In this document: piece by piece, positions 1 to 62,785 of the stretch
Layout of the letters: each line of letters opens with the position of its first letter
How positions within the stretch are numbered: the stretch's first letter is position 1
Source: Lacticaseibacillus suibinensis
Lineage (GTDB): Bacteria; Bacillota; Bacilli; Lactobacillales; Lactobacillaceae
Reading direction: 5' to 3'
DNA: 62,785 bases
Assembly (NCBI RefSeq): GCF_003946175.1
Contig: NZ_RHOK01000015.1
Location: 1-62,785, forward strand
Translations under genes and position numbers: made by a program
Notes under the pieces: generated by a model
What the model saw: only the letters and a program-made list of their open reading frames with translations
The model's database searches: none
Told to the model about the DNA's origin: nothing

Positions 1-1
1 G

Positions 2-61
2 TTGAGCGTCCGTGAATATGAGGACCCGTTTAGAAGCAATCACGCAGCTAAGAAAAAGTAG
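2..61 (+). CDS. tnpA: IS200-type Y1 transposase TnpA, C-terminal fragment
   Basis: The second frame from the window edge reads 19 codons and a TAG stop at 59-61. The peptide starts LSVREYEDPF and ends in AAKKK. LSVREYEDPF is the C-terminal signature I associate with single-domain TnpA transposases of Lactobacillaceae IS200 elements, which cut and rejoin single-stranded DNA with one tyrosine. The catalytic part lies outside the window. The gene is cut by the window edge and need not be broken in the genome. Confidence 0.7.
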   Translation: MSVREYEDPFRSNHAAKKK

Positions 62-188
62 CCAGATTGGGACACGAGCCTCTTCCAGAGGCAGTTAAAG
101 TGGCAATCGCAGTAGGCCTTGAACGCAGTGAATGAGGCCAGCGCCTTGACACGCAGCCAGTAGCGGGGGCTTATAGCCCCAGTGAAAA

Positions 189-207
189 CCACCCGTTTTA
201 CGGGTGG
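189..207 (+). repeat. IS right-end subterminal hairpin
   Basis: The palindrome CCACCCGTTTTACGGGTGG has a 7-8 bp stem, is flanked by AAAA on the left and followed by a T-run. It is the expected right-end imperfect palindrome of an IS200/IS605 element. It could also act as a transcription terminator for tnpA. It differs from the left-end copy at 62,686 only in the loop and the closing base pair. Confidence 0.75.
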
Positions 208-352
208 TTTTTATTGTGCCGCTTCAACCACATCCTTAACGGGTGTTGCAGTGTCGTCACGAACGAATTCAATGTGAAACAGCCTAATTGAACAAGCAAG
301 GTCGGTGGGCATTGGCGTAAGGAAGTCGAACAGAAGAGAAAAAATCAATTTA

Positions 353-506
353 GGGCAGGGTCGCCGGAGGAGAAATGGCTCAGTGGTGAATTTGTTCTTA
401 GCCAACGGGTTTGGTTGGCTTAGAACAAGCCGCGACTTTGAGACTTGGAGAGGCTCAAAGCGCTGGCCACCACGTTCCAGCCATTTCTGCGGAGGCGGCC
501 CTGCCC
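353..506. repeat. 154-bp branched palindromic element, copy 1
   Basis: Outer arms at 353-380 and about 479-506 are reverse complements with few mismatches (GGGCAGGG against CCCTGCCC at the tips). Inside lie two smaller hairpins: GTTCTTAGCCAAC with GTTGGCTTAGAAC, and CTTTGAG with CTCAAAG. The whole could fold as a three-way or four-way junction. A second copy of exactly the same length lies at 9480-9633. The rest of 213-668 holds no gene I can support. Confidence 0.75.
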
Positions 507-591
507 GGCGGTTAACGCGGTTGAAGCCAGTCGGCTAAAACCGGTTAGCCCTCACTGCCTGCTGGCTAGAATAGGTATTTCACTGCCTGTG

Positions 592-600
592 TGGTACACT
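592..600 (+). promoter_or_regulatory. Extended -10 promoter of rnjB
   Basis: TGGTACACT at 592-600 is an extended -10 (TG, one base, then TACACT). No good -35 is present at the right distance. It lies 68 bp before the rnjB start codon. This is a sequence match only. Confidence 0.4.
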
Positions 601-668
601 GTTAAAAGGAATAATTCGTTGCCAAGTGATTGGCGAAAGAACCTAATCTAATTTAACGAGGTGCTCAC

Positions 669-2351
669 ATGAGTAAAATCAAAGTGGTCGCACTCGGCGG
701 CGTGCGTGAGAACGGTAAAAATATGTACGCCATCGAAGTAGACGACCAAATTTTCGTTGCCGATTTTGGGCTGAAATACCCGGACAACGAGCTACTGGGA
801 ATCGATGTTGTGATTCCTGATCTCACTTACCTGGAAGAAAATGCCGATAAAATCGCCGGCATCTTTCTGACTCACGGTCACGCCGACGCGATTGGCGCGC
901 TGCCGTATTTTGTCAGCGAACATCCAGTGCCGGTCTTTGGCTCCGAGTTGACCATTGCGATGGCCAAGCTCAACATGACCGCCAGCCCGAAAGCCAAGAA
1001 ATTCCGCGATTTCCATGTGATCACTGAGAAGTCGGTGATTGATTTTGGCAAAATCAAGGTGTCCTTCTTCCCAACGACCCACAGCATTCCCGGGAGCTTA
1101 GGGATTGTCATCGAAACGCCAAATGGTTCGATTGTTTACACCGGGGACTTCAAGTTTGACCAAAGCGCCTCGCCGAAGTACCACACGGACCTTTCGCGTC
1201 TAGCCAAAATCGGCGACCGGAAAGTATTGGCATTGCTGTCTGATTCTAACAATGCGGAATCGCCATACCGCAGTGCCAGCGAACACGAAATCTACGATCA
1301 CATCAACGAAACTTTCCGCTACCATGAAGGTCGGGTGATCGTGGCCAGTGTCGCCAATAACATTCAGCGCATCCAGCAGGTCATTAACGCAGCTGCGGCC
1401 AACAATCGCCGCGTCGTTTTGACGGGCCGCGAAGTGGAGCGGGTCGTCAAAACCGCTATTCGGCTCAAGGATATCGTGTTGCCAGACGAAGGCATTATTG
1501 CCACCACCAAAGAGCTAAAGACCATGAAGCCGGAAGAGACCGTGGTGCTTGAAACCGGGCGCATGGGCGAGCCGCTGAAGTCACTGCAACGGATGGCCAC
1601 CAATAAGCATCGGTTGGTACACATTCACGAAGGCGACTTGGTTTATATCACCACCACCATTTCGCACGCCATGGAAACCATGGCCGCCCGTACCCGTGAT
1701 ATGATTTATCGCGCTGGTGGTGAAGTCAAGGCCATCTCGGAAGACATCCACGCCAGCGGTCACGCGAATAAGGACGACTTGCAGTTGATGATCAACTTGC
1801 TGCGGCCGCGCTTCGTCATTCCTGTGGAAGGTGAGTATCGCCTGCTGGAAGCCCATGCCGAGATTGCTAAAGATGCCGGTATTCCAGCCGAGAATGTCAT
1901 CATTCCAAACGTCGGCGACATCATCAGCTACGAAAAAGGCAAGATGCATCTCTCTGGCCATGTCGATGCCGGTAATACCATGATTGACGGTATCGGTGTC
2001 GGCGACATTGGCAACATCGTTTTGCGTGACCGCAAGATGCTGGCCGAAGATGGGATTTTCATTGCGGTCGTCACCATCGACCGCAAGAAGAAGAAGATCG
2101 TGGCCAAGCCGAAGATTCAAAGCCGCGGGTTCGTTTACATGAAGACCTCCCGTGACCTGCTTAACGAAAGCGGCGAGCTCGTGGCCAAAACCGTGCAAAA
2201 ACAATTGGACAACAAGTCCTTTGACTGGAGCACTTTGAAGCAGGCGGTGCGTGATGATTTGAGCCGGTTCTTGTTTGATCACACGAAACGCCGGCCGGTG
2301 ATCTTGCCTGTGATTATGGAAGTGAACCAAAATAGTGCTAAGCGGCAGTAG
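669..2351 (+). CDS. rnjB: Ribonuclease J2
   Basis: A metallo-beta-lactamase/beta-CASP ribonuclease of 560 residues, the usual RNase J length. RNase J proteins degrade and process RNA by 5'-3' exo- and endonuclease action in the cytoplasm; J2 forms a complex with J1. The metal-binding motif reads HGHADA at 69-74, so the final histidine of the canonical HxHxDH is alanine. GDFKFD and SGH motifs are kept. The altered motif, and the absence of the small rpoY gene that normally precedes rnjA, favour J2 over J1. The ATG follows an AACGAGGTG ribosome-binding site. It appears to be transcribed alone, with a terminator just downstream. Confidence 0.88.
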   Translation: MSKIKVVALGGVRENGKNMYAIEVDDQIFVADFGLKYPDNELLGIDVVIPDLTYLEENADKIAGIFLTHGHADAIGALPYFVSEHPVPVFGSELTIAMAKLNMTASPKAKKFRDFHVITEKSVIDFGKIKVSFFPTTHSIPGSLGIVIETPNGSIVYTGDFKFDQSASPKYHTDLSRLAKIGDRKVLALLSDSNNAESPYRSASEHEIYDHINETFRYHEGRVIVASVANNIQRIQQVINAAAANNRRVVLTGREVERVVKTAIRLKDIVLPDEGIIATTKELKTMKPEETVVLETGRMGEPLKSLQRMATNKHRLVHIHEGDLVYITTTISHAMETMAARTRDMIYRAGGEVKAISEDIHASGHANKDDLQLMINLLRPRFVIPVEGEYRLLEAHAEIAKDAGIPAENVIIPNVGDIISYEKGKMHLSGHVDAGNTMIDGIGVGDIGNIVLRDRKMLAEDGIFIAVVTIDRKKKKIVAKPKIQSRGFVYMKTSRDLLNESGELVAKTVQKQLDNKSFDWSTLKQAVRDDLSRFLFDHTKRRPVILPVIMEVNQNSAKRQ

Positions 2352-2358
2352 CCGTTCA

Positions 2359-2385
2359 AACCTGGAGCTTAGCTTCAGGTTTTTT
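2359..2385 (+). terminator. Terminator after rnjB
   Basis: AACCTG and CAGGTT pair around a short inner stem (AGCT/AGCT), followed by a T-run. It lies 8 bp after the rnjB stop. Confidence 0.75.
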
Positions 2386-2466
2386 CTATGCTTGGAAGCG
2401 CTCAAGCCGGATATTTTTTTCTAGCGCAAACATTGGTATGATGGTAACCAAAGGGGAGTGAAGCGC

Positions 2467-3381
2467 ATGGGAAAAATCGTGCCTTTGCCAAATAGTGGCA
2501 GCCGCCATATGAGCCTTGGCGTTTCTGCCTTGCAGAAGCAGAACTACGCCAGTGCCGTGGCGCATTTAGAAAAGGCGTATAAGGAAACGCCGGTGTTTGA
2601 AGTGGCCCGGCCACTGGTCAAAGCGCTGGTGGGACTGCATCAAAGTCGTGAAGCCTTGCCTTACGTCAGTGAGTATATGGAAGATTTCTTGGCCGGCGAT
2701 AGCACCACTAAGTTGTTGTTTGAAGTTTTGCTGGACCTGCCCGATTACCGGTTTGCCTGGGCGGTGTTACATCATGTGGAGGCTAAAAACGCCGCCGTTT
2801 TTGAGCAGCAAATTACGGCCGCTGAAACGGCTGATCTCACCGCGCATGGGGATGAGATTGCAGATCTGGCCCGGCGGTTGCGCCATCTGGGTGGATTAAG
2901 CGCGCATGAGCAGGAACAACTGATTCAGCAACTTGGGCGCTTGCCGAAAGCCAAAATCATCGAGGCAGCCAAGCCCAATTTGGTTGATCCAGATGTCCAT
3001 CCCGCCATTCGCGTTAGCCTGTTAGACGCGCTGACGGCAGTGGGGGAAGCAACGCCAGTTCAAGTGACGAGTTACCAGACCACTGCCGAGGTCATTCCCA
3101 GTGCGCTACCTGGCGTGATGAATGATCCGACCATGCTGCAAGTGCTGAATCAAATTCAGCTCCAAGTCGGCTTAGCGGATCCCGAGCTGATGAAGGCTAC
3201 CGTGGAAACGTTGCGCTTTGAGCTGGGTTACCTTTATCCCTTTATTGGAGAGGCTGTGCCAGATCCCAAGCATTTTGCTGCCAGTTATCTCAACCGCGAT
3301 CGGCCCGAGGTGACCGCCGAAGAGCACGCCTTGTTTGAATGGTTAGGGACGCAGACCCAGGCTTTGACCGCGCTAAGTTGA
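2467..3381 (+). CDS. Tetratricopeptide-repeat-like protein
   Basis: About 304 residues, rich in Ala and Leu and probably all helical. The N-terminal part (SLGVSALQKQNYASAVAHLE) looks like a TPR helix pair, so a scaffold or chaperone-like role is possible. I know no enzyme motif in it. The ATG at 2467 is preferred over a GTG at 2458 because AGGGGAG sits 8 bp before it. A -10-like TATGAT lies at about 2437. The gene sits alone between rnjB and tuf, a position I associate with lactobacilli. The fold is inferred from residue pattern only. Confidence 0.7.
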   Translation: MGKIVPLPNSGSRHMSLGVSALQKQNYASAVAHLEKAYKETPVFEVARPLVKALVGLHQSREALPYVSEYMEDFLAGDSTTKLLFEVLLDLPDYRFAWAVLHHVEAKNAAVFEQQITAAETADLTAHGDEIADLARRLRHLGGLSAHEQEQLIQQLGRLPKAKIIEAAKPNLVDPDVHPAIRVSLLDALTAVGEATPVQVTSYQTTAEVIPSALPGVMNDPTMLQVLNQIQLQVGLADPELMKATVETLRFELGYLYPFIGEAVPDPKHFAASYLNRDRPEVTAEEHALFEWLGTQTQALTALS

Positions 3382-3445
3382 GCGGCTGAACAGTGGCAGG
3401 AGCGCCTCAAAAGACGTGTAAAGCAAAAAAACTTGACTAGGATGG

Positions 3446-3474
3446 TTTACAAAACCGGGGGTTCTCGGTATAAT
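3446..3474 (+). promoter_or_regulatory. tuf promoter P1
   Basis: TTTACA (3446-3451), 17-bp spacer, TATAAT (3469-3474). This is a near-consensus sigma-A promoter, as expected for one of the most strongly expressed genes. Confidence 0.8.
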
Positions 3475-3509
3475 CATTTTCGGAATTCATTTCCAGCCAA
3501 AATATTGTT

Positions 3510-3538
3510 TTGGTATTTTGGCGTGAATGTAGTAAGAT
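3510..3538 (+). promoter_or_regulatory. tuf promoter P2
   Basis: TTGGTA (3510-3515), 17-bp spacer, TAAGAT (3533-3538). Its first 14 bases, TTGGTATTTTGGCG, recur exactly at the rpsA promoter (54,965). Confidence 0.55.
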
Positions 3539-3606
3539 AGAACGTAAAGGATTACGGGCGGCTTTGCCTGTGTCTTTACGAAAATATACAGGAGGTTCGT
3601 TTTTTC

Positions 3607-4797
3607 ATGGCTGAAAAAGAACACTATGAACGCACTAAGCCCCACGTAAACATTGGTACGATTGGGCACGTTGACCACGGTAAGACTACTTTGACCGCGG
3701 CTATCACCAAGGTACTTTCCGAAAAGGGCCTCGCTAAGGCGCAGGACTACGCATCAATCGATGCTGCCCCAGAAGAAAAGGAACGTGGCATCACGATCAA
3801 CACCGCCCACGTTGAATACGAAACCGAAAAGCGTCACTATGCGCATATCGATGCCCCAGGGCACGCGGACTACGTTAAGAACATGATCACCGGCGCTGCT
3901 CAGATGGATGGTGCGATCTTGGTTGTTGCGGCTACTGATGGCCCAATGCCACAGACCCGTGAACACATCCTGCTGGCTCGTCAGGTTGGTGTTGACTACA
4001 TCGTTGTCTTCCTGAACAAGACCGACTTGGTTGACGATGACGAATTGATCGACTTGGTTGAAATGGAAGTTCGTGAACTTCTGTCCGAATACGATTTCCC
4101 TGGTGACGATATTCCTGTTATCCGTGGTTCAGCCCTCAAGGCACTTGAAGGCGACAAGGAACAAGAAAAGGTTATCGAAGAACTCATGGACATCGTTGAT
4201 GAATACATCCCAACCCCAGTTCGTGATACCGACAAGCCTTTCTTGATGCCTGTTGAAGACGTCTTCACCATTACTGGTCGTGGGACGGTTGCTTCTGGTC
4301 GTATCGACCGTGGGACCGTTAAGATCGGTGACGAAGTCGAAATCGTTGGTCTGAAGGACGAAGTTCTGAAGTCCACCGTTACTGGCCTTGAAATGTTCCG
4401 TAAGACTCTTGACTTGGGTGAAGCCGGCGATAACGTTGGTGTTCTGCTTCGTGGTGTTAACCGCGACCAAGTTGTTCGTGGTCAGGTCCTGGCAAAGCCA
4501 GGTTCCATCCAGACCCACAAGAAGTTCAAGGGTGAAGTTTATATCCTGACGAAGGAAGAAGGCGGCCGTCACACGCCATTCTTCTCCAACTACCGTCCTC
4601 AGTTCTACTTCCACACCACCGACGTTACCGGTGTGATCGAACTGCCAGAAGGTGTTGAAATGGTTATGCCTGGCGACAACGTTACGTTCGAAGTCGACAT
4701 GATCGCGCCAGTTGCTCTTGAAAAAGGTACGAAGTTCACCGTTCGTGAAGGTGGCCGTACTGTTGGTGCCGGGGTCGTTTCTGAAATCCTCGACTAA
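3607..4797 (+). CDS. tuf: Elongation factor Tu
   Basis: A 396-residue translation GTPase that carries aminoacyl-tRNA to the ribosome. It has the P-loop GHVDHGKT at 20-27, the DAPGH switch II motif, the NKTD specificity motif near 137, and domains II and III to the C terminus. Length is normal. A strong AGGAGG ribosome-binding site lies before the ATG. Codon use is highly biased, with few rare codons. It is monocistronic: two promoters upstream and a strong terminator at 4808. Confidence 0.98.
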
Positions 4798-4807
4798 TTC
4801 AACCTTT

Positions 4808-4840
4808 AACAGCGTTTCGCTTCGGCGAGGCGCTGTTTTT
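4808..4840 (+). terminator. Terminator after tuf
   Basis: Long GC-rich stem (AACAGCG with CGCTGTT, plus an inner CGC/GCG) around a TTCG-type loop, followed by T5. Confidence 0.85.
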
Positions 4841-4949
4841 GATTATTAAGATGAAAATCGTTCAACATAAAATAAATAAGATGAGTTTTACTTAACGCTG
4901 GCAGACCGGTACCATGAAGTTATCGTAAGCAATGAAAGGACGCGGTCAC

Positions 4950-6137
4950 ATGAAGTTTGCCAGTCGAGTTGCCACCACCATGCAGTCAGGGTTAGATGAA
5001 CTCTTCACTGCCCCGGATCCTGAACTCATCTCGTTTGCCGGCGGGTATCCTGATACCACCATGTTTCCCCAGGGAGCATTGCAGGCGGCGTTTGCGCAAG
5101 CCACTGCTGAACCGGCCGCATTTCAATATGGCGATAGTTGGGGCTTACCTAAACTGCGCGAGCACATTGCTGCGTGGCTACAAGCAGATGGCATTGGGGC
5201 CACGGCGCAGGATGTGCTTTTGACCCAAGGGGCGCAGCAAGGCATTGATCTCGCGGCTAAGATGCTCCTTAATCCTGGTGACGGCTTGGTGGTCGAGGCG
5301 CCAACCTACTTAGGCGCGCTGGCTGCTTTCAACGCGTATGAACCGCATTACTATGAAGTACCAATGGCCGCGGATGGCATGGACTTAACCGAGTTGCAGA
5401 AGGTTTTGATGACCCACGACGTCAAAATGATTTATACCGTGCCGGATTTTCAGAATCCGACAGGTGCGGTCATGTCTTTGGCCAAGCGTAAAGCCCTGAT
5501 TGCCTTGGCCAATAAGTATGACGTCATCATTTTGGAGGACGGGCCGTACCGCTGGCTGCGGTATCAAGGCGAGTCGCTGCCACCGCTTAAGCATTTTGAC
5601 ACCCAAGGGCGCGTGATTTTTCTCGGTAGCATGTCCAAAATTCTGGCGCCGAGTTTGCGCTTAGGGTGGATGGTCGCCGACGCGGAGCTTTTAGAAGCGG
5701 CAGCGGCATTGCGCGGGGCTAGTGATGTCGAATCGAGTCAGTTGGTTCATCGGGCCGTGGCGCTGTACCTGGAACAAAATGACTTTGAGGCCCATCTGAA
5801 CCAACTCCGTCAGTGCTATGGCGCCAAGCTCAAGCTGATGCATCATGCCCTCAGTGCGCAGCTACCAGAAGGGTACCAACTGAGTCAGCCGGCGGGTGGG
5901 TTCTTCCTGTGGTTGACGGCGCCAGCTGGCGTGGATATGACGATGCTACAGGCGCAGCGGTTGACCCCAGCGCATGTGAGTGTGGTACCGAGCAAAAACC
6001 TCACCCCTTCGCATCAGTTGCTCAATGGCGCCCGTTTGACCTTTGCGGCGCCGCCAACGGCCAAGATTGAACCAGGCAGTGCCCGGTTGACCGCCGCCTT
6101 AGCGGCCACTGCGACGGCCCAGGCCCATCGTGCTTAG
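4950..6137 (+). CDS. PLP-dependent class I aminotransferase
   Basis: A fold-type I aminotransferase of about 395 residues, related to LysN/2-aminoadipate and aromatic transaminases (the MocR-like catalytic domain without a DNA-binding domain). The PLP lysine is in GSMSK (about K230), and PDFQNPTG is the typical cofactor-binding motif. The substrate is not readable from sequence; an aromatic, branched-chain or aminoadipate amino acid is likely. ATG 4950 is chosen over 4932 because AAAGGA lies 9 bp before it. It stands alone with its own terminator. Confidence 0.85.
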   Translation: MKFASRVATTMQSGLDELFTAPDPELISFAGGYPDTTMFPQGALQAAFAQATAEPAAFQYGDSWGLPKLREHIAAWLQADGIGATAQDVLLTQGAQQGIDLAAKMLLNPGDGLVVEAPTYLGALAAFNAYEPHYYEVPMAADGMDLTELQKVLMTHDVKMIYTVPDFQNPTGAVMSLAKRKALIALANKYDVIILEDGPYRWLRYQGESLPPLKHFDTQGRVIFLGSMSKILAPSLRLGWMVADAELLEAAAALRGASDVESSQLVHRAVALYLEQNDFEAHLNQLRQCYGAKLKLMHHALSAQLPEGYQLSQPAGGFFLWLTAPAGVDMTMLQAQRLTPAHVSVVPSKNLTPSHQLLNGARLTFAAPPTAKIEPGSARLTAALAATATAQAHRA

Positions 6138-6142
6138 CGTTA

Positions 6143-6167
6143 ATACCGGCCTAGTGCCGGTATTTTT
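6143..6167 (+). terminator. Terminator after the aminotransferase
   Basis: ATACCGGC and GCCGGTAT form a perfect 8-bp stem with a 4-base loop, followed by T5. Confidence 0.85.
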
Positions 6168-6263
6168 GTGGGGAATTTGACCATAGTCGCTGCGAAAATT
6201 GACCGCTTGCTAGGCTGAAGTTTGCTACAATGAAACATGAAAACGTCACCACAGGAGGTCTAT

Positions 6264-7055
6264 ATGCTTCAACTTGTTGCAGTGGATATGGATGGCACTT
6301 TTTTGCGCTCTGATCAGGACTATGATCGGGCCCGTTTTGCTAAGGTCCATCAAATGCTAACTAATCACGGCGTGCGCTTCGTGGTCGCCAGTGGTAATCA
6401 GTATTATCAGCTAAAAAGCTTTTTTGAAGCTTATCCGGAAACGATTTATGTGGCCGAAAATGGCGCCTACATCCGCGATGAAACGCAAACCTATGCGGTG
6501 CACACCTTTACCCCAGCTGAAACGGCTAAGATTACCGCTATTTTGACGAGCCATCCCGAATTGAAAATCGTCGCGTGCGGCGTGAAAAGTGGCTATGTCC
6601 GCGCCAGCGAAGGCGAGGCTTTTATCACCAATACCAGACGCTACTATCATCGACTGGCGGTGCAGCCCACCCTTGAGGTGACGGATGATGACATTCTCAA
6701 GTTCGGGATGAACTTTCCGCCTGAACGCACCGAGGAATTCCTGCAGGTGCTCGGTGAGGAACTCAAGGGCCTGGCGGTGGCGACTTCCAGTGGCCATGGC
6801 GATATTGATATTATTCAACCCGGCCAGCATAAAGCCGCCGGCCTGGCCGAACTGGGCCAGGTGCTCCATATTCCCCTCGCGAATATGGCGGCGTTTGGCG
6901 ATGGGGGCAACGACCTTGAAATGATCAAGGAAGTTGGCTTAGGCGTGGCGATGGCCAACGCCCAACCTGCGGTCAAGCAAGCGGCAGCTGCCCAGACATT
7001 GGACAATAACGCGCAAGGCGTGCTGGCGTTTCTCGAAGATTATTTTAAAGACTAA
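6264..7055 (+). CDS. Cof-type HAD-family phosphatase
   Basis: A HAD-IIB hydrolase of 263 residues. Motif I is VDMDGT (nucleophile D8, acid/base D10), and the C-terminal motif GDGGNDLEM binds Mg2+. These enzymes dephosphorylate sugar phosphates or flavin-type metabolites; the substrate cannot be told here. The ATG at 6264 follows AGGAGG at 6252-6257, so an earlier in-frame ATG at 6237 is rejected. The next gene is also a phosphatase, but a terminator separates them. Confidence 0.88.
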   Translation: MLQLVAVDMDGTFLRSDQDYDRARFAKVHQMLTNHGVRFVVASGNQYYQLKSFFEAYPETIYVAENGAYIRDETQTYAVHTFTPAETAKITAILTSHPELKIVACGVKSGYVRASEGEAFITNTRRYYHRLAVQPTLEVTDDDILKFGMNFPPERTEEFLQVLGEELKGLAVATSSGHGDIDIIQPGQHKAAGLAELGQVLHIPLANMAAFGDGGNDLEMIKEVGLGVAMANAQPAVKQAAAAQTLDNNAQGVLAFLEDYFKD

Positions 7056-7061
7056 GCATGG

Positions 7062-7085
7062 CGCCGCGGGAGACGCGGCGTTTTT
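7062..7085 (+). terminator. Terminator after the HAD phosphatase
   Basis: CGCCGCG and CGCGGCG form a perfect 7-bp stem followed by T5. The next start codon is only 16 bp later, so this may attenuate rather than fully stop transcription. Confidence 0.75.
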
Positions 7086-7100
7086 GAATGAGGCGAGGAC

Positions 7101-7667
7101 ATGAAGACGTTATATTTGATGCGGCATGGCGAAACGTTATTTAATCAATTGCGGCGCATTCAAGGTTGGTGCGATTCACCCTTGACCGCCAAGGGCATTG
7201 GCCAAGCCTTGGCTGCCCGGCAGTGGTTCGCAGCGCAAGGCATTACGCTGGATGAAGCTTATTGCTCCACTGCTGAGCGGGCAACTGACACCTTGGAGCT
7301 GGTCACCAAACTGCCTTATCTTCGCAAAAAGGGCTTGCGCGAGCATGGTTTTGGCCAATTTGAAGGCCAACCGGAATACCTGAATCCGACGCCGCCCTAT
7401 GGGGACTTTTTCGTGCCTTGGGGCGGGGAAAGTGATGCCCAGCTTGAAGCGCGCATCACCCAAACCATCGGTACCATCATGGAACAAGCCACCGGGGCCA
7501 ATATTTTAGTGGTGTCACATGCTGGCGCTTGCCACACTTTTTTGCAGCATTATGCCCCTAATCAGTTGCATCAGCGCCTGCCGAATGCGGGTATTATCAT
7601 CTTTGATTACGTGCAAGGGGACTTTAAGCTGCGCCAGATTGTTGACCCGCAAAATGCCCAGGCGTGA
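7101..7667 (+). CDS. Histidine phosphatase family protein (phosphoglycerate mutase-like)
   Basis: 188 residues with the RHGE motif at 8-11 (phosphorylated His9) and a second histidine in VVSHAGA. This is the cofactor-dependent PGM/acid phosphatase fold. It is shorter than glycolytic PGM (about 230), so a broad-specificity phosphatase is more likely. GAGGCGAGG precedes the ATG. It could be co-transcribed with the HAD phosphatase if the terminator between them is leaky. Confidence 0.85.
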   Translation: MKTLYLMRHGETLFNQLRRIQGWCDSPLTAKGIGQALAARQWFAAQGITLDEAYCSTAERATDTLELVTKLPYLRKKGLREHGFGQFEGQPEYLNPTPPYGDFFVPWGGESDAQLEARITQTIGTIMEQATGANILVVSHAGACHTFLQHYAPNQLHQRLPNAGIIIFDYVQGDFKLRQIVDPQNAQA

Positions 7668-7696
7668 ATATGACGTAAAGTTTTTTTACTTGTCAG

Positions 7697-7726
7697 CCCG
7701 CGTTGCGTTTACAAATGCGGGTTTTT
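7697..7726 (+). terminator. Terminator after the histidine phosphatase, overlapping the tig promoter
   Basis: CCCGCGTT and AAATGCGGG pair around a 9-base loop, followed by T5. The loop contains the -35 box of the tig promoter. Confidence 0.8.
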
Positions 7727-7736
7727 CGCGTATAGT
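7708..7736 (+). promoter_or_regulatory. tig promoter
   Basis: TTTACA (7708-7713), 17-bp spacer, TATAGT (7731-7736). It lies 48 bp upstream of the tig ATG. The -35 is in the loop of the preceding terminator. Confidence 0.75.
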
Positions 7737-7783
7737 ATGGAAAGTATGCAATACGAATAACATAATTTAGTCGGAGGGATATC

Positions 7784-9121
7784 ATGGCTGCAAATTGGGA
7801 AAAGAAGGGCGACACAGACGGCGTCCTGACTTTTGAAATCGCACAAGATAAGATCAAAGAAGGTCTGGACAAAGCGTTCAACCGCGTTAAGAAGAACCTG
7901 AACATTCCAGGTTTCCGGAAGGGCCACGTGTCTCGCACCGTGTTCGACCGCATGTACGGCGAAGCGGCATTGTACGAAGATGCCTTGAACATTGTTTTAC
8001 CAGACGCTTACGATGCTGCTATCGCTGAAGCCGGCATCAATGCCGTTGACCAGCCAAAAATCGACATCGACAGCATGGACGAAGGCAAGCCTTGGGTAAT
8101 CAAGGCCACTGTCACTGTGGCGCCAGAAGTAACGCTGGGCGACTACAAGGGCATCACCGTTGACAAGCAGGATCGCACCATTAGCGATGCTGATGTTGAC
8201 GCTGAACTGACCAAGAAGCAGGAAAGCCAGGCCGAACTGGTGCTCAAGGAAGACGGCGCGGCTGAAAAAGGCGACACCTTGACCATCGATTATGTCGGCA
8301 CCGTTGACGGCAAGGAATTCGATGGCGGTTCTGCTAAGAACTACGCCTTGGAATTGGGCTCTAACTCCTTCATTCCTGGTTTTGAAGATCAGCTGATTGG
8401 CGCCAAGGCTGGCGATGAAGTCACCGTCAAGGTTACCTTCCCAGAAGATTACCAAGCCAAGGATTTGGCCGGCAAAGATGCCGAATTCAAGACCACCGTT
8501 CACGAAATCAAGAGCAAGGAATTGCCTGCCTTGGACGATGATTTTGCCAAGGATCTGGACGACGAAGACGTTGAGACGCTTGAAGAACTGAAGCTGAAGA
8601 TCAAGTCTGACTTGCAAGCCAAGAAGGACGAAGAAGCAGACGATGCCATTCAAGAACAGGCGATTGCGAAGGTCGTTGACAACGCCACGATCCCGGCTAT
8701 TCCCCAAGCCATGATTGACACCGAAGTGGACAACCAGATGAACCAATACCTGGGTTCCATGCAGCAACAGGGCATCGATCCAAAGATGTACTACCAGCTG
8801 ACTGGCACTTCCGAAGCCGACTTGAAGAAGCAATTTGCTTCTAACGCTGAAAGCCGCGTCAAGACCAACTTGGTTCTTGAAGCAGTCGTTAAAGCGGAAA
8901 AGATCGAACCAACCGAAGACCAAGTCAAGGGTGAAATCAAGCGCTTGGCTGGCGAATACAACATGGAAGAAAAGGCCGTTCGTCGCGCCTTGACCGATGA
9001 TATGTTGAAGCATGATATCGGCGTTCAAGATGCCATCACGGTCATCACCGACTCAGTCAAGGAAGTTGCCCCAAAGGCAGCTGACAAAGCCGACGCCGAT
9101 AAGGAAGACGCTGACAAGTAA
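7784..9121 (+). CDS. tig: Trigger factor, ribosome-associated chaperone
   Basis: A 445-residue chaperone that binds nascent chains at the ribosome exit tunnel. The N-terminal ribosome-binding domain contains the signature region [22 protein letters not shown]-type prolyl isomerase domain follows at about 150-245 ([19 protein letters not shown]), then the helical substrate-binding arms. The C terminus ends in a short acidic tail rich in Asp, Lys and Ala. Length is normal. A GGAGGG ribosome-binding site precedes the ATG. clpX lies downstream as in many Firmicutes, but here a small ORF and about 760 bp of repeats lie between. Confidence 0.97.
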
Positions 9122-9138
9122 CCTTGTGTCACGCAAGG

Positions 9139-9169
9139 GCACTCCTCCGCTTTAGGGGGAGTGCTTTTT
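9139..9169 (+). terminator. Terminator after tig
   Basis: GCACTCCTCC pairs with GGGGGAGTGC, followed by T5. Confidence 0.85.
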
Positions 9170-9185
9170 GCATCTTGGAGGCAAT

Positions 9186-9377
9186 TTGATAAGAATCATA
9201 CGCTTATTCGTCCGCTTAGTCGGCGGCCCAGAAAAACGTGCGCTTTTGATGATGCTCAGTGGCGTGGCCCTTTTTCTCCTGGCCCGTCGCCGTCAATGGC
9301 GCCCAACCGCTCGTAAATTGCTGCTGACCCTAGCCGCAGCGTTGGTGGCGGCAGGAGTCCTGATTATTGTGATGTAA
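9186..9377 (+). CDS. Small two-helix membrane protein
   Basis: A 63-residue hypothetical protein starting at TTG 9186 with GGAGG 5 bp before it. It has two hydrophobic segments (about 20-35 and 46-63) separated by a very basic stretch (ARRRQWRPTARK). By the positive-inside rule the loop is cytoplasmic. It starts just past the tig terminator with no obvious promoter, so read-through is likely. The function is unknown, and the TTG start makes the call less certain. Confidence 0.5.
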   Translation: MIRIIRLFVRLVGGPEKRALLMMLSGVALFLLARRRQWRPTARKLLLTLAAALVAAGVLIIVM

Positions 9378-9479
9378 ACTGCCATATTTGAGGCATGAGT
9401 CATACAGAAAATCAAACATACACTTTCATCATCGCTTTTGTAGCGTATAGATGGATAAGACATTCGTCGTGAAACAGTA

Positions 9480-9633
9480 GGGTCGGGTAACTGGAGCAGA
9501 AAGGGGCTCAGTGGTGAAATTGTTCTTAGCCAGTGTTCTTGACTGTTAGAGTAAGCCGCGACTTTGAGACTCGCAGAGGCTCAAAGCGTTGGCCACCACG
9601 TTCCAGCCCCTTACTGCGGAGGTTAACCGACCC
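9480..9633. repeat. 154-bp branched palindromic element, copy 2
   Basis: Same length and layout as 353-506. Outer arms are 9480-9508 and 9605-9633 (GGGTCGG with CCGACCC at the tips). The core CTCAGTGGTGAA, AAGCCGCGACTTTGAGACT, GAGGCTCAAAGCG and GGCCACCACGTTCCAGCC is nearly identical to copy 1, while the arm sequences differ and still pair. Confidence 0.75.
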
Positions 9634-9670
9634 GGCCGCACAGTCTTCGACCGCAGCCTGGTCGCGCTGC

Positions 9671-9772
9671 GGTCGGCAACATCCGAGCGATTAGCTACGC
9701 ACCAAGCCTCACCAACAAAGAGCGATGGCAATGCTTGGTGCTAGGCTACTCGTCGGACTAAGCCTGCCGACC
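9671..9772. repeat. Hairpin repeat family 2, unit 1
   Basis: A 102-nt imperfect hairpin. Outer stem GGTCGGC/GCCGACC, a second stem TCCGAG with CTCGTCGGA, mid stem ACCAAGC/GCTTGGT and a small apical stem. Part of a tandem array with a 123-bp period, separated by GCAGCCTAGTCGCGCTGC-like spacers. Confidence 0.8.
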
Positions 9773-9793
9773 TCCGCAGCCTAGTCGCGCTGC

Positions 9794-9895
9794 GGTCGGC
9801 AACGTCCGAGCGATTAGCTACGCACCAAGCCTCACCAACAAAGAGCGATGGCAATGCTTGGCGCTAGGCTACTCGTCGGACTAAGCCCGCCGACC
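9794..9895. repeat. Hairpin repeat family 2, unit 2
   Basis: Nearly identical to unit 1 and the same length (102 nt). It has one mid-stem change (GCTTGGC instead of GCTTGGT) that makes a mismatch. Confidence 0.8.
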
Positions 9896-9916
9896 TCCGC
9901 AGCCTATTCGCGCTGC

Positions 9917-10020
9917 GCTGAACCGACGCCCGAGCAGCTAGCTACAGACTGAGCCTTGAAGCCAAGCCCTGGCTTCAAGGTTCAGTCTTAGGCTACCTGT
10001 CGGGCTAAGTGCGGTTCAGC
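9917..10020. repeat. Hairpin repeat family 2, unit 3
   Basis: A 104-nt unit with different stems that still pair: outer GCTGAACC/GGTTCAGC, mid ACTGA/TTCAGT, and a longer apical stem CTTGAAGCC/GGCTTCAAG. The core strands GCCCGAGCAGCTAGCTAC and TAGGCTACCTGTCGGGC match other units. Confidence 0.8.
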
Positions 10021-10035
10021 TTCGCAGCTTAGCTT

Positions 10036-10065
10036 TTGACAAACCCGGTTTTGTTGTGCTACGCT
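10036..10065 (+). promoter_or_regulatory. clpX promoter candidate
   Basis: TTGACA (10,036-10,041), 18-bp spacer and an extended -10, TGCTACGCT, ending at 10,065. A second extended -10, TGGTATCAT, ends at 10,107. Both lie directly downstream of the repeat array; 10,028-10,135 holds no other feature. Confidence 0.55.
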
Positions 10066-10135
10066 GTTGCGGTTTGACTAGGCATGGTGCCGCGGTTTTG
10101 GTATCATGAAGGTAACAAGAAGGGGTTGAAGATTA

Positions 10136-11389
10136 ATGTTTGACAACGTTGAAACCACCGGTCCGGTGACCTGCTCATTTTGCGGGAAATCCCAAGATCA
10201 GGTGAAGAAAATCGTTGCTGGCCCTGGGGTTTATATTTGCAATGAATGTATCGACCTCTGCAAGGAAATCATCGACGAAGAATTCAAGGCTGACGCCGCT
10301 TCCAACATGCTGGAAGTACCAAAGCCAATCGACATTTTGAGCATTTTGAATGACTATGTGATCGGTCAAGATGCCGCTAAAAAAGCGCTCGCGGTAGCGG
10401 TTTATAACCACTACAAGCGGGTTAACCAGATGGAAGTCGCTGACAAAGGCGACACTGAGCTGCAAAAGTCTAACATCGCTTTGATTGGACCAACCGGGTC
10501 AGGGAAGACCTTCTTGGCCCAGAGTTTGGCGCGGATTTTGAATGTGCCATTTGCCATCGCTGATGCCACCACCTTGACGGAGGCGGGTTATGTCGGCGAA
10601 GACGTCGAGAACATTTTGCTCAAGTTGCTCCAAAACGCCGATTACGACGTGGAGCGGGCCGAAAAGGGCATCATCTACATCGACGAAATCGATAAGATCG
10701 CCAAGAAATCCGAGAACGTCTCCATCACCCGTGATGTGTCTGGTGAAGGGGTGCAGCAAGCCTTGCTGAAGATTTTGGAAGGCACGATTGCCAACGTGCC
10801 ACCGCAGGGCGGGCGTAAGCATCCGCAACAGGAATTCATCCAAATCGACACCACGAACATTTTGTTCATTGTTGGTGGGGCGTTTGACGGCATCGAAGGC
10901 ATCGTCAAGAACCGCCTCGGTGAAAAGACCATCGGCTTCGGCAAGAATTCAGACAACACCGAAGTTGATGAGCAGAAGTCACTGATGCAGCAGATTGTAC
11001 CGGAAGATTTAATGAAGTTTGGGATCATCCCTGAATTCATTGGCCGGATTCCGATTATTGCATCGCTTGAGAAGCTGACGGAAGACGATTTGGTCCGGAT
11101 CTTGACTGAACCGAAGAACGCCTTAGTCAAGCAGTATCAAAAGCTGCTGTCGCTGGATGACACCAAGCTGGAATTCACGCAAGGCGCCTTGCATGCGATC
11201 GCTCATAAGGCGATTGTGCGCGATACTGGGGCCCGTGGTTTGCGGAGCATCATTGAAGCCGTGATGCAAGATATGATGTTCACCTTGCCAAGTGAACCAG
11301 AGGTGGTTAAGGCAGTCGTGACCAAAGCGGCGGTTGAAGGCACCGGCAAGCCGGAGCTGATCAAAGCCGACGATCGAAAAGCCTCATAA
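10136..11389 (+). CDS. clpX: ATP-dependent protease ATPase subunit ClpX
   Basis: A 417-residue AAA+ unfoldase that feeds substrates to ClpP. The N-terminal C4 zinc finger uses C13, C16, C35 and C38. Walker A is GPTGSGKT, Walker [10 protein letters not shown], and the GYVGED pore loop is present. Length is normal. AAGGGG precedes the ATG. It is followed by a strong terminator and then yihA, the common ClpX-YsxC order in Firmicutes. Confidence 0.98.
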
Positions 11390-11404
11390 GTTTGATATAA
11401 GCTA

Positions 11405-11436
11405 GGCCAAGCTGACGTTCAGCTTGGCCTTTTTTG
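11405..11436 (+). terminator. Terminator after clpX
   Basis: A perfect 10-bp stem, GGCCAAGCTG/CAGCTTGGCC, with a 5-base loop and T6. Confidence 0.9.
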
Positions 11437-11534
11437 ATGGGATCATTTTTGCCCCTGGTTTGTTTACCGATGCAGACGCCCCTTTTTTCGGCGGGTATGA
11501 TACACTTAATGGCGAAAGATTTTAGGAGGTCACC

Positions 11535-12146
11535 ATGAAAGTCAATAATGTGAGCCTAACCATCAGTGCGGTTAGTGCCAAGCAGTATCCTGCCACCGGG
11601 TACCCAGAAATTGCTTTTGTCGGCCGCAGTAATGTCGGCAAGTCAAGCTTGATCAATCGCCTGATCGATCGCAAAAGCATGGCCCGGACCTCGAGCGTCC
11701 CTGGCAAAACGCAAACGCTGAACTTTTACGACATTGAAGACCTGCTATATTTTGTCGATGTCCCTGGCTATGGCTTTGCTAAGGTGTCCAAAGCCGCGCG
11801 GGCAAAGTTTGCGGCCATGATCGAGGAATACTTAAGTACCCGGCAGCAGCTGCACGGTGCGGTGCTTTTGGTCGATGCGCGGCATTTGCCAAGTGCCGAT
11901 GACGTGTCGATGTATCAGTATCTGAAGTATTTCAATATCGATGTGTTGGTGATCGGCACGAAGGTCGACAAAACCAGCAAGGCGCGGCGGCAAACCATCA
12001 TGCGTGATATCAAAAAGACCTTGGATCTAAACCAAACCGATCAGCTGATTATGTTTTCCGCCGAAACTGGGGAAGGCAAAGATGCGGTCTGGGCTTGGTT
12101 AGAGGCCCAAGCAAATATTGGAGGCAATGATCATGGAGTTGAATGA
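11535..12146 (+). CDS. yihA: Ribosome biogenesis GTPase YihA/YsxC
   Basis: A 203-residue Ras-like GTPase needed for large-subunit assembly. G1 is GRSNVGKS, G3 DVPGYG, G4 TKVDK. An AGGAGGTCACC ribosome-binding site precedes the ATG. Its 3' end overlaps the MazG-like gene by 14 bp, so the two are likely translationally coupled. Confidence 0.95.
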   Translation: MKVNNVSLTISAVSAKQYPATGYPEIAFVGRSNVGKSSLINRLIDRKSMARTSSVPGKTQTLNFYDIEDLLYFVDVPGYGFAKVSKAARAKFAAMIEEYLSTRQQLHGAVLLVDARHLPSADDVSMYQYLKYFNIDVLVIGTKVDKTSKARRQTIMRDIKKTLDLNQTDQLIMFSAETGEGKDAVWAWLEAQANIGGNDHGVE

Positions 12147-12423
12147 GTATCAGGAAAAGGCCAATAAGACTCTGGCCGGCAATGAGCATGTGCTGACCAA
12201 CCTCGCCTTGGGGCTGGCGTCAGATGGCGGGCAAGTGGTCGATCGCATCAAGCGCTACACCTTCCAAGGGCAGGACCTCGATCAGGAGCAACTGAAGGCC
12301 GAGCTGGGCGATGTTCTTTGGTACTTATCGCAAATCGCATTATGGGCGGATATTCCTTTTGAGGAAGTCGCCAAAGCTAATTTGCAAACGTTAGCCAAGA
12401 AGTATCCCAACATCAAGTTATAA
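12133..12423 (+). CDS. MazG-like nucleotide pyrophosphohydrolase with an altered first metal motif
   Basis: A 96-residue all-helical protein of the MazG-like NTP-pyrophosphatase superfamily. The second motif ELGD (57-60) is intact. The first, normally ExxE, reads D31-G-G-Q34, so one carboxylate is changed and another lost. The family hydrolyses NTPs or dNTPs to NMP and PPi using two to three metal ions. The changed site may mean altered or weak activity. ATG 12,133 is used because GGAGG lies 9 bp before it; an ATG at 12,127 is too close. Coupled to yihA by a 14-bp overlap. Confidence 0.75.
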   Translation: MELNEYQEKANKTLAGNEHVLTNLALGLASDGGQVVDRIKRYTFQGQDLDQEQLKAELGDVLWYLSQIALWADIPFEEVAKANLQTLAKKYPNIKL

Positions 12424-12437
12424 CTTAGTCATAAACG

Positions 12438-12479
12438 AAACCAGCGGCCTGCCGATTTTCAGTGTGGCCGCTGGTTTTA
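12438..12479 (+). terminator. Terminator after the MazG-like gene
   Basis: AAACCAGCGGCC pairs with GGCCGCTGGTTT (12 bp) around a 16-base loop, followed by a short T-run. Confidence 0.75.
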
Positions 12480-12492
12480 TCATGAGGCGGAA

Positions 12493-13263
12493 ATGAATCC
12501 AATTCTATTAACGTTAATTCTATTGCTCACTGGGGTGGCTGGTGGGCTCATTAGCTCCACCGCTGGCATGGCGTCTTTGGTCACCTATCCAGTGTTGCTG
12601 GCGTTAGGCGTGCCGCCAGTGTCGGCTAATGTCACCAACACTGCCGCGATGATTTTCACTGGGGTGGGTTCCGGCCTGGCGTCCACGCAAGAGCTGTCGG
12701 CGCATCGCAAATTGATGTGGCAGGTCGGCGTCTGGGCCGTGATCGGCGGCATCGTCGGCGCGTTGATTTTGGCCGTGGCGCCGGCTTCCAGTTTTGAAAA
12801 AGTGGTGCCGTTTCTGATTGCCCTTGCTGGGGTGCTGATGTTGTCATCGCTGCGCCAAAAGCCCGCGCCGGAGCAGGTCGGTCACACCGTTCGCGGCTGG
12901 CGTCTGGTCGGCCGTAATTTCCTAATTTTCTTGGTTGGGGTGTATATCGGCTACTTCGGGGCTTCGGCGGGCGTGATGATGCTCTCCATTTTGGCGGTCA
13001 CCTTACCCGTCAGTTTTGCTGTCAGCAACGCGTTGAAAAACTTCGCGACGTTACTGACCAATATCGTCTCGCTAGTGATTTACGCTTTCACCACCAAAGT
13101 CTACTGGTTGATGGTGATTCCGCTGGGGCTGGGGATGTTTGCTGGCGGCCTGCTGGGACCCATGGTGGTGCGCCATGTCTCTAATCGCTTGATTAGATTG
13201 TTGATCGGCATTGGCGCTTTCGCCTTGGCGGGCTATTTCTTTTATACCGCGTATCTTCAGTGA
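12493..13263 (+). CDS. TauE/SafE family anion exporter
   Basis: A 256-residue integral membrane protein with about eight hydrophobic helices, typical of the sulfite exporter TauE/SafE family. The two halves each begin with a Gly-rich helix (GGLISSTAGMASLVTYP; YIGYFGASAGVMML). Members export sulfite, sulfoacetate or related organic anions; the substrate is unknown here. The ATG follows GAGGCGG closely. It ends against a bidirectional terminator shared with a small minus-strand gene. Confidence 0.85.
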   Translation: MNPILLTLILLLTGVAGGLISSTAGMASLVTYPVLLALGVPPVSANVTNTAAMIFTGVGSGLASTQELSAHRKLMWQVGVWAVIGGIVGALILAVAPASSFEKVVPFLIALAGVLMLSSLRQKPAPEQVGHTVRGWRLVGRNFLIFLVGVYIGYFGASAGVMMLSILAVTLPVSFAVSNALKNFATLLTNIVSLVIYAFTTKVYWLMVIPLGLGMFAGGLLGPMVVRHVSNRLIRLLIGIGAFALAGYFFYTAYLQ

Positions 13264-13300
13264 ATCAAAATGCCGAGCCTCGCGCTCGGCATTTTGATTC
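13262..13300. terminator. Bidirectional terminator between convergent genes
   Basis: A perfect 16-bp stem (AATCAAAATGCCGAG with its complement) has A-rich and T-rich flanks, so it can serve both strands. It overlaps the last bases of the TauE gene and abuts the end of the minus-strand small gene. Confidence 0.8.
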
Positions 13301-13302
13301 AT

Positions 13303-13455
13303 TCATTTCTTAGTGGCTTTTTTGGCCTTGGCGGCTTTAGCCTGGTCTTCTTGCTTTTTTGGATCATTGCCAGTGGCTTTGGTTTCCTCAGGCACCGTGG
13401 CAAACTTGTCGAACATTTCGCCCCAGTCGGTTTTAGTATTCACTTTTAAGCCCAT
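13303..13455 (-). CDS. Small basic protein, SPJ_0845-like
   Basis: A 50-residue protein with AAGGAG upstream of the ATG. The N terminus (WGEMFDKFATVPEE) resembles the short Lactobacillales proteins named SPJ_0845 family; the C terminus is a Lys/Ala-rich tail. No function is known to me. It is below the usual length cut-off but has a good ribosome-binding site, coding-like base composition and a terminator at its end. The family link is from memory and should be searched. Confidence 0.65.
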   Translation of the reverse strand: MGLKVNTKTDWGEMFDKFATVPEETKATGNDPKKQEDQAKAAKAKKATKK

Positions 13456-13544
13456 CGTCGTGTGCTCCTTCCGCCTTGCTTTTGGCGCTAGTATAGCACG
13501 CAGAGGCGACAGATACCAAATGTTGAATAAAAATAGAATAGATA

Positions 13545-13573
13545 TTGCATAAATACTAATTTACGTGTATAGT
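13545..13573 (+). promoter_or_regulatory. Promoter of the amino-acid ABC ATPase gene
   Basis: TTGCAT (13,545-13,550), 17-bp spacer, TATAGT (13,568-13,573). Confidence 0.65.
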
Positions 13574-13630
13574 AAACGACATGATAGTCAAGATGCCGGG
13601 AAAATTCGGCCGTGAAGGGAAGAATGGGTT

Positions 13631-14380
13631 ATGAGCGTTGAACAACCATTGATTCAAGTGAACCATCTCGTTAAGAAGTTTGGCGATAACATTGTCTTGA
13701 ATGACATTACTGAAACCATCAACAAAGGCGACGTCATTGTTGTCATTGGGGCGTCAGGCGGTGGGAAAAGTACCTTCCTGCGTAGTCTCAATTTGCTGAA
13801 TCAGCCGACCTCTGGCCAGGTGCTGTTTGAAGGCACCGACTTGACCTCCCTGAGTGAAAAGCAGCTGGACGTGGTGCGGGAAAAAATGGGGATGGTATTC
13901 CAGCAGTTTAACCTGTTCCCGAACATGACCGTGTTGGATAATATCAAGCTGGCGCCGATGAAAGTCAAGGCTCAAAGCGAAGCTGATGCCACGGCCAAAG
14001 CCAAGGCCTTGCTGGCACAAGTCGGCCTGGAAGATAAAGCCGATGCTTTCCCTACTAGCTTGTCTGGGGGTCAAATGCAGCGGGTGGCCATTGCGCGCGC
14101 CTTGGCCATGGAACCGGATGTGATGCTGTTTGACGAACCAACCTCGGCGCTGGATCCAGAAATGGTGGGCGAAGTGCTGAAAGTTATGGAAGACCTGGCC
14201 AAGTCAGGCATGACCATGGTCATTGTGACCCACGAAATGGGCTTTGCTCGCGAAGTGGCGAATGAAGTGTGGTTCATGGATGACGGCATCATTGCTGAAA
14301 AAGGCAAGCCAGAAGCGATTTTCTCGCATCCAGAGCATCCGCGGACCCAGGACTTCCTCAGTAAAGTCCTGGCCCAGTAG
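13631..14380 (+). CDS. glnQ: Polar amino acid ABC transporter ATP-binding protein (GlnQ-like)
   Basis: A 249-residue ABC ATPase. Walker A is GASGGGKS (40-47), the signature LSGGQ, Walker [14 protein letters not shown], and a switch histidine in VTHEMGFA. Best match is the GlnQ/HisP class that drives uptake of glutamine or other polar amino acids. No permease or binding protein gene lies beside it. It has its own promoter and terminator, so it must pair with subunits encoded elsewhere. Confidence 0.9.
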
Positions 14381-14422
14381 AAAAGATCCTGACCGACATG
14401 GTTGTCAGTCAGGATCTTTTTG
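14381..14422. terminator. Bidirectional terminator between glnQ and the MFS gene
   Basis: AAAAGATCCTGAC pairs with GTCAGGATCTTTT. It starts at the glnQ stop and covers the last codons of the convergent MFS gene. Confidence 0.8.
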
Positions 14423-15643
14423 ATTCCAAGCGGCCTTGGGTAAATTGAGCACATGCATCACCGCCGCGATGGAGCAGCCGCCCAGCAGTAGGAACAAAAT
14501 GGCCATGCCATACTGGCCAATGGCCGTCGACAAGGTGACCGTGGCTCCGGCCAGCACCGAAGCCAACGGATAAACCGCGGAAAAGGCCCCGGAGTATGTG
14601 CCAATCTTGGCTGGATCCATTAAGTCCGCGCGCAGCGTTTGACTCGGCGGCACTACGACCATTTCGCCGATGGTGAGAATCACCGCGCAAATCACAATCG
14701 GCCACAGAGTGTTGAGCATGCATGTGAGGGCAAACCCCAGCGTCTGCAGCCCCATGCCAATGCCGTAAGCGCGGCGCAGTGACCATTTGCTGGTCAAGCG
14801 GGTGAAGAGGGACATAAAGGGAATAATGATGGCGGTGTTGATCAGCGTGATGCCAGACAGCATGCGCTGGCCATAGATTTCCAGCCCGAAAAGAGGCACC
14901 GTGTGAAAATCGGCGCCGAGATGCACGGCAAGGTAGAAACCAAGCTGGTTGGTGACCATGCCGCTGAGTACTATGCCGATGAGGTACCAGTCGTAGCGAT
15001 GGTCACTCATGACTTGCCAATAGCCACGTACCGCCTGCCAAACTGATCCAGAGCCGGTATGCTCTGGGGCGAAGCTTTCGGTCATGAAGAACCAGATGAT
15101 GATCAGGTTGATGATGGTGACCACGCCCATACCGATGAGTAATTCAAACAGGTAATCCCGGAAGAACCAGCCGCCCAGCGCGGCCCCAATCATGACCGAA
15201 ATGTTAATGATCCAGTAGATCAACGCGTACACATAGCGCCGATTCTGCGGCGTCGAGACATCGATGACCATCGCCTCTTCGGCGGGGCTAGAGAGGTTGG
15301 CGCCGACCTGCGCAATCAAAAACGCGAAGAAGGTGGGAATCGGATAGTGACCCAGTGGAGAATTCATCACCGCCGCCAAGGCAAACCCAACCAACGTCAA
15401 AATGGTGCCTAGCACCATGATGGGTTTACGGCCATGCACATCGGCCAGATGCCCACCATACAGGCCGGCAATGAAGCCCATGACCGACACGATAATGAGT
15501 AGCACCCCGGTCAGGCCGGCGCCGAAGTACTTGGCGTAGTAAATGGTCATGTTAGGGCCAATGGCGCTCGACAGCATGACCGCCAAGAAGACTGTCAGCA
15601 TCCGTAATTTTAAATTGTTATTCAGTGCCATAAATTCTTTCAT
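14405..15643 (-). CDS. MFS transporter (drug-efflux type)
   Basis: A 412-residue major facilitator with about 12 membrane helices. The loop 2-3 motif reads GGHLADVHGRKP, close to the MFS motif A consensus. It probably exports small molecules; the substrate is unknown. The start is the ATG at 15,643 with GGAGG 5 bp before it; a longer reading frame upstream has no ribosome-binding site. Its 3' end lies inside the terminator shared with glnQ. Confidence 0.85.
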   Translation of the reverse strand: MKEFMALNNNLKLRMLTVFLAVMLSSAIGPNMTIYYAKYFGAGLTGVLLIIVSVMGFIAGLYGGHLADVHGRKPIMVLGTILTLVGFALAAVMNSPLGHYPIPTFFAFLIAQVGANLSSPAEEAMVIDVSTPQNRRYVYALIYWIINISVMIGAALGGWFFRDYLFELLIGMGVVTIINLIIIWFFMTESFAPEHTGSGSVWQAVRGYWQVMSDHRYDWYLIGIVLSGMVTNQLGFYLAVHLGADFHTVPLFGLEIYGQRMLSGITLINTAIIIPFMSLFTRLTSKWSLRRAYGIGMGLQTLGFALTCMLNTLWPIVICAVILTIGEMVVVPPSQTLRADLMDPAKIGTYSGAFSAVYPLASVLAGATVTLSTAIGQYGMAILFLLLGGCSIAAVMHVLNLPKAAWNQKDPD

Positions 15644-15722
15644 GATTACCTCCGCCAAACTTAACCAGTATACGGAAAGCGCAGGCAAAAGAAAAGGCCA
15701 CCGGCGCAAGGCAAGTGGTCAA

Positions 15723-15872
15723 TTATTTAGGCCGGCGGCGCGGGGTCCGGCCAATTAAATCATGGTCAAGCTGGCGCTGCAAGTTGGCCAACCCAGCGGC
15801 TTTTGCGCTCCGGGTTTGGCGTTTTTTAATCGCGGCATTCGGCCGCTTTCGGTGTTTTTGCACAATCCTCAT
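15723..15872 (-). CDS. Very basic small protein, hypothetical
   Basis: A 49-residue frame (46 if the GTG at 15,863 is used, which has AGAGG at better spacing). Roughly a third of the residues are Arg or Lys (for example KHRKRPNAAIKKRQTR), suggesting nucleic-acid or ribosome binding. An extended -10, TGGTATCAT, lies on the minus strand at 15,894-15,899, just upstream. No family recognised. It is divergent from uvrC. Confidence 0.4.
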   Translation of the reverse strand: MRIVQKHRKRPNAAIKKRQTRSAKAAGLANLQRQLDHDLIGRTPRRRPK

Positions 15873-15989
15873 CCTCTATCAACGGCTAAACCTATGATAC
15901 CATGCCGGCGTCTGAGTTGCGTTATGCGGTGGTGAATATTAGAATAGTAAGCGAACGTTTGTTTCGTATTCGATAAACGAGGTGATAGA

Positions 15990-17768
15990 ATGGCGTCTGA
16001 ACACATTGAACATAAGCTTGCCTTGCTGCCAGATGAGCCGGGCTGTTACCAAATGAAAAATATCAACGGCAAGATTATTTATGTCGGGAAAGCCAAAAAT
16101 CTGAAAAATCGGGTCCGTTCGTATTTCAAAAGCAGTCACGATGGTAAAACCGCCAGGCTGGTGGCGGAAATTGCTGACTTCGACTACATTGTCACTTCCA
16201 GCGATAAGGAAGCCTTTTTGCTTGAAATCACTTTGATTCAAAAGTGGCAGCCCTACTACAACATTAAGCTAAAAAAAGGCACCGGTTATCCCTACATCAA
16301 AATCACCAATGAACGTGATCCCAAGTTGGAGCTCACCGGTGACGTCAAGAAAGACGGCGCCTACTATTTTGGCCCGTATCCGAATGTCTACGCGGCGCAG
16401 GAAACCATTCATTTCCTGCAAAAGGTTTATCCGCTGCGCCGCTGCAATGGTTTCCAAGGCCGACCGTGCCTGTATTATCACATGGGCCAGTGTCTCGGCG
16501 CTTGCTGGCGGACGGTACCAGAGGAAGAGTATGCCGCTCAAATCGCCAAGATTCGCAGCTTTTTGGATGGGAACACCGGCCGGGTGAAGCAGGAGCTGAC
16601 TCAGCGGATGGAAAAGGCGGCCAAGAAGCTTGAATTCGAGCGCGCGGCCGAATTACGTGATCAGCTGCACTACATCGAAGTCACGGTGGAAAAGCAAAAA
16701 ATCATTTCCACTGACCGCACCCAGCGCGATGTCTTCAACTTCTACATGGACAAAGGCTGGATTTCGATTCAGATTTTCTTCATTCGCCAAGCGCGGTTGA
16801 TGAAGCGGGAATCGCGGCTATTTCCAATTGCCACGACTGCCGAAGAAGAATTCGAAACTTTTATTTTGCAGTTTTATGATCGCAAGAACAACGTCAAACC
16901 CAAAGAAATTCTCGTCCCCAGTGGGCTTGATAACGATGTCTTAGAGCAGGTGCTCGAGGTGCCGGTGCGGACGCCGCAACGCGGGGAAAAGCGGGCCTTG
17001 ATGGAATTGGCGGCCAAAAACGCCAAAATCAAGCTGGATGAGAAATTCCGGCTGCTGGAGCTGGATAATCGCACCACGGTTGGTGCCCAAAACGAGATTT
17101 TTGCCGCCCTCGGCTTAGCGCCGGGGCACGTCATCGAGGCCTTCGACCACAGTCATATTCAAGGGACCAACCCTGTGTCGGCCATGGTGCAATTCGTCGA
17201 TGGCCGGCCCGAGAAAACGAATTACCGTAAATATAAGCTGGCCGAAGCGGAAAACGAACACAGCGCGGATGAAGTCGCCAATACCTATGAGGTGATTCGC
17301 CGCCGTTACAGTCGGCTGTTGAAGGAGCATGCCGCGATGCCGGATTTGATTCTGATGGATGGTGGCGAAATCCAGATGAATGCCGTCAAGGACGTGTTGG
17401 AAAACGAATTGAACCTTGCGATTCCGGTGGCGGGGATGGTGAAGAATGATAAGCACAAAACCGCCCGTCTGCTATATGGTGATTTTGACGCGCCGATTGA
17501 TTTGGATCCGAAGTCCCAAGGGTTTTATTTGCTGGAACGGATTCAAGAGGAAGTGCACCGCTTTGCAATCACCTTTCACCGCCAGCTGCGCAACAAGAAT
17601 TCGTTGGCGTCGCGCTTGGAAACCATTCAAGGGGTGGGACCAAAAACCCGGTCCAAGCTGCTCCGCAAATTCAAAACGATGAATGGCATCAAAGCGGCTT
17701 CCATGGAGGACCTGCAAGCAGCCGGCGTGTCTAAGGCAGTGGCGCAGGCCATTAAACTATCGCTGTAA
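15990..17768 (+). CDS. uvrC: Excinuclease ABC subunit C
   Basis: A 592-residue nucleotide-excision-repair nuclease. The GIY-YIG domain is N-terminal (PGCYQMKNINGKIIYVGKAK), the UvrB-binding motif FERAAELRDQL lies near 220, the RNase H-like endonuclease domain is central (EAFDHSHIQGT), and a helix-hairpin-helix pair is C-terminal. A GAGGTGA ribosome-binding site precedes the ATG. uvrA and uvrB are not nearby. Monocistronic, with its own terminator. Confidence 0.97.
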   Translation: MASEHIEHKLALLPDEPGCYQMKNINGKIIYVGKAKNLKNRVRSYFKSSHDGKTARLVAEIADFDYIVTSSDKEAFLLEITLIQKWQPYYNIKLKKGTGYPYIKITNERDPKLELTGDVKKDGAYYFGPYPNVYAAQETIHFLQKVYPLRRCNGFQGRPCLYYHMGQCLGACWRTVPEEEYAAQIAKIRSFLDGNTGRVKQELTQRMEKAAKKLEFERAAELRDQLHYIEVTVEKQKIISTDRTQRDVFNFYMDKGWISIQIFFIRQARLMKRESRLFPIATTAEEEFETFILQFYDRKNNVKPKEILVPSGLDNDVLEQVLEVPVRTPQRGEKRALMELAAKNAKIKLDEKFRLLELDNRTTVGAQNEIFAALGLAPGHVIEAFDHSHIQGTNPVSAMVQFVDGRPEKTNYRKYKLAEAENEHSADEVANTYEVIRRRYSRLLKEHAAMPDLILMDGGEIQMNAVKDVLENELNLAIPVAGMVKNDKHKTARLLYGDFDAPIDLDPKSQGFYLLERIQEEVHRFAITFHRQLRNKNSLASRLETIQGVGPKTRSKLLRKFKTMNGIKAASMEDLQAAGVSKAVAQAIKLSL

Positions 17769-17772
17769 CCCA

Positions 17773-17800
17773 ACGCGACTGTTTACAGTCGCGTTTTTTG
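17773..17800 (+). terminator. Terminator after uvrC
   Basis: A perfect 8-bp stem, ACGCGACT/AGTCGCGT, with a 6-base loop, followed by T5. Confidence 0.85.
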
Positions 17801-17882
17801 GTGCTTCCGTTTCTCTGGTAATCATGCTATTATGATGATATTAAAATGAGATTTAAATTATAAAATGAAAAGAGTGATGATC

Positions 17883-18026
17883 ATGATGGCGATGCCAAAT
17901 CATCCCACTAGGCAGCATCAAGTCGATCAGGACCGCGCTTATGACCGGATTGCGCCCAAGCCATATCACTGTTTAGCCTTGATTGTCGCCAGTCTGGTAC
18001 TGGCCGGGGTACTGGGGTTTCTCTAA
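17883..18026 (+). CDS. Small single-pass membrane protein, hypothetical
   Basis: A 47-residue frame with a polar, His/Gln/Asp-rich N-terminal half and one C-terminal hydrophobic helix (LALIVASLVLAGVLGFL). A weak AAAAGAG lies 8 bp before the ATG; an in-frame ATG at 17,877 is also possible. An extended -10 (TGCTATTAT) lies upstream near 17,826 and a good terminator follows. No family recognised; probably a short membrane protein facing the cytoplasm with its N terminus. Confidence 0.5.
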   Translation: MMAMPNHPTRQHQVDQDRAYDRIAPKPYHCLALIVASLVLAGVLGFL

Positions 18027-18036
18027 TTAAACGAGT

Positions 18037-18068
18037 GGGTCCGCTGCAAGTGACAGCGGGCCCTTTTT
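18037..18068 (+). terminator. Terminator after the small membrane protein
   Basis: GGGTCCGCTG pairs with CAGCGGGCCC, followed by T5. Confidence 0.8.
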
Positions 18069-18139
18069 GTTGGGCAGGTGCGGGAACGGTGGTGGCGCCA
18101 AGCAGCAGCAGCCACCACCGCCCCCGCGCCAGAGTAAAG

Positions 18140-18168
18140 AAAAACCCTCACTGCCGAAGCGGTGAGGG
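18140..18168 (-). terminator. Terminator of the fruRKA operon
   Basis: On the minus strand, CCCTCAC/GTGAGGG is followed by T5. It lies 11 bp after the fruA stop. Confidence 0.85.
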
Positions 18169-18179
18169 AGACAGAATCA

Positions 18180-20117
18180 TTAAGCCTCTTTGGCTTTGGG
18201 CCGCCATAGGCCGAGGATGAGCCCGGCAATGACGGTGCCGACAATCAGGGAGAGGATGAAGCCCAATTTCTGGTCGGTCAGGGCCAAGGCCACGATCCCG
18301 CCGTGGGGCGCCGGCACGTTGACCTTGAAGACTTGCGTCAAGCCGCCGGCAATCGCGGAGCCAATGACCGAACTGCCGATGATGTGCAGTGGATCGGTGG
18401 CGGCGAAGGGAATGGCACCTTCAGTGATAAAGGTCAGGCCCAGGACATAGTTGGACATGGCCGAGCTATGTTCCGTTTTGGTGAATTTTTGCGGGAACAA
18501 GGTCGCAGCCAAGGCAATGGCCAGCGGCGGAATCATCCCACCAATCATGACGGCGGCCATCCAGCGGCCGTCTTTGAAGCCGGAAGCTTGGTAAATCCCA
18601 ATGGCAAAGGTGTAAGCCGCTTTGTTGAAGGGACCGCCCATGTCGATGCTCATCATCGCCGCCAAAATCACGCCGACGACGACCGCGTTACCAGTACCCA
18701 TGCCTTCAAGCCAGGCAATCAGCGCGCCATTCAGGAAGGCAAAAATCGGATTAACGATGAAGAACATGATCAGGCCAATCAAGGCTAAGCCAATGACCGG
18801 ATAGAACAAAATGGTCTTCAAGCCATCCAAGGAGCGTGGGACTTTAGCGAAGAGCTTCTTGAGGCCAACAATCATCCAGCCGGCAATGAACCCAGCGGCC
18901 AGGCCGCCAATAAACCCAGCGGGATTTTGCGCTTTGACAATTGACGCGGAAGCCAAGGTGGCCATATAACCACCGACGAACCCAGGCATTAAGGCCGGCC
19001 GATCACCGATTGACACCGCGATGTAAGCGGCCAGGACTGGCACCAAGAAGGAAAAGGCGTAGTTCCCTAAGTTGTTGGTGAAAGTGAACCAACCGGACTG
19101 GGCGCCAAACGCATTTTCAAAGATGAAGGACAGCGCCATGATGATCCCACCGCCGACCACGAAAGGCAGCATGTTGGAGACCCCGTTCATCAAATCTGCA
19201 TAAATCTTGCTCCAGGTACTCTTCTTTTCGTCATCATCCGCGTCGCTTTGCACGCCGCCTTCAGCATGGAAAATCGGGCCTTTTTCGGCCAGGGTGTCGT
19301 TGATTAATTCTTCCGGCTTCTTGATGCCATCGATGACCGGGCGGTTGATCAGATGCTTGCCGTCAAAGCGCGGCATGTCGACTTTCTTGTCGGCGGCGAT
19401 GATGACGCCAACCGCCTTGGCAATGTCGGCTTTGGTCAGCAGGTGCTTCACGCCTTCAGAGCCATTGGTTTCGACCTTGATGGCCACGCCCATTTTCTCA
19501 GCTTGTTCCTTGAGGGCGGCTTCGGCCATGTAAGTATGGGCAATGCCGGTGGGGCAGGCGGTGACCGCAACGATAAACGGCTTTTCTGCTGGGGTGGTTT
19601 CAACCGCGGCCGGCGCCGCAGCAGCTTCGGCGGCTGCCTCTTCAGCCTCTTTGGCTTCCTTAGCGGCTTGGGCATCGGCAAAGAGTTGCAAGACCTCATC
19701 TGGGGTGGTGGCTTCTTTCAAGGCTGCCACCAGCTTCGGATTGATCAGCAGCGAAGACAGGGCTGCTAAGGCCTGCAGGTGCGTGTTGTTGGCGCCTTCG
19801 GGAGCGGCAATCATGAAGAACAGGTGCACCGGCTGACCGTCTAAGGCGTTGAAGTCAACGCCGGCGGCACTTTTAGCAAACAGCACCGTGGCGCGTTGAA
19901 CGGCTTTGTCCTTGGCGTGGGGCATGGCGATACCATCCCCGATGCCGGTGGTGGACTCTGCTTCACGCTTTTCAATGTCGGCTTGATAGAGTTTGGCATC
20001 ATCGATAATGCCTTCTTCAGCGTACTTGGTGACCATTTCGGTGATGGCCGCCGCCTTGGTGGTGGCCTTGAGGTCCATGATCATGACATTTTTGAGTAGT
20101 AAGTCACGAATATCCAT
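18180..20117 (-). CDS. fruA: PTS fructose transporter, fused EIIABC
   Basis: A 645-residue permease that imports fructose as fructose-1-phosphate. EIIA is N-terminal (1-150) with phospho-His67 in AMPHAKD. An Ala/Glu-rich linker follows (150-178), then EIIB with Cys188 in TACPTGIAHT, and EIIC with about nine membrane helices to the end. It starts directly after the fruK stop, with its GGAGG inside fruK. It is the last gene of the fruR-fruK-fruA operon. Confidence 0.96.
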   Translation of the reverse strand: MDIRDLLLKNVMIMDLKATTKAAAITEMVTKYAEEGIIDDAKLYQADIEKREAESTTGIGDGIAMPHAKDKAVQRATVLFAKSAAGVDFNALDGQPVHLFFMIAAPEGANNTHLQALAALSSLLINPKLVAALKEATTPDEVLQLFADAQAAKEAKEAEEAAAEAAAAPAAVETTPAEKPFIVAVTACPTGIAHTYMAEAALKEQAEKMGVAIKVETNGSEGVKHLLTKADIAKAVGVIIAADKKVDMPRFDGKHLINRPVIDGIKKPEELINDTLAEKGPIFHAEGGVQSDADDDEKKSTWSKIYADLMNGVSNMLPFVVGGGIIMALSFIFENAFGAQSGWFTFTNNLGNYAFSFLVPVLAAYIAVSIGDRPALMPGFVGGYMATLASASIVKAQNPAGFIGGLAAGFIAGWMIVGLKKLFAKVPRSLDGLKTILFYPVIGLALIGLIMFFIVNPIFAFLNGALIAWLEGMGTGNAVVVGVILAAMMSIDMGGPFNKAAYTFAIGIYQASGFKDGRWMAAVMIGGMIPPLAIALAATLFPQKFTKTEHSSAMSNYVLGLTFITEGAIPFAATDPLHIIGSSVIGSAIAGGLTQVFKVNVPAPHGGIVALALTDQKLGFILSLIVGTVIAGLILGLWRPKAKEA

Positions 20118-21035
20118 TTAGATTTCCTCCATTGTGATGGTGGCGGCAACTTCAGCGATTTTAGCCTTGGTGGCTAAGTCTTGGGAAAAGGCAGTGGCAC
20201 TGCCGCAGGCGATGCCGGCTTTAAACGCGGCTTGCGCATCGCCGGTTTGCATCAACGTGCCGGTGAAACCGGCAAGCATCGAGTCGCCGGCTCCTACCGA
20301 ATTGATTACTCGACCCGGGGCAACGGTGCCATGGTAGGCATGCTCGGCGGTGACCATCAGCGCGCCTTTGCCGGCCATGGAAACCAGGACATGCTGCGCA
20401 CCGAGCTTCAGCAACTTGCGCCCAGCAGTGACCACTTGCTGTAGATCCGTGTATTCGTCATCCCCGAACAACGCGGCCAGTTCATGGTGGTTCGGTTTGA
20501 CGACTAGGGGATGGTCAGGCAGGGTGTCGAGCAGGGCTTGGCCAGTGGTGTCAATCACAAACTCGGCTTTGGCGGCATGAATCATCGGAATGAGATCGCG
20601 GTAGAAGGTAGCCGGTAAACCTTGAGGAAGGCTGCCAGCCATAATCACGACATCGCCAGGTTGCAGGCGGGCTTTAAGGTCGGATGTGAAGGCTTCGACT
20701 TCAGTAGCCGCAATTTGCGGCCCAGCTGCGTTAAGCTCAGTTTCGCTTTGCGCATGCAGCTTAACGTTCAGGCGCGTGGCGGCCGCGGTGGTGGTCAGGT
20801 GATGTGCGACTTGAAGCTGCGCCAGCTGGTCTTCAATGAACGCGCCAGTGAAGCCGCCGCTAAAGCCCAGCGCGGTACTGGCGATGCCCAAGGCCTTCAA
20901 AATGCGACTGACATTAATGCCTTTACCGCCTGGTAGCATCACCGCTGAACTGAGGTGGTTCACCCGCCCGAGTTCAAGGTCGGGGAGGGCGATTACGTAA
21001 TCGATTGACGGGTTGAGGGTAATCGAATAAATCAT
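20118..21035 (-). CDS. fruK: 1-phosphofructokinase
   Basis: A 305-residue PfkB-family kinase that converts fructose-1-phosphate to fructose-1,6-bisphosphate. The N-terminal motif GGKGINVSR and the C-terminal GAGDSMLAGF (catalytic Asp) are typical. Its ATG overlaps the fruR stop by 4 bp (ATGA), so translation is coupled. The product enters glycolysis upstream of the pyk step also encoded in this window. Confidence 0.95.
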   Translation of the reverse strand: MIYSITLNPSIDYVIALPDLELGRVNHLSSAVMLPGGKGINVSRILKALGIASTALGFSGGFTGAFIEDQLAQLQVAHHLTTTAAATRLNVKLHAQSETELNAAGPQIAATEVEAFTSDLKARLQPGDVVIMAGSLPQGLPATFYRDLIPMIHAAKAEFVIDTTGQALLDTLPDHPLVVKPNHHELAALFGDDEYTDLQQVVTAGRKLLKLGAQHVLVSMAGKGALMVTAEHAYHGTVAPGRVINSVGAGDSMLAGFTGTLMQTGDAQAAFKAGIACGSATAFSQDLATKAKIAEVAATITMEEI

Positions 21036-21781
21036 GCATGAACCTCCTTGATATTGGTTTGATCTTCGTAGTAGGTGGCAATGTCACCTAAAGCAGTGGT
21101 GAGAATGATGCCAGCCGAAATTGGCGCAAAGCGGGCGAAACTGACCTGGCCGAATTTGGTGGGGTCAGCCAAAATCACGGCGGTTTTGGCCTGCCTGATT
21201 GCAGCGGCCTTCACCGCGGCTTCTTCCTGATCCGGCGTGGTCAGCCCATATTTCAGGTGCACCCCGTTCGCGCCGATGAAGGCAAAGTCAAAGCGGCAGG
21301 CTTCCATTTGTTGCACGGTGGTGGCCCCGATCAGCGCCTTGGTGGTGGGCTTGACGCTGCCACCAAGCAGGCGGGTGGCGATGCCGTAATCCGCAAGTTG
21401 ACTGGCATTGTCAACGCCAGTGGTGACCACGGTGACTTCACGCTCGGCGAGCAGGGGAATCATTTGCGCGGTGCTGGTGCCAGCATCAAGAAAAATCGTT
21501 TGGTGCGGTTTCAGCAATTTCACCGCGGCTTGGGCAATTTGCTGTTTTTCCAGCAGCGCCTGCGTGGCTTTTTCTTGGACGCTGAGTTCCACTAAACTGG
21601 CATCGATTCGTTCAGCGCCACCATGAATGCGCCGGAGCTGGCCGGCACTTTCCATGTCGGCGAGGTCGCGCCGGATGGTTGACTCAGAAGCGTCTAAAGC
21701 CGCCATCAGGGCTTGGGATTTGACCACTGATTGGCGGGTTAGCAGCGCTTGAATGTAACGATGGCGTTCTTCTGTAAGCAT
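21032..21781 (-). CDS. fruR: DeoR-family fructose operon regulator
   Basis: A 249-residue regulator. The N-terminal DeoR helix-turn-helix (ERHRYIQALLTRQSVVKSQ, then SESTIRRDLADME) is followed by a phosphosugar-sensing domain related to ribose-5-phosphate isomerase. The effector is probably fructose-1-phosphate. The start is the ATG at 21,781 with GAGGTG before it; a longer frame has no ribosome-binding site. Likely represses its own operon through the GTCA-type sites just upstream. Confidence 0.9.
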   Translation of the reverse strand: MLTEERHRYIQALLTRQSVVKSQALMAALDASESTIRRDLADMESAGQLRRIHGGAERIDASLVELSVQEKATQALLEKQQIAQAAVKLLKPHQTIFLDAGTSTAQMIPLLAEREVTVVTTGVDNASQLADYGIATRLLGGSVKPTTKALIGATTVQQMEACRFDFAFIGANGVHLKYGLTTPDQEEAAVKAAAIRQAKTAVILADPTKFGQVSFARFAPISAGIILTTALGDIATYYEDQTNIKEVHA

Positions 21782-21802
21782 TTTCTTCACCTCACAGCGC
21801 TT

Positions 21803-21830
21803 AGTATACACGTCAAACGGTCAAAAGCAA
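21803..21830 (-). promoter_or_regulatory. fruRKA promoter
   Basis: On the minus strand, TTGCTT (21,825-21,830), 16-bp spacer, TATACT (21,803-21,808). One operator-like ACGGTCA (21,817-21,823) sits in the spacer. Confidence 0.6.
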
Positions 21831-21885
21831 TACATAACGGTCAAAAACATTCAAATTATCGTCAATGTACGGTCACAAGCCGTCA
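21811..21885. promoter_or_regulatory. Probable FruR operator array
   Basis: Three ACGGTCA sites (21,817, 21,837, 21,869) and three CGTCA sites (21,811, 21,860, 21,881) lie in the same orientation. Most start about 10, 20 or 21 bp apart, placing them on one face of the helix. They cover the fru promoter and extend toward mupG. Assignment to FruR is inferred from position. Confidence 0.55.
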
Positions 21886-21920
21886 CACCAAAATTGTTCC
21901 CACAAATTTGTAGGAAGCCC

Positions 21921-21950
21921 TTTCATTGGTATGGTCCAAAATGGTAAACT
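21921..21950 (+). promoter_or_regulatory. mupG promoter
   Basis: TTTCAT (21,921-21,926), 18-bp spacer and extended -10 TGGTAAACT ending at 21,950; 25 bp before the mupG start. Confidence 0.55.
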
Positions 21951-21975
21951 AGAGTCGAAAAGGGGGACGATACTC

Positions 21976-23070
21976 ATGGGAAAACTAGGCGTTTCAGTTT
22001 ATCCAGAACGATCGACTTATGAAAAAGATGCCGCATACTTGGATTTAGCGGCGCAATACAAGTTCAAACGGGTCTTCACCTCGCTGCTTGAAATCAAAGG
22101 CGACCAAGACGCAGTGGTGAACAACTTCAAGAAGGTCATCAACCATGCCAATGCACTCGGCATGGAAGTGATGGTCGACATCAACCCGGCGTTGTTCAAG
22201 CAGCTCGGGGTCACCTACGACAACTTGGCGTTCTTCCACGACCTTGGGGCTTGGGGGGTACGCCTGGATGAAGGCTTCACCGGGGCCGAAGAAGCCCGGA
22301 TGACGCGCAATCCTTATGGCCTGAAGATCGAAGTCAACATGTCACAAGGCACGCACTACATCGATAACATCATGGCGTTTTCACCTGATCGTAATAACCT
22401 ACTGGGGTCGCATAATTTCTATCCGCATCGCTTCTCCGGCTTGGGGCAGGCGTTCTTTGAACAAGCCACGGCGCTATACACGCAGTACCGGTTAAACACG
22501 GCCGCCTTCATCACATCGCAGGCCGCCACGTTCGGCCCTTGGCCAACCCAAGATGGCCTGTGCACGCTGGAAATGCACCGGAACTTGCCAGTGGAAACGC
22601 AAGTGAAGCATTATCAGTTGATGGACACCATTAATGATGTCATTATTGCTAATGCGTATGCCAGCGAGGCGGAATTAAAGGCGGCGCATGACGCTTTCTT
22701 CGCAGCTTACCCAGTGATTAAAGTGGTGCCGGCAGCTGATATGACGCCACTGGAACACACTGTGATTTTTGACAATGACCACAGTTATCGCGGCGATCGC
22801 AGCGAATACCTCCTCCGTAGCACCATGACGCGGGTGAAGTACCGGGATCGCGATTTTCCGGCGCACAACACCAAGCCGATTACGCGCGGGGATGTGCTGA
22901 TTGATAATGTTGGCTTTGGCCAATACAAAGGCGAAACGCAAATTGCCTTGCAAGACATGCCCAATGATGGGCGCGTGAATGTGGTGGGCCACCTTCACCC
23001 AGATGAAGCGTTTCTTTTGAGTTACCTTAAGCCTTGGAGTGGGTTCAAATTTGCGGAAGCCACGCTTTAA
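21976..23070 (+). CDS. mupG: MupG-family 6-phospho-N-acetylmuramidase (DUF871)
   Basis: A 364-residue protein with a TIM-barrel N-terminal part (GVSVYPERS, then MVDINPALF) and a C-terminal cyclophilin-like domain. This is the DUF871 family, whose studied member MupG cleaves MurNAc-6-phosphate-GlcNAc during cell-wall recycling. ATG 21,976 is used because AGGGGG precedes it. It is divergent from fruRKA and followed 18 bp later by an AraC regulator. No MurNAc PTS or etherase gene is nearby, so the substrate could be another 6-phosphoglycoside. Confidence 0.8.
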   Translation: MGKLGVSVYPERSTYEKDAAYLDLAAQYKFKRVFTSLLEIKGDQDAVVNNFKKVINHANALGMEVMVDINPALFKQLGVTYDNLAFFHDLGAWGVRLDEGFTGAEEARMTRNPYGLKIEVNMSQGTHYIDNIMAFSPDRNNLLGSHNFYPHRFSGLGQAFFEQATALYTQYRLNTAAFITSQAATFGPWPTQDGLCTLEMHRNLPVETQVKHYQLMDTINDVIIANAYASEAELKAAHDAFFAAYPVIKVVPAADMTPLEHTVIFDNDHSYRGDRSEYLLRSTMTRVKYRDRDFPAHNTKPITRGDVLIDNVGFGQYKGETQIALQDMPNDGRVNVVGHLHPDEAFLLSYLKPWSGFKFAEATL

Positions 23071-23088
23071 TTATTAGAGGTGAGCCTG

Positions 23089-23958
23089 ATGGTGACCATC
23101 AAACACGAAATGGTGCAGTTGACGCCCAGTTTGCCGTTCAAGTTCTATGCCAAAGATCCGCATCAGGCGGCCATTGCGCCACATTGGCACCGCGGTTTGG
23201 AACTGAATTGGTTGGTGGCTGGCGGACCGTTGACAGTCGTTCAAAATGGCGTCACCTCGATTTTTCATGCCGGCGCCATGTGGACTGTCGATTCGCGGGT
23301 GGTGCACGCCTCGCAAAGCGGCGGTGTGCCCGTGCAGGAATATGGCATCATCATCGATCCGACCTTTTTGGAATCCGTGTTGCCTGATAGTGTCAATTGG
23401 CACTTTACGCTGCAAGGGCCGCCTGAGCCTCCGGTGCCAGCCTATGCGGCTTTGCAAGCGGCCTTTGCTGCGCTGGCGAAACCGATGACGGCACCGTTGA
23501 CGCCAGTCAGTCGGCTAGAGGCGCTGAGTGCGTTTTATGAGATGCTGGCGCTGCTGGCCGCGCATTTCACTGCCGTTAAGGCCACGCCGGTGGTCCGCGT
23601 TAATGCGCCCCTGGTGGATGAAGCCATGGCGCTCATCGATCAGCAATATGCCGAGCCGGTCAAAATCAGTCAGCTGGCGGCGAAGCTACACACTTCGGTC
23701 ACCACTTTGGGCAACCAGTTTCAGGCCACGCTGAAGCAATCGCCGAATCAATATCTGCAAGAGGTGCGGTTGATGAAAGCGCGGGAGCTGCTGCTCACAT
23801 CTAACAAACCGATTGAGTACGTGGCAATGGCGAGTGGTTTCGGCAATTCGCGGAGCTTAGCCCGGAATTTCAAACGTTGGAAAGGGTTAACCCCGAGTGC
23901 CTATCGGGCGGCGTACAAGCGGTATCACCAAAATGACCGCATTTACTTTGAAAATTAA
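23089..23958 (+). CDS. AraC-family transcriptional regulator with cupin sensor
   Basis: 289 residues. The N-terminal cupin half has a typical HWHRGLELNWLV motif. The C-terminal half has two AraC helix-turn-helix motifs (about 190-280; PNQYLQEVRLMKARELL and the second near ASGFGNSRSLARNFK). ATG 23,089 has GAGGTG 6 bp before it; GTG 23,080 overlaps that site. It lies 18 bp after mupG and is probably co-transcribed, so a regulator of amino-sugar or glycoside use is likely. Confidence 0.85.
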   Translation: MVTIKHEMVQLTPSLPFKFYAKDPHQAAIAPHWHRGLELNWLVAGGPLTVVQNGVTSIFHAGAMWTVDSRVVHASQSGGVPVQEYGIIIDPTFLESVLPDSVNWHFTLQGPPEPPVPAYAALQAAFAALAKPMTAPLTPVSRLEALSAFYEMLALLAAHFTAVKATPVVRVNAPLVDEAMALIDQQYAEPVKISQLAAKLHTSVTTLGNQFQATLKQSPNQYLQEVRLMKARELLLTSNKPIEYVAMASGFGNSRSLARNFKRWKGLTPSAYRAAYKRYHQNDRIYFEN

Positions 23959-24011
23959 CCCCTCGCCAAGGCAGTCGGCCGTTACACTATAGTCGTCAGC
24001 CAAATCAAATC

Positions 24012-24050
24012 GACTCCGCAGTGCCTGGACAGCCTGCGGGGTCCTTTTTT
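24012..24050 (+). terminator. Terminator after the AraC gene
   Basis: GACTCCGCAG pairs with CTGCGGGGTC around a 12-base loop, followed by T6. Confidence 0.8.
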
Positions 24051-24063
24051 GTTCAGCCGCTAA

Positions 24064-24079
24064 CTTGATGCAAATCAAG
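24064..24079. promoter_or_regulatory. FNR-type operator
   Basis: CTTGATGCAAATCAAG is a perfect match to the FNR consensus TTGAT-N4-ATCAA. Its centre is about 41.5 bp upstream of the start site predicted from the -10 at 24,101, the classic class II activator position. Confidence 0.8.
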
Positions 24080-24100
24080 TTGGTTCTTCGCTAGTTGGCG

Positions 24101-24106
24101 TATACT
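24101..24106 (+). promoter_or_regulatory. -10 of the flp promoter
   Basis: TATACT at the right distance from the FNR box. There is no good -35 at 24,078-24,083, as expected for an activator-dependent promoter. Confidence 0.6.
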
Positions 24107-24130
24107 ATAGAAAAAAGCGAGGTGGGTAAG

Positions 24131-24805
24131 ATGCATCAACACGAAGCAGAAGATTGTGTGCGGCTAGTGCCAATTTTTCAGGCGCTTGACCCAAACGATG
24201 TGGCCCAAGTGGCTAAACTGGTGCGCGACCGGCAGTATGCCGCTGGCGAGACGCTGTTTGCGGCCGGGACCGCAGCGGACGCTTTGATGATCATTGCCCA
24301 TGGCCAAGTCAAGGTCACCCAAACCCTGGCCAGTGGTCGCGAGCAGTTGCTACGGGTGCTGGGCCCAGGCGAGTTTGATGGCGAGGCTGTGCTGTTCACG
24401 CCGAGCGAGCGCACCACCAGTGGCGTTGCCTTGACCCAGGTGGTGGTCTGCACCATTAGTCGCCAGGACTTTCAGCAGTTGTTAAAAAAGACCCCGGCGC
24501 TAGCGCTGAACATGCTCAATAGCCTCGGCGAACGCGTGGTGCAGTTAGAGGCCCAAACAACCGCCGCCAATGTGGCCAGCGTCAGTGAACGCCTCGCCGG
24601 CTACCTGGTGGAAACCAGTGCGGCTCTAGGCCAGGCCCATTTCACCTTGCCCCTGCAGAAAAAGGATTTGGCGGCTTACTTGGGCACGACCCCAGAAACC
24701 GTCAGCCGCAAGCTAGCGGCGTTTGAGCGCGACGGCCTCATCAAGCAAAATGGCCGCAGCCAGATTACGATTTTAGATAGCGACGACCTGAGTTTGGTCG
24801 AATAA
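24131..24805 (+). CDS. flp: FNR-like redox regulator (FLP)
   Basis: A 224-residue Crp/Fnr protein: cyclic-nucleotide-type sensor barrel (about 10-125), dimer helix, and a winged helix with recognition motif E189-T-V-S192-R193. E, S and R at these places in FNR read TTGAT, and a TTGAT-N4-ATCAA box lies in its own promoter. There is no FNR iron-sulfur cysteine cluster, but Cys9 and Cys107 are present. The L. casei homologue FLP is known to switch through an intramolecular disulfide, so thiol-based redox sensing is likely. ATG 24,131 follows GAGGTGG. Confidence 0.88.
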   Translation: MHQHEAEDCVRLVPIFQALDPNDVAQVAKLVRDRQYAAGETLFAAGTAADALMIIAHGQVKVTQTLASGREQLLRVLGPGEFDGEAVLFTPSERTTSGVALTQVVVCTISRQDFQQLLKKTPALALNMLNSLGERVVQLEAQTTAANVASVSERLAGYLVETSAALGQAHFTLPLQKKDLAAYLGTTPETVSRKLAAFERDGLIKQNGRSQITILDSDDLSLVE

Positions 24806-24827
24806 CGGCGCAGGCCGTTATTTTTTT
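24802..24827 (+). terminator. Terminator after flp
   Basis: ATAACGGC/GCCGTTAT is a perfect 8-bp stem with a 4-base loop and T7. It overlaps the flp stop codon. Confidence 0.85.
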
Positions 24828-24857
24828 GGCCTCAGCGGCATGGGCTGGGGCAGAAAT

Positions 24858-24866
24858 TGGTATAAT
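24858..24866 (+). promoter_or_regulatory. Extended -10 promoter reading into repeat locus 2
   Basis: TGGTATAAT at 24,858-24,866 is an extended consensus -10. The only frame behind it is a tiny MKVMQVVN peptide at about 24,874. A transcript would read through the hairpin units toward obg. Confidence 0.5.
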
Positions 24867-24912
24867 AACGATAATGAAAGTCATGCAGGTGGTGAACTAG
24901 TCGCTACGCAGC

Positions 24913-24993
24913 GTCGACGCCGAAGCGACGAGCTAAGGTGCACGCTGGCTGACACGCGGTATCAAGGCTACTCGTCGCCCTAAGCCCCCCGAC
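24913..24993. repeat. Hairpin repeat family 2, unit 4 (shortened)
   Basis: A degraded copy. GACGCCGAAGCGACGAGCTA and GGCTACTCGTCGCCCTAAGC match the two core strands of the family, but the outer stem is short and the apical part is replaced. Confidence 0.6.
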
Positions 24994-25015
24994 CTTTGGA
25001 GCCTAGTCGCGCTGC

Positions 25016-25119
25016 ATGAGGCCAACGCCTGAGCGACTAGCCACGCCCAAAGCCTCGCCATCAAAAGGCGATGGCAATGCTTTGGGCTAGGCTACTCGTC
25101 AGGCTAAGCCCGGCCTCAT
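25016..25119. repeat. Hairpin repeat family 2, unit 5
   Basis: A 104-nt unit: outer stem ATGAGGCC/GGCCTCAT, mid stem CCCAAAGC/GCTTTGGG, apical stem GCCATC/GATGGC. Core strands as in the other loci. Confidence 0.85.
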
Positions 25120-25140
25120 TCCGCAGCCTAGTCGCGCTGC

Positions 25141-25244
25141 ATGAGGCCAACGCCTGAGCGACTAGCTACGCCCAAAGCCTCGCCATCAAAAGGCGATGGC
25201 AATGCTTTGGGCTAGGCTACTCGTCAGGCTAAGCCCGGCCTCAT
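25141..25244. repeat. Hairpin repeat family 2, unit 6
   Basis: Almost identical to unit 5 (period 125 bp), joined to it by the spacer CCGCAGCCTAGTCGCGCTGC. This suggests a recent duplication. Confidence 0.85.
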
Positions 25245-25261
25245 TCCGCAGCCTGGCTGTA

Positions 25262-25290
25262 TTGCACTTTGGGGGCAGAACCCGTATGAT
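25262..25290 (+). promoter_or_regulatory. obg promoter
   Basis: TTGCAC (25,262-25,267), 17-bp spacer, TATGAT (25,285-25,290). It begins 18 bp after the last hairpin unit. Confidence 0.65.
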
Positions 25291-25352
25291 TGACGTTTAG
25301 TAGTAGACGTTCGCGTTGGCGCATGGCGCCAGTTCGGTATAAGGAGGAGCAC

Positions 25353-26639
25353 ATGTTTGTCGATCAGGTGACAGTGGAAGTTGAGGCCGGAAAAGGCGGC
25401 GATGGGATGGTGGCGTTCCGCCACGAAAAATTCGTGCCCTTTGGCGGGCCAGCCGGCGGTGATGGCGGCCACGGTGGCAGCATCGTGCTTTATGTGGACC
25501 CAGGTTTGCGTACGTTGATGGATTTTCGCTATCAACGCCATTTTCATGCCAAGGCCGGTGGCAACGGGCAAGGTAAGCAAATGTATGGCCGCAAAGCCGA
25601 AGATATTCGCTTAGCAGTCCCAGCCGGCACGGCGGTTTACGATGCCGATACCCACACCCAAATCGGGGATCTCACTCGCAACGGGCAGGAGCTCGTGGTG
25701 GCCAAAGGTGGTCGTGGGGGCCGGGGGAATGTTCACTTTGTGTCGCCTAAAAACACGGCGCCAGAAATCGCGGAAAATGGCGAACCCGGTCAGCATCGCT
25801 ATGTCACCTTGGAACTCAAGGTGTTGGCCGATGTCGGCCTCGTTGGTTTCCCGTCAGTGGGTAAGTCTACCTTGTTGTCGGTGGTGACTTCGGCCAAGCC
25901 GAAGATTGCGGCTTATCAGTTCACGACCTTAACCCCTAACTTGGGGATGGTGCAACTGGATGACGGCAGCGATTTTGTCATGGCGGATTTGCCTGGGTTG
26001 ATTGAAGGGGCTTCAACCGGGGTCGGACTGGGCTTCCAGTTCCTGCGGCATGTGGAGCGGACCCGGGTGATTTTGCATCTGGTGGAAATGGATCCCGAAA
26101 ATGGGCGCGAACCACTGGATGATTACCATCAGATTCGGCAAGAGCTGGAGACCTACGACGATACGATTTTGGCCCGTCCGCAGCTGGTGGTGGCCACCAA
26201 GATGGATTTGCCTGGCGCCAGTGAACGCTTCGCCGCCTTTAAGCAAGCCTTGCTTGATGAAGGCGTTGAGGCCAAGAATATTTATGCCATCTCCAGCATC
26301 ACGCACGATGGGGTGAAGCCGCTGATGCAAGACACCGCTAAGGCCTTAGCTACGGCACCGGTCTTCACCCCGAAAGCCACGGCGGAACAGGCGGATTATA
26401 TTTACAAGCCAGAAGAGCAGGCGGTGACGGTGACGCGCGATGCAGATGGTACCTTTATTTTAGGCGGCACCAAAGTCGAGCGCATGTTTAAAATGGCAAA
26501 CTTGGATCACGATGATGGCGCCTTGCGGTTCGCCCGGCAGTTGCGGAGCCTCGGCGTTGATGATGCGCTGCGGGAAGCCGGCGCGCAAACCGGCGATTTG
26601 GTGGCCATCGATGATTTCACTTTTGAATTTGTTGAATAA
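25353..26639 (+). CDS. obg: GTPase Obg
   Basis: A 428-residue essential GTPase linked to 50S assembly and stress signalling. It has the glycine-rich Obg domain (1-158, with [14 protein letters not shown]), a G domain (G1 GFPSVGKST at about 165, [10 protein letters not shown]), and a C-terminal OCT domain ending [12 protein letters not shown] 25,353 follows AAGGAGGAG. Forty bp separate it from the acyltransferase, so the two may be co-transcribed. Confidence 0.97.
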
Positions 26640-26679
26640 TTAAATTGATTGATAGGCTTGAACAATAGGCGGGGATATC

Positions 26680-28605
26680 ATGGAAGCAAGCGGGCAACGC
26701 CGGTACATTGGCGGCTTTGATGGCCTGAGAACCCTCGGAGTGTTAGGTGTGATTTTGTACCATTTACGGCCAGACTTATTTCAAGGCGGCTACTTGGGGG
26801 TTTTGATTTTCTTTGTCATCTCGGGGTATCTGATCACTGACGGTCTGTTACGGGTTCACGCCCAAACAGGCCGCTTTGCGGTGCGCAAGTTTTGGCTGAA
26901 ACGGGTCAAACGCTTGTATCCAGCGCTTTTGACGGTACTACTAACGGCCAGTGCCTACATCGGTTTGTTTGCACGCGATTTGCTGGTTGACTTACACAAA
27001 ATTGTACTGGCAAACTTGGCGCTGGTTTATAACTGGTGGCAAATTGCGCATGGCCAGTCCTATTTCCAGCGCTTTGCCCAAAATGAATCACCGTTTACCC
27101 ACTTGTGGACCTTGTCGATTGAAGGGCAGTTCTATCTGCTTCTACCGCTGCTGCTCTGGTTGTTACTCAAGGTGCTGCCGAAAAATCGGCAGCGCTTCGC
27201 TGCCGTGCTCACGCTGGCGTCGCTCAGCGCCGGCTGGATGGCAGTTCTGTTTCACTTGCAGCCGGCCGGCGCGGATCCTAGCCGGCTTTATTATGGTACG
27301 GATACCCGCCTATTCGCGTTGTTGTTGGGCGCGAGCCTGGCGTTTGCCTGGCCAAGCGCTAAACTGGCTAGCCATTTGCCAAGTGCCGGTCGCTGGCTGC
27401 TGGGTGGGGTTGGGACGCTGGCAGCGGTAGGAATGGGGCTCAGCATTTTCTTCATGAATGCCGAAAGCGACTTTTTGTATCAAGGTGGCATGTTGCTGTT
27501 TACCATCCTGGCAATGTTGCTGACGGCGGTGGTGGCTTCCCCGGCGACATTGTGGGGGCGCCTGCTGTCAAACCCGGTGTTTCATTGGATTGGCACCCGG
27601 AGCTATGGTTTGTACATTTACCAGTTCCCCGTGATGATTTTTTGGGAGAATCGCTTTCGCAACATCGCCGACCATCCGCTTTTGTATCCGGTGATTGAGT
27701 GTGCGATCATTGTGCTACTCAGCGAGCTCTCCCATCATTTCATTGAAAAGCCAGCGCGCCAGCTCACTTGGATGCAAGCCCAAGCGCACCTGCGCCGCCA
27801 GTGGCAACTGCTCCAGCAGCACCATTTCCGCTTCAAACAAGTCAAACTGCTGGCAGGGCTAGTGGTGGCAATGCTAGGGGTGGCCGCCTTGGTGCAGGCG
27901 CCTTTCGTCAAGCCGCAAGCGGCGGCGCCGGAAGAAGTGCACCTCAAGGCGAGCGAGGAAACCAAGGCCCAGCGCAAGGCCGACGAAACGCGCGCCAAAA
28001 ATGCGATTAAAGCGCAAGCGTCCAGCCAAGCCCACTCATCAGGCCAGTCTAGCCGTGCGACTGCTGATCAGCCAGGAGTGAACGCCAGCTTTGAACGGTT
28101 CGGCATCACCCCAAAGGCGCTGCAAGCCGCACAGCATGTGACGGTCACTGCGATTGGCGATTCCGTACTGCTGGGGGCCCGACCGACATTGATGCAGCTC
28201 ATGCCGAATGCCTTTATCGATGGCAAAGTGGCCCGGCAAATGGTCGATACCATTCCTTTGGTTAAGGATTACGCGCGCCAAGGCTTGCTGGCGAATAAAG
28301 TTTTGATTGCCCTAGGGACGAATGGCTCGTTTCGGGCTAGCGACTTAGCGGCAATGATGGCCGCCATTGGCCCGAAACGACAGGTGTATTGGGTCAACGT
28401 CCAAGTGCCGACGCGGCCGTGGCAAGGCGTGGTCAATCAGTTGCTGGCCCATGAAGCTAAGCACTACCCGAATTTGACCATCATTGATTGGCATGGCTAT
28501 GCCAAAAAGCATGAGGATTGGTTCTATCATGACCTGGTTCATCCCAACCAAGTCGGGGTCAAATATTACGCGGCTTATCTGACTTCCGCGCTTGTGCTAA
28601 ACTGA
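26680..28605 (+). CDS. oatA: OatA-like peptidoglycan O-acetyltransferase
   Basis: 641 residues in two parts. An N-terminal acyltransferase-3 domain has about 10-11 membrane helices (to about 430) with the DGLR and ISGYLITDGLL motifs. A charged Lys/Ala-rich linker follows. An extracellular SGNH-type domain has Ser495 in GDS, a GTNG motif, and the catalytic pair D618/H621 in DLVHP. This is the layout of OatA, which O-acetylates MurNAc and gives lysozyme resistance. O-acetylation of another wall polymer is possible. Confidence 0.85.
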   Translation: MEASGQRRYIGGFDGLRTLGVLGVILYHLRPDLFQGGYLGVLIFFVISGYLITDGLLRVHAQTGRFAVRKFWLKRVKRLYPALLTVLLTASAYIGLFARDLLVDLHKIVLANLALVYNWWQIAHGQSYFQRFAQNESPFTHLWTLSIEGQFYLLLPLLLWLLLKVLPKNRQRFAAVLTLASLSAGWMAVLFHLQPAGADPSRLYYGTDTRLFALLLGASLAFAWPSAKLASHLPSAGRWLLGGVGTLAAVGMGLSIFFMNAESDFLYQGGMLLFTILAMLLTAVVASPATLWGRLLSNPVFHWIGTRSYGLYIYQFPVMIFWENRFRNIADHPLLYPVIECAIIVLLSELSHHFIEKPARQLTWMQAQAHLRRQWQLLQQHHFRFKQVKLLAGLVVAMLGVAALVQAPFVKPQAAAPEEVHLKASEETKAQRKADETRAKNAIKAQASSQAHSSGQSSRATADQPGVNASFERFGITPKALQAAQHVTVTAIGDSVLLGARPTLMQLMPNAFIDGKVARQMVDTIPLVKDYARQGLLANKVLIALGTNGSFRASDLAAMMAAIGPKRQVYWVNVQVPTRPWQGVVNQLLAHEAKHYPNLTIIDWHGYAKKHEDWFYHDLVHPNQVGVKYYAAYLTSALVLN

Positions 28606-28644
28606 TAACGACACTTTTGGACCCATAGTTAGGATGAAGCAGAC

Positions 28645-29601
28645 ATGGAACTTTTATTTTTAGGCACTGGCGCTGGCTCGCCATCGAAAACACGCAATGT
28701 GACCAGTACGGCGTTGAAGTTACTGGATGAGCGCAATGAGGTCTGGCTCTTTGATTGCGGCGAAGGCACTCAGCATCAGATCTTGAAAACCACGATTCGC
28801 CCGCGGAAAGTGACAAAAATTTTTATCACGCATCTCCATGGCGATCACCTTTTCGGCCTACCAGGCTTTTTGGCCAGTCGGGCGAACCAAGGCGGCGAGG
28901 CGCCGCTGACGATTTATGGTCCAGAAGGCATCGACCGCTATGTGCGCACCAGTTTGCAGGTCAGTCAGACCCGGTTGCCTTATCAGCTGAAGTTCGTCAT
29001 TCTGAAAAATCCTGGCGTGTTGTTTGAAGATCAAACCTTCAAAGTCAGCTTTGGCTTGCTCAATCATCGCATTAACAGCTTCGGCTTTCGGGTGGAGGAA
29101 AAACCGCATCCTGGTGAGCTGCTCATCGACCAAGTAAGAGCGGCAAAAATCCCAGAAGGGCCGCTTTACGCGAAGCTCAAGGCGGGCGAAACCATCACCT
29201 TACCAGATGGACGCCAGTTTGACGGTCACGACTTTATCGGGGATGCCAAGCCGGGGCGCATTGTCGCAATTTTTGGCGACACGCGCAGTACTGACCGCGA
29301 ATTGCCAATCGCCCAAGATGCCGATGCGATTGTGCATGAGGCGACCTTTGGCCCAGAAGAAGCAGCGCTAGCCCGCCAGTATTACCATTCCACGAATATT
29401 CAGGCGGCGCGGCTAGCGAAAAGCGCTCATGCCAAGCAGCTGCTGTTGACCCACATTTCGGCGCGTTACCTAGGGAAAAATGCGCTGATGCTACAAACGA
29501 CAGCGCAGCAGATTTTCCCAGCGACCCGGCTGGTGCATGATTTTGACGAAATTCCAATTCCTTTTGCCCAAGGAGGCCCGCACAATGAAACGCTTAGCTA
29601 A
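28645..29601 (+). CDS. rnz: Ribonuclease Z
   Basis: A 318-residue metallo-beta-lactamase nuclease that trims tRNA 3' ends. It has the [14 protein letters not shown]-terminal motif, HLHGDH (63-68) metal ligands, FGDTR and a late HEATF motif. Length is normal. It overlaps the following SDR gene by 17 bp, and the SDR ribosome-binding site lies inside rnz. Confidence 0.96.
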
Positions 29602-30373
29602 TCAAACGGTAGTGGTAACTGGCGGCTCCAGTGGTCTTGGCCGCGCCATTGGCCTTGAAGCAGCGAAACAAGGCGCCACGGTGGTCTTTTTGGCCCGGCG
29701 CAAGGACCGCTTGGTGGAGGCGCAAGCCGAAGCCACGGCCTTATCTGGTCAGCCGGCGTTTGCCTTTGTCTGCGACGTCGCCGATCCAGTGGCGATTGAA
29801 GCCGTGGTCGCGCGCATCAAACGCGACGTCGGGCCAGTGGATGTCTTGGTGAACGCGGCAGGCTTTGGCCATTTTGAAGACGCCTTGGAAACGCCCATGG
29901 CCACGACTGAAAAAATGTTTCGGGTGAATGTGCTGGGGATGCTGTATATGACCCAGTTGATTGGCCGCGAGATGATTGACCAGCACCATGGTCACATCAT
30001 TAACATTGCTTCGATGGCGGGTAAAATGGCTACGCCAAAGTCAGCCATCTATTCGGCCACCAAGTTTGCCGTGGTGGGTTATAGCAATGGGTTGCGCCTA
30101 GAGCTCAAACCGTTCGGCGTGCGCGTGACGACGGTTAGCCCCGGTCCCATCAACACCGATTTCTTCACTGTGGCCCAAGCCAATGACTACCTCAAACGGG
30201 TGAACTTCATCGTCTTGGATCCGGTGAAGTTGGCTCGGCGCATCGTCTGGAGCTTCCACCGCCCAGTGCGCGAAATCAACGCCCCTTGGGTGATGGCGGC
30301 GGCCGCGAAGTTCTATGACTTGGCGCCACGTGTCGGAGATTTTCTGGCCGGCGGATTGTTTAATCAAAAATAG
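29585..30373 (+). CDS. Short-chain dehydrogenase/reductase (DltE-like)
   Basis: A 262-residue SDR with the cofactor motif TGGSSGLG (12-19), an NAAG motif, and the catalytic YSATK (Tyr and Lys). A basic residue after strand 2 (ARRKDR) suggests NADP(H). The substrate is unknown; such genes often follow rnz in lactobacilli. ATG 29,585 has AAGGAGG before it. The rnz-SDR-lapA genes are tightly packed. Confidence 0.88.
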
Positions 30374-30384
30374 GAGAGTCGCTC

Positions 30385-30744
30385 ATGAAAAATCAACAAC
30401 GCTTAATTGTCGGCCTGGTGCTGGCATTGGTTTTGATCATTTTTGCCGTGCTCAATGGCCAAGGGGTCGACGTGAATTTCTTCGGCGCCCAGTTCACCTG
30501 GCCGCTGATTGTCGTGATTGTGGTGTCGGTGATCATCGGCGCCGTGATTACGTTCTTGGTGTCCACCACTGGCCTTGCGAAGATGAAAAAAGAGCTCAAG
30601 TCCGCCCAAGCTGCTGAGGCCGGCGCGGCGGAGGCTCAAGCTAAAGCGGTCAAAGAAGCGACCGCCGATTTAACTGCCCAAGTAACGGCTTTGCAAAAAG
30701 AGTTGGCCGCGGCTAAAGCGCCCGCTGAAGAATCACAGGCTTAA
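30385..30744 (+). CDS. LapA-domain membrane protein
   Basis: A 119-residue protein with two membrane helices (about 8-27 and 38-60; AVLNGQGVDVNFFG between them) typical of the LapA/DUF1049 domain. An Ala/Lys/Glu-rich cytoplasmic coiled coil (65-115) follows. No enzyme activity is expected; a scaffold role in the membrane is inferred. It starts 11 bp after the SDR stop, so it belongs to the same operon. Confidence 0.8.
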   Translation: MKNQQRLIVGLVLALVLIIFAVLNGQGVDVNFFGAQFTWPLIVVIVVSVIIGAVITFLVSTTGLAKMKKELKSAQAAEAGAAEAQAKAVKEATADLTAQVTALQKELAAAKAPAEESQA

Positions 30745-30751
30745 TGCTATT

Positions 30752-30782
30752 GCCAGTGTCCATGCGGATGCTGGCTTTTTTA
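30752..30782 (+). terminator. Terminator after the LapA gene
   Basis: GCCAG and CTGGC plus an inner TCC/GGA pair, followed by T6. Confidence 0.75.
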
Positions 30783-30793
30783 TATTGTGGGCC

Positions 30794-31015
30794 GCGGGCC
30801 TGGCTGAGGCGGCGCCGAGACGCGGTGGGCTGACTGCGGGGCCGGGCCGAGCTAAGGTCTCGGCCCTCAATCTGGAGCCTCGACTCGCTACGCTCGCTTT
30901 TGAGCCGCCAGATTGTCCCCGAAACCAGGGTGAGCCTGCCAAAAGCGCAGTCTCGCCCTGGTTTTCGTTTCGCAGCTGGTCCGCCGCGCCCCTCTGCCAC
31001 CCCAGCCAGATCCGC
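30794..31015. repeat. 222-bp four-branched palindrome
   Basis: An outer stem pairs 30,794-30,838 with about 30,971-31,015 (CTGGCTG with CAGCCAG; ACTGCG with CGCAGC). Three hairpins lie inside: GGGCCGAG/CTCGGCCC (30,844-30,866), CAATCTGG/CCAGATTG (30,868-30,915) and CGAAACCAGGG/CCCTGGTTTTCG (30,920-30,967). No reading frame is convincing. No other copy was seen in the window. Confidence 0.7.
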
Positions 31016-31149
31016 TAATTAACGGTAGTTGGTTCATTGGGGTAAAAAGGTTGTGCAACACTGAGTACTGATGCCGCATCCCCTCGAGCGATAACAGTTC
31101 TCCGAATTTGGATGATTCTTCAACGAAGGTAAACCAGTCGAAGCGGTTT

Positions 31150-31235
31150 TTGGTGGTGCCAGCCGGCCGCACAGCAGGCCTTGACCCCCTGAGCGGAGGC
31201 TCCCGCCATCAAAAAAATGCGGCCGAGAGCACCAA
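31150..31235. repeat. 86-bp palindrome upstream of clpB
   Basis: TTGGTG with CACCAA at the ends and CGGCCGCA with TGCGGCCG inside, separated by an unequal internal loop and a 46-base interior. The rest of 31,016-31,300 shows nothing else I can name. Confidence 0.5.
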
Positions 31236-31304
31236 TTCTTGCGTTGCCAGTCGACAATTGACTAGACTGAAGAAGAAGCTCAGGCTAAAGACTGATTTTG
31301 ATGT

Positions 31305-31321
31305 TTTGACCATTTTTGACC
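31305..31321 (-). promoter_or_regulatory. CtsR box of clpB
   Basis: Read on the minus strand this is GGTCAAAAATGGTCAAA, a perfect match to the CtsR heptad repeat (RGTCAAA-N3-RGTCAAA). The repressor CtsR controls class III heat-shock genes such as clpB. It sits 66 bp before the start codon, overlapping a likely -35 (TTGACC). Confidence 0.88.
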
Positions 31322-31386
31322 TTTACGGCATTTAGCCTGATTGTTACACTGAAAGCGACATAAACGTTTGATCAGGAGGCCACAAT

Positions 31387-34002
31387 ATGAACCCAGATAA
31401 TTTAACCCAAGCCGTCACCGAAGCCGTGGCAGCGGCACAACAAATTGCGCAAGTGCGGCATCACCAAGAAATTGATATTCCGGAATTAATCAAAAGTATG
31501 GTCCAGCCGAATGACTTTGGTGCGCAGCTGTTCCAAGATGCTGGTATCAATCTTGATGGCTTGAATGCTGTGATTGACCAGGCTATTGATCAGGCGCCCG
31601 TCGTCGAAGGCGCGTCTGCCTATGGTCAGAACATGAGTCAGAATCTCTACCAGCTGTTTCAAGATGCAGATAAGATGAAAAGCGAGCTGGGCGATGAATT
31701 TATTGCCACTGAAGATGTACTGCTGGCCTTATTTGATCAGCCCTACAACGTCATTACCAAGTACCTGACGGATCAAGGCGTCACTGGCAAAAAGTTCCGC
31801 GAAGTGGTCGACAAGGCCCGCGGCGGTGCGAAAGTCACCAGCAAAACGGCAGAGAACAATTACAAGGCACTGAAAAAGTACGGCACAGACCTGGTCAAAG
31901 AAGCGCGCTCTGGCAAAATGGATCCAATCATCGGGCGGGATGACGAAATTCGCGATGTGATTCGCATTTTGTCGCGGAAAACCAAGAATAATCCGGTGCT
32001 GATCGGGGAGCCTGGGGTTGGTAAAACTGCCATTGTCGAAGGTCTGGCGCAGCGCATTGTCCGTAATGACGTGCCTGACAACTTGAAGAATAAAGCCATT
32101 GTCTCGCTGGATATGGGCAGCTTGCTGGCTGGTGCGAAGTACCGTGGGGACTTTGAAGAGCGCTTCAAGGCAGTGCTCAACGAAGTCAAAAAAAGTGAAG
32201 GCCAAATTCTGCTATTCATCGATGAAATTCATACCATTGTCGGGGCGGGGAAGGCCGAAGGGGCGATGGACGCCGGTAACCTCTTGAAGCCAATGCTAGC
32301 GCGCGGCGAACTGCATTTGATTGGGGCCACCACCTTAGATGAATATCGTGAAAACATCGAAAAAGATAAGGCCCTGGAGCGCCGTTTCCAGCGGGTGCTG
32401 GTGCAGGAGCCTACGGTGGCAGATACGATTTCAATTTTGCGGGGCCTCAAGGAACGGTTTGAAATCTTCCATGGCGTGCGCATTCACGACTCGGCGCTGG
32501 TGGCAGCCGCCACGTTGTCCAACCGCTACATCACCGATCGGTATTTGCCAGACAAGGCGATTGATCTGATTGACGAAGCTTCAGCGAACATCAACGTCGA
32601 GATGAATTCGCGGCCGACGGAGCTGGATGTGGCGGAGCGCAAACAGATGCAGCTGGAAATTGAAGCCCAAGCCCTGAAAAAAGAAACTGATCCGGCCAGT
32701 CAAAAACGCCTGGCGCAAGCCCAAGCCGACCTGGCAAACTTGAAGGAAGAAACTAACAAGCTCAAGGCTCAGTGGGATGCCGAAAAGCAAGATATCAATC
32801 AATTGAACGAGAAGAAGGCCGAAATCGACAAGGCCAAACATGATCTGGAAGACGCTCAAAGCCGCTACGATTTGGAAGCAGCGGCGCGCCTGCAGCATGG
32901 CACGATTCCAGAACTGGAAAAAGAGCTCCAGCAATTGGAGTCTACCGATCGGCCTGACAGTTGGCTCGTCCAAGAATCCGTTACCGAAAACGAAATCGCC
33001 GCAATGATTTCACGCCAAACTGGCATTCCGGTAGCCAAACTGGTCGAAGGCGATCGCCAGAAGCTCCTGCATTTGCCGGAGAAACTCCATCAACGCGTGA
33101 TTGGCCAGGATGAAGCCGTCGATGCGGTGGCTGATGCTGTGCTCCGTTCGCGCGCCGGCCTGCAGGATCCCAGCCGGCCGCTGGGGAGCTTCCTGTTCCT
33201 TGGTCCCACTGGGGTCGGGAAAACCGAGTTGGCCAAATCGCTGGCTGAAGATCTCTTTGATTCTGAAAAGCATATGGTACGTATCGACATGTCCGAATAT
33301 ATGGACAAAATCTCCGTGTCTCGCCTTGTCGGCGCTGCGCCAGGCTATGTGGGCTACGAAGAAGGCGGGCAGCTGACTGAGGCCGTGCGGCGCAATCCAT
33401 ACACGATTGTCTTGTTGGACGAAATCGAAAAGGCGCATCCTGATGTCTTCAACATTTTGCTACAGGTCTTAGACGACGGCCGGTTAACTGATAGCCAAGG
33501 GCGGACGGTTGATTTCAAAAACACGATTATCATTATGACCTCCAATCTCGGCTCTGAAGCCTTACTGGATGGCATGGCTGATGACGGCACCATCACCGAA
33601 GCGGCCCATCAAAGCGTTTTGGCCCAGGTGCGGACGCACTTCAAGCCTGAGTTCTTGAACCGGATCGATGACATTATCATGTTCAATCCGCTGCGGCTCG
33701 CGGATGTTGAAAAAATTGCCGTCAAGGATCTGGACCAACTCAGCAAGCGGCTGGCGGATCAAAATATCCAGTTGACGGTTACCCCGGCCGCCCAGGAATG
33801 GCTGGCCCATAAAGGCTATGAGCCAGCCTATGGCGCCCGGCCGCTGCAGCGCCTGATTACCACGGCAGTTGAAACGCCGCTGGCCAAGCAGTTGATTGCC
33901 GGTACCATTATGCCGGATAGCACGGTCGAAATTGGGGTGAAGGATGCTGCGTTGACCTTCACCAGTCAGCCCGCCGGTGCTACGGCGACTAATTCTGATT
34001 AA
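31387..34002 (+). CDS. clpB: ATP-dependent chaperone ClpB
   Basis: An 871-residue disaggregase that works with DnaK. It has an N-terminal Clp_N double repeat, the first AAA+ module (Walker A GEPGVGKT), a middle coiled coil (about 410-520), the second AAA+ module (Walker A GPTGVGKT) and a C-terminal D2-small domain. Length is typical of ClpB. AGGAGG precedes the ATG. Regulation by CtsR is supported by the upstream box. A VOC gene lies 48 bp downstream. Confidence 0.97.
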
Positions 34003-34050
34003 CCGTGCCGCCTTTGAAAGACGCAACCGGCAGGCAAAAGGAGAATGTCT

Positions 34051-34413
34051 ATGAAAACGCGAATCATGCTGTACGTGTCTGACGTGGCGAAACTGACCCA
34101 GTTTTGGGAAACGACGCTGGGGGCAAAAGTCGTTGAGACGTTGCAATTACCTGAGGATCATTATGCCAATGTCCTCGCCGTCGATGACACCACTGAACTG
34201 GCGCTTTTCAGCAACGCCTTCGTGCAAAAGTATTCGCCGGAAGTAGCCGATAATCGCCCATCGCTCATGTTTTTGGTCAGTGACCTCGATGCGGCGCATG
34301 CTCGCATCAAAGGCGCGACGCCGATTGTCGATGATGCCGGTACGCGCGCCTTCGGCTTTCCCAATCCTGATGGGCATTTTTTTGCCATGGGGGAGAGGGC
34401 ACGCAATTTTTAG
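34051..34413 (+). CDS. VOC-family (glyoxalase-like) protein
   Basis: 120 residues with the beta-alpha-beta-beta-beta fold pattern of vicinal-oxygen-chelate proteins (MLYVSDVAKLTQFWETTLGA; FGFPNPDGHFFAMG). Members include glyoxalases, dioxygenases and antibiotic-binding proteins; the substrate is unknown. ATG 34,051 is preferred over 34,045 because AAAAGGAG ends 7 bp before it. Probably expressed by read-through from clpB. Confidence 0.8.
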   Translation: MKTRIMLYVSDVAKLTQFWETTLGAKVVETLQLPEDHYANVLAVDDTTELALFSNAFVQKYSPEVADNRPSLMFLVSDLDAAHARIKGATPIVDDAGTRAFGFPNPDGHFFAMGERARNF

Positions 34414-34424
34414 CTGTTAAGGTC

Positions 34425-34453
34425 TTGCCTTGACGCCTGTTTTCTAGTATCAT
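34425..34453 (+). promoter_or_regulatory. rpmF promoter P1
   Basis: TTGCCT (34,425-34,430), 17-bp spacer, TATCAT (34,448-34,453). Confidence 0.6.
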
Positions 34454-34501
34454 AAGTCATGCTGTGATAGCAAAACGCTATCCAAGGCATCGGCCAGCGG
34501 C

Positions 34502-34529
34502 TTGCAATTTCCGCTGGGTTCGGTATAGT
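34502..34529 (+). promoter_or_regulatory. rpmF promoter P2
   Basis: TTGCAA (34,502-34,507), 16-bp spacer, TATAGT (34,524-34,529). The -35 lies in the loop of the hairpin CCAGCGG/CCGCTGG (34,494-34,517). Confidence 0.65.
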
Positions 34530-34565
34530 AGGTAAGAAATCTAAAACAAAAGGGGTTTTCCGCTC

Positions 34566-34754
34566 ATGGCAGTTCCAGCACGCAGGACTTCAAAAACCAA
34601 GAAGCGTATGCGCCGCGGTCATATCAAGTTGAATGTGCCTAACTTGCAGTTCGACGCAGCGACCGGCGAATACCGCGTTTCACATCACGTTTCACCGAAG
34701 GGCTTCTACAAAGGGGCTCAAGTGGTTAAGAAGAGCGAAGACGCAAAAGCGTAA
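34566..34754 (+). CDS. rpmF: 50S ribosomal protein L32
   Basis: A 62-residue ribosomal protein with the N terminus [19 protein letters not shown]. No cysteines are present, so this is the zinc-free form of L32. AAAAGGGG precedes the ATG. The usual upstream partner yceD is absent. Two promoters and two small leader hairpins precede it and a perfect terminator follows. Confidence 0.97.
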
Positions 34755-34766
34755 TCACTCATGAAG

Positions 34767-34796
34767 GTGTTGATCAAGTTGATCAGCACTTTTTTT
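34767..34796 (+). terminator. Terminator after rpmF
   Basis: GTGTTGATCAA pairs with TTGATCAGCAC, followed by T7. Confidence 0.85.
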
Positions 34797-34888
34797 ATGG
34801 ATTGGCTAGACCTAGACTTTAAAACCAGGTGGCATGTTATAATGATAGGGAAGCAAGATCACATGCCAACTGAACAAGGAGGAGCAAC

Positions 34889-35437
34889 ATGGCTGAAGAA
34901 GAAGCATATTCGGCATATCTCAAGCAATTGCAGCAAGTCGATTTACCGCGGTGGACGGATTTGCCGCAGTTTGATTTGTACATGGACCAGGTCGTGCAGT
35001 TCGTGAATGATATTGTCCAGCCGCTGGGGCTGGGCGAGCTGACGGCCACGATGGTGAATAATTATGTCAAAAAAGGCGTGATTACCACGCCGATCAAGAA
35101 AAAGTACCAAAAAGGCCAAGTCGCCAACATTTTGATGATTGCGATTTTAAAGCCCGTTTTTGCCTTGGACACCATCGCTGCCGGCATCGATTACCAGTTG
35201 AAGGGCCGGGAGAAGCAACAAGCATTTGATTCGTTCATTCTCGGCTTCATCACCGCGATTCAGCAGGCCAACTCCAGCTTCAGCGGCGAAGTCATGATTA
35301 ACAAGATCAACAAGCAAGACACGCTGAATGTGCAAAGCGCCATGGTCGATTTGGCCATCAACGCCGTGCTCCAAAAAATGCTGGTGGAGGCGATGGTCAA
35401 AATGGTCACGCCTGAAGCCCCGAAGAAGAAGGCTTAA
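34889..35437 (+). CDS. DUF1836 domain protein
   Basis: A 182-residue protein whose central part (LTATMVNNYVKKGVITTP, then KKYQKGQVANILMI) resembles a MerR-like helix-turn-helix, as in the DUF1836 family. A DNA-binding role is inferred. Five bp separate it from the nucleotidase gene, so the two are co-transcribed. AAGGAGG precedes the ATG. Confidence 0.8.
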   Translation: MAEEEAYSAYLKQLQQVDLPRWTDLPQFDLYMDQVVQFVNDIVQPLGLGELTATMVNNYVKKGVITTPIKKKYQKGQVANILMIAILKPVFALDTIAAGIDYQLKGREKQQAFDSFILGFITAIQQANSSFSGEVMINKINKQDTLNVQSAMVDLAINAVLQKMLVEAMVKMVTPEAPKKKA

Positions 35438-35442
35438 CCGCG

Positions 35443-36993
35443 ATGAAATTAACGATTCTTTCGACCAGTGACACGCATGGCTTTGTGTTACCCACGAATT
35501 ATGTCAAGCGTAATCAAGATTTACCCTTTTCCCTAGCCAAGGCCAAAAGCACGCTGGATCAGTTGCGGCAGGCGGCGGCTGGCCCGGTGCTGACCATTGA
35601 AAATGGCGACTACCTGCAAGGCTCCTCGCTGGCTTATTACGCCGCGCGCATCAAGCGCCAGCCGGCTTTGGAAACCGCGGCGTATAACGCGGTCGGCTAT
35701 GATGCCGGGATAATCGGCAACCATGAATTCAATTACGGCCGGGATTATTTGAGCAATGCCATTCAGACGCTGAATTACCCAGTGTTGTGCGCCAATATTT
35801 TGGCCGGCGCCGAGCCAGCGTTTGGCGCGCCATATCAGTTTTTTGAAAAAGCCGGGGTTAAAATTGCGCTGCTGGGGCTGACCACTAGTTATATTCCGCA
35901 TTGGGAAGGTCCAGCGCATATTGCGGGACTGGCCTTTAATGATGTGGTAGAAACTGCCCGGCAGTGGGTGCCACGGCTGCGGGAGCTAGCCGATGTGGTC
36001 GTGGTGGCCTATCATGGCGGCTTCGAACGTGACTTGACGACTGGTCAGCCGACCGAGCGGCTAACCGGCGAAAATGTCGGTTATGAATTGACCCAGATTC
36101 CCGGCATCGATGCCCTAGTCACCGGCCATCAGCACCGTGAAATTGCGGCAGTGGTGAATGGAGTGCCAGTGACGCAGCCGGGTTATCGGGGCCAGGACGT
36201 CGGCGTGATCACGTTGGAATTGACCGCTACCAGCACCGGTTATCAGGTGGTCGCAGGCAGCGGCAAGGCGGCTTTGGCTCCGACCGGCGACCAACCTGCT
36301 GATGCTGGCATCGTTAATAGTGTGGCGGCATTGCAAACGGCGACGGAAGACTGGCTGGATTCCCCCCTTGGCCATGTGAAAGGCGATATGACCATCGCTG
36401 ACCCGGCCGCGGCGCGGATTAAGGAATCCGCCTACATTGAATTCATCAATCACGTGCAAATGGCCGCCACCGGCACCGACATCGCTGGCACCGCGTTGTT
36501 TAACAACGAGGGCACGGGCTTTGCCTCGCAAATCACGATGCGAGATGTGGTGACGAACTACATTTATCCCAATACCTTGGCGGTGCTAAAGCTATCTGGG
36601 GCGGACCTGAAAGCAGCGTTGGAGCAGGTGGCGGAGTTCTTCAGTCTGGATGATGGCCAACTGGTGGTCACGCCGCGGTTTCTTAAGCCTAAACCCCAGC
36701 TTTACAACTATGATATGTATGAGGGCATCACCTACACGCTGGATATTCGCCGGCCAGTCGGTCAGCGCGTTACCCAGCTGCTGTATCACGGCCAGCCGGT
36801 GGTCGCAACCGGCACTTATGAGGTGACCATGAACTCGTATCGAGCCGCTGGCGGTGGTAATTTTGCCATGTTTTCCCCCGCCAAAATCGTGCGGGAAAAT
36901 CAAAAAGATATGACCGAGCTGATTGCTGATTACTTGCAGGAGCATCCAGAAATAACAGCTTCGGCCGATCATAACTTTACGATTCAGGCTTAA
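35443..36993 (+). CDS. 5'-nucleotidase/UDP-sugar hydrolase family metallophosphatase
   Basis: 516 residues: an N-terminal calcineurin-like metallophosphatase (STSDTHG, GDYLQGS, GNHEFNYG, GHQH) and a C-terminal 5'-nucleotidase domain (from about 310). There is no signal peptide or cell-wall anchor, so it is probably cytoplasmic, like B. subtilis YunD. It likely cleaves nucleotides, nucleotide sugars or cyclic nucleotides. Partnered with the DUF1836 gene just upstream. Confidence 0.88.
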   Translation: MKLTILSTSDTHGFVLPTNYVKRNQDLPFSLAKAKSTLDQLRQAAAGPVLTIENGDYLQGSSLAYYAARIKRQPALETAAYNAVGYDAGIIGNHEFNYGRDYLSNAIQTLNYPVLCANILAGAEPAFGAPYQFFEKAGVKIALLGLTTSYIPHWEGPAHIAGLAFNDVVETARQWVPRLRELADVVVVAYHGGFERDLTTGQPTERLTGENVGYELTQIPGIDALVTGHQHREIAAVVNGVPVTQPGYRGQDVGVITLELTATSTGYQVVAGSGKAALAPTGDQPADAGIVNSVAALQTATEDWLDSPLGHVKGDMTIADPAAARIKESAYIEFINHVQMAATGTDIAGTALFNNEGTGFASQITMRDVVTNYIYPNTLAVLKLSGADLKAALEQVAEFFSLDDGQLVVTPRFLKPKPQLYNYDMYEGITYTLDIRRPVGQRVTQLLYHGQPVVATGTYEVTMNSYRAAGGGNFAMFSPAKIVRENQKDMTELIADYLQEHPEITASADHNFTIQA

Positions 36994-37079
36994 AATGTGA
37001 CAACTAGTCACTTTTTCCTTGTGCTTTGGGCGTGGCCAGCGTAGGCTATTCAGAGAAATAAATAAAAGGATGGTTGCTC

Positions 37080-37931
37080 ATGAAAAAGTTCAAAACGACA
37101 CTCCTCGCGCTCGGGCTGACCGCTGTGTTAGCCGGTTGTGGGAATAAGTTAACCACGACCAAACCGGTTTACAATAACTCGGGGATGGTCGCGGTGATTA
37201 AAGGGGATGCATCCGGTAAAACGGTGAGCTACACGGCGCCCACCAAAACCGGTTCGGTGAAGGTGCATAACGGGAAATATGTTGTGACCCTCCCAATGAG
37301 CACCAAAGCACAGAAGGTCACACTGAAGGCGAACGGTCAGACGACCACGACTAAGATCAAAGCAGCAACTGCCATTGGCACATACAGTGTCGTTGCCGAC
37401 CAGTACAATCAGGCCTTAGTGATGACGGCGGTGCCGGCAGACACTTTAAAGGCCATGCAAGCGGCGCAGAAGCAAGGCACGCCGACAAATACACAGATTG
37501 CGGCCATGACGCCTGCCCAGCAGCAAGCCCTGCTCAAGCAGCAACAGGAATTTAAAGCGGCTTTGACCAAGGCCAAGGCCGCCGTGAAAGATCAGCAGCT
37601 GCCGGCCAAGGTAGAGGGGCTTAAGCAAGTGGTTAAAACCACTTCGAGTACGATGCGCGTGAATGTCCAAGATGGCGAATTGCTTTCTGCCACCTTGTCC
37701 GCCCCGGTGAAGGCCTTGAAAGGCTCACAGAAGGACAATCAGTTCGGTATTGAATTTGGACTGTTGGCCAATGCTTTAGGTGCTGATGCCCAAAAAGTCG
37801 GCACTCAGTTCCAAAAAGCCATTAAGGACCAAAACGGCTCCCAGACCACCATCAAAACCATTACCAGCAATGGGGTGAAGTTTGACGTTGGCTTCTCGGC
37901 GAGTGAATTGTTTATCTATATGACCAAGTGA
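37080..37931 (+). CDS. Lipoprotein of unknown function
   Basis: 283 residues with a lipoprotein signal peptide (basic start MKKFK, hydrophobic core, lipobox LAGC, Cys21). The mature part has a beta-rich N-terminal half (KTVSYTAPTKTGSVKVHNGKY) and then a Gln/Ala/Lys-rich helical stretch (about 130-175, AAMTPAQQQALLKQQQEF). No family recognised. Exported and anchored to the outer face of the membrane. AAAAGGA precedes ATG 37,080. Confidence 0.75.
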   Translation: MKKFKTTLLALGLTAVLAGCGNKLTTTKPVYNNSGMVAVIKGDASGKTVSYTAPTKTGSVKVHNGKYVVTLPMSTKAQKVTLKANGQTTTTKIKAATAIGTYSVVADQYNQALVMTAVPADTLKAMQAAQKQGTPTNTQIAAMTPAQQQALLKQQQEFKAALTKAKAAVKDQQLPAKVEGLKQVVKTTSSTMRVNVQDGELLSATLSAPVKALKGSQKDNQFGIEFGLLANALGADAQKVGTQFQKAIKDQNGSQTTIKTITSNGVKFDVGFSASELFIYMTK

Positions 37932-37934
37932 TTG

Positions 37935-37976
37935 AAAAATCGGGGTGATGACGGCATGGTCATCGCCCCGATTTTT
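37935..37976 (+). terminator. Terminator after the lipoprotein gene
   Basis: A near-perfect stem of about 17 bp (AAAAATCGGGG with CCCCGATTTTT at the base). A second hairpin, AACGGCCTG/CAGGCCGTT with inner AAACC/GGGTTT (38,045-38,084), lies before the convergent gene. Confidence 0.85.
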
Positions 37977-38133
37977 GATTCAAACCAGCTAAAGTATTCC
38001 AGAACAGTACGAGCCAAAATGCAACGCCCTTGCCGGATACGCTAAACGGCCTGCAAAACCTAAATTCGGGTTTTACAGGCCGTTCGGCTTATCCTCTAGG
38101 CTAAAAACGTATTCTGGCTAAGCCTATCGGCGT

Positions 38134-38331
38134 TTAATTCGCTTTTTTATCAGTGGCAGTGCTATCAAAGTGTTTCATGATTGGCGGCAAGGCGAAGAGG
38201 ATGATGACAAACAAAATTGACGTGATGCCAGCCATCTTGGGATCGTATGTCCCACCGCTCAAGGCACTGACCAGAAAGCCGACGACCTGACCTAAAATCA
38301 CGCCCCAGACTAAAGTTGCTACGTAGCGCAT
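38134..38331 (-). CDS. YjzD-family (DUF2929) small membrane protein
   Basis: 65 residues with two membrane helices (MRYVATLVWGVILGQVVGFLV and AGITSILFVIILFALPPI, each only partly quoted family-like) and a Lys-rich tail. It resembles the DUF2929/YjzD family common in Firmicutes; function unknown. AGAGGG precedes the ATG. It is divergent from dnaE. Confidence 0.75.
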   Translation of the reverse strand: MRYVATLVWGVILGQVVGFLVSALSGGTYDPKMAGITSILFVIILFALPPIMKHFDSTATDKKAN

Positions 38332-38475
38332 AGAATCCCTCTTTTCTGATGTCAGTTTAACACGCTGAAAAGAAAAATGAAACTGACGAGGCGGTTTTCA
38401 TTCTGGCAAGGCAAAATAATCCGCCGCCTCTGCGGAAACAGGTGGAGTCGGGTATAATGGCATTGAGGTGGCAAC

Positions 38476-41400
38476 ATGTTTACACATATTCAAGTTCAAA
38501 GCGCCAATTCCTTGCTTCAAAGCCCACTGACTTTGGGGCAGATCATCACTGCCGCCAAGGACCGCGGATTTGCTGCGATCGGGCTCAGTGATGTCAATGT
38601 GGTGTATGGCGTTGTCGATTTTTATCGGCAAGCCACCGCCGCACATATCAAACCGCTGTTAGGCATGACGGTCGCCGTTGCTGACGCCCGTTTCTTAGTC
38701 GTGGCCGAAACCACTGCCGGGTATCATCAGCTGCTGCGGCTATCGAGTGCCATCATGTTGCAATCTGAGTTGCCTAAACTGACCGACCTGCCGGCGCTGG
38801 CCGGAATGGCGGTGATTATCCCTGGGGCCGATTTGCTCAGCCCGGCATTTGCCGAGCGCGGGTACACCGGTGTAGAGCTTGTCGCAGCTTTGAAAGCCAA
38901 GCAGCCAGCGAGTTTGTATCTGGGCGTAACGGCGGCGGACCTGGGCGGCTCTTTGCCGCAGTTTGCCGAGACGCAAAAACTACCCCTATTGGCGCTGAGC
39001 CAAGTCAGCTACCTCAATCCCACCGATGCGTTCACGCAGAAGGTGATGGCGGCGATTAAATCTGGCCAGCAGCTTAATTTCCGGGATCCTACCTTGATGG
39101 ATGCCGGCCCTGATTGGCTAACCCCGGCTGATCAGGCCGCTGCCCCTTTCGCGCAGTTGCCCGAAGCGTTGACCAACCTTGAAGCTCTAGTGGCGCGCTG
39201 TCAGGTGACCATTGAATTCAAACAGCCACAGCTGCCGCATTTTCCCACGCCGGACAACCAGCCGGCGGCGGCCTATCTGGCCAGCTTGGCTCAAGCGGGG
39301 TTGAAGCAGCGCATGGGCACGGTGCCGCCTGACTATCAGAAGCGGCTCGCTTATGAGCTTAAAGTCATTGATGAAATGGGCTTCGCCGATTACTTCCTGG
39401 TAGTGTGGGATGTGATGAACCACGCCCATGAAGTCGGGATTATGACTGGTCCCGGGCGTGGTTCCGCGGCGGGCGCGCTGGTGGCATTTGCTTTGGCAAT
39501 TACCGAAGTGGATCCGATTGAATACCATTTGCTGTTTGAACGGTTTCTCAATCCGGCTCGGGCGCAAATGCCGGACATTGATCTGGATATCCCGGATGAT
39601 CGCCGCGGCGAGCTCATTCAATATGTCCATGACCGGTATGGGGATGACCACATGGCCCAAATCATCACTTTCGGCACGTTTGGTGCTAAGCAAGCCATTC
39701 GCGATGTGGCGCGGGTGTTTGGCCTCAGTCAATTTGACGGCAATAAGTGGAGCAATGCCATTCCCAGCCAGTTGCATATCAACCTGAAGCAAGCGTACGA
39801 GGATTCATTGCCGCTCCGTAATCTAGTGGGGGATGCGCCGGAAAATCAGCGGTTGTTTCAAACCGCCCTGGCCTTGGAGGGGCTACCACGCCACTATTCG
39901 ACCCATGCGGCTGGCATTGTGCTGGCGCAAGAAGTGCTGACTGACACTGTCGCCTTGCAAGATGGAGGTGACGGCATTGCCCAAACCCAAGTGACCATGG
40001 TCAATGTCGAGGCGCTGGGTCTGCTCAAAATCGACTTTCTCGGTTTGCGCAACCTCAGTCTGCTGGCCCGCGCCAGCAAGGCCATTGCCTATCAAACCAA
40101 GCAAGCGTTTGACCCTAAGCAAATCCCGCTGGATGATGCGGCGACCTTACAACTTTTTGCCCGCGGGGATACCAACGGTGTGTTCCAATTTGAATCGGCT
40201 GGCATTCGCTCGGTGCTGAAGCGCCTGCAGCCCACGACCTTTGAAGATGTCGTGGCCACCAATGCCTTGTATCGACCAGGGCCAATGGAGCAAATCGATA
40301 CCTTTATTCGCCGCAAGCACGGCCAAGAGCCGATTACTTATGCCGCGCCAGCGCTGGAGCCGATTTTGGCGCCGACCTATGGCGTGTTGGTGTATCAGGA
40401 ACAAGTCATGCAGGTGGCGAGCACCATGGGCGGATTCAGTTTAGGCGAAGCCGATTTGTTGCGCCGCGCGATGAGTAAGAAAAAAGCCGCCGTCCTGGCA
40501 GCCGAAAAAACGCGGTTCCTGGCCGGGGCCAAGGCCAAAGGTTACGATCAGGCTACCGCGGAAACGGTCTATGACTATATCGACCGCTTTGCCAATTATG
40601 GTTTCAACCGTAGTCATGCCGTAGCCTACAGCATGATTGCCTTTTGGTTGGCTTACATCAAAGTTCATTATCCGACGGCATTTTTCGCGGCGCTGATGAA
40701 CAGCACGTTGAACAGTGGCCCCAAGCTGCGCCAATACGTGCAGGAGCTCAAACAACGGAAAATCAAAGTGCTAGCGCCAGATATCAATCGCAGTGGGCTG
40801 GTTTTCCGCATCGAAGGCGCCAGTCTGCGTTTTGGCTTTTTGTCCATCAAGGGGCTGCGCCGGGACTTTGCCGATGCATTGCTGACCGCGCGGGCTGACG
40901 GGCCGTTCCGTTCGCTGCAAGATGTCTTTCAGCGGCTTGACCCCAAGTGGTTGAAAGCGGAGCAATTCGCGCCGCTAGTGGCGGCTGGCGTGTTTGATCA
41001 GTTTGATGACAATCGGGCGCAGGTTACCGCTAATCTCGCTGAGTTGATGGAAACCGTCAAGTTGGCTGGTAACGATGTGGGGTTGTTTGAGGCGTTCCAG
41101 CCCAAGCTGATTAAAGTGCCGCGGCAGTCAGCCACCGAGCAGCTCGACCAAGAGGCTGCTGTGCTCGGGGTGTACTTATCAGGGCATCCCGTGGATCGTT
41201 ATCAGAACCAACTGGCGCCGTTTTATCCGATCATGGCCACCACGGCGCTGCAGGGGCAAAAGCAAGCAACGGTGCTGCTAGTGATTCGCCGGATCAAACG
41301 CATTCGCACCAAGAAGGGGCAGGAAATGGCGTTCATCGATGGTCAAGATGCCAGCGGACCGCTGAGCATCACGGTTTTTCCGAGCCTTTACCCGGCCATC

Positions 41401-41775
41401 AGTGAATTTAAGGTGGATCAGGTGGTACTGGTACAAGGCAAAGTCGAGGAGCGCGATGGCCTGCAAATGATTGCCAACCAAATCGAGTTGGCGGATCACC
41501 TGGTGGCCAAACTGCCGGCAGCGAAGCTATTCATTCAGCTGCACGACCAAACGCCGGCTCAGCAAAAAGCGTTGCTGGCGCTGCTAGGCCAAATGACCGG
41601 GCCCATCCCGGTGATCACGGTGAATGCACAAACCCGTGAAAGCGTCATGCTCAATCGCCGTTACTGGATCGATGCCAGCGATGAAAACGTCGCCAAGATT
41701 AAGACCCTGATGGGAGAAAAAAACGTAGTGCTCCAGCGGGTTGAGCGGGTTTCAGAAAAAATGGAAGATTCATAA
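38476..41775 (+). CDS. dnaE: DNA polymerase III subunit alpha DnaE
   Basis: A 1099-residue polymerase. The catalytic motif is in MPDIDLDIPDD. A C-terminal OB domain follows the helix-hairpin-helix region. The N-terminal PHP domain is degenerate: canonical HxHxH reads H4-I-Q-V-Q8, so metal binding and proofreading are unlikely. In Firmicutes DnaE extends RNA primers before PolC takes over. GAGGTGGC precedes the ATG. Followed by pfkA and pyk, a conserved lactobacillus order. Confidence 0.96.
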   Translation: MFTHIQVQSANSLLQSPLTLGQIITAAKDRGFAAIGLSDVNVVYGVVDFYRQATAAHIKPLLGMTVAVADARFLVVAETTAGYHQLLRLSSAIMLQSELPKLTDLPALAGMAVIIPGADLLSPAFAERGYTGVELVAALKAKQPASLYLGVTAADLGGSLPQFAETQKLPLLALSQVSYLNPTDAFTQKVMAAIKSGQQLNFRDPTLMDAGPDWLTPADQAAAPFAQLPEALTNLEALVARCQVTIEFKQPQLPHFPTPDNQPAAAYLASLAQAGLKQRMGTVPPDYQKRLAYELKVIDEMGFADYFLVVWDVMNHAHEVGIMTGPGRGSAAGALVAFALAITEVDPIEYHLLFERFLNPARAQMPDIDLDIPDDRRGELIQYVHDRYGDDHMAQIITFGTFGAKQAIRDVARVFGLSQFDGNKWSNAIPSQLHINLKQAYEDSLPLRNLVGDAPENQRLFQTALALEGLPRHYSTHAAGIVLAQEVLTDTVALQDGGDGIAQTQVTMVNVEALGLLKIDFLGLRNLSLLARASKAIAYQTKQAFDPKQIPLDDAATLQLFARGDTNGVFQFESAGIRSVLKRLQPTTFEDVVATNALYRPGPMEQIDTFIRRKHGQEPITYAAPALEPILAPTYGVLVYQEQVMQVASTMGGFSLGEADLLRRAMSKKKAAVLAAEKTRFLAGAKAKGYDQATAETVYDYIDRFANYGFNRSHAVAYSMIAFWLAYIKVHYPTAFFAALMNSTLNSGPKLRQYVQELKQRKIKVLAPDINRSGLVFRIEGASLRFGFLSIKGLRRDFADALLTARADGPFRSLQDVFQRLDPKWLKAEQFAPLVAAGVFDQFDDNRAQVTANLAELMETVKLAGNDVGLFEAFQPKLIKVPRQSATEQLDQEAAVLGVYLSGHPVDRYQNQLAPFYPIMATTALQGQKQATVLLVIRRIKRIRTKKGQEMAFIDGQDASGPLSITVFPSLYPAISEFKVDQVVLVQGKVEERDGLQMIANQIELADHLVAKLPAAKLFIQLHDQTPAQQKALLALLGQMTGPIPVITVNAQTRESVMLNRRYWIDASDENVAKIKTLMGEKNVVLQRVERVSEKMEDS

Positions 41776-41851
41776 GCAATAGGCGACATTTTTTCAGAAA
41801 AGTGATATGCTTAACAAGTGTTTGGGGCTTACCCCAAAAAGAAAATCATGA

Positions 41852-42820
<969 letters not shown>

Positions 42821-42896
42821 TCTCGTTTTACTTTAATTGTGTTAATTCTGGCGTAAAAGTCGGCATTAAAAATTGTCAAAGGAGCGATTTTACATT

Positions 42897-44663
42897 ATGA
42901 AAAAAACCAAGATCGTTAGCACGCTCGGTCCGGCCAGCAACACGACGGACATCATCGTTAAGCTGATCCAGGCGGGGGCCAACGTATTCCGGTTTAACTT
43001 CTCTCATGGGGACCACGAAGAACACTTGGCTCGCATGAATATGGTTCATGAAGCTGAAAAGATCACCGGCAAGACGGTTGGGATCATGCTTGACACGAAG
43101 GGTGCTGAAATCCGGACCACGGTTGAGCACACTGACAACGGCAAGATTGAATATCATACTGGCGATGTAATGCGGATTTCGATGGACGCTAGCCTCGAAG
43201 GCACCAAAGAAAAAGTCGCTGTCACCTACCCAGGTTTGTATGACGATACCCACGTTGGCGGCCATGTGCTGTTCGACGATGGTTTGATTGATGTTTTGAT
43301 CACCGAAAAGGACGAAGCCAACCGAGAACTGGTCTGCACCGTGCAAAACGACGGTGTCTTGGGCAGCCGTAAAGGCGTCAACGCCCCTGGTGTTTCCATC
43401 AACCTGCCAGGGATTACCGAAAAAGACGCCGATGATATTCGTTTCGGCTTGGACAATGGGATCAACTTCATTGCTGCTTCCTTCGTTCGTAAGCCTCAGG
43501 ACGTGATGGACATTCGGGAATTGCTCGAAGAAAAGAACGCCCTGAACGTTCAGATCTACCCAAAGATTGAATCCCAAGAAGGCATTGACAACTTTGACGA
43601 TATCCTGAAGGTTTCCGATGGTCTGATGGTTGCTCGTGGCGACATGGGTGTCGAAATTCCATTTGAACATGTGCCAATCGTTCAGAAGACTTTGATCCGC
43701 AAGTGCAACGATGCTGGTAAGCCAGTCATCACTGCGACCCAGATGCTGGATTCCATGCAGGAAAACCCACGCCCAACGCGGGCTGAAGTGAACGACGTGG
43801 CCAATGCGGTCTTCGACGGCACCGATGCCACGATGTTGTCTGGTGAATCCGCTAACGGTGAATACCCAGTTGAATCTGTTGCTGCTATGGCGCGGATCGA
43901 TGCTTACATCGAAGACCAGATCACCAAAGAAGGCGGCTATGCTGAACGCGACTACGCCAACGCTTCTGTCACCGAATCCGTTGGGGTGGCAGTGGCTCGC
44001 ACCGCTAAGAAGCTGGGCGTGAAGACCATTGTGGCGGCTACCAACTCTGGCTACACCGCTCGTATGATCTCCAAGTACCGCCCAGATGCTGACATCCTGG
44101 CCATCACCTTCGACGAAAAGACCCAGCGCGGCTTGACCATCAACCGCGGCGTCTTCCCAATCGTTGCTGATCGTCCAAACAGCACTGACGAAATGTTCGA
44201 CTTGGCCACCAAGAAGGCGCAAGAACTCGGCTTTGCTGAGGAAGGCGACCTGATCTTGATTACCGCCGGCGTACCGGTTGGTGAAAGTGGCACCACCAAC
44301 GTCATGAAGGTTCAACTCATCGGCTCCAAGCTGGTTCAAGGCTCTGGGGTTGGCGACGAAGCTGTCGTTGGTAAAGCCGTCTTGGCTAACAGCGCTGATG
44401 AAGCTGCTGCTAAGATGCAAAAGGGTGACATTCTGGTCGTTAAGACGACAGATAAGGATTACCTGCCAGCCATTGAAAAGGCTTCGGCCTTGGTCGTTGA
44501 AAATGGCGGCTTAACCAGCCACGCTGCTGTGGTTGGGATTGCCATGGGTATTCCGGTGGTTGTTGGCGCTGAAGATGCCCTGAAGGCCATCACCGATGGT
44601 CAGGTCATCACCGTTGACTCCCGTCGTGGGATCGTCTACAAGGGTGCTACCAACACGCTGTAA
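42897..44663 (+). CDS. pyk: Pyruvate kinase
   Basis: A 588-residue enzyme converting PEP and ADP to pyruvate and ATP. The N terminus MKKTKIVSTLGPAS, the active-site lysine region, and MVARGDMGVEIP are typical. About 110 extra C-terminal residues form a PEP-utilising mobile-like domain (GGLTSHAAVVGIAMG), usual in Bacillus and Lactobacillus. AAAGGAG lies 12 bp before the ATG. Strong codon bias. Co-transcribed with pfkA. Confidence 0.97.
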   Translation: MKKTKIVSTLGPASNTTDIIVKLIQAGANVFRFNFSHGDHEEHLARMNMVHEAEKITGKTVGIMLDTKGAEIRTTVEHTDNGKIEYHTGDVMRISMDASLEGTKEKVAVTYPGLYDDTHVGGHVLFDDGLIDVLITEKDEANRELVCTVQNDGVLGSRKGVNAPGVSINLPGITEKDADDIRFGLDNGINFIAASFVRKPQDVMDIRELLEEKNALNVQIYPKIESQEGIDNFDDILKVSDGLMVARGDMGVEIPFEHVPIVQKTLIRKCNDAGKPVITATQMLDSMQENPRPTRAEVNDVANAVFDGTDATMLSGESANGEYPVESVAAMARIDAYIEDQITKEGGYAERDYANASVTESVGVAVARTAKKLGVKTIVAATNSGYTARMISKYRPDADILAITFDEKTQRGLTINRGVFPIVADRPNSTDEMFDLATKKAQELGFAEEGDLILITAGVPVGESGTTNVMKVQLIGSKLVQGSGVGDEAVVGKAVLANSADEAAAKMQKGDILVVKTTDKDYLPAIEKASALVVENGGLTSHAAVVGIAMGIPVVVGAEDALKAITDGQVITVDSRRGIVYKGATNTL

Positions 44664-44685
44664 TTACTTGTGATAACAAGCATGA

Positions 44686-44719
44686 AAGTCGGGTCAGCAT
44701 TTGCTGGCTCGGCTTTTTT
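44686..44719 (+). terminator. Terminator after pyk
   Basis: AAGTCGGGTCAGC pairs with GCTGGCTCGGCTT, followed by T-rich sequence. Confidence 0.75.
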
Positions 44720-44792
44720 GGTGCGCTGGTGGTGGGTGACTTTTGCTGTGAACTCGCGTAAAGTAGAAACAGAACAAATGCAGGAGGTCATT

Positions 44793-45254
44793 ATGGAAAG
44801 CTGGGCATTTTTAACCGCCGTCTTGGCGATCGCCGCCGTGGCGAAAAACAAAGCGCTGCTGATTGGGGTCGGGTTGGTGATGGTGATCAAACTGATTCCA
44901 GCCTTGCAGCCGTTGCTGAAAACCATTCAGGCGCAAGGCATCAACTGGGGTGTGACCATTATATCGGCTGCCATCATGGTGCCAATTGCCACCGGCGAAA
45001 TTGGCTTCAAGGAGCTGGTGCAGGTGGTTAAAAGCCCGGCTGGGTGGATTGCCATTGCCATGGGCATTTTGGTGGCAGTGCTATCCAGCAAAGGGGTCGG
45101 GTTGCTCGCCCAGAGCCCGGAAATGACCGTCGCCTTGGTGTTCGGCACCATTGTCGGCGTTGTGTTTCTCAAAGGCATCGCCGCTGGCCCGGTGATCGCC
45201 AGTGGCATGACCTACGTGATTTTAACAGTGTTTAATTTAGTGCCCACACATTAG
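44793..45254 (+). CDS. UPF0756 (DUF441) membrane protein
   Basis: A 153-residue protein with four to five membrane helices, matching the DUF441/UPF0756 family (YeaL/YtwI). The function is unknown. AGGAGG precedes ATG 44,793. It lies 9 bp before cvfB, so the two are co-transcribed. Confidence 0.85.
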
Positions 45255-45263
45255 GAGGCAACC

Positions 45264-46127
45264 ATGAACTTTAACGGTCAAATCATTGACGCGACAGTTT
45301 CAGATACGAATGATACCCAAGTTTTCGCCCAATACGACGGCGTGACCTTAGCTATCGACCAAACCGAATTTGAGACAGTGCCAGCCACCGGCGCCACTGT
45401 GCACGGTTTTGCGTATGAAAACAAAAATGACACAGCGCGGCTGACAACCAAAATTCCGACGATCGGTTATGACCATTATGCCTTTGCCACAGTCGTCCAG
45501 GTGCGCAAGGACCTAGGCGTTTTCCTAGACATCGGGTTGCCAGATAAAGATCTGGTGCTGTCCTTGGACCAGTTGCCAGAACTGGCGCGGCTGTGGCCAG
45601 CCAAAGGCGACCGCTTGATGGTGGCGATGCGCATCGATAAAAAGCATCGCCTCTGGGCGGATTTGGCGGATGAGACCATGTTTCAAGCCATTGCCAATCA
45701 GGCCAAGCCGACGATGATGAACGCTGATGTGACAGCGACAGTGTACCGTTTGAAGCTGGCAGGCACGCATGTCCTCACGTCAGATTACTATCTGGGCTTT
45801 ATTCACCCCAGCGAACGGCAAACCGAACCGCGCCTTGGGGAAGTGGTACACGGCCGTGTGATTGGCGTGCGAGATGATGGCAGCTTAAATCTCTCGCTGA
45901 AGCCGCGAGCCTTCGAAGAAATCGATGATGACGCCGCAATGATTTTGGCCGTCATTGATCATGACCCTAGCCGCAGTATTCCTTACACGGATAAAAGTGA
46001 TCCCGAAGCCATTAAGGCAGCGTTTGGCATCAGCAAAGGGGCCTTTAAGCGCGCGCTGGGGCACTTGCTCAAAGCCAAATTGATCACGCAGCAAAATGGG
46101 GTGACCAAGCGGAATGACCAGCAGTAA
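45264..46127 (+). CDS. cvfB: S1-domain RNA-binding protein CvfB
   Basis: 287 residues with repeated S1-like OB folds (about 65-135 and 145-215; VVQVRKDLGVFLDIG and GRVIGVRDDGSLNLSL) and a C-terminal winged helix (KAAFGISKGAFKRALGHLLK). This matches CvfB, an RNA-binding virulence and stress regulator of staphylococci. AGGAGG precedes the ATG. The 3' end overlaps xerD by 14 bp. Confidence 0.9.
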   Translation: MNFNGQIIDATVSDTNDTQVFAQYDGVTLAIDQTEFETVPATGATVHGFAYENKNDTARLTTKIPTIGYDHYAFATVVQVRKDLGVFLDIGLPDKDLVLSLDQLPELARLWPAKGDRLMVAMRIDKKHRLWADLADETMFQAIANQAKPTMMNADVTATVYRLKLAGTHVLTSDYYLGFIHPSERQTEPRLGEVVHGRVIGVRDDGSLNLSLKPRAFEEIDDDAAMILAVIDHDPSRSIPYTDKSDPEAIKAAFGISKGAFKRALGHLLKAKLITQQNGVTKRNDQQ

Positions 46128-47022
46128 AAAACGCCAAGCCATGGCCGACCAAATTGGTGATTTTGTCCATTATCTGGATGTTGAACGTGGGCTCGCCAAA
46201 ACGACCCAAACCAGCTATCGCCAAGATCTGAATGAATTTGCGGACTGGCTCGATACCAGTGATGCCGCTGGCTTTCCTGAATCGCTTGAATCGATTCAGG
46301 CCTTTCTGGCGACCCAAAGTGACGCCAAAGCCGCTACCTCAGTGAGCCGGATGATTTCGGCTTTGCGCAAGTTCTATCGCTACCTCTTGCGCGAAACTGT
46401 AGTTAGCAGCGACCCCATGACCATGGTTGCCTCACCTAAGCCCGCCCAGCATTTACCAGCCACCTTATCGGGACCGGAAATCGATGCCTTAATGGCCGCG
46501 CCTGATATTACACAACCGCTGGGGTTACGCGATCGAGCCATGTTTGAGCTGATGTACGCCACCGGTCTGCGGGTGTCGGAACTCGTTAACCTGCGCTTGG
46601 ATCAAATGCACCTCTCACTTAACCTGCTGGAAGTGACAGGGAAAGGCGACAAGCAGCGCATCGTGCCCGTGTCGCCGCAAGCCGTCGATTGGGTCAATCA
46701 GTACCTACAAACTAGCCGGCCAGCCTTGATCAAAAAAACGCCGCCGGCCGTCGTATTCGTCAATTTTCACGGCCGCCAGCTCACCCGCCAAGGCATCTGG
46801 AAAAACCTCAAAGCTTATATTCAAGCCCTGGGCATCGAAAAGGACGTCACCCCGCACACGCTGCGCCACAGCTTTGCCACCAATCTCCTCGAAAACGGAG
46901 CGGACTTGCGCGTCGTGCAAGAACTCCTCGGCCACGCTGACATCAGCACAACGCAGATTTACACGCATTTGAGTAATAAGAAAATCATGAAGGTCTATCA
47001 CGACACACATCCACGGGGATAG
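46114..47022 (+). CDS. xerD: Tyrosine recombinase XerD
   Basis: A 302-residue recombinase that resolves chromosome dimers at dif. Catalytic residues are R153, H248, R251, H274 and Y283. The start at 46,114 has GGGGTGA upstream; the ATG at 46,141 has none. No dif site was recognised nearby. It is followed by repeat locus 3 and then ribT. Confidence 0.93.
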   Translation: MTSSKKRQAMADQIGDFVHYLDVERGLAKTTQTSYRQDLNEFADWLDTSDAAGFPESLESIQAFLATQSDAKAATSVSRMISALRKFYRYLLRETVVSSDPMTMVASPKPAQHLPATLSGPEIDALMAAPDITQPLGLRDRAMFELMYATGLRVSELVNLRLDQMHLSLNLLEVTGKGDKQRIVPVSPQAVDWVNQYLQTSRPALIKKTPPAVVFVNFHGRQLTRQGIWKNLKAYIQALGIEKDVTPHTLRHSFATNLLENGADLRVVQELLGHADISTTQIYTHLSNKKIMKVYHDTHPRG

Positions 47023-47227
47023 GTGGGGCGCAATCTTCTATTGCACCTGCGTTAAGGCCTTATCGTAATCATAGAGATGGCGGGCATCCAATCGTCTGTC
47101 ATGTAACTAGTTTTCAATCAGAAGTGTTGGGGTCAGGGAGTCCAATCTAGCAAGAAAACACTAACGTAGCCCCTGCCTGCGGAAGCTGGCCTGGCCGGGC
47201 GCCTGTGATTTACCGTAGTTGCGCTCC

Positions 47228-47331
47228 GAACGACCAACGCCGGAGTGGCTAGCTACGCTTAAGCCCTTGTCGGTAAAAGACACCGACAAGACCTCAAGCT
47301 AGGCTACCCATCCGGCTAAAAGCGGTCGTTC
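47228..47331. repeat. Hairpin repeat family 2, unit 7
   Basis: A 104-nt unit: outer stem GAACGACC/GGTCGTTC, second stem GCCGGA/TCCGGC, apical stem CTTGTCGGT/ACCGACAAG. Core strand GGCTAGCTACGC kept. Confidence 0.8.
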
Positions 47332-47354
47332 TCCGCAGCCTAGAGTTGCGCTCC

Positions 47355-47458
47355 GTAAGGCCAATGCCCGAGCAGTTAGCTACGTCGTAAGCCTCGCCGT
47401 CAAAGTGCGCCGGCAATGCTTACGCCTAGGCTACCTGTCGGGCTAAGTGCGGCCTTAC
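47355..47458. repeat. Hairpin repeat family 2, unit 8
   Basis: A 104-nt unit: outer stem GTAAGGCC/GGCCTTAC, second stem GCCCGAG with CTGTCGGGC, mid stem GTAAGC/GCTTAC. The rest of 47,023-47,227 is GC-rich sequence in which I see no gene. Confidence 0.8.
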
Positions 47459-47492
47459 TCCGCAGCCTGGGGTCAGCCTGTTTCTTTAATAT

Positions 47493-47521
47493 TTGTTGCT
47501 TCTCTTAAGATATGGTAAAGT
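47493..47521 (+). promoter_or_regulatory. ribT-scp operon promoter
   Basis: TTGTTG (47,493-47,498), 17-bp spacer, TAAAGT (47,516-47,521) with an extended TGG. Confidence 0.65.
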
Positions 47522-47554
47522 ATGCCTCAGAGTAGTTAATGTGTGGAGGCTATC

Positions 47555-47947
47555 ATGCTGACTAAGTATAAGAATGATTATGCCAAGATCGCGATGGGCT
47601 TTTTGTCGTTCATCCCTGATCTCAAGGACATCGATCATCTGAAAACAGAATTGACGCTATACACCACAGATAATTCGCACCAACTTTATCTGTACCGCGA
47701 AGTCGCTGGGGGCGATTTCGAAGGCGTCGTGGGCATCGAAATGGGGACCGATTTTGTCATGGTTCGCCATTTGTCGCTTTCGCCGGCGGTGCGTTCGGCG
47801 GCGACTAATTTTGCGGTGCTCAATGATTTGACCAAGTTATATCCAGATCAGAAATTGATGGGCACCATGGAAACGGCGCCTTTAATCGCTGCGTTTTCTC
47901 AGTATAGAAAAGAGGACCCTGATGGCACTGACCTTAGTGCTGAATGA
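47555..47947 (+). CDS. ribT: RibT-like GNAT protein
   Basis: 130 residues, resembling RibT, a GNAT-fold protein named from the B. subtilis rib operon but also found alone next to scpA in lactobacilli. Its substrate is unproven. ATG 47,555 follows GGAGG. The 3' end overlaps scpA by 26 bp. No rib biosynthesis genes are adjacent, but a riboflavin transporter (ribU) lies 2.3 kb downstream. Confidence 0.78.
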   Translation: MLTKYKNDYAKIAMGFLSFIPDLKDIDHLKTELTLYTTDNSHQLYLYREVAGGDFEGVVGIEMGTDFVMVRHLSLSPAVRSAATNFAVLNDLTKLYPDQKLMGTMETAPLIAAFSQYRKEDPDGTDLSAE

Positions 47948-48650
47948 CTTCTCTGGCCCACTTGATTTGCTTTGGCATCTCATTCGGACCAATGAAGTCG
48001 ACATCTACGACATTCCCATCGCAGAAATCACTAGCCAATACCTCGAGTACCTGCATCAGATGCAGCATTCGCGGCTGGATGTGGCTGGTGATTATTTTGT
48101 TATGGCTGCCAGCTTAATGGCGCTGAAAAGTCAAATGCTATTGCCCCAGCCGGAAACTGATGATGAAGACTTGCCCGAGGATTATGAAGATCCCCGGGCA
48201 GGGTTGGTGGCGCAGCTGCTGACTTATCAGGTCTATCAGGAAGCGGCGGCCCAACTGCGCACCCGCGAAACCGCCCGGGCGCAATCATACGCCAAACCAG
48301 AAACCTTGCCTGGCGCCGATGTTAAAGTGCCAATGCGGCCAGGATCAGTCAAGCTTAATGAATTGACGGCGGCGATGATGGCGGTGCTGCAGCGGCAGTT
48401 AGCCACGCGCGAAACCATTGCCCATATCGAAGGCGAACCGATTTCGGTGGAAAAACGGATCACCGAAATTCTCGCGCAGTTAAGCAAGGTCGGGACGTGT
48501 CAGTTTGAAACCCTGGTGGCAGTGAAAAGCGTTGAAGGCATCGTGACCACTTTTATGGCGCTGCTGACGCTGATGAAGTCAGATCAGATTATTTGTCAGC
48601 AAGACGCGTCATTTGACCCAATTATCGTGACAAAAAAGGAGGCAGCGTAA
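47922..48650 (+). CDS. scpA: Segregation and condensation protein A
   Basis: A 242-residue kleisin that joins ScpB and SMC to condense the chromosome. The N terminus FSGPLDLLWHLIRTNEVDIYDIPI is the family hallmark (partly: FSGPLDLLWHLI). The acidic middle (ETDDEDLPEDYED) and C-terminal winged helix are as expected. Overlaps ribT by 26 bp and scpB by 1 bp. Confidence 0.95.
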   Translation: MALTLVLNDFSGPLDLLWHLIRTNEVDIYDIPIAEITSQYLEYLHQMQHSRLDVAGDYFVMAASLMALKSQMLLPQPETDDEDLPEDYEDPRAGLVAQLLTYQVYQEAAAQLRTRETARAQSYAKPETLPGADVKVPMRPGSVKLNELTAAMMAVLQRQLATRETIAHIEGEPISVEKRITEILAQLSKVGTCQFETLVAVKSVEGIVTTFMALLTLMKSDQIICQQDASFDPIIVTKKEAA

Positions 48651-49252
48651 TGCAACCGGTGATCGAATCCGTGCTTTACACAGCAGGCGAGGCCGGCGTG
48701 GAGTTGAAGGCCTTTGCCGAGCTGCTCGGGATTTCACCAGCGGCCATGCGTCAGCAATTAACCACCTATGCGCAGGCGCTCAGCGATGATTCTAGTCGCG
48801 GGCTGCAGCTGCAAGAAGCGGATGAGCGCTATTTTTTGGTCACCAAGCCGGAATTTGCTGAGGTGCTGAAGAAGTATTTCGCCGGCCCGCCGCAAGCAGG
48901 CCTGTCCAATGCCGCGCTGGAAGTGCTGGCCATCATTGCCTACCAGCAGCCCATTACCCGCATTGAAATCGATGAAGTGCGCGGGGTGCAGAGTTCTGGT
49001 GCTTTAACGACGCTGGCTTCTCGGCAGTTGATCAAAGAAGCAGGCCGCAAGGAAGCGCCCGGGCGGCCAATTCTTTATGCCACCACGCCGTTTTTCCTGG
49101 ATTATTTTGGCCTGCACACCCTCGAAGACTTGCCGCCATTGAAGCCGGAAGCGGCGCCAACGGAAGTCGATTTATTTAGTGATTTTCAACAGACGCTAGC
49201 CCCAGATGCTGCGCCGACAGAAGGAGAAAAGAATGCCGAAAGCAACCAGTGA
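48650..49252 (+). CDS. scpB: Segregation and condensation protein B
   Basis: A 200-residue partner of ScpA with two winged-helix domains (ESVLYTAGEAGVELKAFAEL; ALEVLAIIAYQQPITRIEID). The stop of scpA overlaps the start by one base. A 20-bp overlap couples it to rluB. Length is normal. Confidence 0.95.
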   Translation: MQPVIESVLYTAGEAGVELKAFAELLGISPAAMRQQLTTYAQALSDDSSRGLQLQEADERYFLVTKPEFAEVLKKYFAGPPQAGLSNAALEVLAIIAYQQPITRIEIDEVRGVQSSGALTTLASRQLIKEAGRKEAPGRPILYATTPFFLDYFGLHTLEDLPPLKPEAAPTEVDLFSDFQQTLAPDAAPTEGEKNAESNQ

Positions 49253-49973
49253 AATGCGCCTTCAAAAGGCAATTGCCGAAGCTGGCATCGCCTCGCGCCG
49301 CCACGCGGAAGCGTTGATTAGCGCCGGGCGGGTGACCGTCAATGGCGAAACCGTGACCGCAATGGGCGTTAAAGTGACGCCGCAAGATGCCATTGAGGTG
49401 GATGGGGTGCCGCTGACCCAAGAGCAGAAGAAATACTACCTCTTCTACAAGCCGCGGGGCGTGATCAGCGCCGCTTCGGATGACAAAAAGCGCCGGGTGG
49501 TCACCGACTTTTTTGAAGACGAACCCCAGCGCCTTTATCCAGTGGGCCGGCTGGATTGGGATACGTCAGGGCTTTTGCTGATGACTAACGATGGCGATTT
49601 CGCAAACCGCCTGATGCACCCGAGCTTCAAGGTAGAAAAGAAGTACGTGGCCAAGCTGCAAGGGATTCCAACCCGTGAGAAGCTGATGCCGCTGCGCGAT
49701 GGCCTGGTGGTGGACCACAAGAAGCTGGCGCCAGCGCGGTTCAAGATCATGTCGACGGATAAGGCCAAGCAAACCTCAATTGTCTCCTTGACCATTCATC
49801 AGGGCATTAATCACCAAGTCAAAAAAATGTTTGAAACCTTGGGCTACAAAGTGATCAAATTGTCCCGTGAGCAATACGGACCGCTGACGCTTGCTGGCCT
49901 GCAGCCAGGTGATTACCGGGCGCTGAAGCCGGCAGAAGTGGCCGCGCTCGAAGCGCTTTCAAATGAGGGTTGA
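49233..49973 (+). CDS. rluB: 23S rRNA pseudouridine synthase RluB
   Basis: A 246-residue RsuA/RluB-type synthase. It has an N-terminal S4 RNA-binding domain (about 8-70) and a catalytic domain with GRLDWDTSGL (catalytic Asp). It probably modifies 23S rRNA at a position equal to E. coli 2605. AAGGAG precedes ATG 49,233. Last gene of ribT-scpA-scpB-rluB; its stop codon overlaps the -35 of the next promoter. Confidence 0.93.
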   Translation: MPKATSEMRLQKAIAEAGIASRRHAEALISAGRVTVNGETVTAMGVKVTPQDAIEVDGVPLTQEQKKYYLFYKPRGVISAASDDKKRRVVTDFFEDEPQRLYPVGRLDWDTSGLLLMTNDGDFANRLMHPSFKVEKKYVAKLQGIPTREKLMPLRDGLVVDHKKLAPARFKIMSTDKAKQTSIVSLTIHQGINHQVKKMFETLGYKVIKLSREQYGPLTLAGLQPGDYRALKPAEVAALEALSNEG

Positions 49974-49998
49974 CAAGGCCAGATTGACCAGTTACAAT
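49970..49998 (+). promoter_or_regulatory. ribU promoter
   Basis: TTGACA (49,970-49,975), 17-bp spacer, TACAAT (49,993-49,998). The -35 contains the rluB stop codon. Confidence 0.85.
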
Positions 49999-50028
49999 TT
50001 GTTAGTAATAAAAATTAAATATTGGTTC

Positions 50029-50142
50029 GTCTTCAGGGGCAGGGTGAAATTCCCGACCGGCGGTGAAAGTCCGCGACCCGCGCTTGGCGCGGCCGATCCG
50101 GTGTGATTCCGGAACCGATAGTACAGTCTAGATAAAGAAGAT
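50029..50142 (+). ncRNA. FMN riboswitch (RFN element)
   Basis: All RFN hallmarks are present in order: CTTCAGGGGCAGGGTGAAAT, TCCCGACCGGCGGT, AGTCCGCGACCC, a variable hairpin, GGCCGATCCGGTGTGATTCC, GGAACCGATAGTACAGTC, closing with AAAGAAG. It senses flavin mononucleotide. A strong terminator follows, so FMN should stop transcription before ribU. Confidence 0.96.
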
Positions 50143-50172
50143 GGGGCTTATTTTGAATCCCGAATTCAAGTT

Positions 50173-50208
50173 AAGGCCTGTTTACCCTGGGGTAAACAGG
50201 CCTTTTTT
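50173..50208 (+). terminator. Riboswitch-controlled terminator
   Basis: AAGGCCTGTTTACC pairs perfectly with GGTAAACAGGCCTT around a CTGG loop, followed by T6. It lies between the FMN aptamer and ribU and is the likely expression platform. Confidence 0.9.
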
Positions 50209-50242
50209 GGCCTCTCTGAAGCAACCACATGGAGGGATTTTC

Positions 50243-50833
50243 ATGTCTGGTTCTAGGGTTCATCGTTTAGTTGGGGTCGCCCTTTTGGCGGCAGTCGGGT
50301 TTGTGCTGATGATGTATTTGGCCTTTCCTATTTTGCCGATGTTTCCGTTTTTGAAGTTGGATTTATCTGACTTGTTCGTACTGCTGGGGGGCTTAATTTA
50401 TGGTCCTGGTGGCGGCATCATGGTTGCCTTTGTTCGCAGCCTGCTGCACTTTATTCTTACCGGCGGCGGGGTGGTGAACCTGATTGGTGATTTGGCCGCG
50501 TTCATCGCCAGTGTCGGCTTCATGTTGCCGGTGGTCATGACCATGAAGCCCAAAAGCGGGCTCGGCCGCGAAGTCAGCGGCTTGGCCTTGGGCACAGTCA
50601 GTCTCACCGTGATTATGAGTGTGCTGAACTGGCTGGTGATCATGCCGATGTACCTGGCGGTGATGAACTTCCCACTGGGTATGTCCGTGATCCGCTACGT
50701 CCTGATTGGGGTCGTCCCCTTTAACCTGATCAAAGGGGCCGTGGTGTCGGTGGTGTTCTTCGCCATTGCCAAGGCCTTGATGCCTTGGCTGGAAAAGCAG
50801 CGGGCGCATCAAACGACTGCTCACCTACAATAG
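50243..50833 (+). CDS. ribU: Riboflavin ECF transporter S component RibU
   Basis: A 196-residue membrane protein with about six helices that binds riboflavin and docks on a shared ECF energising module (EcfAA'T, not encoded here). Motifs KLDLSDLFVLLGGLIYGP and GVVNLIGDLAAF are typical. ATG 50,243 follows GGAGGG. Controlled by the FMN riboswitch and its terminator upstream. Confidence 0.94.
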   Translation: MSGSRVHRLVGVALLAAVGFVLMMYLAFPILPMFPFLKLDLSDLFVLLGGLIYGPGGGIMVAFVRSLLHFILTGGGVVNLIGDLAAFIASVGFMLPVVMTMKPKSGLGREVSGLALGTVSLTVIMSVLNWLVIMPMYLAVMNFPLGMSVIRYVLIGVVPFNLIKGAVVSVVFFAIAKALMPWLEKQRAHQTTAHLQ

Positions 50834-50845
50834 TTTGAATCAAAC

Positions 50846-50877
50846 AACGGTCCTCGGCAAATTGCCGGGGACCGTTT
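50846..50877 (+). terminator. Terminator after ribU
   Basis: AACGGTCC-type stem of about 13 bp (CGGCA/TGCCG inside) with a 3-base loop, followed by T4. Confidence 0.75.
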
Positions 50878-50897
50878 TGCATCTAGCGAAATATGGA

Positions 50898-51134
50898 TTA
50901 AGCTTGGGTGAACGGCTGATCGCTACGCTGGATGGCGCCGGTGGGGCAGCGGCGATAGGCGAGCTTGAAGTCAATCAGCTGTTCGCCAGTTAAAGGTACC
51001 GTGCCAGTATTCCCATCAGGGCAGTAACTGGCGATGCCTTCTTGATCATACTCAAATAGTTTTGGGGCCAGCATTTGGCATAAGCCACAAGCAATGCAGG
51101 CAGCGCGGTCAACATGCGCGTATACTGGTTTCAT
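50898..51134 (-). CDS. 4Fe-4S ferredoxin
   Basis: A 78-residue ferredoxin of the single-cluster type. C13, C16, C19 (CIACGLC) and C63 (YRRCPTGAI) are the likely ligands of one [4Fe-4S] cluster; C38 is extra. A low-potential electron carrier whose partners are unknown. GGAGG precedes the ATG. Divergent from ypbB with 23 bp between start codons. Confidence 0.92.
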   Translation of the reverse strand: MKPVYAHVDRAACIACGLCQMLAPKLFEYDQEGIASYCPDGNTGTVPLTGEQLIDFKLAYRRCPTGAIQRSDQPFTQA

Positions 51135-51157
51135 AAGTCAAACCTCCAGGAGCCGAA

Positions 51158-52126
51158 ATGTTAGAAGCATTCATTTTACAATTTTTTAGTGACCAACCGC
51201 GGCGCGGGCCAGCGGTTTATCTCTTATTAACCGGCAAAAAGACGCTGTCGATTCTGTTTTCGGCGTTGCAGCATCATCAGCTGCAATGGCTTCAGCTTTA
51301 CCCTACGCTGGCGCGAGCGGATTTTCAAGCGGCGTTAAACACCCTGATTGCGCAAAAACGACTGGTTGAAACTGATGCCGGCCTGGTGCTAGGGTCCAAT
51401 GGCGTTGATTCTGCCGTCAAGGTCCCACTGCCTGAGGCCTATCAACCTTGGATGGGACTAGCGGAGTTTGAGCGCCGATTGCTACTGGCGGTGCAAGTGG
51501 TGTCGGAAGCCAGCTTCGACAATCGTCGCTATCGCCCGGCAGTGGCGGAATGGGCGACCCAACAAGCCGTGCGGGACTGGCTTAAACACCCTGAATCCGC
51601 CAATTTCGTCAGCGAGTTGACAGCGGCGTTTGCAACGCTCCCAGCGCCGGTGGCGGATCGACTGGCCCAACGGTTGGTGGGCCATGATTTTGTGGGCGCT
51701 GCTCAGGTGGGTTCGCTGACCGCGAGTCTTGAAGCCACCAACGATCTGGCACTGCTGGTGGCTGCGATTGCGCAGCAAAAGTGGCCGGCGCTTTGGGCCT
51801 TGTGGGGCGGGCCGACGCCGCTGTTGCCACCGAATGCGAAGCTGGTGTGCGACCGGTTTGCCCGCGGCGAGAGCCGCCAGCAGATTGCACAGCAAATGCG
51901 ACTGCGGCCAAGCACCGTGAATGAGCATTTGCTGGAGGCCACCATCTTAGGTTGGCAGCCGCCGGTGGGACAGGTTTATTCGGCTACGATCAAGGCCGCC
52001 TTGACCGCCTATCAGGGCCAGCAGTTGAACTATCAAGCCTTGCTCGATGCGGTGCCAGGCAGTGAATTTTTCCAAGTGCGCTTGTTTCAAATTCTCGATT
52101 TGCAAGGAAGGTGGCCACATGACTGA
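51158..52126 (+). CDS. ypbB: YpbB-like helix-turn-helix protein
   Basis: 322 residues. The C-terminal part (about 240-310; FARGESRQQIAQQMRLRPST) is a helix-turn-helix of the HTH_40 type seen in YpbB, which is encoded beside RecQ in many Firmicutes. A role in assisting RecQ on DNA is inferred from this linkage. CCAGGAG precedes the ATG. It overlaps recQ by 8 bp. Confidence 0.82.
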   Translation: MLEAFILQFFSDQPRRGPAVYLLLTGKKTLSILFSALQHHQLQWLQLYPTLARADFQAALNTLIAQKRLVETDAGLVLGSNGVDSAVKVPLPEAYQPWMGLAEFERRLLLAVQVVSEASFDNRRYRPAVAEWATQQAVRDWLKHPESANFVSELTAAFATLPAPVADRLAQRLVGHDFVGAAQVGSLTASLEATNDLALLVAAIAQQKWPALWALWGGPTPLLPPNAKLVCDRFARGESRQQIAQQMRLRPSTVNEHLLEATILGWQPPVGQVYSATIKAALTAYQGQQLNYQALLDAVPGSEFFQVRLFQILDLQGRWPHD

Positions 52127-53531
52127 CTTAAACCAAGCGCTCAAACAGTATTTCGGGTTTGAGGCCTTCAAGCCAGGCCAAGAAGCCATTGTGCAGGCGG
52201 TGCTAGCCGGGCAAGACACCTTGGCCGTGCTGCCGACGGGGAGCGGCAAAACGCTTTGCTATCAGCTGCCCGGGCTACTACTGCCGGGGCTGGTGGTGGT
52301 CGTTGAGCCGCTGCTGGCCTTGATGGAAGATCAGGTGGCCCGGCTACAAGTGCTAGGGGAAAAGCAGGTGGCGGCTTTATCCAGCCGCTTGGCCCCAGCC
52401 GACTTTGCTGCGGTGCTGCGAACCCTGGATCAGGAGAAGTTCTTGTTCATCTCGCCAGAGACACTGGCGCGGCCCGATGTGCAGGGCCGCTTGCGCCAAC
52501 TGCCAGTGGGGTTGTTGGTGGTGGATGAGGCACATTGCATTTCCCAATGGGGGCCAGATTTTCGCCCGGCCTATTTGAAGCTTGGGCAGGCGCGGGCCGT
52601 GCTGCAGCCGCAGGTGACCTTGGCTTTGACCGCCACTGCGCCGAAGCGGGTGCAGGCAGATATTTTAGCCGGCTTGCAATTACCCGATGCGACCTGTCTG
52701 ATTGGTTCGGTTGATCGACCGAATCTGTTTCTCGGGGTGGAGCAACTGACCAGTGATCAGGTCCGCGCCGCCCGCGCCTTGGCTTTGGTGCAAGCCGTGG
52801 CGGGACCGCAAATCATTTACTTCGACCGCAAACAGGCGGCTGAGGAATTCAGTGCGGCGCTGAATGCCCATGACATTAAGGCGGCTTATTATCATGCCGG
52901 TTTGACCGCGCCCCAGCGCGATTTGGTGCAACGTCAGTTTATGGCGGATCAACTGCAAGTGATTTGCGCGACCAGCGCGTTTGGGATGGGGATTGATAAA
53001 CCTGATGTGCGCCTGGTTTTGTACCTGCATCTACCGGAGTCGCTTGAGGCCTATTCGCAAGGGATTGGCCGCGCGGGGCGCGACGGCCAAAAAGCACTAA
53101 CGATGTTGCTGCTCGGGCCGAATGATGTGGCGCGCGCCGGGCAGTTCGCAGCGAGTGTACCCGATGAAAACCTCATTCAAACGATTTTTAAACAGCCCAG
53201 TGCTTATCAAGATTTTGATGATCCGCAGGTTGCCTTGATTGAGGCGTATATTCAAGCTGGCTTTAGCCAAGCGGCAGTCCTCGCACAGTTAAGCGGCCGC
53301 CGCGAGGACAAGCAGGCGAGCTTCACCGCGATGGCTAACTTACTGCAGGCACCGTGCAAGCGGGCGGCGCTGATGCAGTATTTTGACTCACCAGCCCAGC
53401 CGCACAGCGAGTTTTGCTGCGGCGAAGCGACTGCCGGGGTGTTAGCCCAACTTCCCAAGCTCCCGCGGCCAGCCCAAATGTCAAGGGCAAGCTGGTCTGT
53501 GATTTTTAAACGCATCTTTAATTCTAAGTGA
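52119..53531 (+). CDS. recQ: RecQ-family ATP-dependent DNA helicase
   Basis: A 470-residue 3'-5' helicase. Walker A GSGKT (41-45), DEAH box (136-139), the aromatic-rich loop SQWGPDFRPAYL after it, and motif VI QGIGRAGRDG. It has a short zinc-binding-like end (CKRAALMQYF and EFCCGE) but no full winged-helix or HRDC domain, like B. subtilis RecS. AAGGTGG precedes ATG 52,119. Coupled to ypbB. Confidence 0.93.
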   Translation: MTDLNQALKQYFGFEAFKPGQEAIVQAVLAGQDTLAVLPTGSGKTLCYQLPGLLLPGLVVVVEPLLALMEDQVARLQVLGEKQVAALSSRLAPADFAAVLRTLDQEKFLFISPETLARPDVQGRLRQLPVGLLVVDEAHCISQWGPDFRPAYLKLGQARAVLQPQVTLALTATAPKRVQADILAGLQLPDATCLIGSVDRPNLFLGVEQLTSDQVRAARALALVQAVAGPQIIYFDRKQAAEEFSAALNAHDIKAAYYHAGLTAPQRDLVQRQFMADQLQVICATSAFGMGIDKPDVRLVLYLHLPESLEAYSQGIGRAGRDGQKALTMLLLGPNDVARAGQFAASVPDENLIQTIFKQPSAYQDFDDPQVALIEAYIQAGFSQAAVLAQLSGRREDKQASFTAMANLLQAPCKRAALMQYFDSPAQPHSEFCCGEATAGVLAQLPKLPRPAQMSRASWSVIFKRIFNSK

Positions 53532-53587
53532 AAATCGCTGGGACCAACTATGATACAATAGGCTGTAGTTGAGCAAGGAGGATCGTC

Positions 53588-54160
53588 ATGAATAAGAAAA
53601 CCGATCAGAAATCCCCTCAGGCCGATGACGCTAATCAGCCATGGAATAAACAATTTGAGGATGATCGTGACGACGAGGGTAATTTGTCGCGGGTCGCAAC
53701 TCGGCGCAAGTCGCACGGCACCAAGGTGTTGCAATATGTGCTTTGGGTGTTGATTGCTTTGTTTGTCATTGTGCCAGTTACATACAATGCCATTGCTAGC
53801 AATGCCAGCAACAATGGTGGCAGTGACAAAATTGCCGTCGAAAGCAAGAAATCATCAAGTAGCAAAAAGAGCAGCAAAAAACAAAGCTCAAGTAAGTCGA
53901 GCAAATCCAGCAAGGCTTCGTCCAGCAGTTCCAGTAGCGAGGCCAGCAGCAGTGAATCGAGCAGTAGCGTTGCTTCTAGCAGCGTTGCCTCGAGCTCTTC
54001 AAGCGTGGCGAGCTCTTCCAGCAGTGCGGCGGAATACTACACGGTGAAGGCCGGCGATAACGCTTATCGGATTGCGCTGAACCACGGGATTTCGCTGTCA
54101 CAGTTCTACGCCTGGAATGGCCAAAAGCTGCAGCCGGGCCAGTCAGTGCGAGTGAAGTAA
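53588..54160 (+). CDS. LysM-domain membrane protein with Ser-rich stalk
   Basis: 190 residues: a charged cytoplasmic head (1-45), one membrane helix (about 50-68), a Ser-dominated low-complexity stalk (about 85-146), and a C-terminal LysM domain (YYTVKAGDNAYRIALNHG) that binds peptidoglycan. Type II topology puts the LysM domain outside. A wall-linked tether is likely; the stalk may be glycosylated. AAGGAGG precedes the ATG. Between recQ and cmk, with its own terminator. Confidence 0.88.
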   Translation: MNKKTDQKSPQADDANQPWNKQFEDDRDDEGNLSRVATRRKSHGTKVLQYVLWVLIALFVIVPVTYNAIASNASNNGGSDKIAVESKKSSSSKKSSKKQSSSKSSKSSKASSSSSSSEASSSESSSSVASSSVASSSSSVASSSSSAAEYYTVKAGDNAYRIALNHGISLSQFYAWNGQKLQPGQSVRVK

Positions 54161-54164
54161 CCAG

Positions 54165-54191
54165 ATTGAGTCGGGCGACCGACTCAATTTT
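54165..54191 (+). terminator. Terminator after the LysM gene
   Basis: ATTGAGTCGG/CCGACTCAAT, a perfect 10-bp stem with loop GCGA, followed by T4. Confidence 0.85.
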
Positions 54192-54233
54192 TGTGTCAGG
54201 TCTTTTAGAAATATTTTGATAGGAGTCGAAAAC

Positions 54234-54899
54234 ATGCAAATCGCAATTGATGGCCCAGCCGGGTCAGGGAAAAGTACCATCGCTAAACGCGTCGCTAATC
54301 AATTAGGCTTTATTTACTGTGATACTGGCGCCATGTACCGGACGGCGACGGTGATGGCCTTACGCAAGGGATTGAAATTGGATGATGAAGCGGCCATTAT
54401 GGCGGCGCTTAAGCCTTTGACCATCACCTTCAAGCCGGCGTCTGAAGGTCAGTTGGTGTTTATGGATGGCGAAGATGTGACCTTGGCCATTCGCCAGGAA
54501 GACGCCACCAACAACGTCAGCCAAGTTTCGGCCTTGCCCAAAGTGCGGGAAGAAATGGTGAAGCGCCAGCGCGCCATTGCCGCCGCCAGCGATATTGTGA
54601 TGGATGGCCGCGATATCGGCACCACCGTGTTGCCCCAGGCCGAGGTTAAAATCTTCATGATTGCCAGCGTCCAAAAGCGCGCCGAGCGTCGCTATAAAGA
54701 AAACGTCGAAAAAGGCATCATGACCCCAGTGGCCGTGTTAGCGGAAGAAATCGAAGCCCGAGATCACAAAGATTCCACGCGGGCGGTGTCGCCGCTACGC
54801 AAGGCGGCTGATGCAGTGGAAATCGACTCCAGCAACATGACCATCGACCAGGAAGTGGCAGAAATCATTGCCCTGGCGAATCAAAAGCGGAAGCACTGA
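54234..54899 (+). CDS. cmk: Cytidylate kinase
   Basis: A 221-residue kinase that phosphorylates CMP and dCMP. P-loop GPAGSGKS (7-14), YCDTGAMYR substrate motif, and DGRDIGT near 130. The start is the ATG at 54,234, with AGGAG before it. cmk-rpsA-der is a conserved order. Confidence 0.95.
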   Translation: MQIAIDGPAGSGKSTIAKRVANQLGFIYCDTGAMYRTATVMALRKGLKLDDEAAIMAALKPLTITFKPASEGQLVFMDGEDVTLAIRQEDATNNVSQVSALPKVREEMVKRQRAIAAASDIVMDGRDIGTTVLPQAEVKIFMIASVQKRAERRYKENVEKGIMTPVAVLAEEIEARDHKDSTRAVSPLRKAADAVEIDSSNMTIDQEVAEIIALANQKRKH

Positions 54900-54964
54900 T
54901 TCATCGTTTCCGGTCAAAACCGGTCAGGGCTTGAACAAAACTTTGCCGGCTTTGAAACAAACTG

Positions 54965-54993
54965 TTGGTATTTTGGCGCTAATCGGTTACAAT
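54965..54993 (+). promoter_or_regulatory. rpsA promoter
   Basis: TTGGTA (54,965-54,970), 17-bp spacer, TACAAT (54,988-54,993). The first 14 bases, TTGGTATTTTGGCG, match tuf P2 exactly. Confidence 0.75.
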
Positions 54994-55031
54994 GTAACAA
55001 GTATGACAGTCGTATAGGAGGATTTTTTGGC

Positions 55032-56318
55032 ATGAGTGAAAAGAATGAAGCAGAAAACCCCGAAACAATGGCGGATGCGCTGAAGAGCGTTGAAACTGTT
55101 CACATCGGTGACACCGTTAAGGGTGAAGTATTAGCCGTCGAAGATAAGCAACTGGTTGTAGGTATCGAAGGCACCGGCGTTGAAGGTGTCGTTCCTCTGA
55201 AAGAATTATCTACTCAGCCAATCGATGACATTCGGTCGGTTGCTAAAGTCGGCGACAAGCTTGACTTGGTCGTGATCTCTACTATTGGCAAAGACAAAGA
55301 AAATGGTCAGTACCTGCTGTCCAAGCGTCGTCTGGAAGCCCAAAAGGTTTGGAAGGAAATCCAAGCGAAGTTTGATGCTGGCGAAACCATCACCGCACCG
55401 GTCACCTCGGTGGTTAAGGGTGGTTTGGTGGTTAACGCCGGTGTGCGTGGGTTCGTCCCAGCAAGCATGGTTGAAGATCACTTTGTTGAAGACTTGTCTC
55501 AGTACAAGGGCCAAGAACTTGAATTCAAGATCATCGAGATCGAACCAAGCGAAAACCGCTTGATCCTTTCCCACCGTGCCATTGTTGAAGCAGGCAAGGC
55601 TGAAGCCCGCAAGGAAATCTTTGCTAAGATTCAGCCTGGCGATGTCGTTGAAGGCAAGGTTGCGCGTTTGACCAACTTTGGGGCCTTTGTTGATCTCGGC
55701 GGCGTGGACGGTTTGGTTCACGTTTCCGAAATCGCCTTTGACCATGTTGACAAGCCAAGCGACGTGCTGAAGGTTGGCCAAGACGTTAAGGTTAAGGTCC
55801 TCGCCGTTGACCCAGAACGCGATCGCATTTCCTTGTCCATCAAGGCAACCTTGCCACAGCCTTGGGATGACATTGACGAAAAAGCCCCTGCAGGCAGCAC
55901 CTTGACCGGGACGGTCAAGCGTTTGACCAGCTTCGGTGCCTTCGTTGAGGTCTTCCCTGGGGTTGAAGGTTTGGTTCACATTTCTCAGATTTCCCACGAA
56001 CACATCGCAACGCCTCAAGATGTGCTTAAGGAAGGTCAAGAAGTTCAGGTTAAAGTCCTGTCTGTTGATCCAGACCAGCACCGTCTGGCCCTGTCCATCA
56101 AGGCGCTCCAAGAACGTCCTGAAGGCATGGAAGAAGAACGCCCAAGCCGCAACAATAACAGCCGCGGCGAAGGTCGTCCTCGTCGTAACAACAGCCGCAA
56201 TGAACACACCAAGATTCCTGCTGAATACCAGCAAGATGACTCCGGCTTCTCATTGGGTGACATCCTCGGCGACGCGCTGAAGGATGCTGCTAAAGGCGCT
56301 GAAGACAACGACAAGTAA
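55032..56318 (+). CDS. rpsA: 30S ribosomal protein S1
   Basis: 428 residues with four S1 OB-fold domains (starting at about 25, 110, 195 and 282; for example TNFGAFVDLGGVDGLVH and TSFGAFVEVFPGVEGLVH). The Firmicutes form has four repeats, not six. A basic Asn/Arg-rich stretch (about 365-385) precedes an acidic tail. It binds mRNA on the 30S subunit. AGGAGG precedes the ATG. Strong codon bias. Confidence 0.95.
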   Translation: MSEKNEAENPETMADALKSVETVHIGDTVKGEVLAVEDKQLVVGIEGTGVEGVVPLKELSTQPIDDIRSVAKVGDKLDLVVISTIGKDKENGQYLLSKRRLEAQKVWKEIQAKFDAGETITAPVTSVVKGGLVVNAGVRGFVPASMVEDHFVEDLSQYKGQELEFKIIEIEPSENRLILSHRAIVEAGKAEARKEIFAKIQPGDVVEGKVARLTNFGAFVDLGGVDGLVHVSEIAFDHVDKPSDVLKVGQDVKVKVLAVDPERDRISLSIKATLPQPWDDIDEKAPAGSTLTGTVKRLTSFGAFVEVFPGVEGLVHISQISHEHIATPQDVLKEGQEVQVKVLSVDPDQHRLALSIKALQERPEGMEEERPSRNNNSRGEGRPRRNNSRNEHTKIPAEYQQDDSGFSLGDILGDALKDAAKGAEDNDK

Positions 56319-56335
56319 TACCTGAGCCAAGCACG

Positions 56336-56364
56336 AAACCGGGGCAGTGATGTCCCGGTTTTTT
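56336..56364 (+). terminator. Terminator after rpsA
   Basis: AAACCGGG/CCCGGTTT with a 10-base loop, followed by T-rich sequence. Confidence 0.8.
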
Positions 56365-56456
56365 GCGGTTTAATTCTGACCAGCCAAACGTGGCGGTCAG
56401 CCTCTGAGGACCACATTTCCTGAAGTGGTCCGGTTTCAAAGAAGGAAGGGATCAGT

Positions 56457-57767
56457 TTGGTACTCCCCACATTAGCGATTGTTGGTCGACCAAACGTCGG
56501 CAAGTCAACCATTTTTAACCGCATGATTGGCGAACGCATTTCCATTGTTGAAGATACGCCAGGCGTTACGCGCGACCGCATTTATGGTAAGGCGGAATGG
56601 CTTGGCCGTGAATTCGCGTTGATTGACACCGGTGGGATCGACATCGGCGACGAACCGTTTCTGGATCAAATTGCCGACCAGGCCGAAATTGCCATTGATG
56701 AAGCTGATGTCATCTTGTTTCTGACCAGCGTCGAAGCAGGCGTCACTGATGCCGACGAAAAAGTGGCTCAGATTCTCTACCAGGCCGACAAGCCGGTGGT
56801 GCTCGCTGTCAATAAAGTCGACAATCCCGAGCGGCGGCAGGATATCTATGATTTTTACAGTTTGGGGTTCGGCGAACCGTATCCGATTTCCGGGACCCAT
56901 GGTATTGGCCTGGGCGATGTGCTGGACGCCGTGTTTGCTGGCTTTCCGGCTGAAGGCAGCGGCGATGACGATGACAGCATCAAGTTCTCGTTTATTGGGC
57001 GGCCGAATGTTGGTAAGTCCAGTCTGGTGAACGCGATTTTAGGTGAAGAACGGGTAATCGTGAGCCCAATCGAAGGGACCACGCGTGATGCGATTGATAC
57101 CAAGTTCACCCATGGCGACCAAGAATTCACGATGATCGATACCGCTGGGATTCGCAAGCGGGGCAAGGTCTACGAAAACACCGAAAAGTATGCGGTGATG
57201 CGGGCGCTGCGGGCCATCGATCGTAGTGATGTGGTGCTAGTGGTGCTGAATGCGGAAGAAGGCATTCGCGAGCAAGATAAGAAAGTCGCCGGGTACGCGC
57301 ATGAAGCAGGCCGGGGGATTATCATTGTCGTCAACAAATGGGACACGCTGAAAGAGAAAGACAATCACACGATGCAGGAATTTGAGGCGCACATTCGCGC
57401 TGAATTCCAGTATTTGGAGTACGCGCCCATCGTTTTTGTTTCCGCCAAGACCAAACAACGGCTCCAAAATTTGCCAGGCATGATTCAAACGGTTTCTGAA
57501 AATCAAAACCGCCGAATTCAAAGTGCCGTGCTTAATGATGTGCTACTAGATGCCTTGGCAGTGACCCCGACCCCCACCATCAATGGTAAGCGCCTGCGTA
57601 TTTACTACATGACCCAAGTGGCTGTTAAACCGCCGACTTTCGTGGTTTTTGTCAATGATCCAGACCTGCTTCACTTCTCTTATGAACGTTTTCTCATTAA
57701 TCAGTTGCGGCAGACCTTCGACTTTGAAGGGACCCCGATTCATTTGATTGCCCGTAACCGGAAATAG
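56457..57767 (+). CDS. der: Ribosome assembly GTPase Der
   Basis: A 436-residue GTPase with two tandem G domains (GRPNVGKS at 10-17 and again near 181) and a C-terminal KH-like domain; required for 50S assembly. It starts with TTG at 56,457; no ATG fits, and GAAGGAAGGG lies 6 bp upstream. A hairpin GGACCAC/GTGGTCC (56,408-56,431) without a T-run lies in the leader. Confidence 0.96.
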
Positions 57768-57860
57768 TGGGGTGAAAGCGGCGTTAGACCGGCGCTCGAC
57801 CGTTTTCAGTAGATTTTTTTCAAGAATACGCGCAAATTTCGGCGAAAGGGCTAAATAACC

Positions 57861-57889
57861 TTGCTACGACGGGCTTTGTGTGCTATCTT
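57861..57889 (+). promoter_or_regulatory. hup promoter
   Basis: TTGCTA (57,861-57,866), 17-bp spacer, TATCTT (57,884-57,889) with an extended TGC. Confidence 0.7.
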
Positions 57890-57953
57890 AATGATTGAAA
57901 TGGTGATACCGGTTTATCATTGTTTCCTCATTTTGGAAACCAAGATGGGTATG

Positions 57954-57975
57954 TTTAGATGGTCCACCATCTAAA
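57954..57975 (+). promoter_or_regulatory. Palindrome in the hup leader
   Basis: A perfect 22-base palindrome with TTTAGATGGT on the left arm, 7 bases before the CGGAGGTG ribosome-binding site. A second hairpin, GTTTCC/GGAAAC, lies at about 57,922-57,940. Together they give hup a structured leader of about 100 nt. Confidence 0.55.
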
Positions 57976-57997
57976 TCAATACGGAGGTGAAAAGATC

Positions 57998-58273
57998 ATG
58001 GCAAATAAAGCAGAATTGATCGAAAGCGTTGCAACAACAACCGGTTTGACGAAGAAAGATGCAACGGCAGCTGTAGATGCAGTCTTTAGTTCTATCCAGG
58101 CTTCCCTGGCTAAAGGCGAAAAGGTTCAACTTATCGGCTTTGGTAACTTCGAAGTTCGCGAACGCGCTGCTCGTAAGGGCCGCAACCCGCAAACTGGTGC
58201 AGAAATCAAGATTCCTGCATCCAAGGTACCTGCATTCAAGCCTGGTAAGGCCCTCAAGGACGCTGTTAAGTAG
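57998..58273 (+). CDS. hup: DNA-binding protein HU
   Basis: A 91-residue nucleoid protein. [21 protein letters not shown] is the family signature (here partly: [18 protein letters not shown]). ATG 57,998 follows CGGAGGTG. Monocistronic with a strong terminator. Codon bias suggests high expression. Confidence 0.97.
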
Positions 58274-58304
58274 TCTCCTTGAAGCAATGATAGGATCCAT
58301 ACTT

Positions 58305-58342
58305 AAAAACGGGATCAGGCCTTGCGCCTGGACCCGTTTTTC
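58305..58342 (+). terminator. Terminator after hup
   Basis: AAAAACGGG/CCCGTTTTT with an inner AGGC/GCCT stem. The last T bases are part of the stem. Confidence 0.85.
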
Positions 58343-58359
58343 CGTCATAAGGGGGAAAT

Positions 58360-59631
58360 ATGAGCTATTCAGAGCAAATGCTGGCGGCGCTAGAGGCTGG
58401 TCATATGGCCGAGGCGCGGGAGCTTTTTCAATCCGTATTGAAAAACGATGACGATGAAACGAAATATAATCTGGCTGGTGAGCTGTACGCGTTAGGCTTC
58501 ACCGGCCAAGCCCAGCGCTTGTACGAGGAGCTGATGGGCAAGTATCCGGACCAAGATGATTTGAAAACCGCGTTGGCGGATATCGCTGTGGGTGATGATT
58601 TACCCGACAAGGCGTTGGGCTTGCTTAGTCAAATCACCCCGGACAGTGACTTTTACCCGCAGGCCCTCTTGGCTGCGGCAGATGTCTACCAAACGCAAGG
58701 CTTATACGAGGTCAGTGAGCAAAAACTACTGGCAGCCCAGCAGCTGGTGCCTGACGAGCCAGTGGTGACTTTTGCCTTAGGCGAACTCTATAATGCCTGG
58801 GGCCGCGATGATCGAGCCAGTTTGGCGTATTCTCAGCTGCTGGCGGCAGGCATCGATGAATTCGCCCAGGTGAACATTAAAGCCCGCTACGGCGGGTCCT
58901 TGGCCAATCTAGGCCAATACGAAGACGCAGTGGCGGTGTATGAAGATGCGGGACCGGCCACTTTGGATGCGGAAAGTCAGTTGCGCCTGGGCACGCTGTA
59001 CGCCGAGTTGGATCAACCTAAAGATGCCATTGCCACGCTGCAAGGGCTGATCGATGCTGACCCGACCTATGCCAATGCTTACTTACCATTGGCCAAGGCG
59101 CAAGTTAAAGGCGGCGCCAGCGAGGCCGCATTGGCCACGGTGCAGGCGGGGCTGATGCAAGATGACACCAATCCCGATTTGTTTGCTTACGGCGCAACGT
59201 TGGCGCTGCAGGAAGACAACCTTGATTTGGCTGAGACCTACCTAACCAAGGCCCGCCACTTGGATCCAGAAAATCAGGCAGTGGCCATGGCCTGGAGTAA
59301 TTTGCTCTTGGCTAAGCATGATGATGAAGCTAACGTTGCCTACCTGGAAGCGATGGATAAGTCAGATGAAGTGGACCCCCAGATTTACTGGAATCTGGCC
59401 AAAAGCTATGATCGCCTGGATGAGGTGACGAAGGCGCGGGAGAACTACTTGCTGGCCTTCAACGCCTTGCAGGATTCGGTGCTGTTCTTACATGACATCA
59501 TCGACTTCTTCCAGTCAACTGGGGCCAAAGCCGAATTAAAGGCGGCTTTGACGCGTTACTTGGCGCTGGCACCGACAGACACAGAGATGCAGGAACGCTT
59601 GGAGGAACTTGAAGCCGAAGACGATCAGTAA
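58360..59631 (+). CDS. TPR protein (YpiA-like)
   Basis: 423 residues built of tandem tetratricopeptide repeats (about ten; for example YEDAVAVYEDAGPATLD and LYAELDQPKDAIATLQG). Strongly acidic. It resembles B. subtilis YpiA. A protein-protein scaffold; the partner is unknown. AAGGGGG precedes the ATG. It starts 87 bp after hup. Confidence 0.88.
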   Translation: MSYSEQMLAALEAGHMAEARELFQSVLKNDDDETKYNLAGELYALGFTGQAQRLYEELMGKYPDQDDLKTALADIAVGDDLPDKALGLLSQITPDSDFYPQALLAAADVYQTQGLYEVSEQKLLAAQQLVPDEPVVTFALGELYNAWGRDDRASLAYSQLLAAGIDEFAQVNIKARYGGSLANLGQYEDAVAVYEDAGPATLDAESQLRLGTLYAELDQPKDAIATLQGLIDADPTYANAYLPLAKAQVKGGASEAALATVQAGLMQDDTNPDLFAYGATLALQEDNLDLAETYLTKARHLDPENQAVAMAWSNLLLAKHDDEANVAYLEAMDKSDEVDPQIYWNLAKSYDRLDEVTKARENYLLAFNALQDSVLFLHDIIDFFQSTGAKAELKAALTRYLALAPTDTEMQERLEELEAEDDQ

Positions 59632-59638
59632 TCCACGA

Positions 59639-59674
59639 AAATGGCGCCGCCCTTAAGGACGACGCCATTTTTTT
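59639..59674. terminator. Terminator between convergent genes
   Basis: AAATGGCG pairs with CGCCATTT; T7 on the plus strand and T4 on the minus strand. Confidence 0.75.
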
Positions 59675-59689
59675 GCGCGACTGCGCTCA

Positions 59690-59899
59690 CTAGGATTGAA
59701 AAAGGGCGACCACAAAACAGCCGAGGGCCGCTACGGTCATGATGGTGCCAATCACTAAGCTGGTCCAAAGCGCCCAGGGCATGAAGCCATTGCCGGTTTG
59801 GAGCTGGCCGGTTTTCAATTGCTTGAAGGTGCGGCTGGTGATATGAATTTCCCATAGGCCAACCGCTAACAAGATGAAGCCAATCACTAATAGAGGCAT
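59690..59899 (-). CDS. Small two-helix membrane protein
   Basis: 69 residues with two membrane helices (about 2-17 and 44-66) and a polar loop (TSRTFKQLKTGQLQTGNG). Function unknown. GAAAGGAAGG precedes the ATG. It starts 19 bp after the YitT-family gene and is probably co-transcribed with it. Confidence 0.65.
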   Translation of the reverse strand: MPLLVIGFILLAVGLWEIHITSRTFKQLKTGQLQTGNGFMPWALWTSLVIGTIMTVAALGCFVVALFQS

Positions 59900-59918
59900 C
59901 CGTTAGCCTTCCTTTCTG

Positions 59919-60797
59919 CTAACTGAGAAACAACCGGCGCGGTTTGCGTTTGTAGGTGAAGCCTTCACCGAGCGCCTCATGCACATCCAAAATGGTGACA
60001 AACGCCTGCGGATCATGATCTTCAATGATGCGTTTGGTGGCGGCGATTTCGGTTGGCGCGACGACCGCGTACACCATGCGTTTTTGATCGCGGGCAAAGC
60101 CGCCTTCGGCCTTCAAGTAAGTGACGCCGCGTTCGAGTTTGTCCATGATTGCATTGGCAATCGGTTCCGCTTGATTGGAGATGATCAGCACCCCTTTGGC
60201 GGCATAGGCGCCTTCCAGGGTGAAGTCGACAATGCGCGAAAAGACGTAGCTGGCCAGCAGGGTGTACATCATCAGCTCGAGATTCAGATAGCTCAGGCTC
60301 GCCAGCAGCACAATGACATCAAACCCCAGCAGCGATTTGCCCATGGGAATCCCAGTGTTTTTTTCCAGCACCCGGGCAATCACATCCGAGCCGCCGGTGG
60401 TGCCGCCGCGGCGGTAAATCAACCCGGAGCCGATGCCGCCGAACAGCCCCGCCATCACGCCGGCAATGAATAGGTCATGACTAATGGGTAAGCTGACTGG
60501 CAGCCGCTGCCAGATCCACAGCCAGGCCGACAGCATCGCGGTGCCGTAAATGGTGTAGGCCAAGGCCCGTTTGCCGAGAAACTTATAGCCGATGATAATG
60601 AGGGGAATATTTAAGACAATGGTGGAGTAGGCCGGGTCGATGTGCCACCAATAACGAATCAGCAAAGTAATCCCAGTGATGCCGCCTTCTGCCAGATGAT
60701 TGGCAATATTCACCGTGACCAGCCCAAACGCATACAGTGCGCAGCCCAGGGTGATCAAAGCCAAGTCCAAGGCGACCCTTTGACGACGTTTTGCCAT
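59919..60797 (-). CDS. YitT-family membrane protein
   Basis: 292 residues: five to six membrane helices of the YitT/DUF161 family (with GGTTGGSDVIAR) and a C-terminal DUF2179 domain (about 220-285; GVTYLKAEGGF). Transport or sensing roles have been proposed but the function is unsettled. The start is the ATG at 60,797 with AGGAGGGG before it; a longer frame lacks a ribosome-binding site. Divergent from cca. Confidence 0.88.
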   Translation of the reverse strand: MAKRRQRVALDLALITLGCALYAFGLVTVNIANHLAEGGITGITLLIRYWWHIDPAYSTIVLNIPLIIIGYKFLGKRALAYTIYGTAMLSAWLWIWQRLPVSLPISHDLFIAGVMAGLFGGIGSGLIYRRGGTTGGSDVIARVLEKNTGIPMGKSLLGFDVIVLLASLSYLNLELMMYTLLASYVFSRIVDFTLEGAYAAKGVLIISNQAEPIANAIMDKLERGVTYLKAEGGFARDQKRMVYAVVAPTEIAATKRIIEDHDPQAFVTILDVHEALGEGFTYKRKPRRLFLS

Positions 60798-60873
60798 ACA
60801 ACCCCTCCTTAACCAGCTTATTAATTTCATTGTAGCAGACTTTCCCGCTGGTTTAGTCAAGCGGGCCTGAATT

Positions 60874-60882
60874 TGCTATCAT
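60874..60882 (+). promoter_or_regulatory. cca promoter
   Basis: Extended -10 TGCTATCAT; no strong -35. Confidence 0.5.
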
Positions 60883-60911
60883 AGACCTAGCATAAAAGAA
60901 GGGGCGAGATG

Positions 60912-62090
60912 ATGCAGCTCGATTTAAGCCATCCAGAATTTAAAGCCGCCATTCCCATTATGAAGGCCATTGAGGCGGCAGGCTATGAAGCCTATTTTGT
61001 CGGCGGCAGTGTGCGCGATGCGCTGCTTGGTTTGCCGATCCACGATGTTGATATTGCTAGTTCAGCGTATCCAGCGGAAATCAAGCAGATTTTTCGCCGC
61101 ACGGTCGATACTGGGATCCAGCATGGCACCGTGATGGTTTTGGACCATGGGACGGGGTATGAAGTCACCACCTTCCGCACCGAATCTGGCTATCAGGATT
61201 TCCGGCGCCCGGATCAGGTGACTTTTGTGCGCTCGCTCGCCGAAGACCTCAAGCGCCGCGATTTTACGGTGAATGCGCTGGCGGTGCGCCATGACGGCAC
61301 GGTGATTGACCTGTTTGGGGGGCTGGAAGATTTGGCGGCCAAACAGCTAAAAGCCGTGGGTAATCCGCACGAGCGGTTTCATGAAGACGCCTTGCGCATG
61401 ATGCGTGGGGTGCGGTTTGAAAGTCAACTCGGCTTTCAGCTGGAACCGGCCACCAAAGCGGCGATTGCCGAAAATGCCCCGCTGCTGGCCCATGTGTCAG
61501 TGGAGCGGATTGCAGCGGAATTCACGCGGCTTTTGACCGGCATTGCTCGCCAAGCCGGGCTGAACGATTTTGTGGCGACTGGGTTGTATCGTTATGCCCC
61601 GCTTTTGGGTGACCAGGAAGCGGCCATTACCAAGCTGGCGGCCGCGACTGGGCCGCAGTGGGCGGACCCGGCGGTGGGCTGGACCTTGCTCGCGCATCTG
61701 ACGCAACTGCCAGTGTTGGCCCTCATGCGCGCCTGGAAGCAGGCCAATGCCATGACCGAGGTGGTGAAGCGTGCCGCGGCGCTGCTGAGTCAGCTACCCA
61801 CGCCAACTGCTTGGGCCTTGTATCAGGCGGGCGCAGATGCGCTGCCGGTGGCACTCACGGCGGGTCAGGCGCTGGCGCCTGAGTTTGATGCGGCGCCGGT
61901 GGCTCAGGCATATCAGACGCTGCCGATTCATGATAAATCCGCGCTGGCCATTGATGGTAAAACGCTGATTGCGCATGGCTTTGCTCCTGGCCCCAAGCTG
62001 GGGCAAGTGCTGAACCAACTTGAGCAGGCGGTGGTGGCTGGTGAGCTGCCGAATGACCAAGCCGCACTGCTGAAGGCGGCAGAGGTTTAA
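60912..62090 (+). CDS. cca: CCA tRNA nucleotidyltransferase
   Basis: A 392-residue class II enzyme that adds or repairs the tRNA 3' CCA end. Nucleotidyltransferase motif FVGGSVRD, metal-binding DVD in HDVDIAS, and the [10 protein letters not shown] motif. ATG 60,912 is favoured over 60,909 by spacing from AAGGGG. Together with rnz, which trims tRNA ends, it covers tRNA 3' maturation in this window. Confidence 0.95.
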
Positions 62091-62145
62091 TCGCCCCGAT
62101 TATGGTAAGATAGCCGTGTAAGCGAATTCAGAAAGGATGAGGAGT

Positions 62146-62604
62146 ATGAAGGAACATGTTTTTGAACAGCTCGTCTTTCACTTCCGCAATGGCGACGAAT
62201 GGACGATTTCCCATAAGGAACTGGCTGATATTTGGATTAGTCGAGTGACCACCAGCTATGGCCGTATTAATGGCGGCAATATTCAGGAAATCCATCCCTG
62301 CAAGAGTTTCAAGGTGGAAATCCTGCCAGAAGCTGACCATGTGAAGTCTTCCGATATCAACACCGGTTCCCTAGAACTTGGGATGTTCGGTCGGGCAATG
62401 AAGTACCAGGACATCGAGAAAATGGATCTGCAATTCGATGAAGAAGGCAGCAATGGGATTCAAATTTATTTCCCCTTTGCCCAAAAAGATCCCAGCGGTT
62501 TGGACAATCAATATCAAACCAGCAAGGTCTCAACCAAAAACGGTCATCTCTACATTGTGATTGATGCCGAGCACACGGTCGATGACGAATATCCTAATTA
62601 CTAA
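62146..62604 (+). CDS. Hypothetical protein, lactobacillus-type
   Basis: 152 residues, soluble, acidic, with no membrane segment. It looks beta-rich (LVFHFRNGDEWTISH; GIQIYFPFAQKDP). I recognise no family. ATG 62,146 follows AAAGGATGAGGAG; an extended -10 TGGTAAGAT lies at 62,103-62,111. It has its own terminator and is next to the IS element. Confidence 0.75.
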   Translation: MKEHVFEQLVFHFRNGDEWTISHKELADIWISRVTTSYGRINGGNIQEIHPCKSFKVEILPEADHVKSSDINTGSLELGMFGRAMKYQDIEKMDLQFDEEGSNGIQIYFPFAQKDPSGLDNQYQTSKVSTKNGHLYIVIDAEHTVDDEYPNY

Positions 62605-62612
62605 AGCCATTA

Positions 62613-62635
62613 AGCGTGCCTGGTGCACGCTTTTT
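62613..62635 (+). terminator. Terminator after the last gene
   Basis: AGCGTGC/GCACGCT with a short loop, followed by T5. Confidence 0.8.
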
Positions 62636-62681
62636 GATTATAGAGGCTTTAGCCGGGCTCGCGCGGGGACGCGCGAGGCTC

Positions 62682-62785
62682 AAAACCACCCGCTATGCGG
62701 GTGGAGTCAAACTGGTTATACGAAAAACTCTCCTTGTCGATTAGAATATGGATGTTCAAGGCCATACTACTTAATCGAAAAGGAG
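62682..62785 (+). mobile_element. IS200/IS605-type insertion sequence, left end
   Basis: From 62,682 the sequence has AAAA, the left subterminal palindrome CCACCCGCTATGCGGGTGG (62,686-62,704), then a transposase leader ending in AAAAGGAG at the window edge. The tnpA start codon would lie just outside. Same strand as the copy at the left edge. The left boundary is approximate. Confidence 0.7.
62730..62785 (+). promoter_or_regulatory. tnpA leader hairpin hiding the ribosome-binding site
   Basis: 62,730-62,744 (CTCCTTGTCGATTAG) pairs with 62,771-62,785 (TTAATCGAAAAGGAG) over about 14 bp with one mismatch. An inner TATGG/CCATA stem extends it. The AAGGAG is fully paired, so translation of tnpA should be blocked, as known for IS200. 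Confidence 0.7.

Follow-up and report, generated by a model that had tools for sequence, protein, structure and literature searches.

The window analysed here is positions 1–62,785 of contig NZ_RHOK01000015.1 of Lacticaseibacillus suibinensis, read on the forward (plus) strand. It carries seven intact hairpin units and one remnant, all in a single orientation, at the places where a sequence-only reading had set eight units at three loci. The size given there for each intact unit, 102–104 nt, holds when measured from outer stem to outer stem, and the full unit reaches ~123–131 nt once a further helix, GTYGCG/CGCAGC, is added to the outer stem. The features are listed below; + denotes the orientation of the search model R1, and the favoured fold lies on the minus strand.

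9655..9783, +, unit 1: R1 score 122.8 bits, also supported by sequence and fold
9692..9699, +, left core strand of unit 1, fixed: TAGCTACG (minus strand CGTAGCTA), one side of an invariant internal loop
9741..9754, +, right core strand of unit 1, fixed: CTAGGCTACTCGTC (minus strand GTAGCCTAG)
9778..9906, +, unit 2: R1 score 129.7 bits, supported by fold, near-identical to unit 1 and head to tail with it
9901..10031, +, unit 3: R1 score 122.8 bits, fold z -9.0, stems differ, right end adjoins the clpX promoter
10036..10065, +, promoter-like TTGACA-18-TACGCT by direct reading, directly right of unit 3 and ahead of clpX
24900..25005 (approximate limits), +, remnant unit by direct reading: right half kept, left half degenerate
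about 24945-24959, relic of a small inserted hairpin within the remnant, an insert known from other units
25000..25130, +, unit 5: R1 score 145.1 bits
25125..25255, +, unit 6: R1 score 145.3 bits, near-identical to unit 5, right end adjoins the obgE promoter
25262..25290, +, promoter-like TTGCAC-17-TATGAT by direct reading, directly right of unit 6 and ahead of obgE
47212..47342, +, unit 7: R1 score 131.4 bits
47339..47469, +, unit 8: R1 score 140.0 bits

Folding and covariation of the units

The seven intact units of the window have fold z-scores of -4.4 to -9.0; none of 200 shuffles folded as well for six of them, and one of 200 did for unit 8. All eight units were read directly and aligned; their outer stems differ between units yet pair. 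In a set of 28 units, whose rows are not independent because modules have been exchanged between units, 93.5% of cells pair, compared with 75.9% in shuffles, and double changes occur at 28 of 43 pairs (shuffles: 18.9). Covariation scores 0.467, compared with 0.138 for shuffles and no more than 0.096 with the partners slid. The number of further pair types (55 vs 57.4 shuffled) was the one measure among five that did not rise above shuffles. Covariation so far above both controls, and not lost in the larger alignment, supports the earlier proposal that a folded nucleic acid is under selection. The two near-fixed strands described in that proposal correspond to two internal loops plus their flanking pairs. 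On the minus strand the loops are CTTAG facing GTT and CCTAG facing CGTAG, both invariant and both inside the long hairpin, and alignment columns 40–46 are nearly invariant across 111 units.

Several observations point to recombination in the history of the units. Among the rows listed, modules share identical apical hairpins with differing outer stems and one unit has a chimeric look, both judged by eye, and ABAB arrays are present. Single copies decay mostly via one-sided changes: in the four closest comparisons with L. suilingensis, the changes between same-site units are one-sided in 13 cases and double in 1. All of this would suit old palindromic repeats in which palindromy is kept by recombination and hairpin-templated repair, with no selection on the fold. 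That explanation leaves the invariant internal loops and the one-sided placement of the units unexplained, as well as a share of A.C over G.T mismatches beyond what column composition gives, and we regard it as quite improbable.

The favoured strand

The sequence-only reading is supported on the folding and needs correcting on the strand, since the favoured fold belongs to the minus strand of the window, opposite to the one read. Plus-strand stems of 111 distinct units hold 164 A.C and 45 G.T mismatches, two fixed T.G pairs being set aside. These 111 came from 113 of 138 units, chosen by a length of 120–140 nt, at least 38 paired cells and at least 85% pairing; the last filter counted G.T but not A.C as paired and was thus biased against the result obtained. 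The excess is also present in the 28-unit set (A.C 52, G.U 5), with one unit per cluster (104 vs 33 in 70 units), and with the five most unbalanced pairs removed (91 vs 40). Column composition was rejected as its cause, as shuffling the 3' letters within each column pair gave an A.C share of 0.54–0.585 against the observed 0.785. The minus strand is the more stable in 103 of the 111 units with RNA parameters and in 110 with DNA parameters, and its consensus energy is -75.5 kcal/mol vs -62.2 for the plus strand. The A.C share lies between 0.67 and 0.86 in all four gene-direction classes; a fifth, open class consists of one cluster with 1 A.C and 3 G.U.

It is harder to dismiss a general mutation bias as the source of the excess. 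Unpaired columns show G>A at 3 of 333 and C>T at 26 of 884, a weak control in which three G columns qualify. At well-conserved pairs, A.C mismatches on the plus strand arose by G-to-A in 93 cases and T-to-C in 20 (mostly one pair), and G.T mismatches by C-to-T in 22 and A-to-G in 4. Against the minus-strand reading stand the two T.G pairs fixed on the plus strand, which are C.A on the minus strand. In other genera, 94 units aligned by fit to the plus-strand model owe their A.C excess to two closing pairs; leaving these out gives 135 A.C and 135 G.U. A rule tying the strand to replication was rejected, as orientation relative to GC skew is opposite in two genomes: by eye, 50 of 67 sites in G062 share one direction and 17 of 24 in G049 have the reverse, with sites drawn from the units listed (104 of 130 and 33 of 55, respectively).

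Copy number, spread and placement

Model R1, built from the 28 units, finds at least 138 units in the 2.56 Mb genome, often in head-to-tail arrays; a relaxed core pattern has 48 matches there and the reversed pattern none. A search of related genomes, which the sequence-only reading had proposed, revealed a widespread family. It spans the Lactobacillaceae and a few other Lactobacillales; 71 loci were taken as a sample from other genera. The survey, which scored the best 8 candidates per genome under stricter filters, gave no match in 397 other genomes sampled across the phylum. R1 misses units in G049 and G132 that model R2 finds, and the absence from G049 (3.0 Mb, same genus) that R1 suggested was rejected when R2 found 55 units there. 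Carriage by plasmids or phages was likewise rejected, a one-unit query having no match in either; a pattern scan of viral contigs matched one contig of 7.1 kb.

Of 30 genomes of the genus, R1 detects units upstream of clpX in 2 and upstream of obgE in 3, in keeping with gain of these sites. The tig-clpX gap is long (871–1113 bp) in six genomes, two of them with R1 units in it; the other four have long gaps for other or undetected reasons. All three sites of the window are occupied in L. suilingensis, which is 92–94% identical, and no recent insertion was seen within the 62 kb compared. Inspection of the flanks by eye showed no target duplication, and no clean empty site was aligned.

The two ends of a unit differ in their surroundings: the right end is flush with a terminator T-tract, a stop codon or the next promoter, and the left end is not. 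Terminator and promoter positions come from simple scripts run with no random background, and the stop-codon, neighbour and gene-direction counts from greedy longest ORFs called without annotation. All 7 terminators within 120 nt on the right end 0–5 nt from the unit, and the 14 on the left end 22–73 nt away. For genes that face a unit end, the stop codon falls between -14 and +11 nt of it in 17 of 29 cases on the right and 3 of 46 on the left (by eye); a -35 element is no more than 14 nt away at 13 of 51 right ends and 1 of 37 left ends. The terminator and stop-codon placement repeats in other species. There, 18 of 19 right-side terminators (13 of the 18 in other Lacticaseibacillus, 5 in other genera) end 34–42 nt from the core end and 11 left-side terminators are scattered; stop codons lie 30–39 nt from the core end in 19 of 51 cases on the right, against 0 of 49 at equal distance on the left.

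The arrays of the own genome are polar as well. Right halves are orphans in 31 of 162 cases, 24 of them immediately to the left of an intact unit, and left halves in 3 of 135; in this count, any left half that its model overlooked would add to the orphan right halves. A left flank has a unit of the same array among its top 3 of 133 in 12 of 41 cases, with 1.6 expected (41 of 43 flanks used). This ragged-left asymmetry was not seen in other genera, where orphan left halves make up 18 of 105 and orphan right halves 11 of 93.

The same placement could be taken to indicate a functional RNA, that is, a minus-strand hairpin transcribed at mRNA 3' ends for stability, processing or back-up termination, or one acting in trans. 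Tolerance of G.U-type pairs on the minus strand fits such a role, as does the position of the minus-strand 5' end just behind stop codons (in 17 of 29 cases here and 19 of 51 in other species). However, neighbours in the own genome read the plus strand on both sides (36) more often than the minus strand (21), each of these two classes carries the strand signature, units at one site vary mostly on one side per change, and a right end behind a working terminator implies that the element is not co-transcribed. A functional RNA is possible but, on balance, unlikely.

Relation to known repeats and a possible mode of propagation

The hairpin repeats are a family without a name, common to many lactobacilli. 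In keeping with the sequence-only reading, which did not recognise the sequence, they match no named family in Rfam: no unit in the window and 31 loci reached a curated gathering threshold in Rfam 15, with 20 of the 29 loci L061–L089 covered, and the only matches, to FMN and lysine riboswitches, fell beyond the unit limits. A scan of positions 9400–10300 at E up to 1 returned four scores far below threshold. A literature search found no description of these repeats. Intergenic dispersal, many copies and strong folding are the marks of MITEs of the ERIC/BOX type, and all three are found here; our ORF calls overlap a minority of unit clusters.

ERIC is an imperfect palindrome of ~127 bp, intergenic, dispersed in many copies and conserved at its centre. 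By description it resembles the units in all these respects; it belongs to another phylum and keeps a near-constant sequence, whereas the stems of the units change freely. The bcr1 element of the Bacillus cereus group, a structured repeat of ~150 bp that sits at a TTTAT motif, is by description alike as a structured repeat of a Firmicutes group. Integron attC sites are recognised as one folded strand, keep structure as sequence varies and form head-to-tail arrays, and by description the units share these traits; in attC, however, it is the ends that are conserved and not the core, and the units lack cassettes. Pneumococcal BOX and RUP are tightly folded, interspersed, thought to be parasitic and of low current insertion rate, SPRITE is enriched near gene 3' ends, and BOX is built of A-B-C modules with terminal repeats resembling ISSpn2 (PMC3049150). 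By description all three resemble the units in being interspersed, BOX and RUP in tight folding and SPRITE in lying near gene 3' ends, and BOX differs in its modular build and ISSpn2-like termini.

REP/BIME elements are palindromic, occur as dimers and arrays, and are recognised by their transposase as a single-stranded fold; CGTC repeats have no dedicated enzyme, and the source nowhere mentions Lactobacill or Firmicutes, the latter being absent also from the phyla it names (PMC3733652). A REP is defined as a palindrome of 20–40 bp tagged at one end with GTAG or CGTC. Of the REP/BIME and BOX leads in the sequence-only reading, the kind of element stands and membership in REP does not, on grounds of length and the lack of a Y1 transposase that tracks the family. 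Palindromy, intergenic hairpins, arrays and a GTAG occurring twice at the minus-strand core would suit REP/BIME elements mobilised by a RAYT (Y1) transposase. The units are nevertheless three to six times the length given for REP, their GTAG lies inside the helix instead of tagging an end, and no Y1 gene tracks them: Y1_Tnp is absent at E 0.001 from six unit-carrying genomes of the genus (G198, G277, G315, G263, G335 and G107, with 6–8 units each among the 8 candidates scored), and the own genome (two fragments) and G325 hold fragments only. Mobilisation by REP/RAYT was therefore rejected and is very improbable.

Reverse transcriptases fared no better. Class C group II introns insert 3' of terminators, and placement directly after terminator T-tracts in sense orientation would agree with a group II intron remnant or passenger. 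Yet units also follow stop codons and precede promoters, the loci scanned have no Rfam intron match, and RVT_1 is absent at E 0.001 from five unit-carrying genomes (G325, G277, G315, G303 and G263), the own genome having one partial match. Since RVT_1 does not track the element, mobilisation by a group II or other reverse transcriptase was rejected, and we give the intron reading next to no credence. A recurrent neighbour gene was rejected as the mobiliser too: 220 nearest ORFs from 107 contig loci fell into 182 clusters, the largest of the 14 listed spanning 10 loci and looking ABC transporter-like by eye.

The reading that we tentatively favour, with close to even confidence, is a non-autonomous interspersed hairpin of the ERIC/BOX/REP kind that forms a separate family and is disseminated by a putative enzyme in the form of a folded minus strand. 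An element of ~125–131 bp that codes for no protein would be spread as one folded single strand, probably DNA and not RNA. The two invariant loops would most likely be a putative protein recognition site, and stems that need only to pair would leave their sequence free to drift. Copying, presumably by some enzyme, would start from the right end, and insertion or amplification would set the minus-strand 5' end, by eye AGGCTGCG in the own genome and AGAGYGYG in other genera, at a boundary such as a T-tract, a stop codon, a promoter edge or the end of the previous unit. The ragged opposite end in the own genome may then give rise to arrays of units set head to tail, the leftmost of them incomplete. 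A bolder version, which we consider rather doubtful, is a Lactobacillales-wide mobile hairpin whose folded strand is copied off a circular or multimeric template, docks at transcription boundaries by its fixed 5' end, extends over at least one complete unit and stops anywhere, served by an enzyme that is neither Y1 nor reverse transcriptase and reads the two loops. If that were true, arrays would have one precise and one ragged end.

At 138 units of ~130 bp, some 0.7% of the genome consists of one structured repeat. The units sit at gene boundaries, with clpX and obgE among the genes concerned, and L. plantarum is one of the lactobacilli that carry them. They offer a large natural data set for working out which internal loops are recognised by a protein or RNA machine as the stems vary freely. 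Because their docking at terminators and stop codons is one-sided, the way in which they move can be put to the test.

Hairpin units and the pairing of their stems

Base-by-base reading of the three loci bore out the sequence-only reading of a hairpin family lying at three loci in a single orientation, with seven intact units and one remnant. The loci and the recombinase-like gene beside the third are as follows.

Locus 1: ahead of clpX
Locus 2: ahead of obgE
Locus 3: flanked by the XerD-scoring gene and a short ORF that matches no family
Window 46114-47022: gene scoring above the cut-off for the tyrosine recombinase XerD, preceding the third locus

An FMN riboswitch lies at window 50025-50146. 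With a further outer helix included (GTYGCG with CGCAGC), units measure ~123-131 nt. The seven intact units have folding z values of -4.4 to -9.0; none of 200 shuffles folds as well in six of them, and one of 200 does so in unit 8. An exact pattern for the core, whose two fixed strands are internal loops with their flanking pairs, has 28 copies in the Lacticaseibacillus suibinensis genome and a relaxed pattern has 48, with no match there to either pattern reversed. A covariance model built on 28 units of this genome (R1) recovers at least 138 units in 2.56 Mb, a lower bound because 150 of 1088 candidates were scored. These form 83 clusters, of which 35 hold two to five units; the head-to-tail step is 121-134 bp, with two exceptions (169 and 171), and orientation is mixed in six clusters.

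The stems were also said to vary while still pairing, and this held. In the 28-row alignment, paired cells amount to 93.5% vs 75.9% in shuffles and double changes occur at 28 of 43 pairs vs 18.9, while further pair types do not exceed shuffles (55 vs 57.4). The covariation score of 0.467 was reached by none of 500 shuffles (0.138), and with slid partners the score is at most 0.096. By eye, the helix beside the core switches in blocks (CGA/TCG, CAG/CTG, TGG/CCA). Different outer stems were likewise seen by eye with identical apical hairpins, and the two outer arms of one L. suilingensis unit mismatch each other; modules therefore seem to be exchanged between units by recombination. In the four closest same-site comparisons with L. 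suilingensis (93-97% identity; units 1 and 2 have one partner in common), 13 changes are one-sided and one is double, and single copies thus alter mostly one side at a time. Given this one-sided change, the covariation is the product of the family's long history.

Strand signature and one-sided docking

Mismatches in the stems carry a strand signature. On the plus strand, A.C outnumbers G.T by 52 to 5 in the 28 units and, over a set of 111 distinct units, by 164 to 45 (binomial p 4e-17, the rows not being independent), counts that exclude columns 9-128 and 44-92, where a fixed T.G on plus points the other way. An A.C on plus is a G.U on minus. The A.C share is 0.785, vs 0.54-0.585 with 3' letters shuffled inside each column pair, and the excess persists with one unit per cluster (104 vs 33) and with the five most unbalanced pairs removed (91 vs 40). 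In unpaired columns, where only three G columns qualify, G-to-A changes are not in excess (3 of 333 cells, vs 26 of 884 for C-to-T). Of 111 units, 103 fold better on the minus strand under RNA parameters and 110 under DNA parameters; the consensus folds at -75.5 kcal/mol with 43 pairs on minus and at -62.2 kcal/mol with 38 pairs on plus. Among 94 units of other genera, 86 have A.C at one closing pair and 66 at another; the remaining pairs give 135 A.C and 135 G.T in an alignment that was fitted to the model of the plus strand.

Genes flank the 83 clusters in the same direction as the units in 36 cases, both in the opposite direction in 21, diverging in 15 and converging in eight, with three left open. 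Read-through transcripts could be invoked for the signature; the A.C share of 0.67-0.86 in all four gene-direction classes points instead to the life cycle of the element itself.

The right end (the 5' end of the minus strand) has a sharply defined position. In the L. suibinensis genome, the search to 120 nt gave seven intrinsic terminators on the right side, all ending 0-5 nt from the unit, and 14 on the left side, at 22-73 nt. In other species, the distance to the core end is 34-42 nt for 18 of 19 terminators, which places them at the edge of the unit (13 in other Lacticaseibacillus, five at Lactiplantibacillus or Lapidilactobacillus loci). In the own genome, genes whose 3' end faces the unit have their stop codon at -14 to +11 nt for 17 of 29 on the right side and for three of 46 on the left side; in other species the distance to the core end is 30-39 nt for 19 of 51 right-side and none of 49 left-side stop codons. 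The next gene's -35 begins within 14 nt of the unit in 13 of 51 right-side and one of 37 left-side cases.

Arrays, nested repeats and enzyme screens

In the L. suibinensis genome, no left half accompanies 31 of 162 right halves, a count that would take in any whose left half escaped its model, and three of 135 left halves lack a right half. Of these orphan right halves, 24 lie within 60 nt to the left of an intact unit and share its orientation. Of the 83 clusters, 33 have a right-end motif touching their left edge, vs 2% of background windows, and five have a left-end motif touching their right edge, vs 0.4%. Among 41 left flanks, 12 have a unit of their own array in the top three of 133 matches, with 1.6 expected, and two four-unit arrays have ABAB order. 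The arrays of this genome look like the outcome of copying in which a circular or multimeric template would yield one exact and one ragged end. Such polarity is not seen in the other genera sampled (orphan left halves 18 of 105, orphan right halves 11 of 93), so it serves as a lead rather than a rule.

Six long units were seen by eye to carry a ~46-nt hairpin insert at T^AG in one or other of the fixed cores, its orientation being identical throughout. Their sites in the own genome, by contig and position, are:

C2:93269
C23:27572
C23:146118
C52:82300
C53:22176
C55:103117

In stretches fetched around units, all 11 matches to the insert's tail motif lie, by eye, at a core or core remnant. From these positions, the fixed core itself looks like an insertion target. 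A second repeat of ~150-175 bp (GGGGCTCAGTGGTGAA ... CCACCACGTTCCAGCCCC) occurs at window 9480-9650 and 358-495; in own-genome stretches chosen around units, nine of its 12 copies lie within 67 nt to the left of a unit array, seven of them at 21-32 nt. By eye, it is also present at the third site in L. suilingensis and missing there in the window. A five-unit class with a 59-nt core was noted by eye in the own genome (loci L004, L010, L011, L020 and L024), four being near-identical with flanks GTCACAGCCCC and TTCACTCCGAAT and L024 more divergent; it has mainly the core in common with the main class.

No candidate mobilising enzyme was found among the classes screened, Y1_Tnp and RVT_1. Of 30 genomes in the genus, 13 have Y1_Tnp and 11 have RVT_1. 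Y1_Tnp was not found in six unit-rich genomes and is represented in that of L. suibinensis by fragments only; five unit-carrying genomes, L. suilingensis included, lack RVT_1.

Turnover, spread and kind of element

An L. suilingensis contig 92-94% identical to the window has units at all three sites, in differing numbers and partly differing themselves. Across 30 genomes of the genus, R1 units precede clpX in two (L. suibinensis and L. suilingensis) and obgE in three. The tig-clpX gap, unmeasurable in seven of the 30, is 117-249 bp in 17 and 871-1113 bp in six, four of these long gaps lacking an R1 unit.

R1 matches 58 of 397 Lactobacillaceae genomes, in 11 of 40 genera. Of 395 genomes sampled across the order, a second model built from units of other genera (R2) matches 39, of which 32 belong to the same family and seven, as model matches only, to three other families; in a phylum sample of 398 genomes it matches that of L. 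suibinensis only. R2 counts reach 55 in a genome of the same genus that is a single 3.0 Mb contig (G049) and 130 in a 1.9 Mb genome (G062). Among the 80 matches listed in a pattern scan of named genomes, 79 belong to Lacticaseibacillus, Lapidilactobacillus, Loigolactobacillus, Lactiplantibacillus (including L. plantarum) and Companilactobacillus, and one, in Helicobacter, is taken for chance. The core pattern also occurs in one 7.1 kb viral-collection contig (L270, 460-514).

The remark that the sequence was not a recognised one stands: no Rfam family matches the units, and the literature searched, which included PMC3049150, PMC3733652, PMC2267715 (a survey covering L. johnsonii) and PMC4666352, with subscription papers outside it, describes no Lactobacillus repeat of such kind. 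The suggested likeness to REP/BIME or BOX survives as one of kind, that of a short interspersed palindrome; tagged REP was rejected as the identity of the repeat. The hairpin repeat is of the same kind as the short interspersed palindromes ERIC, BOX, RUP, REP and bcr, and is unusual in that all its stems vary freely around two fixed loops, in its strand signature and in its one-sided docking.
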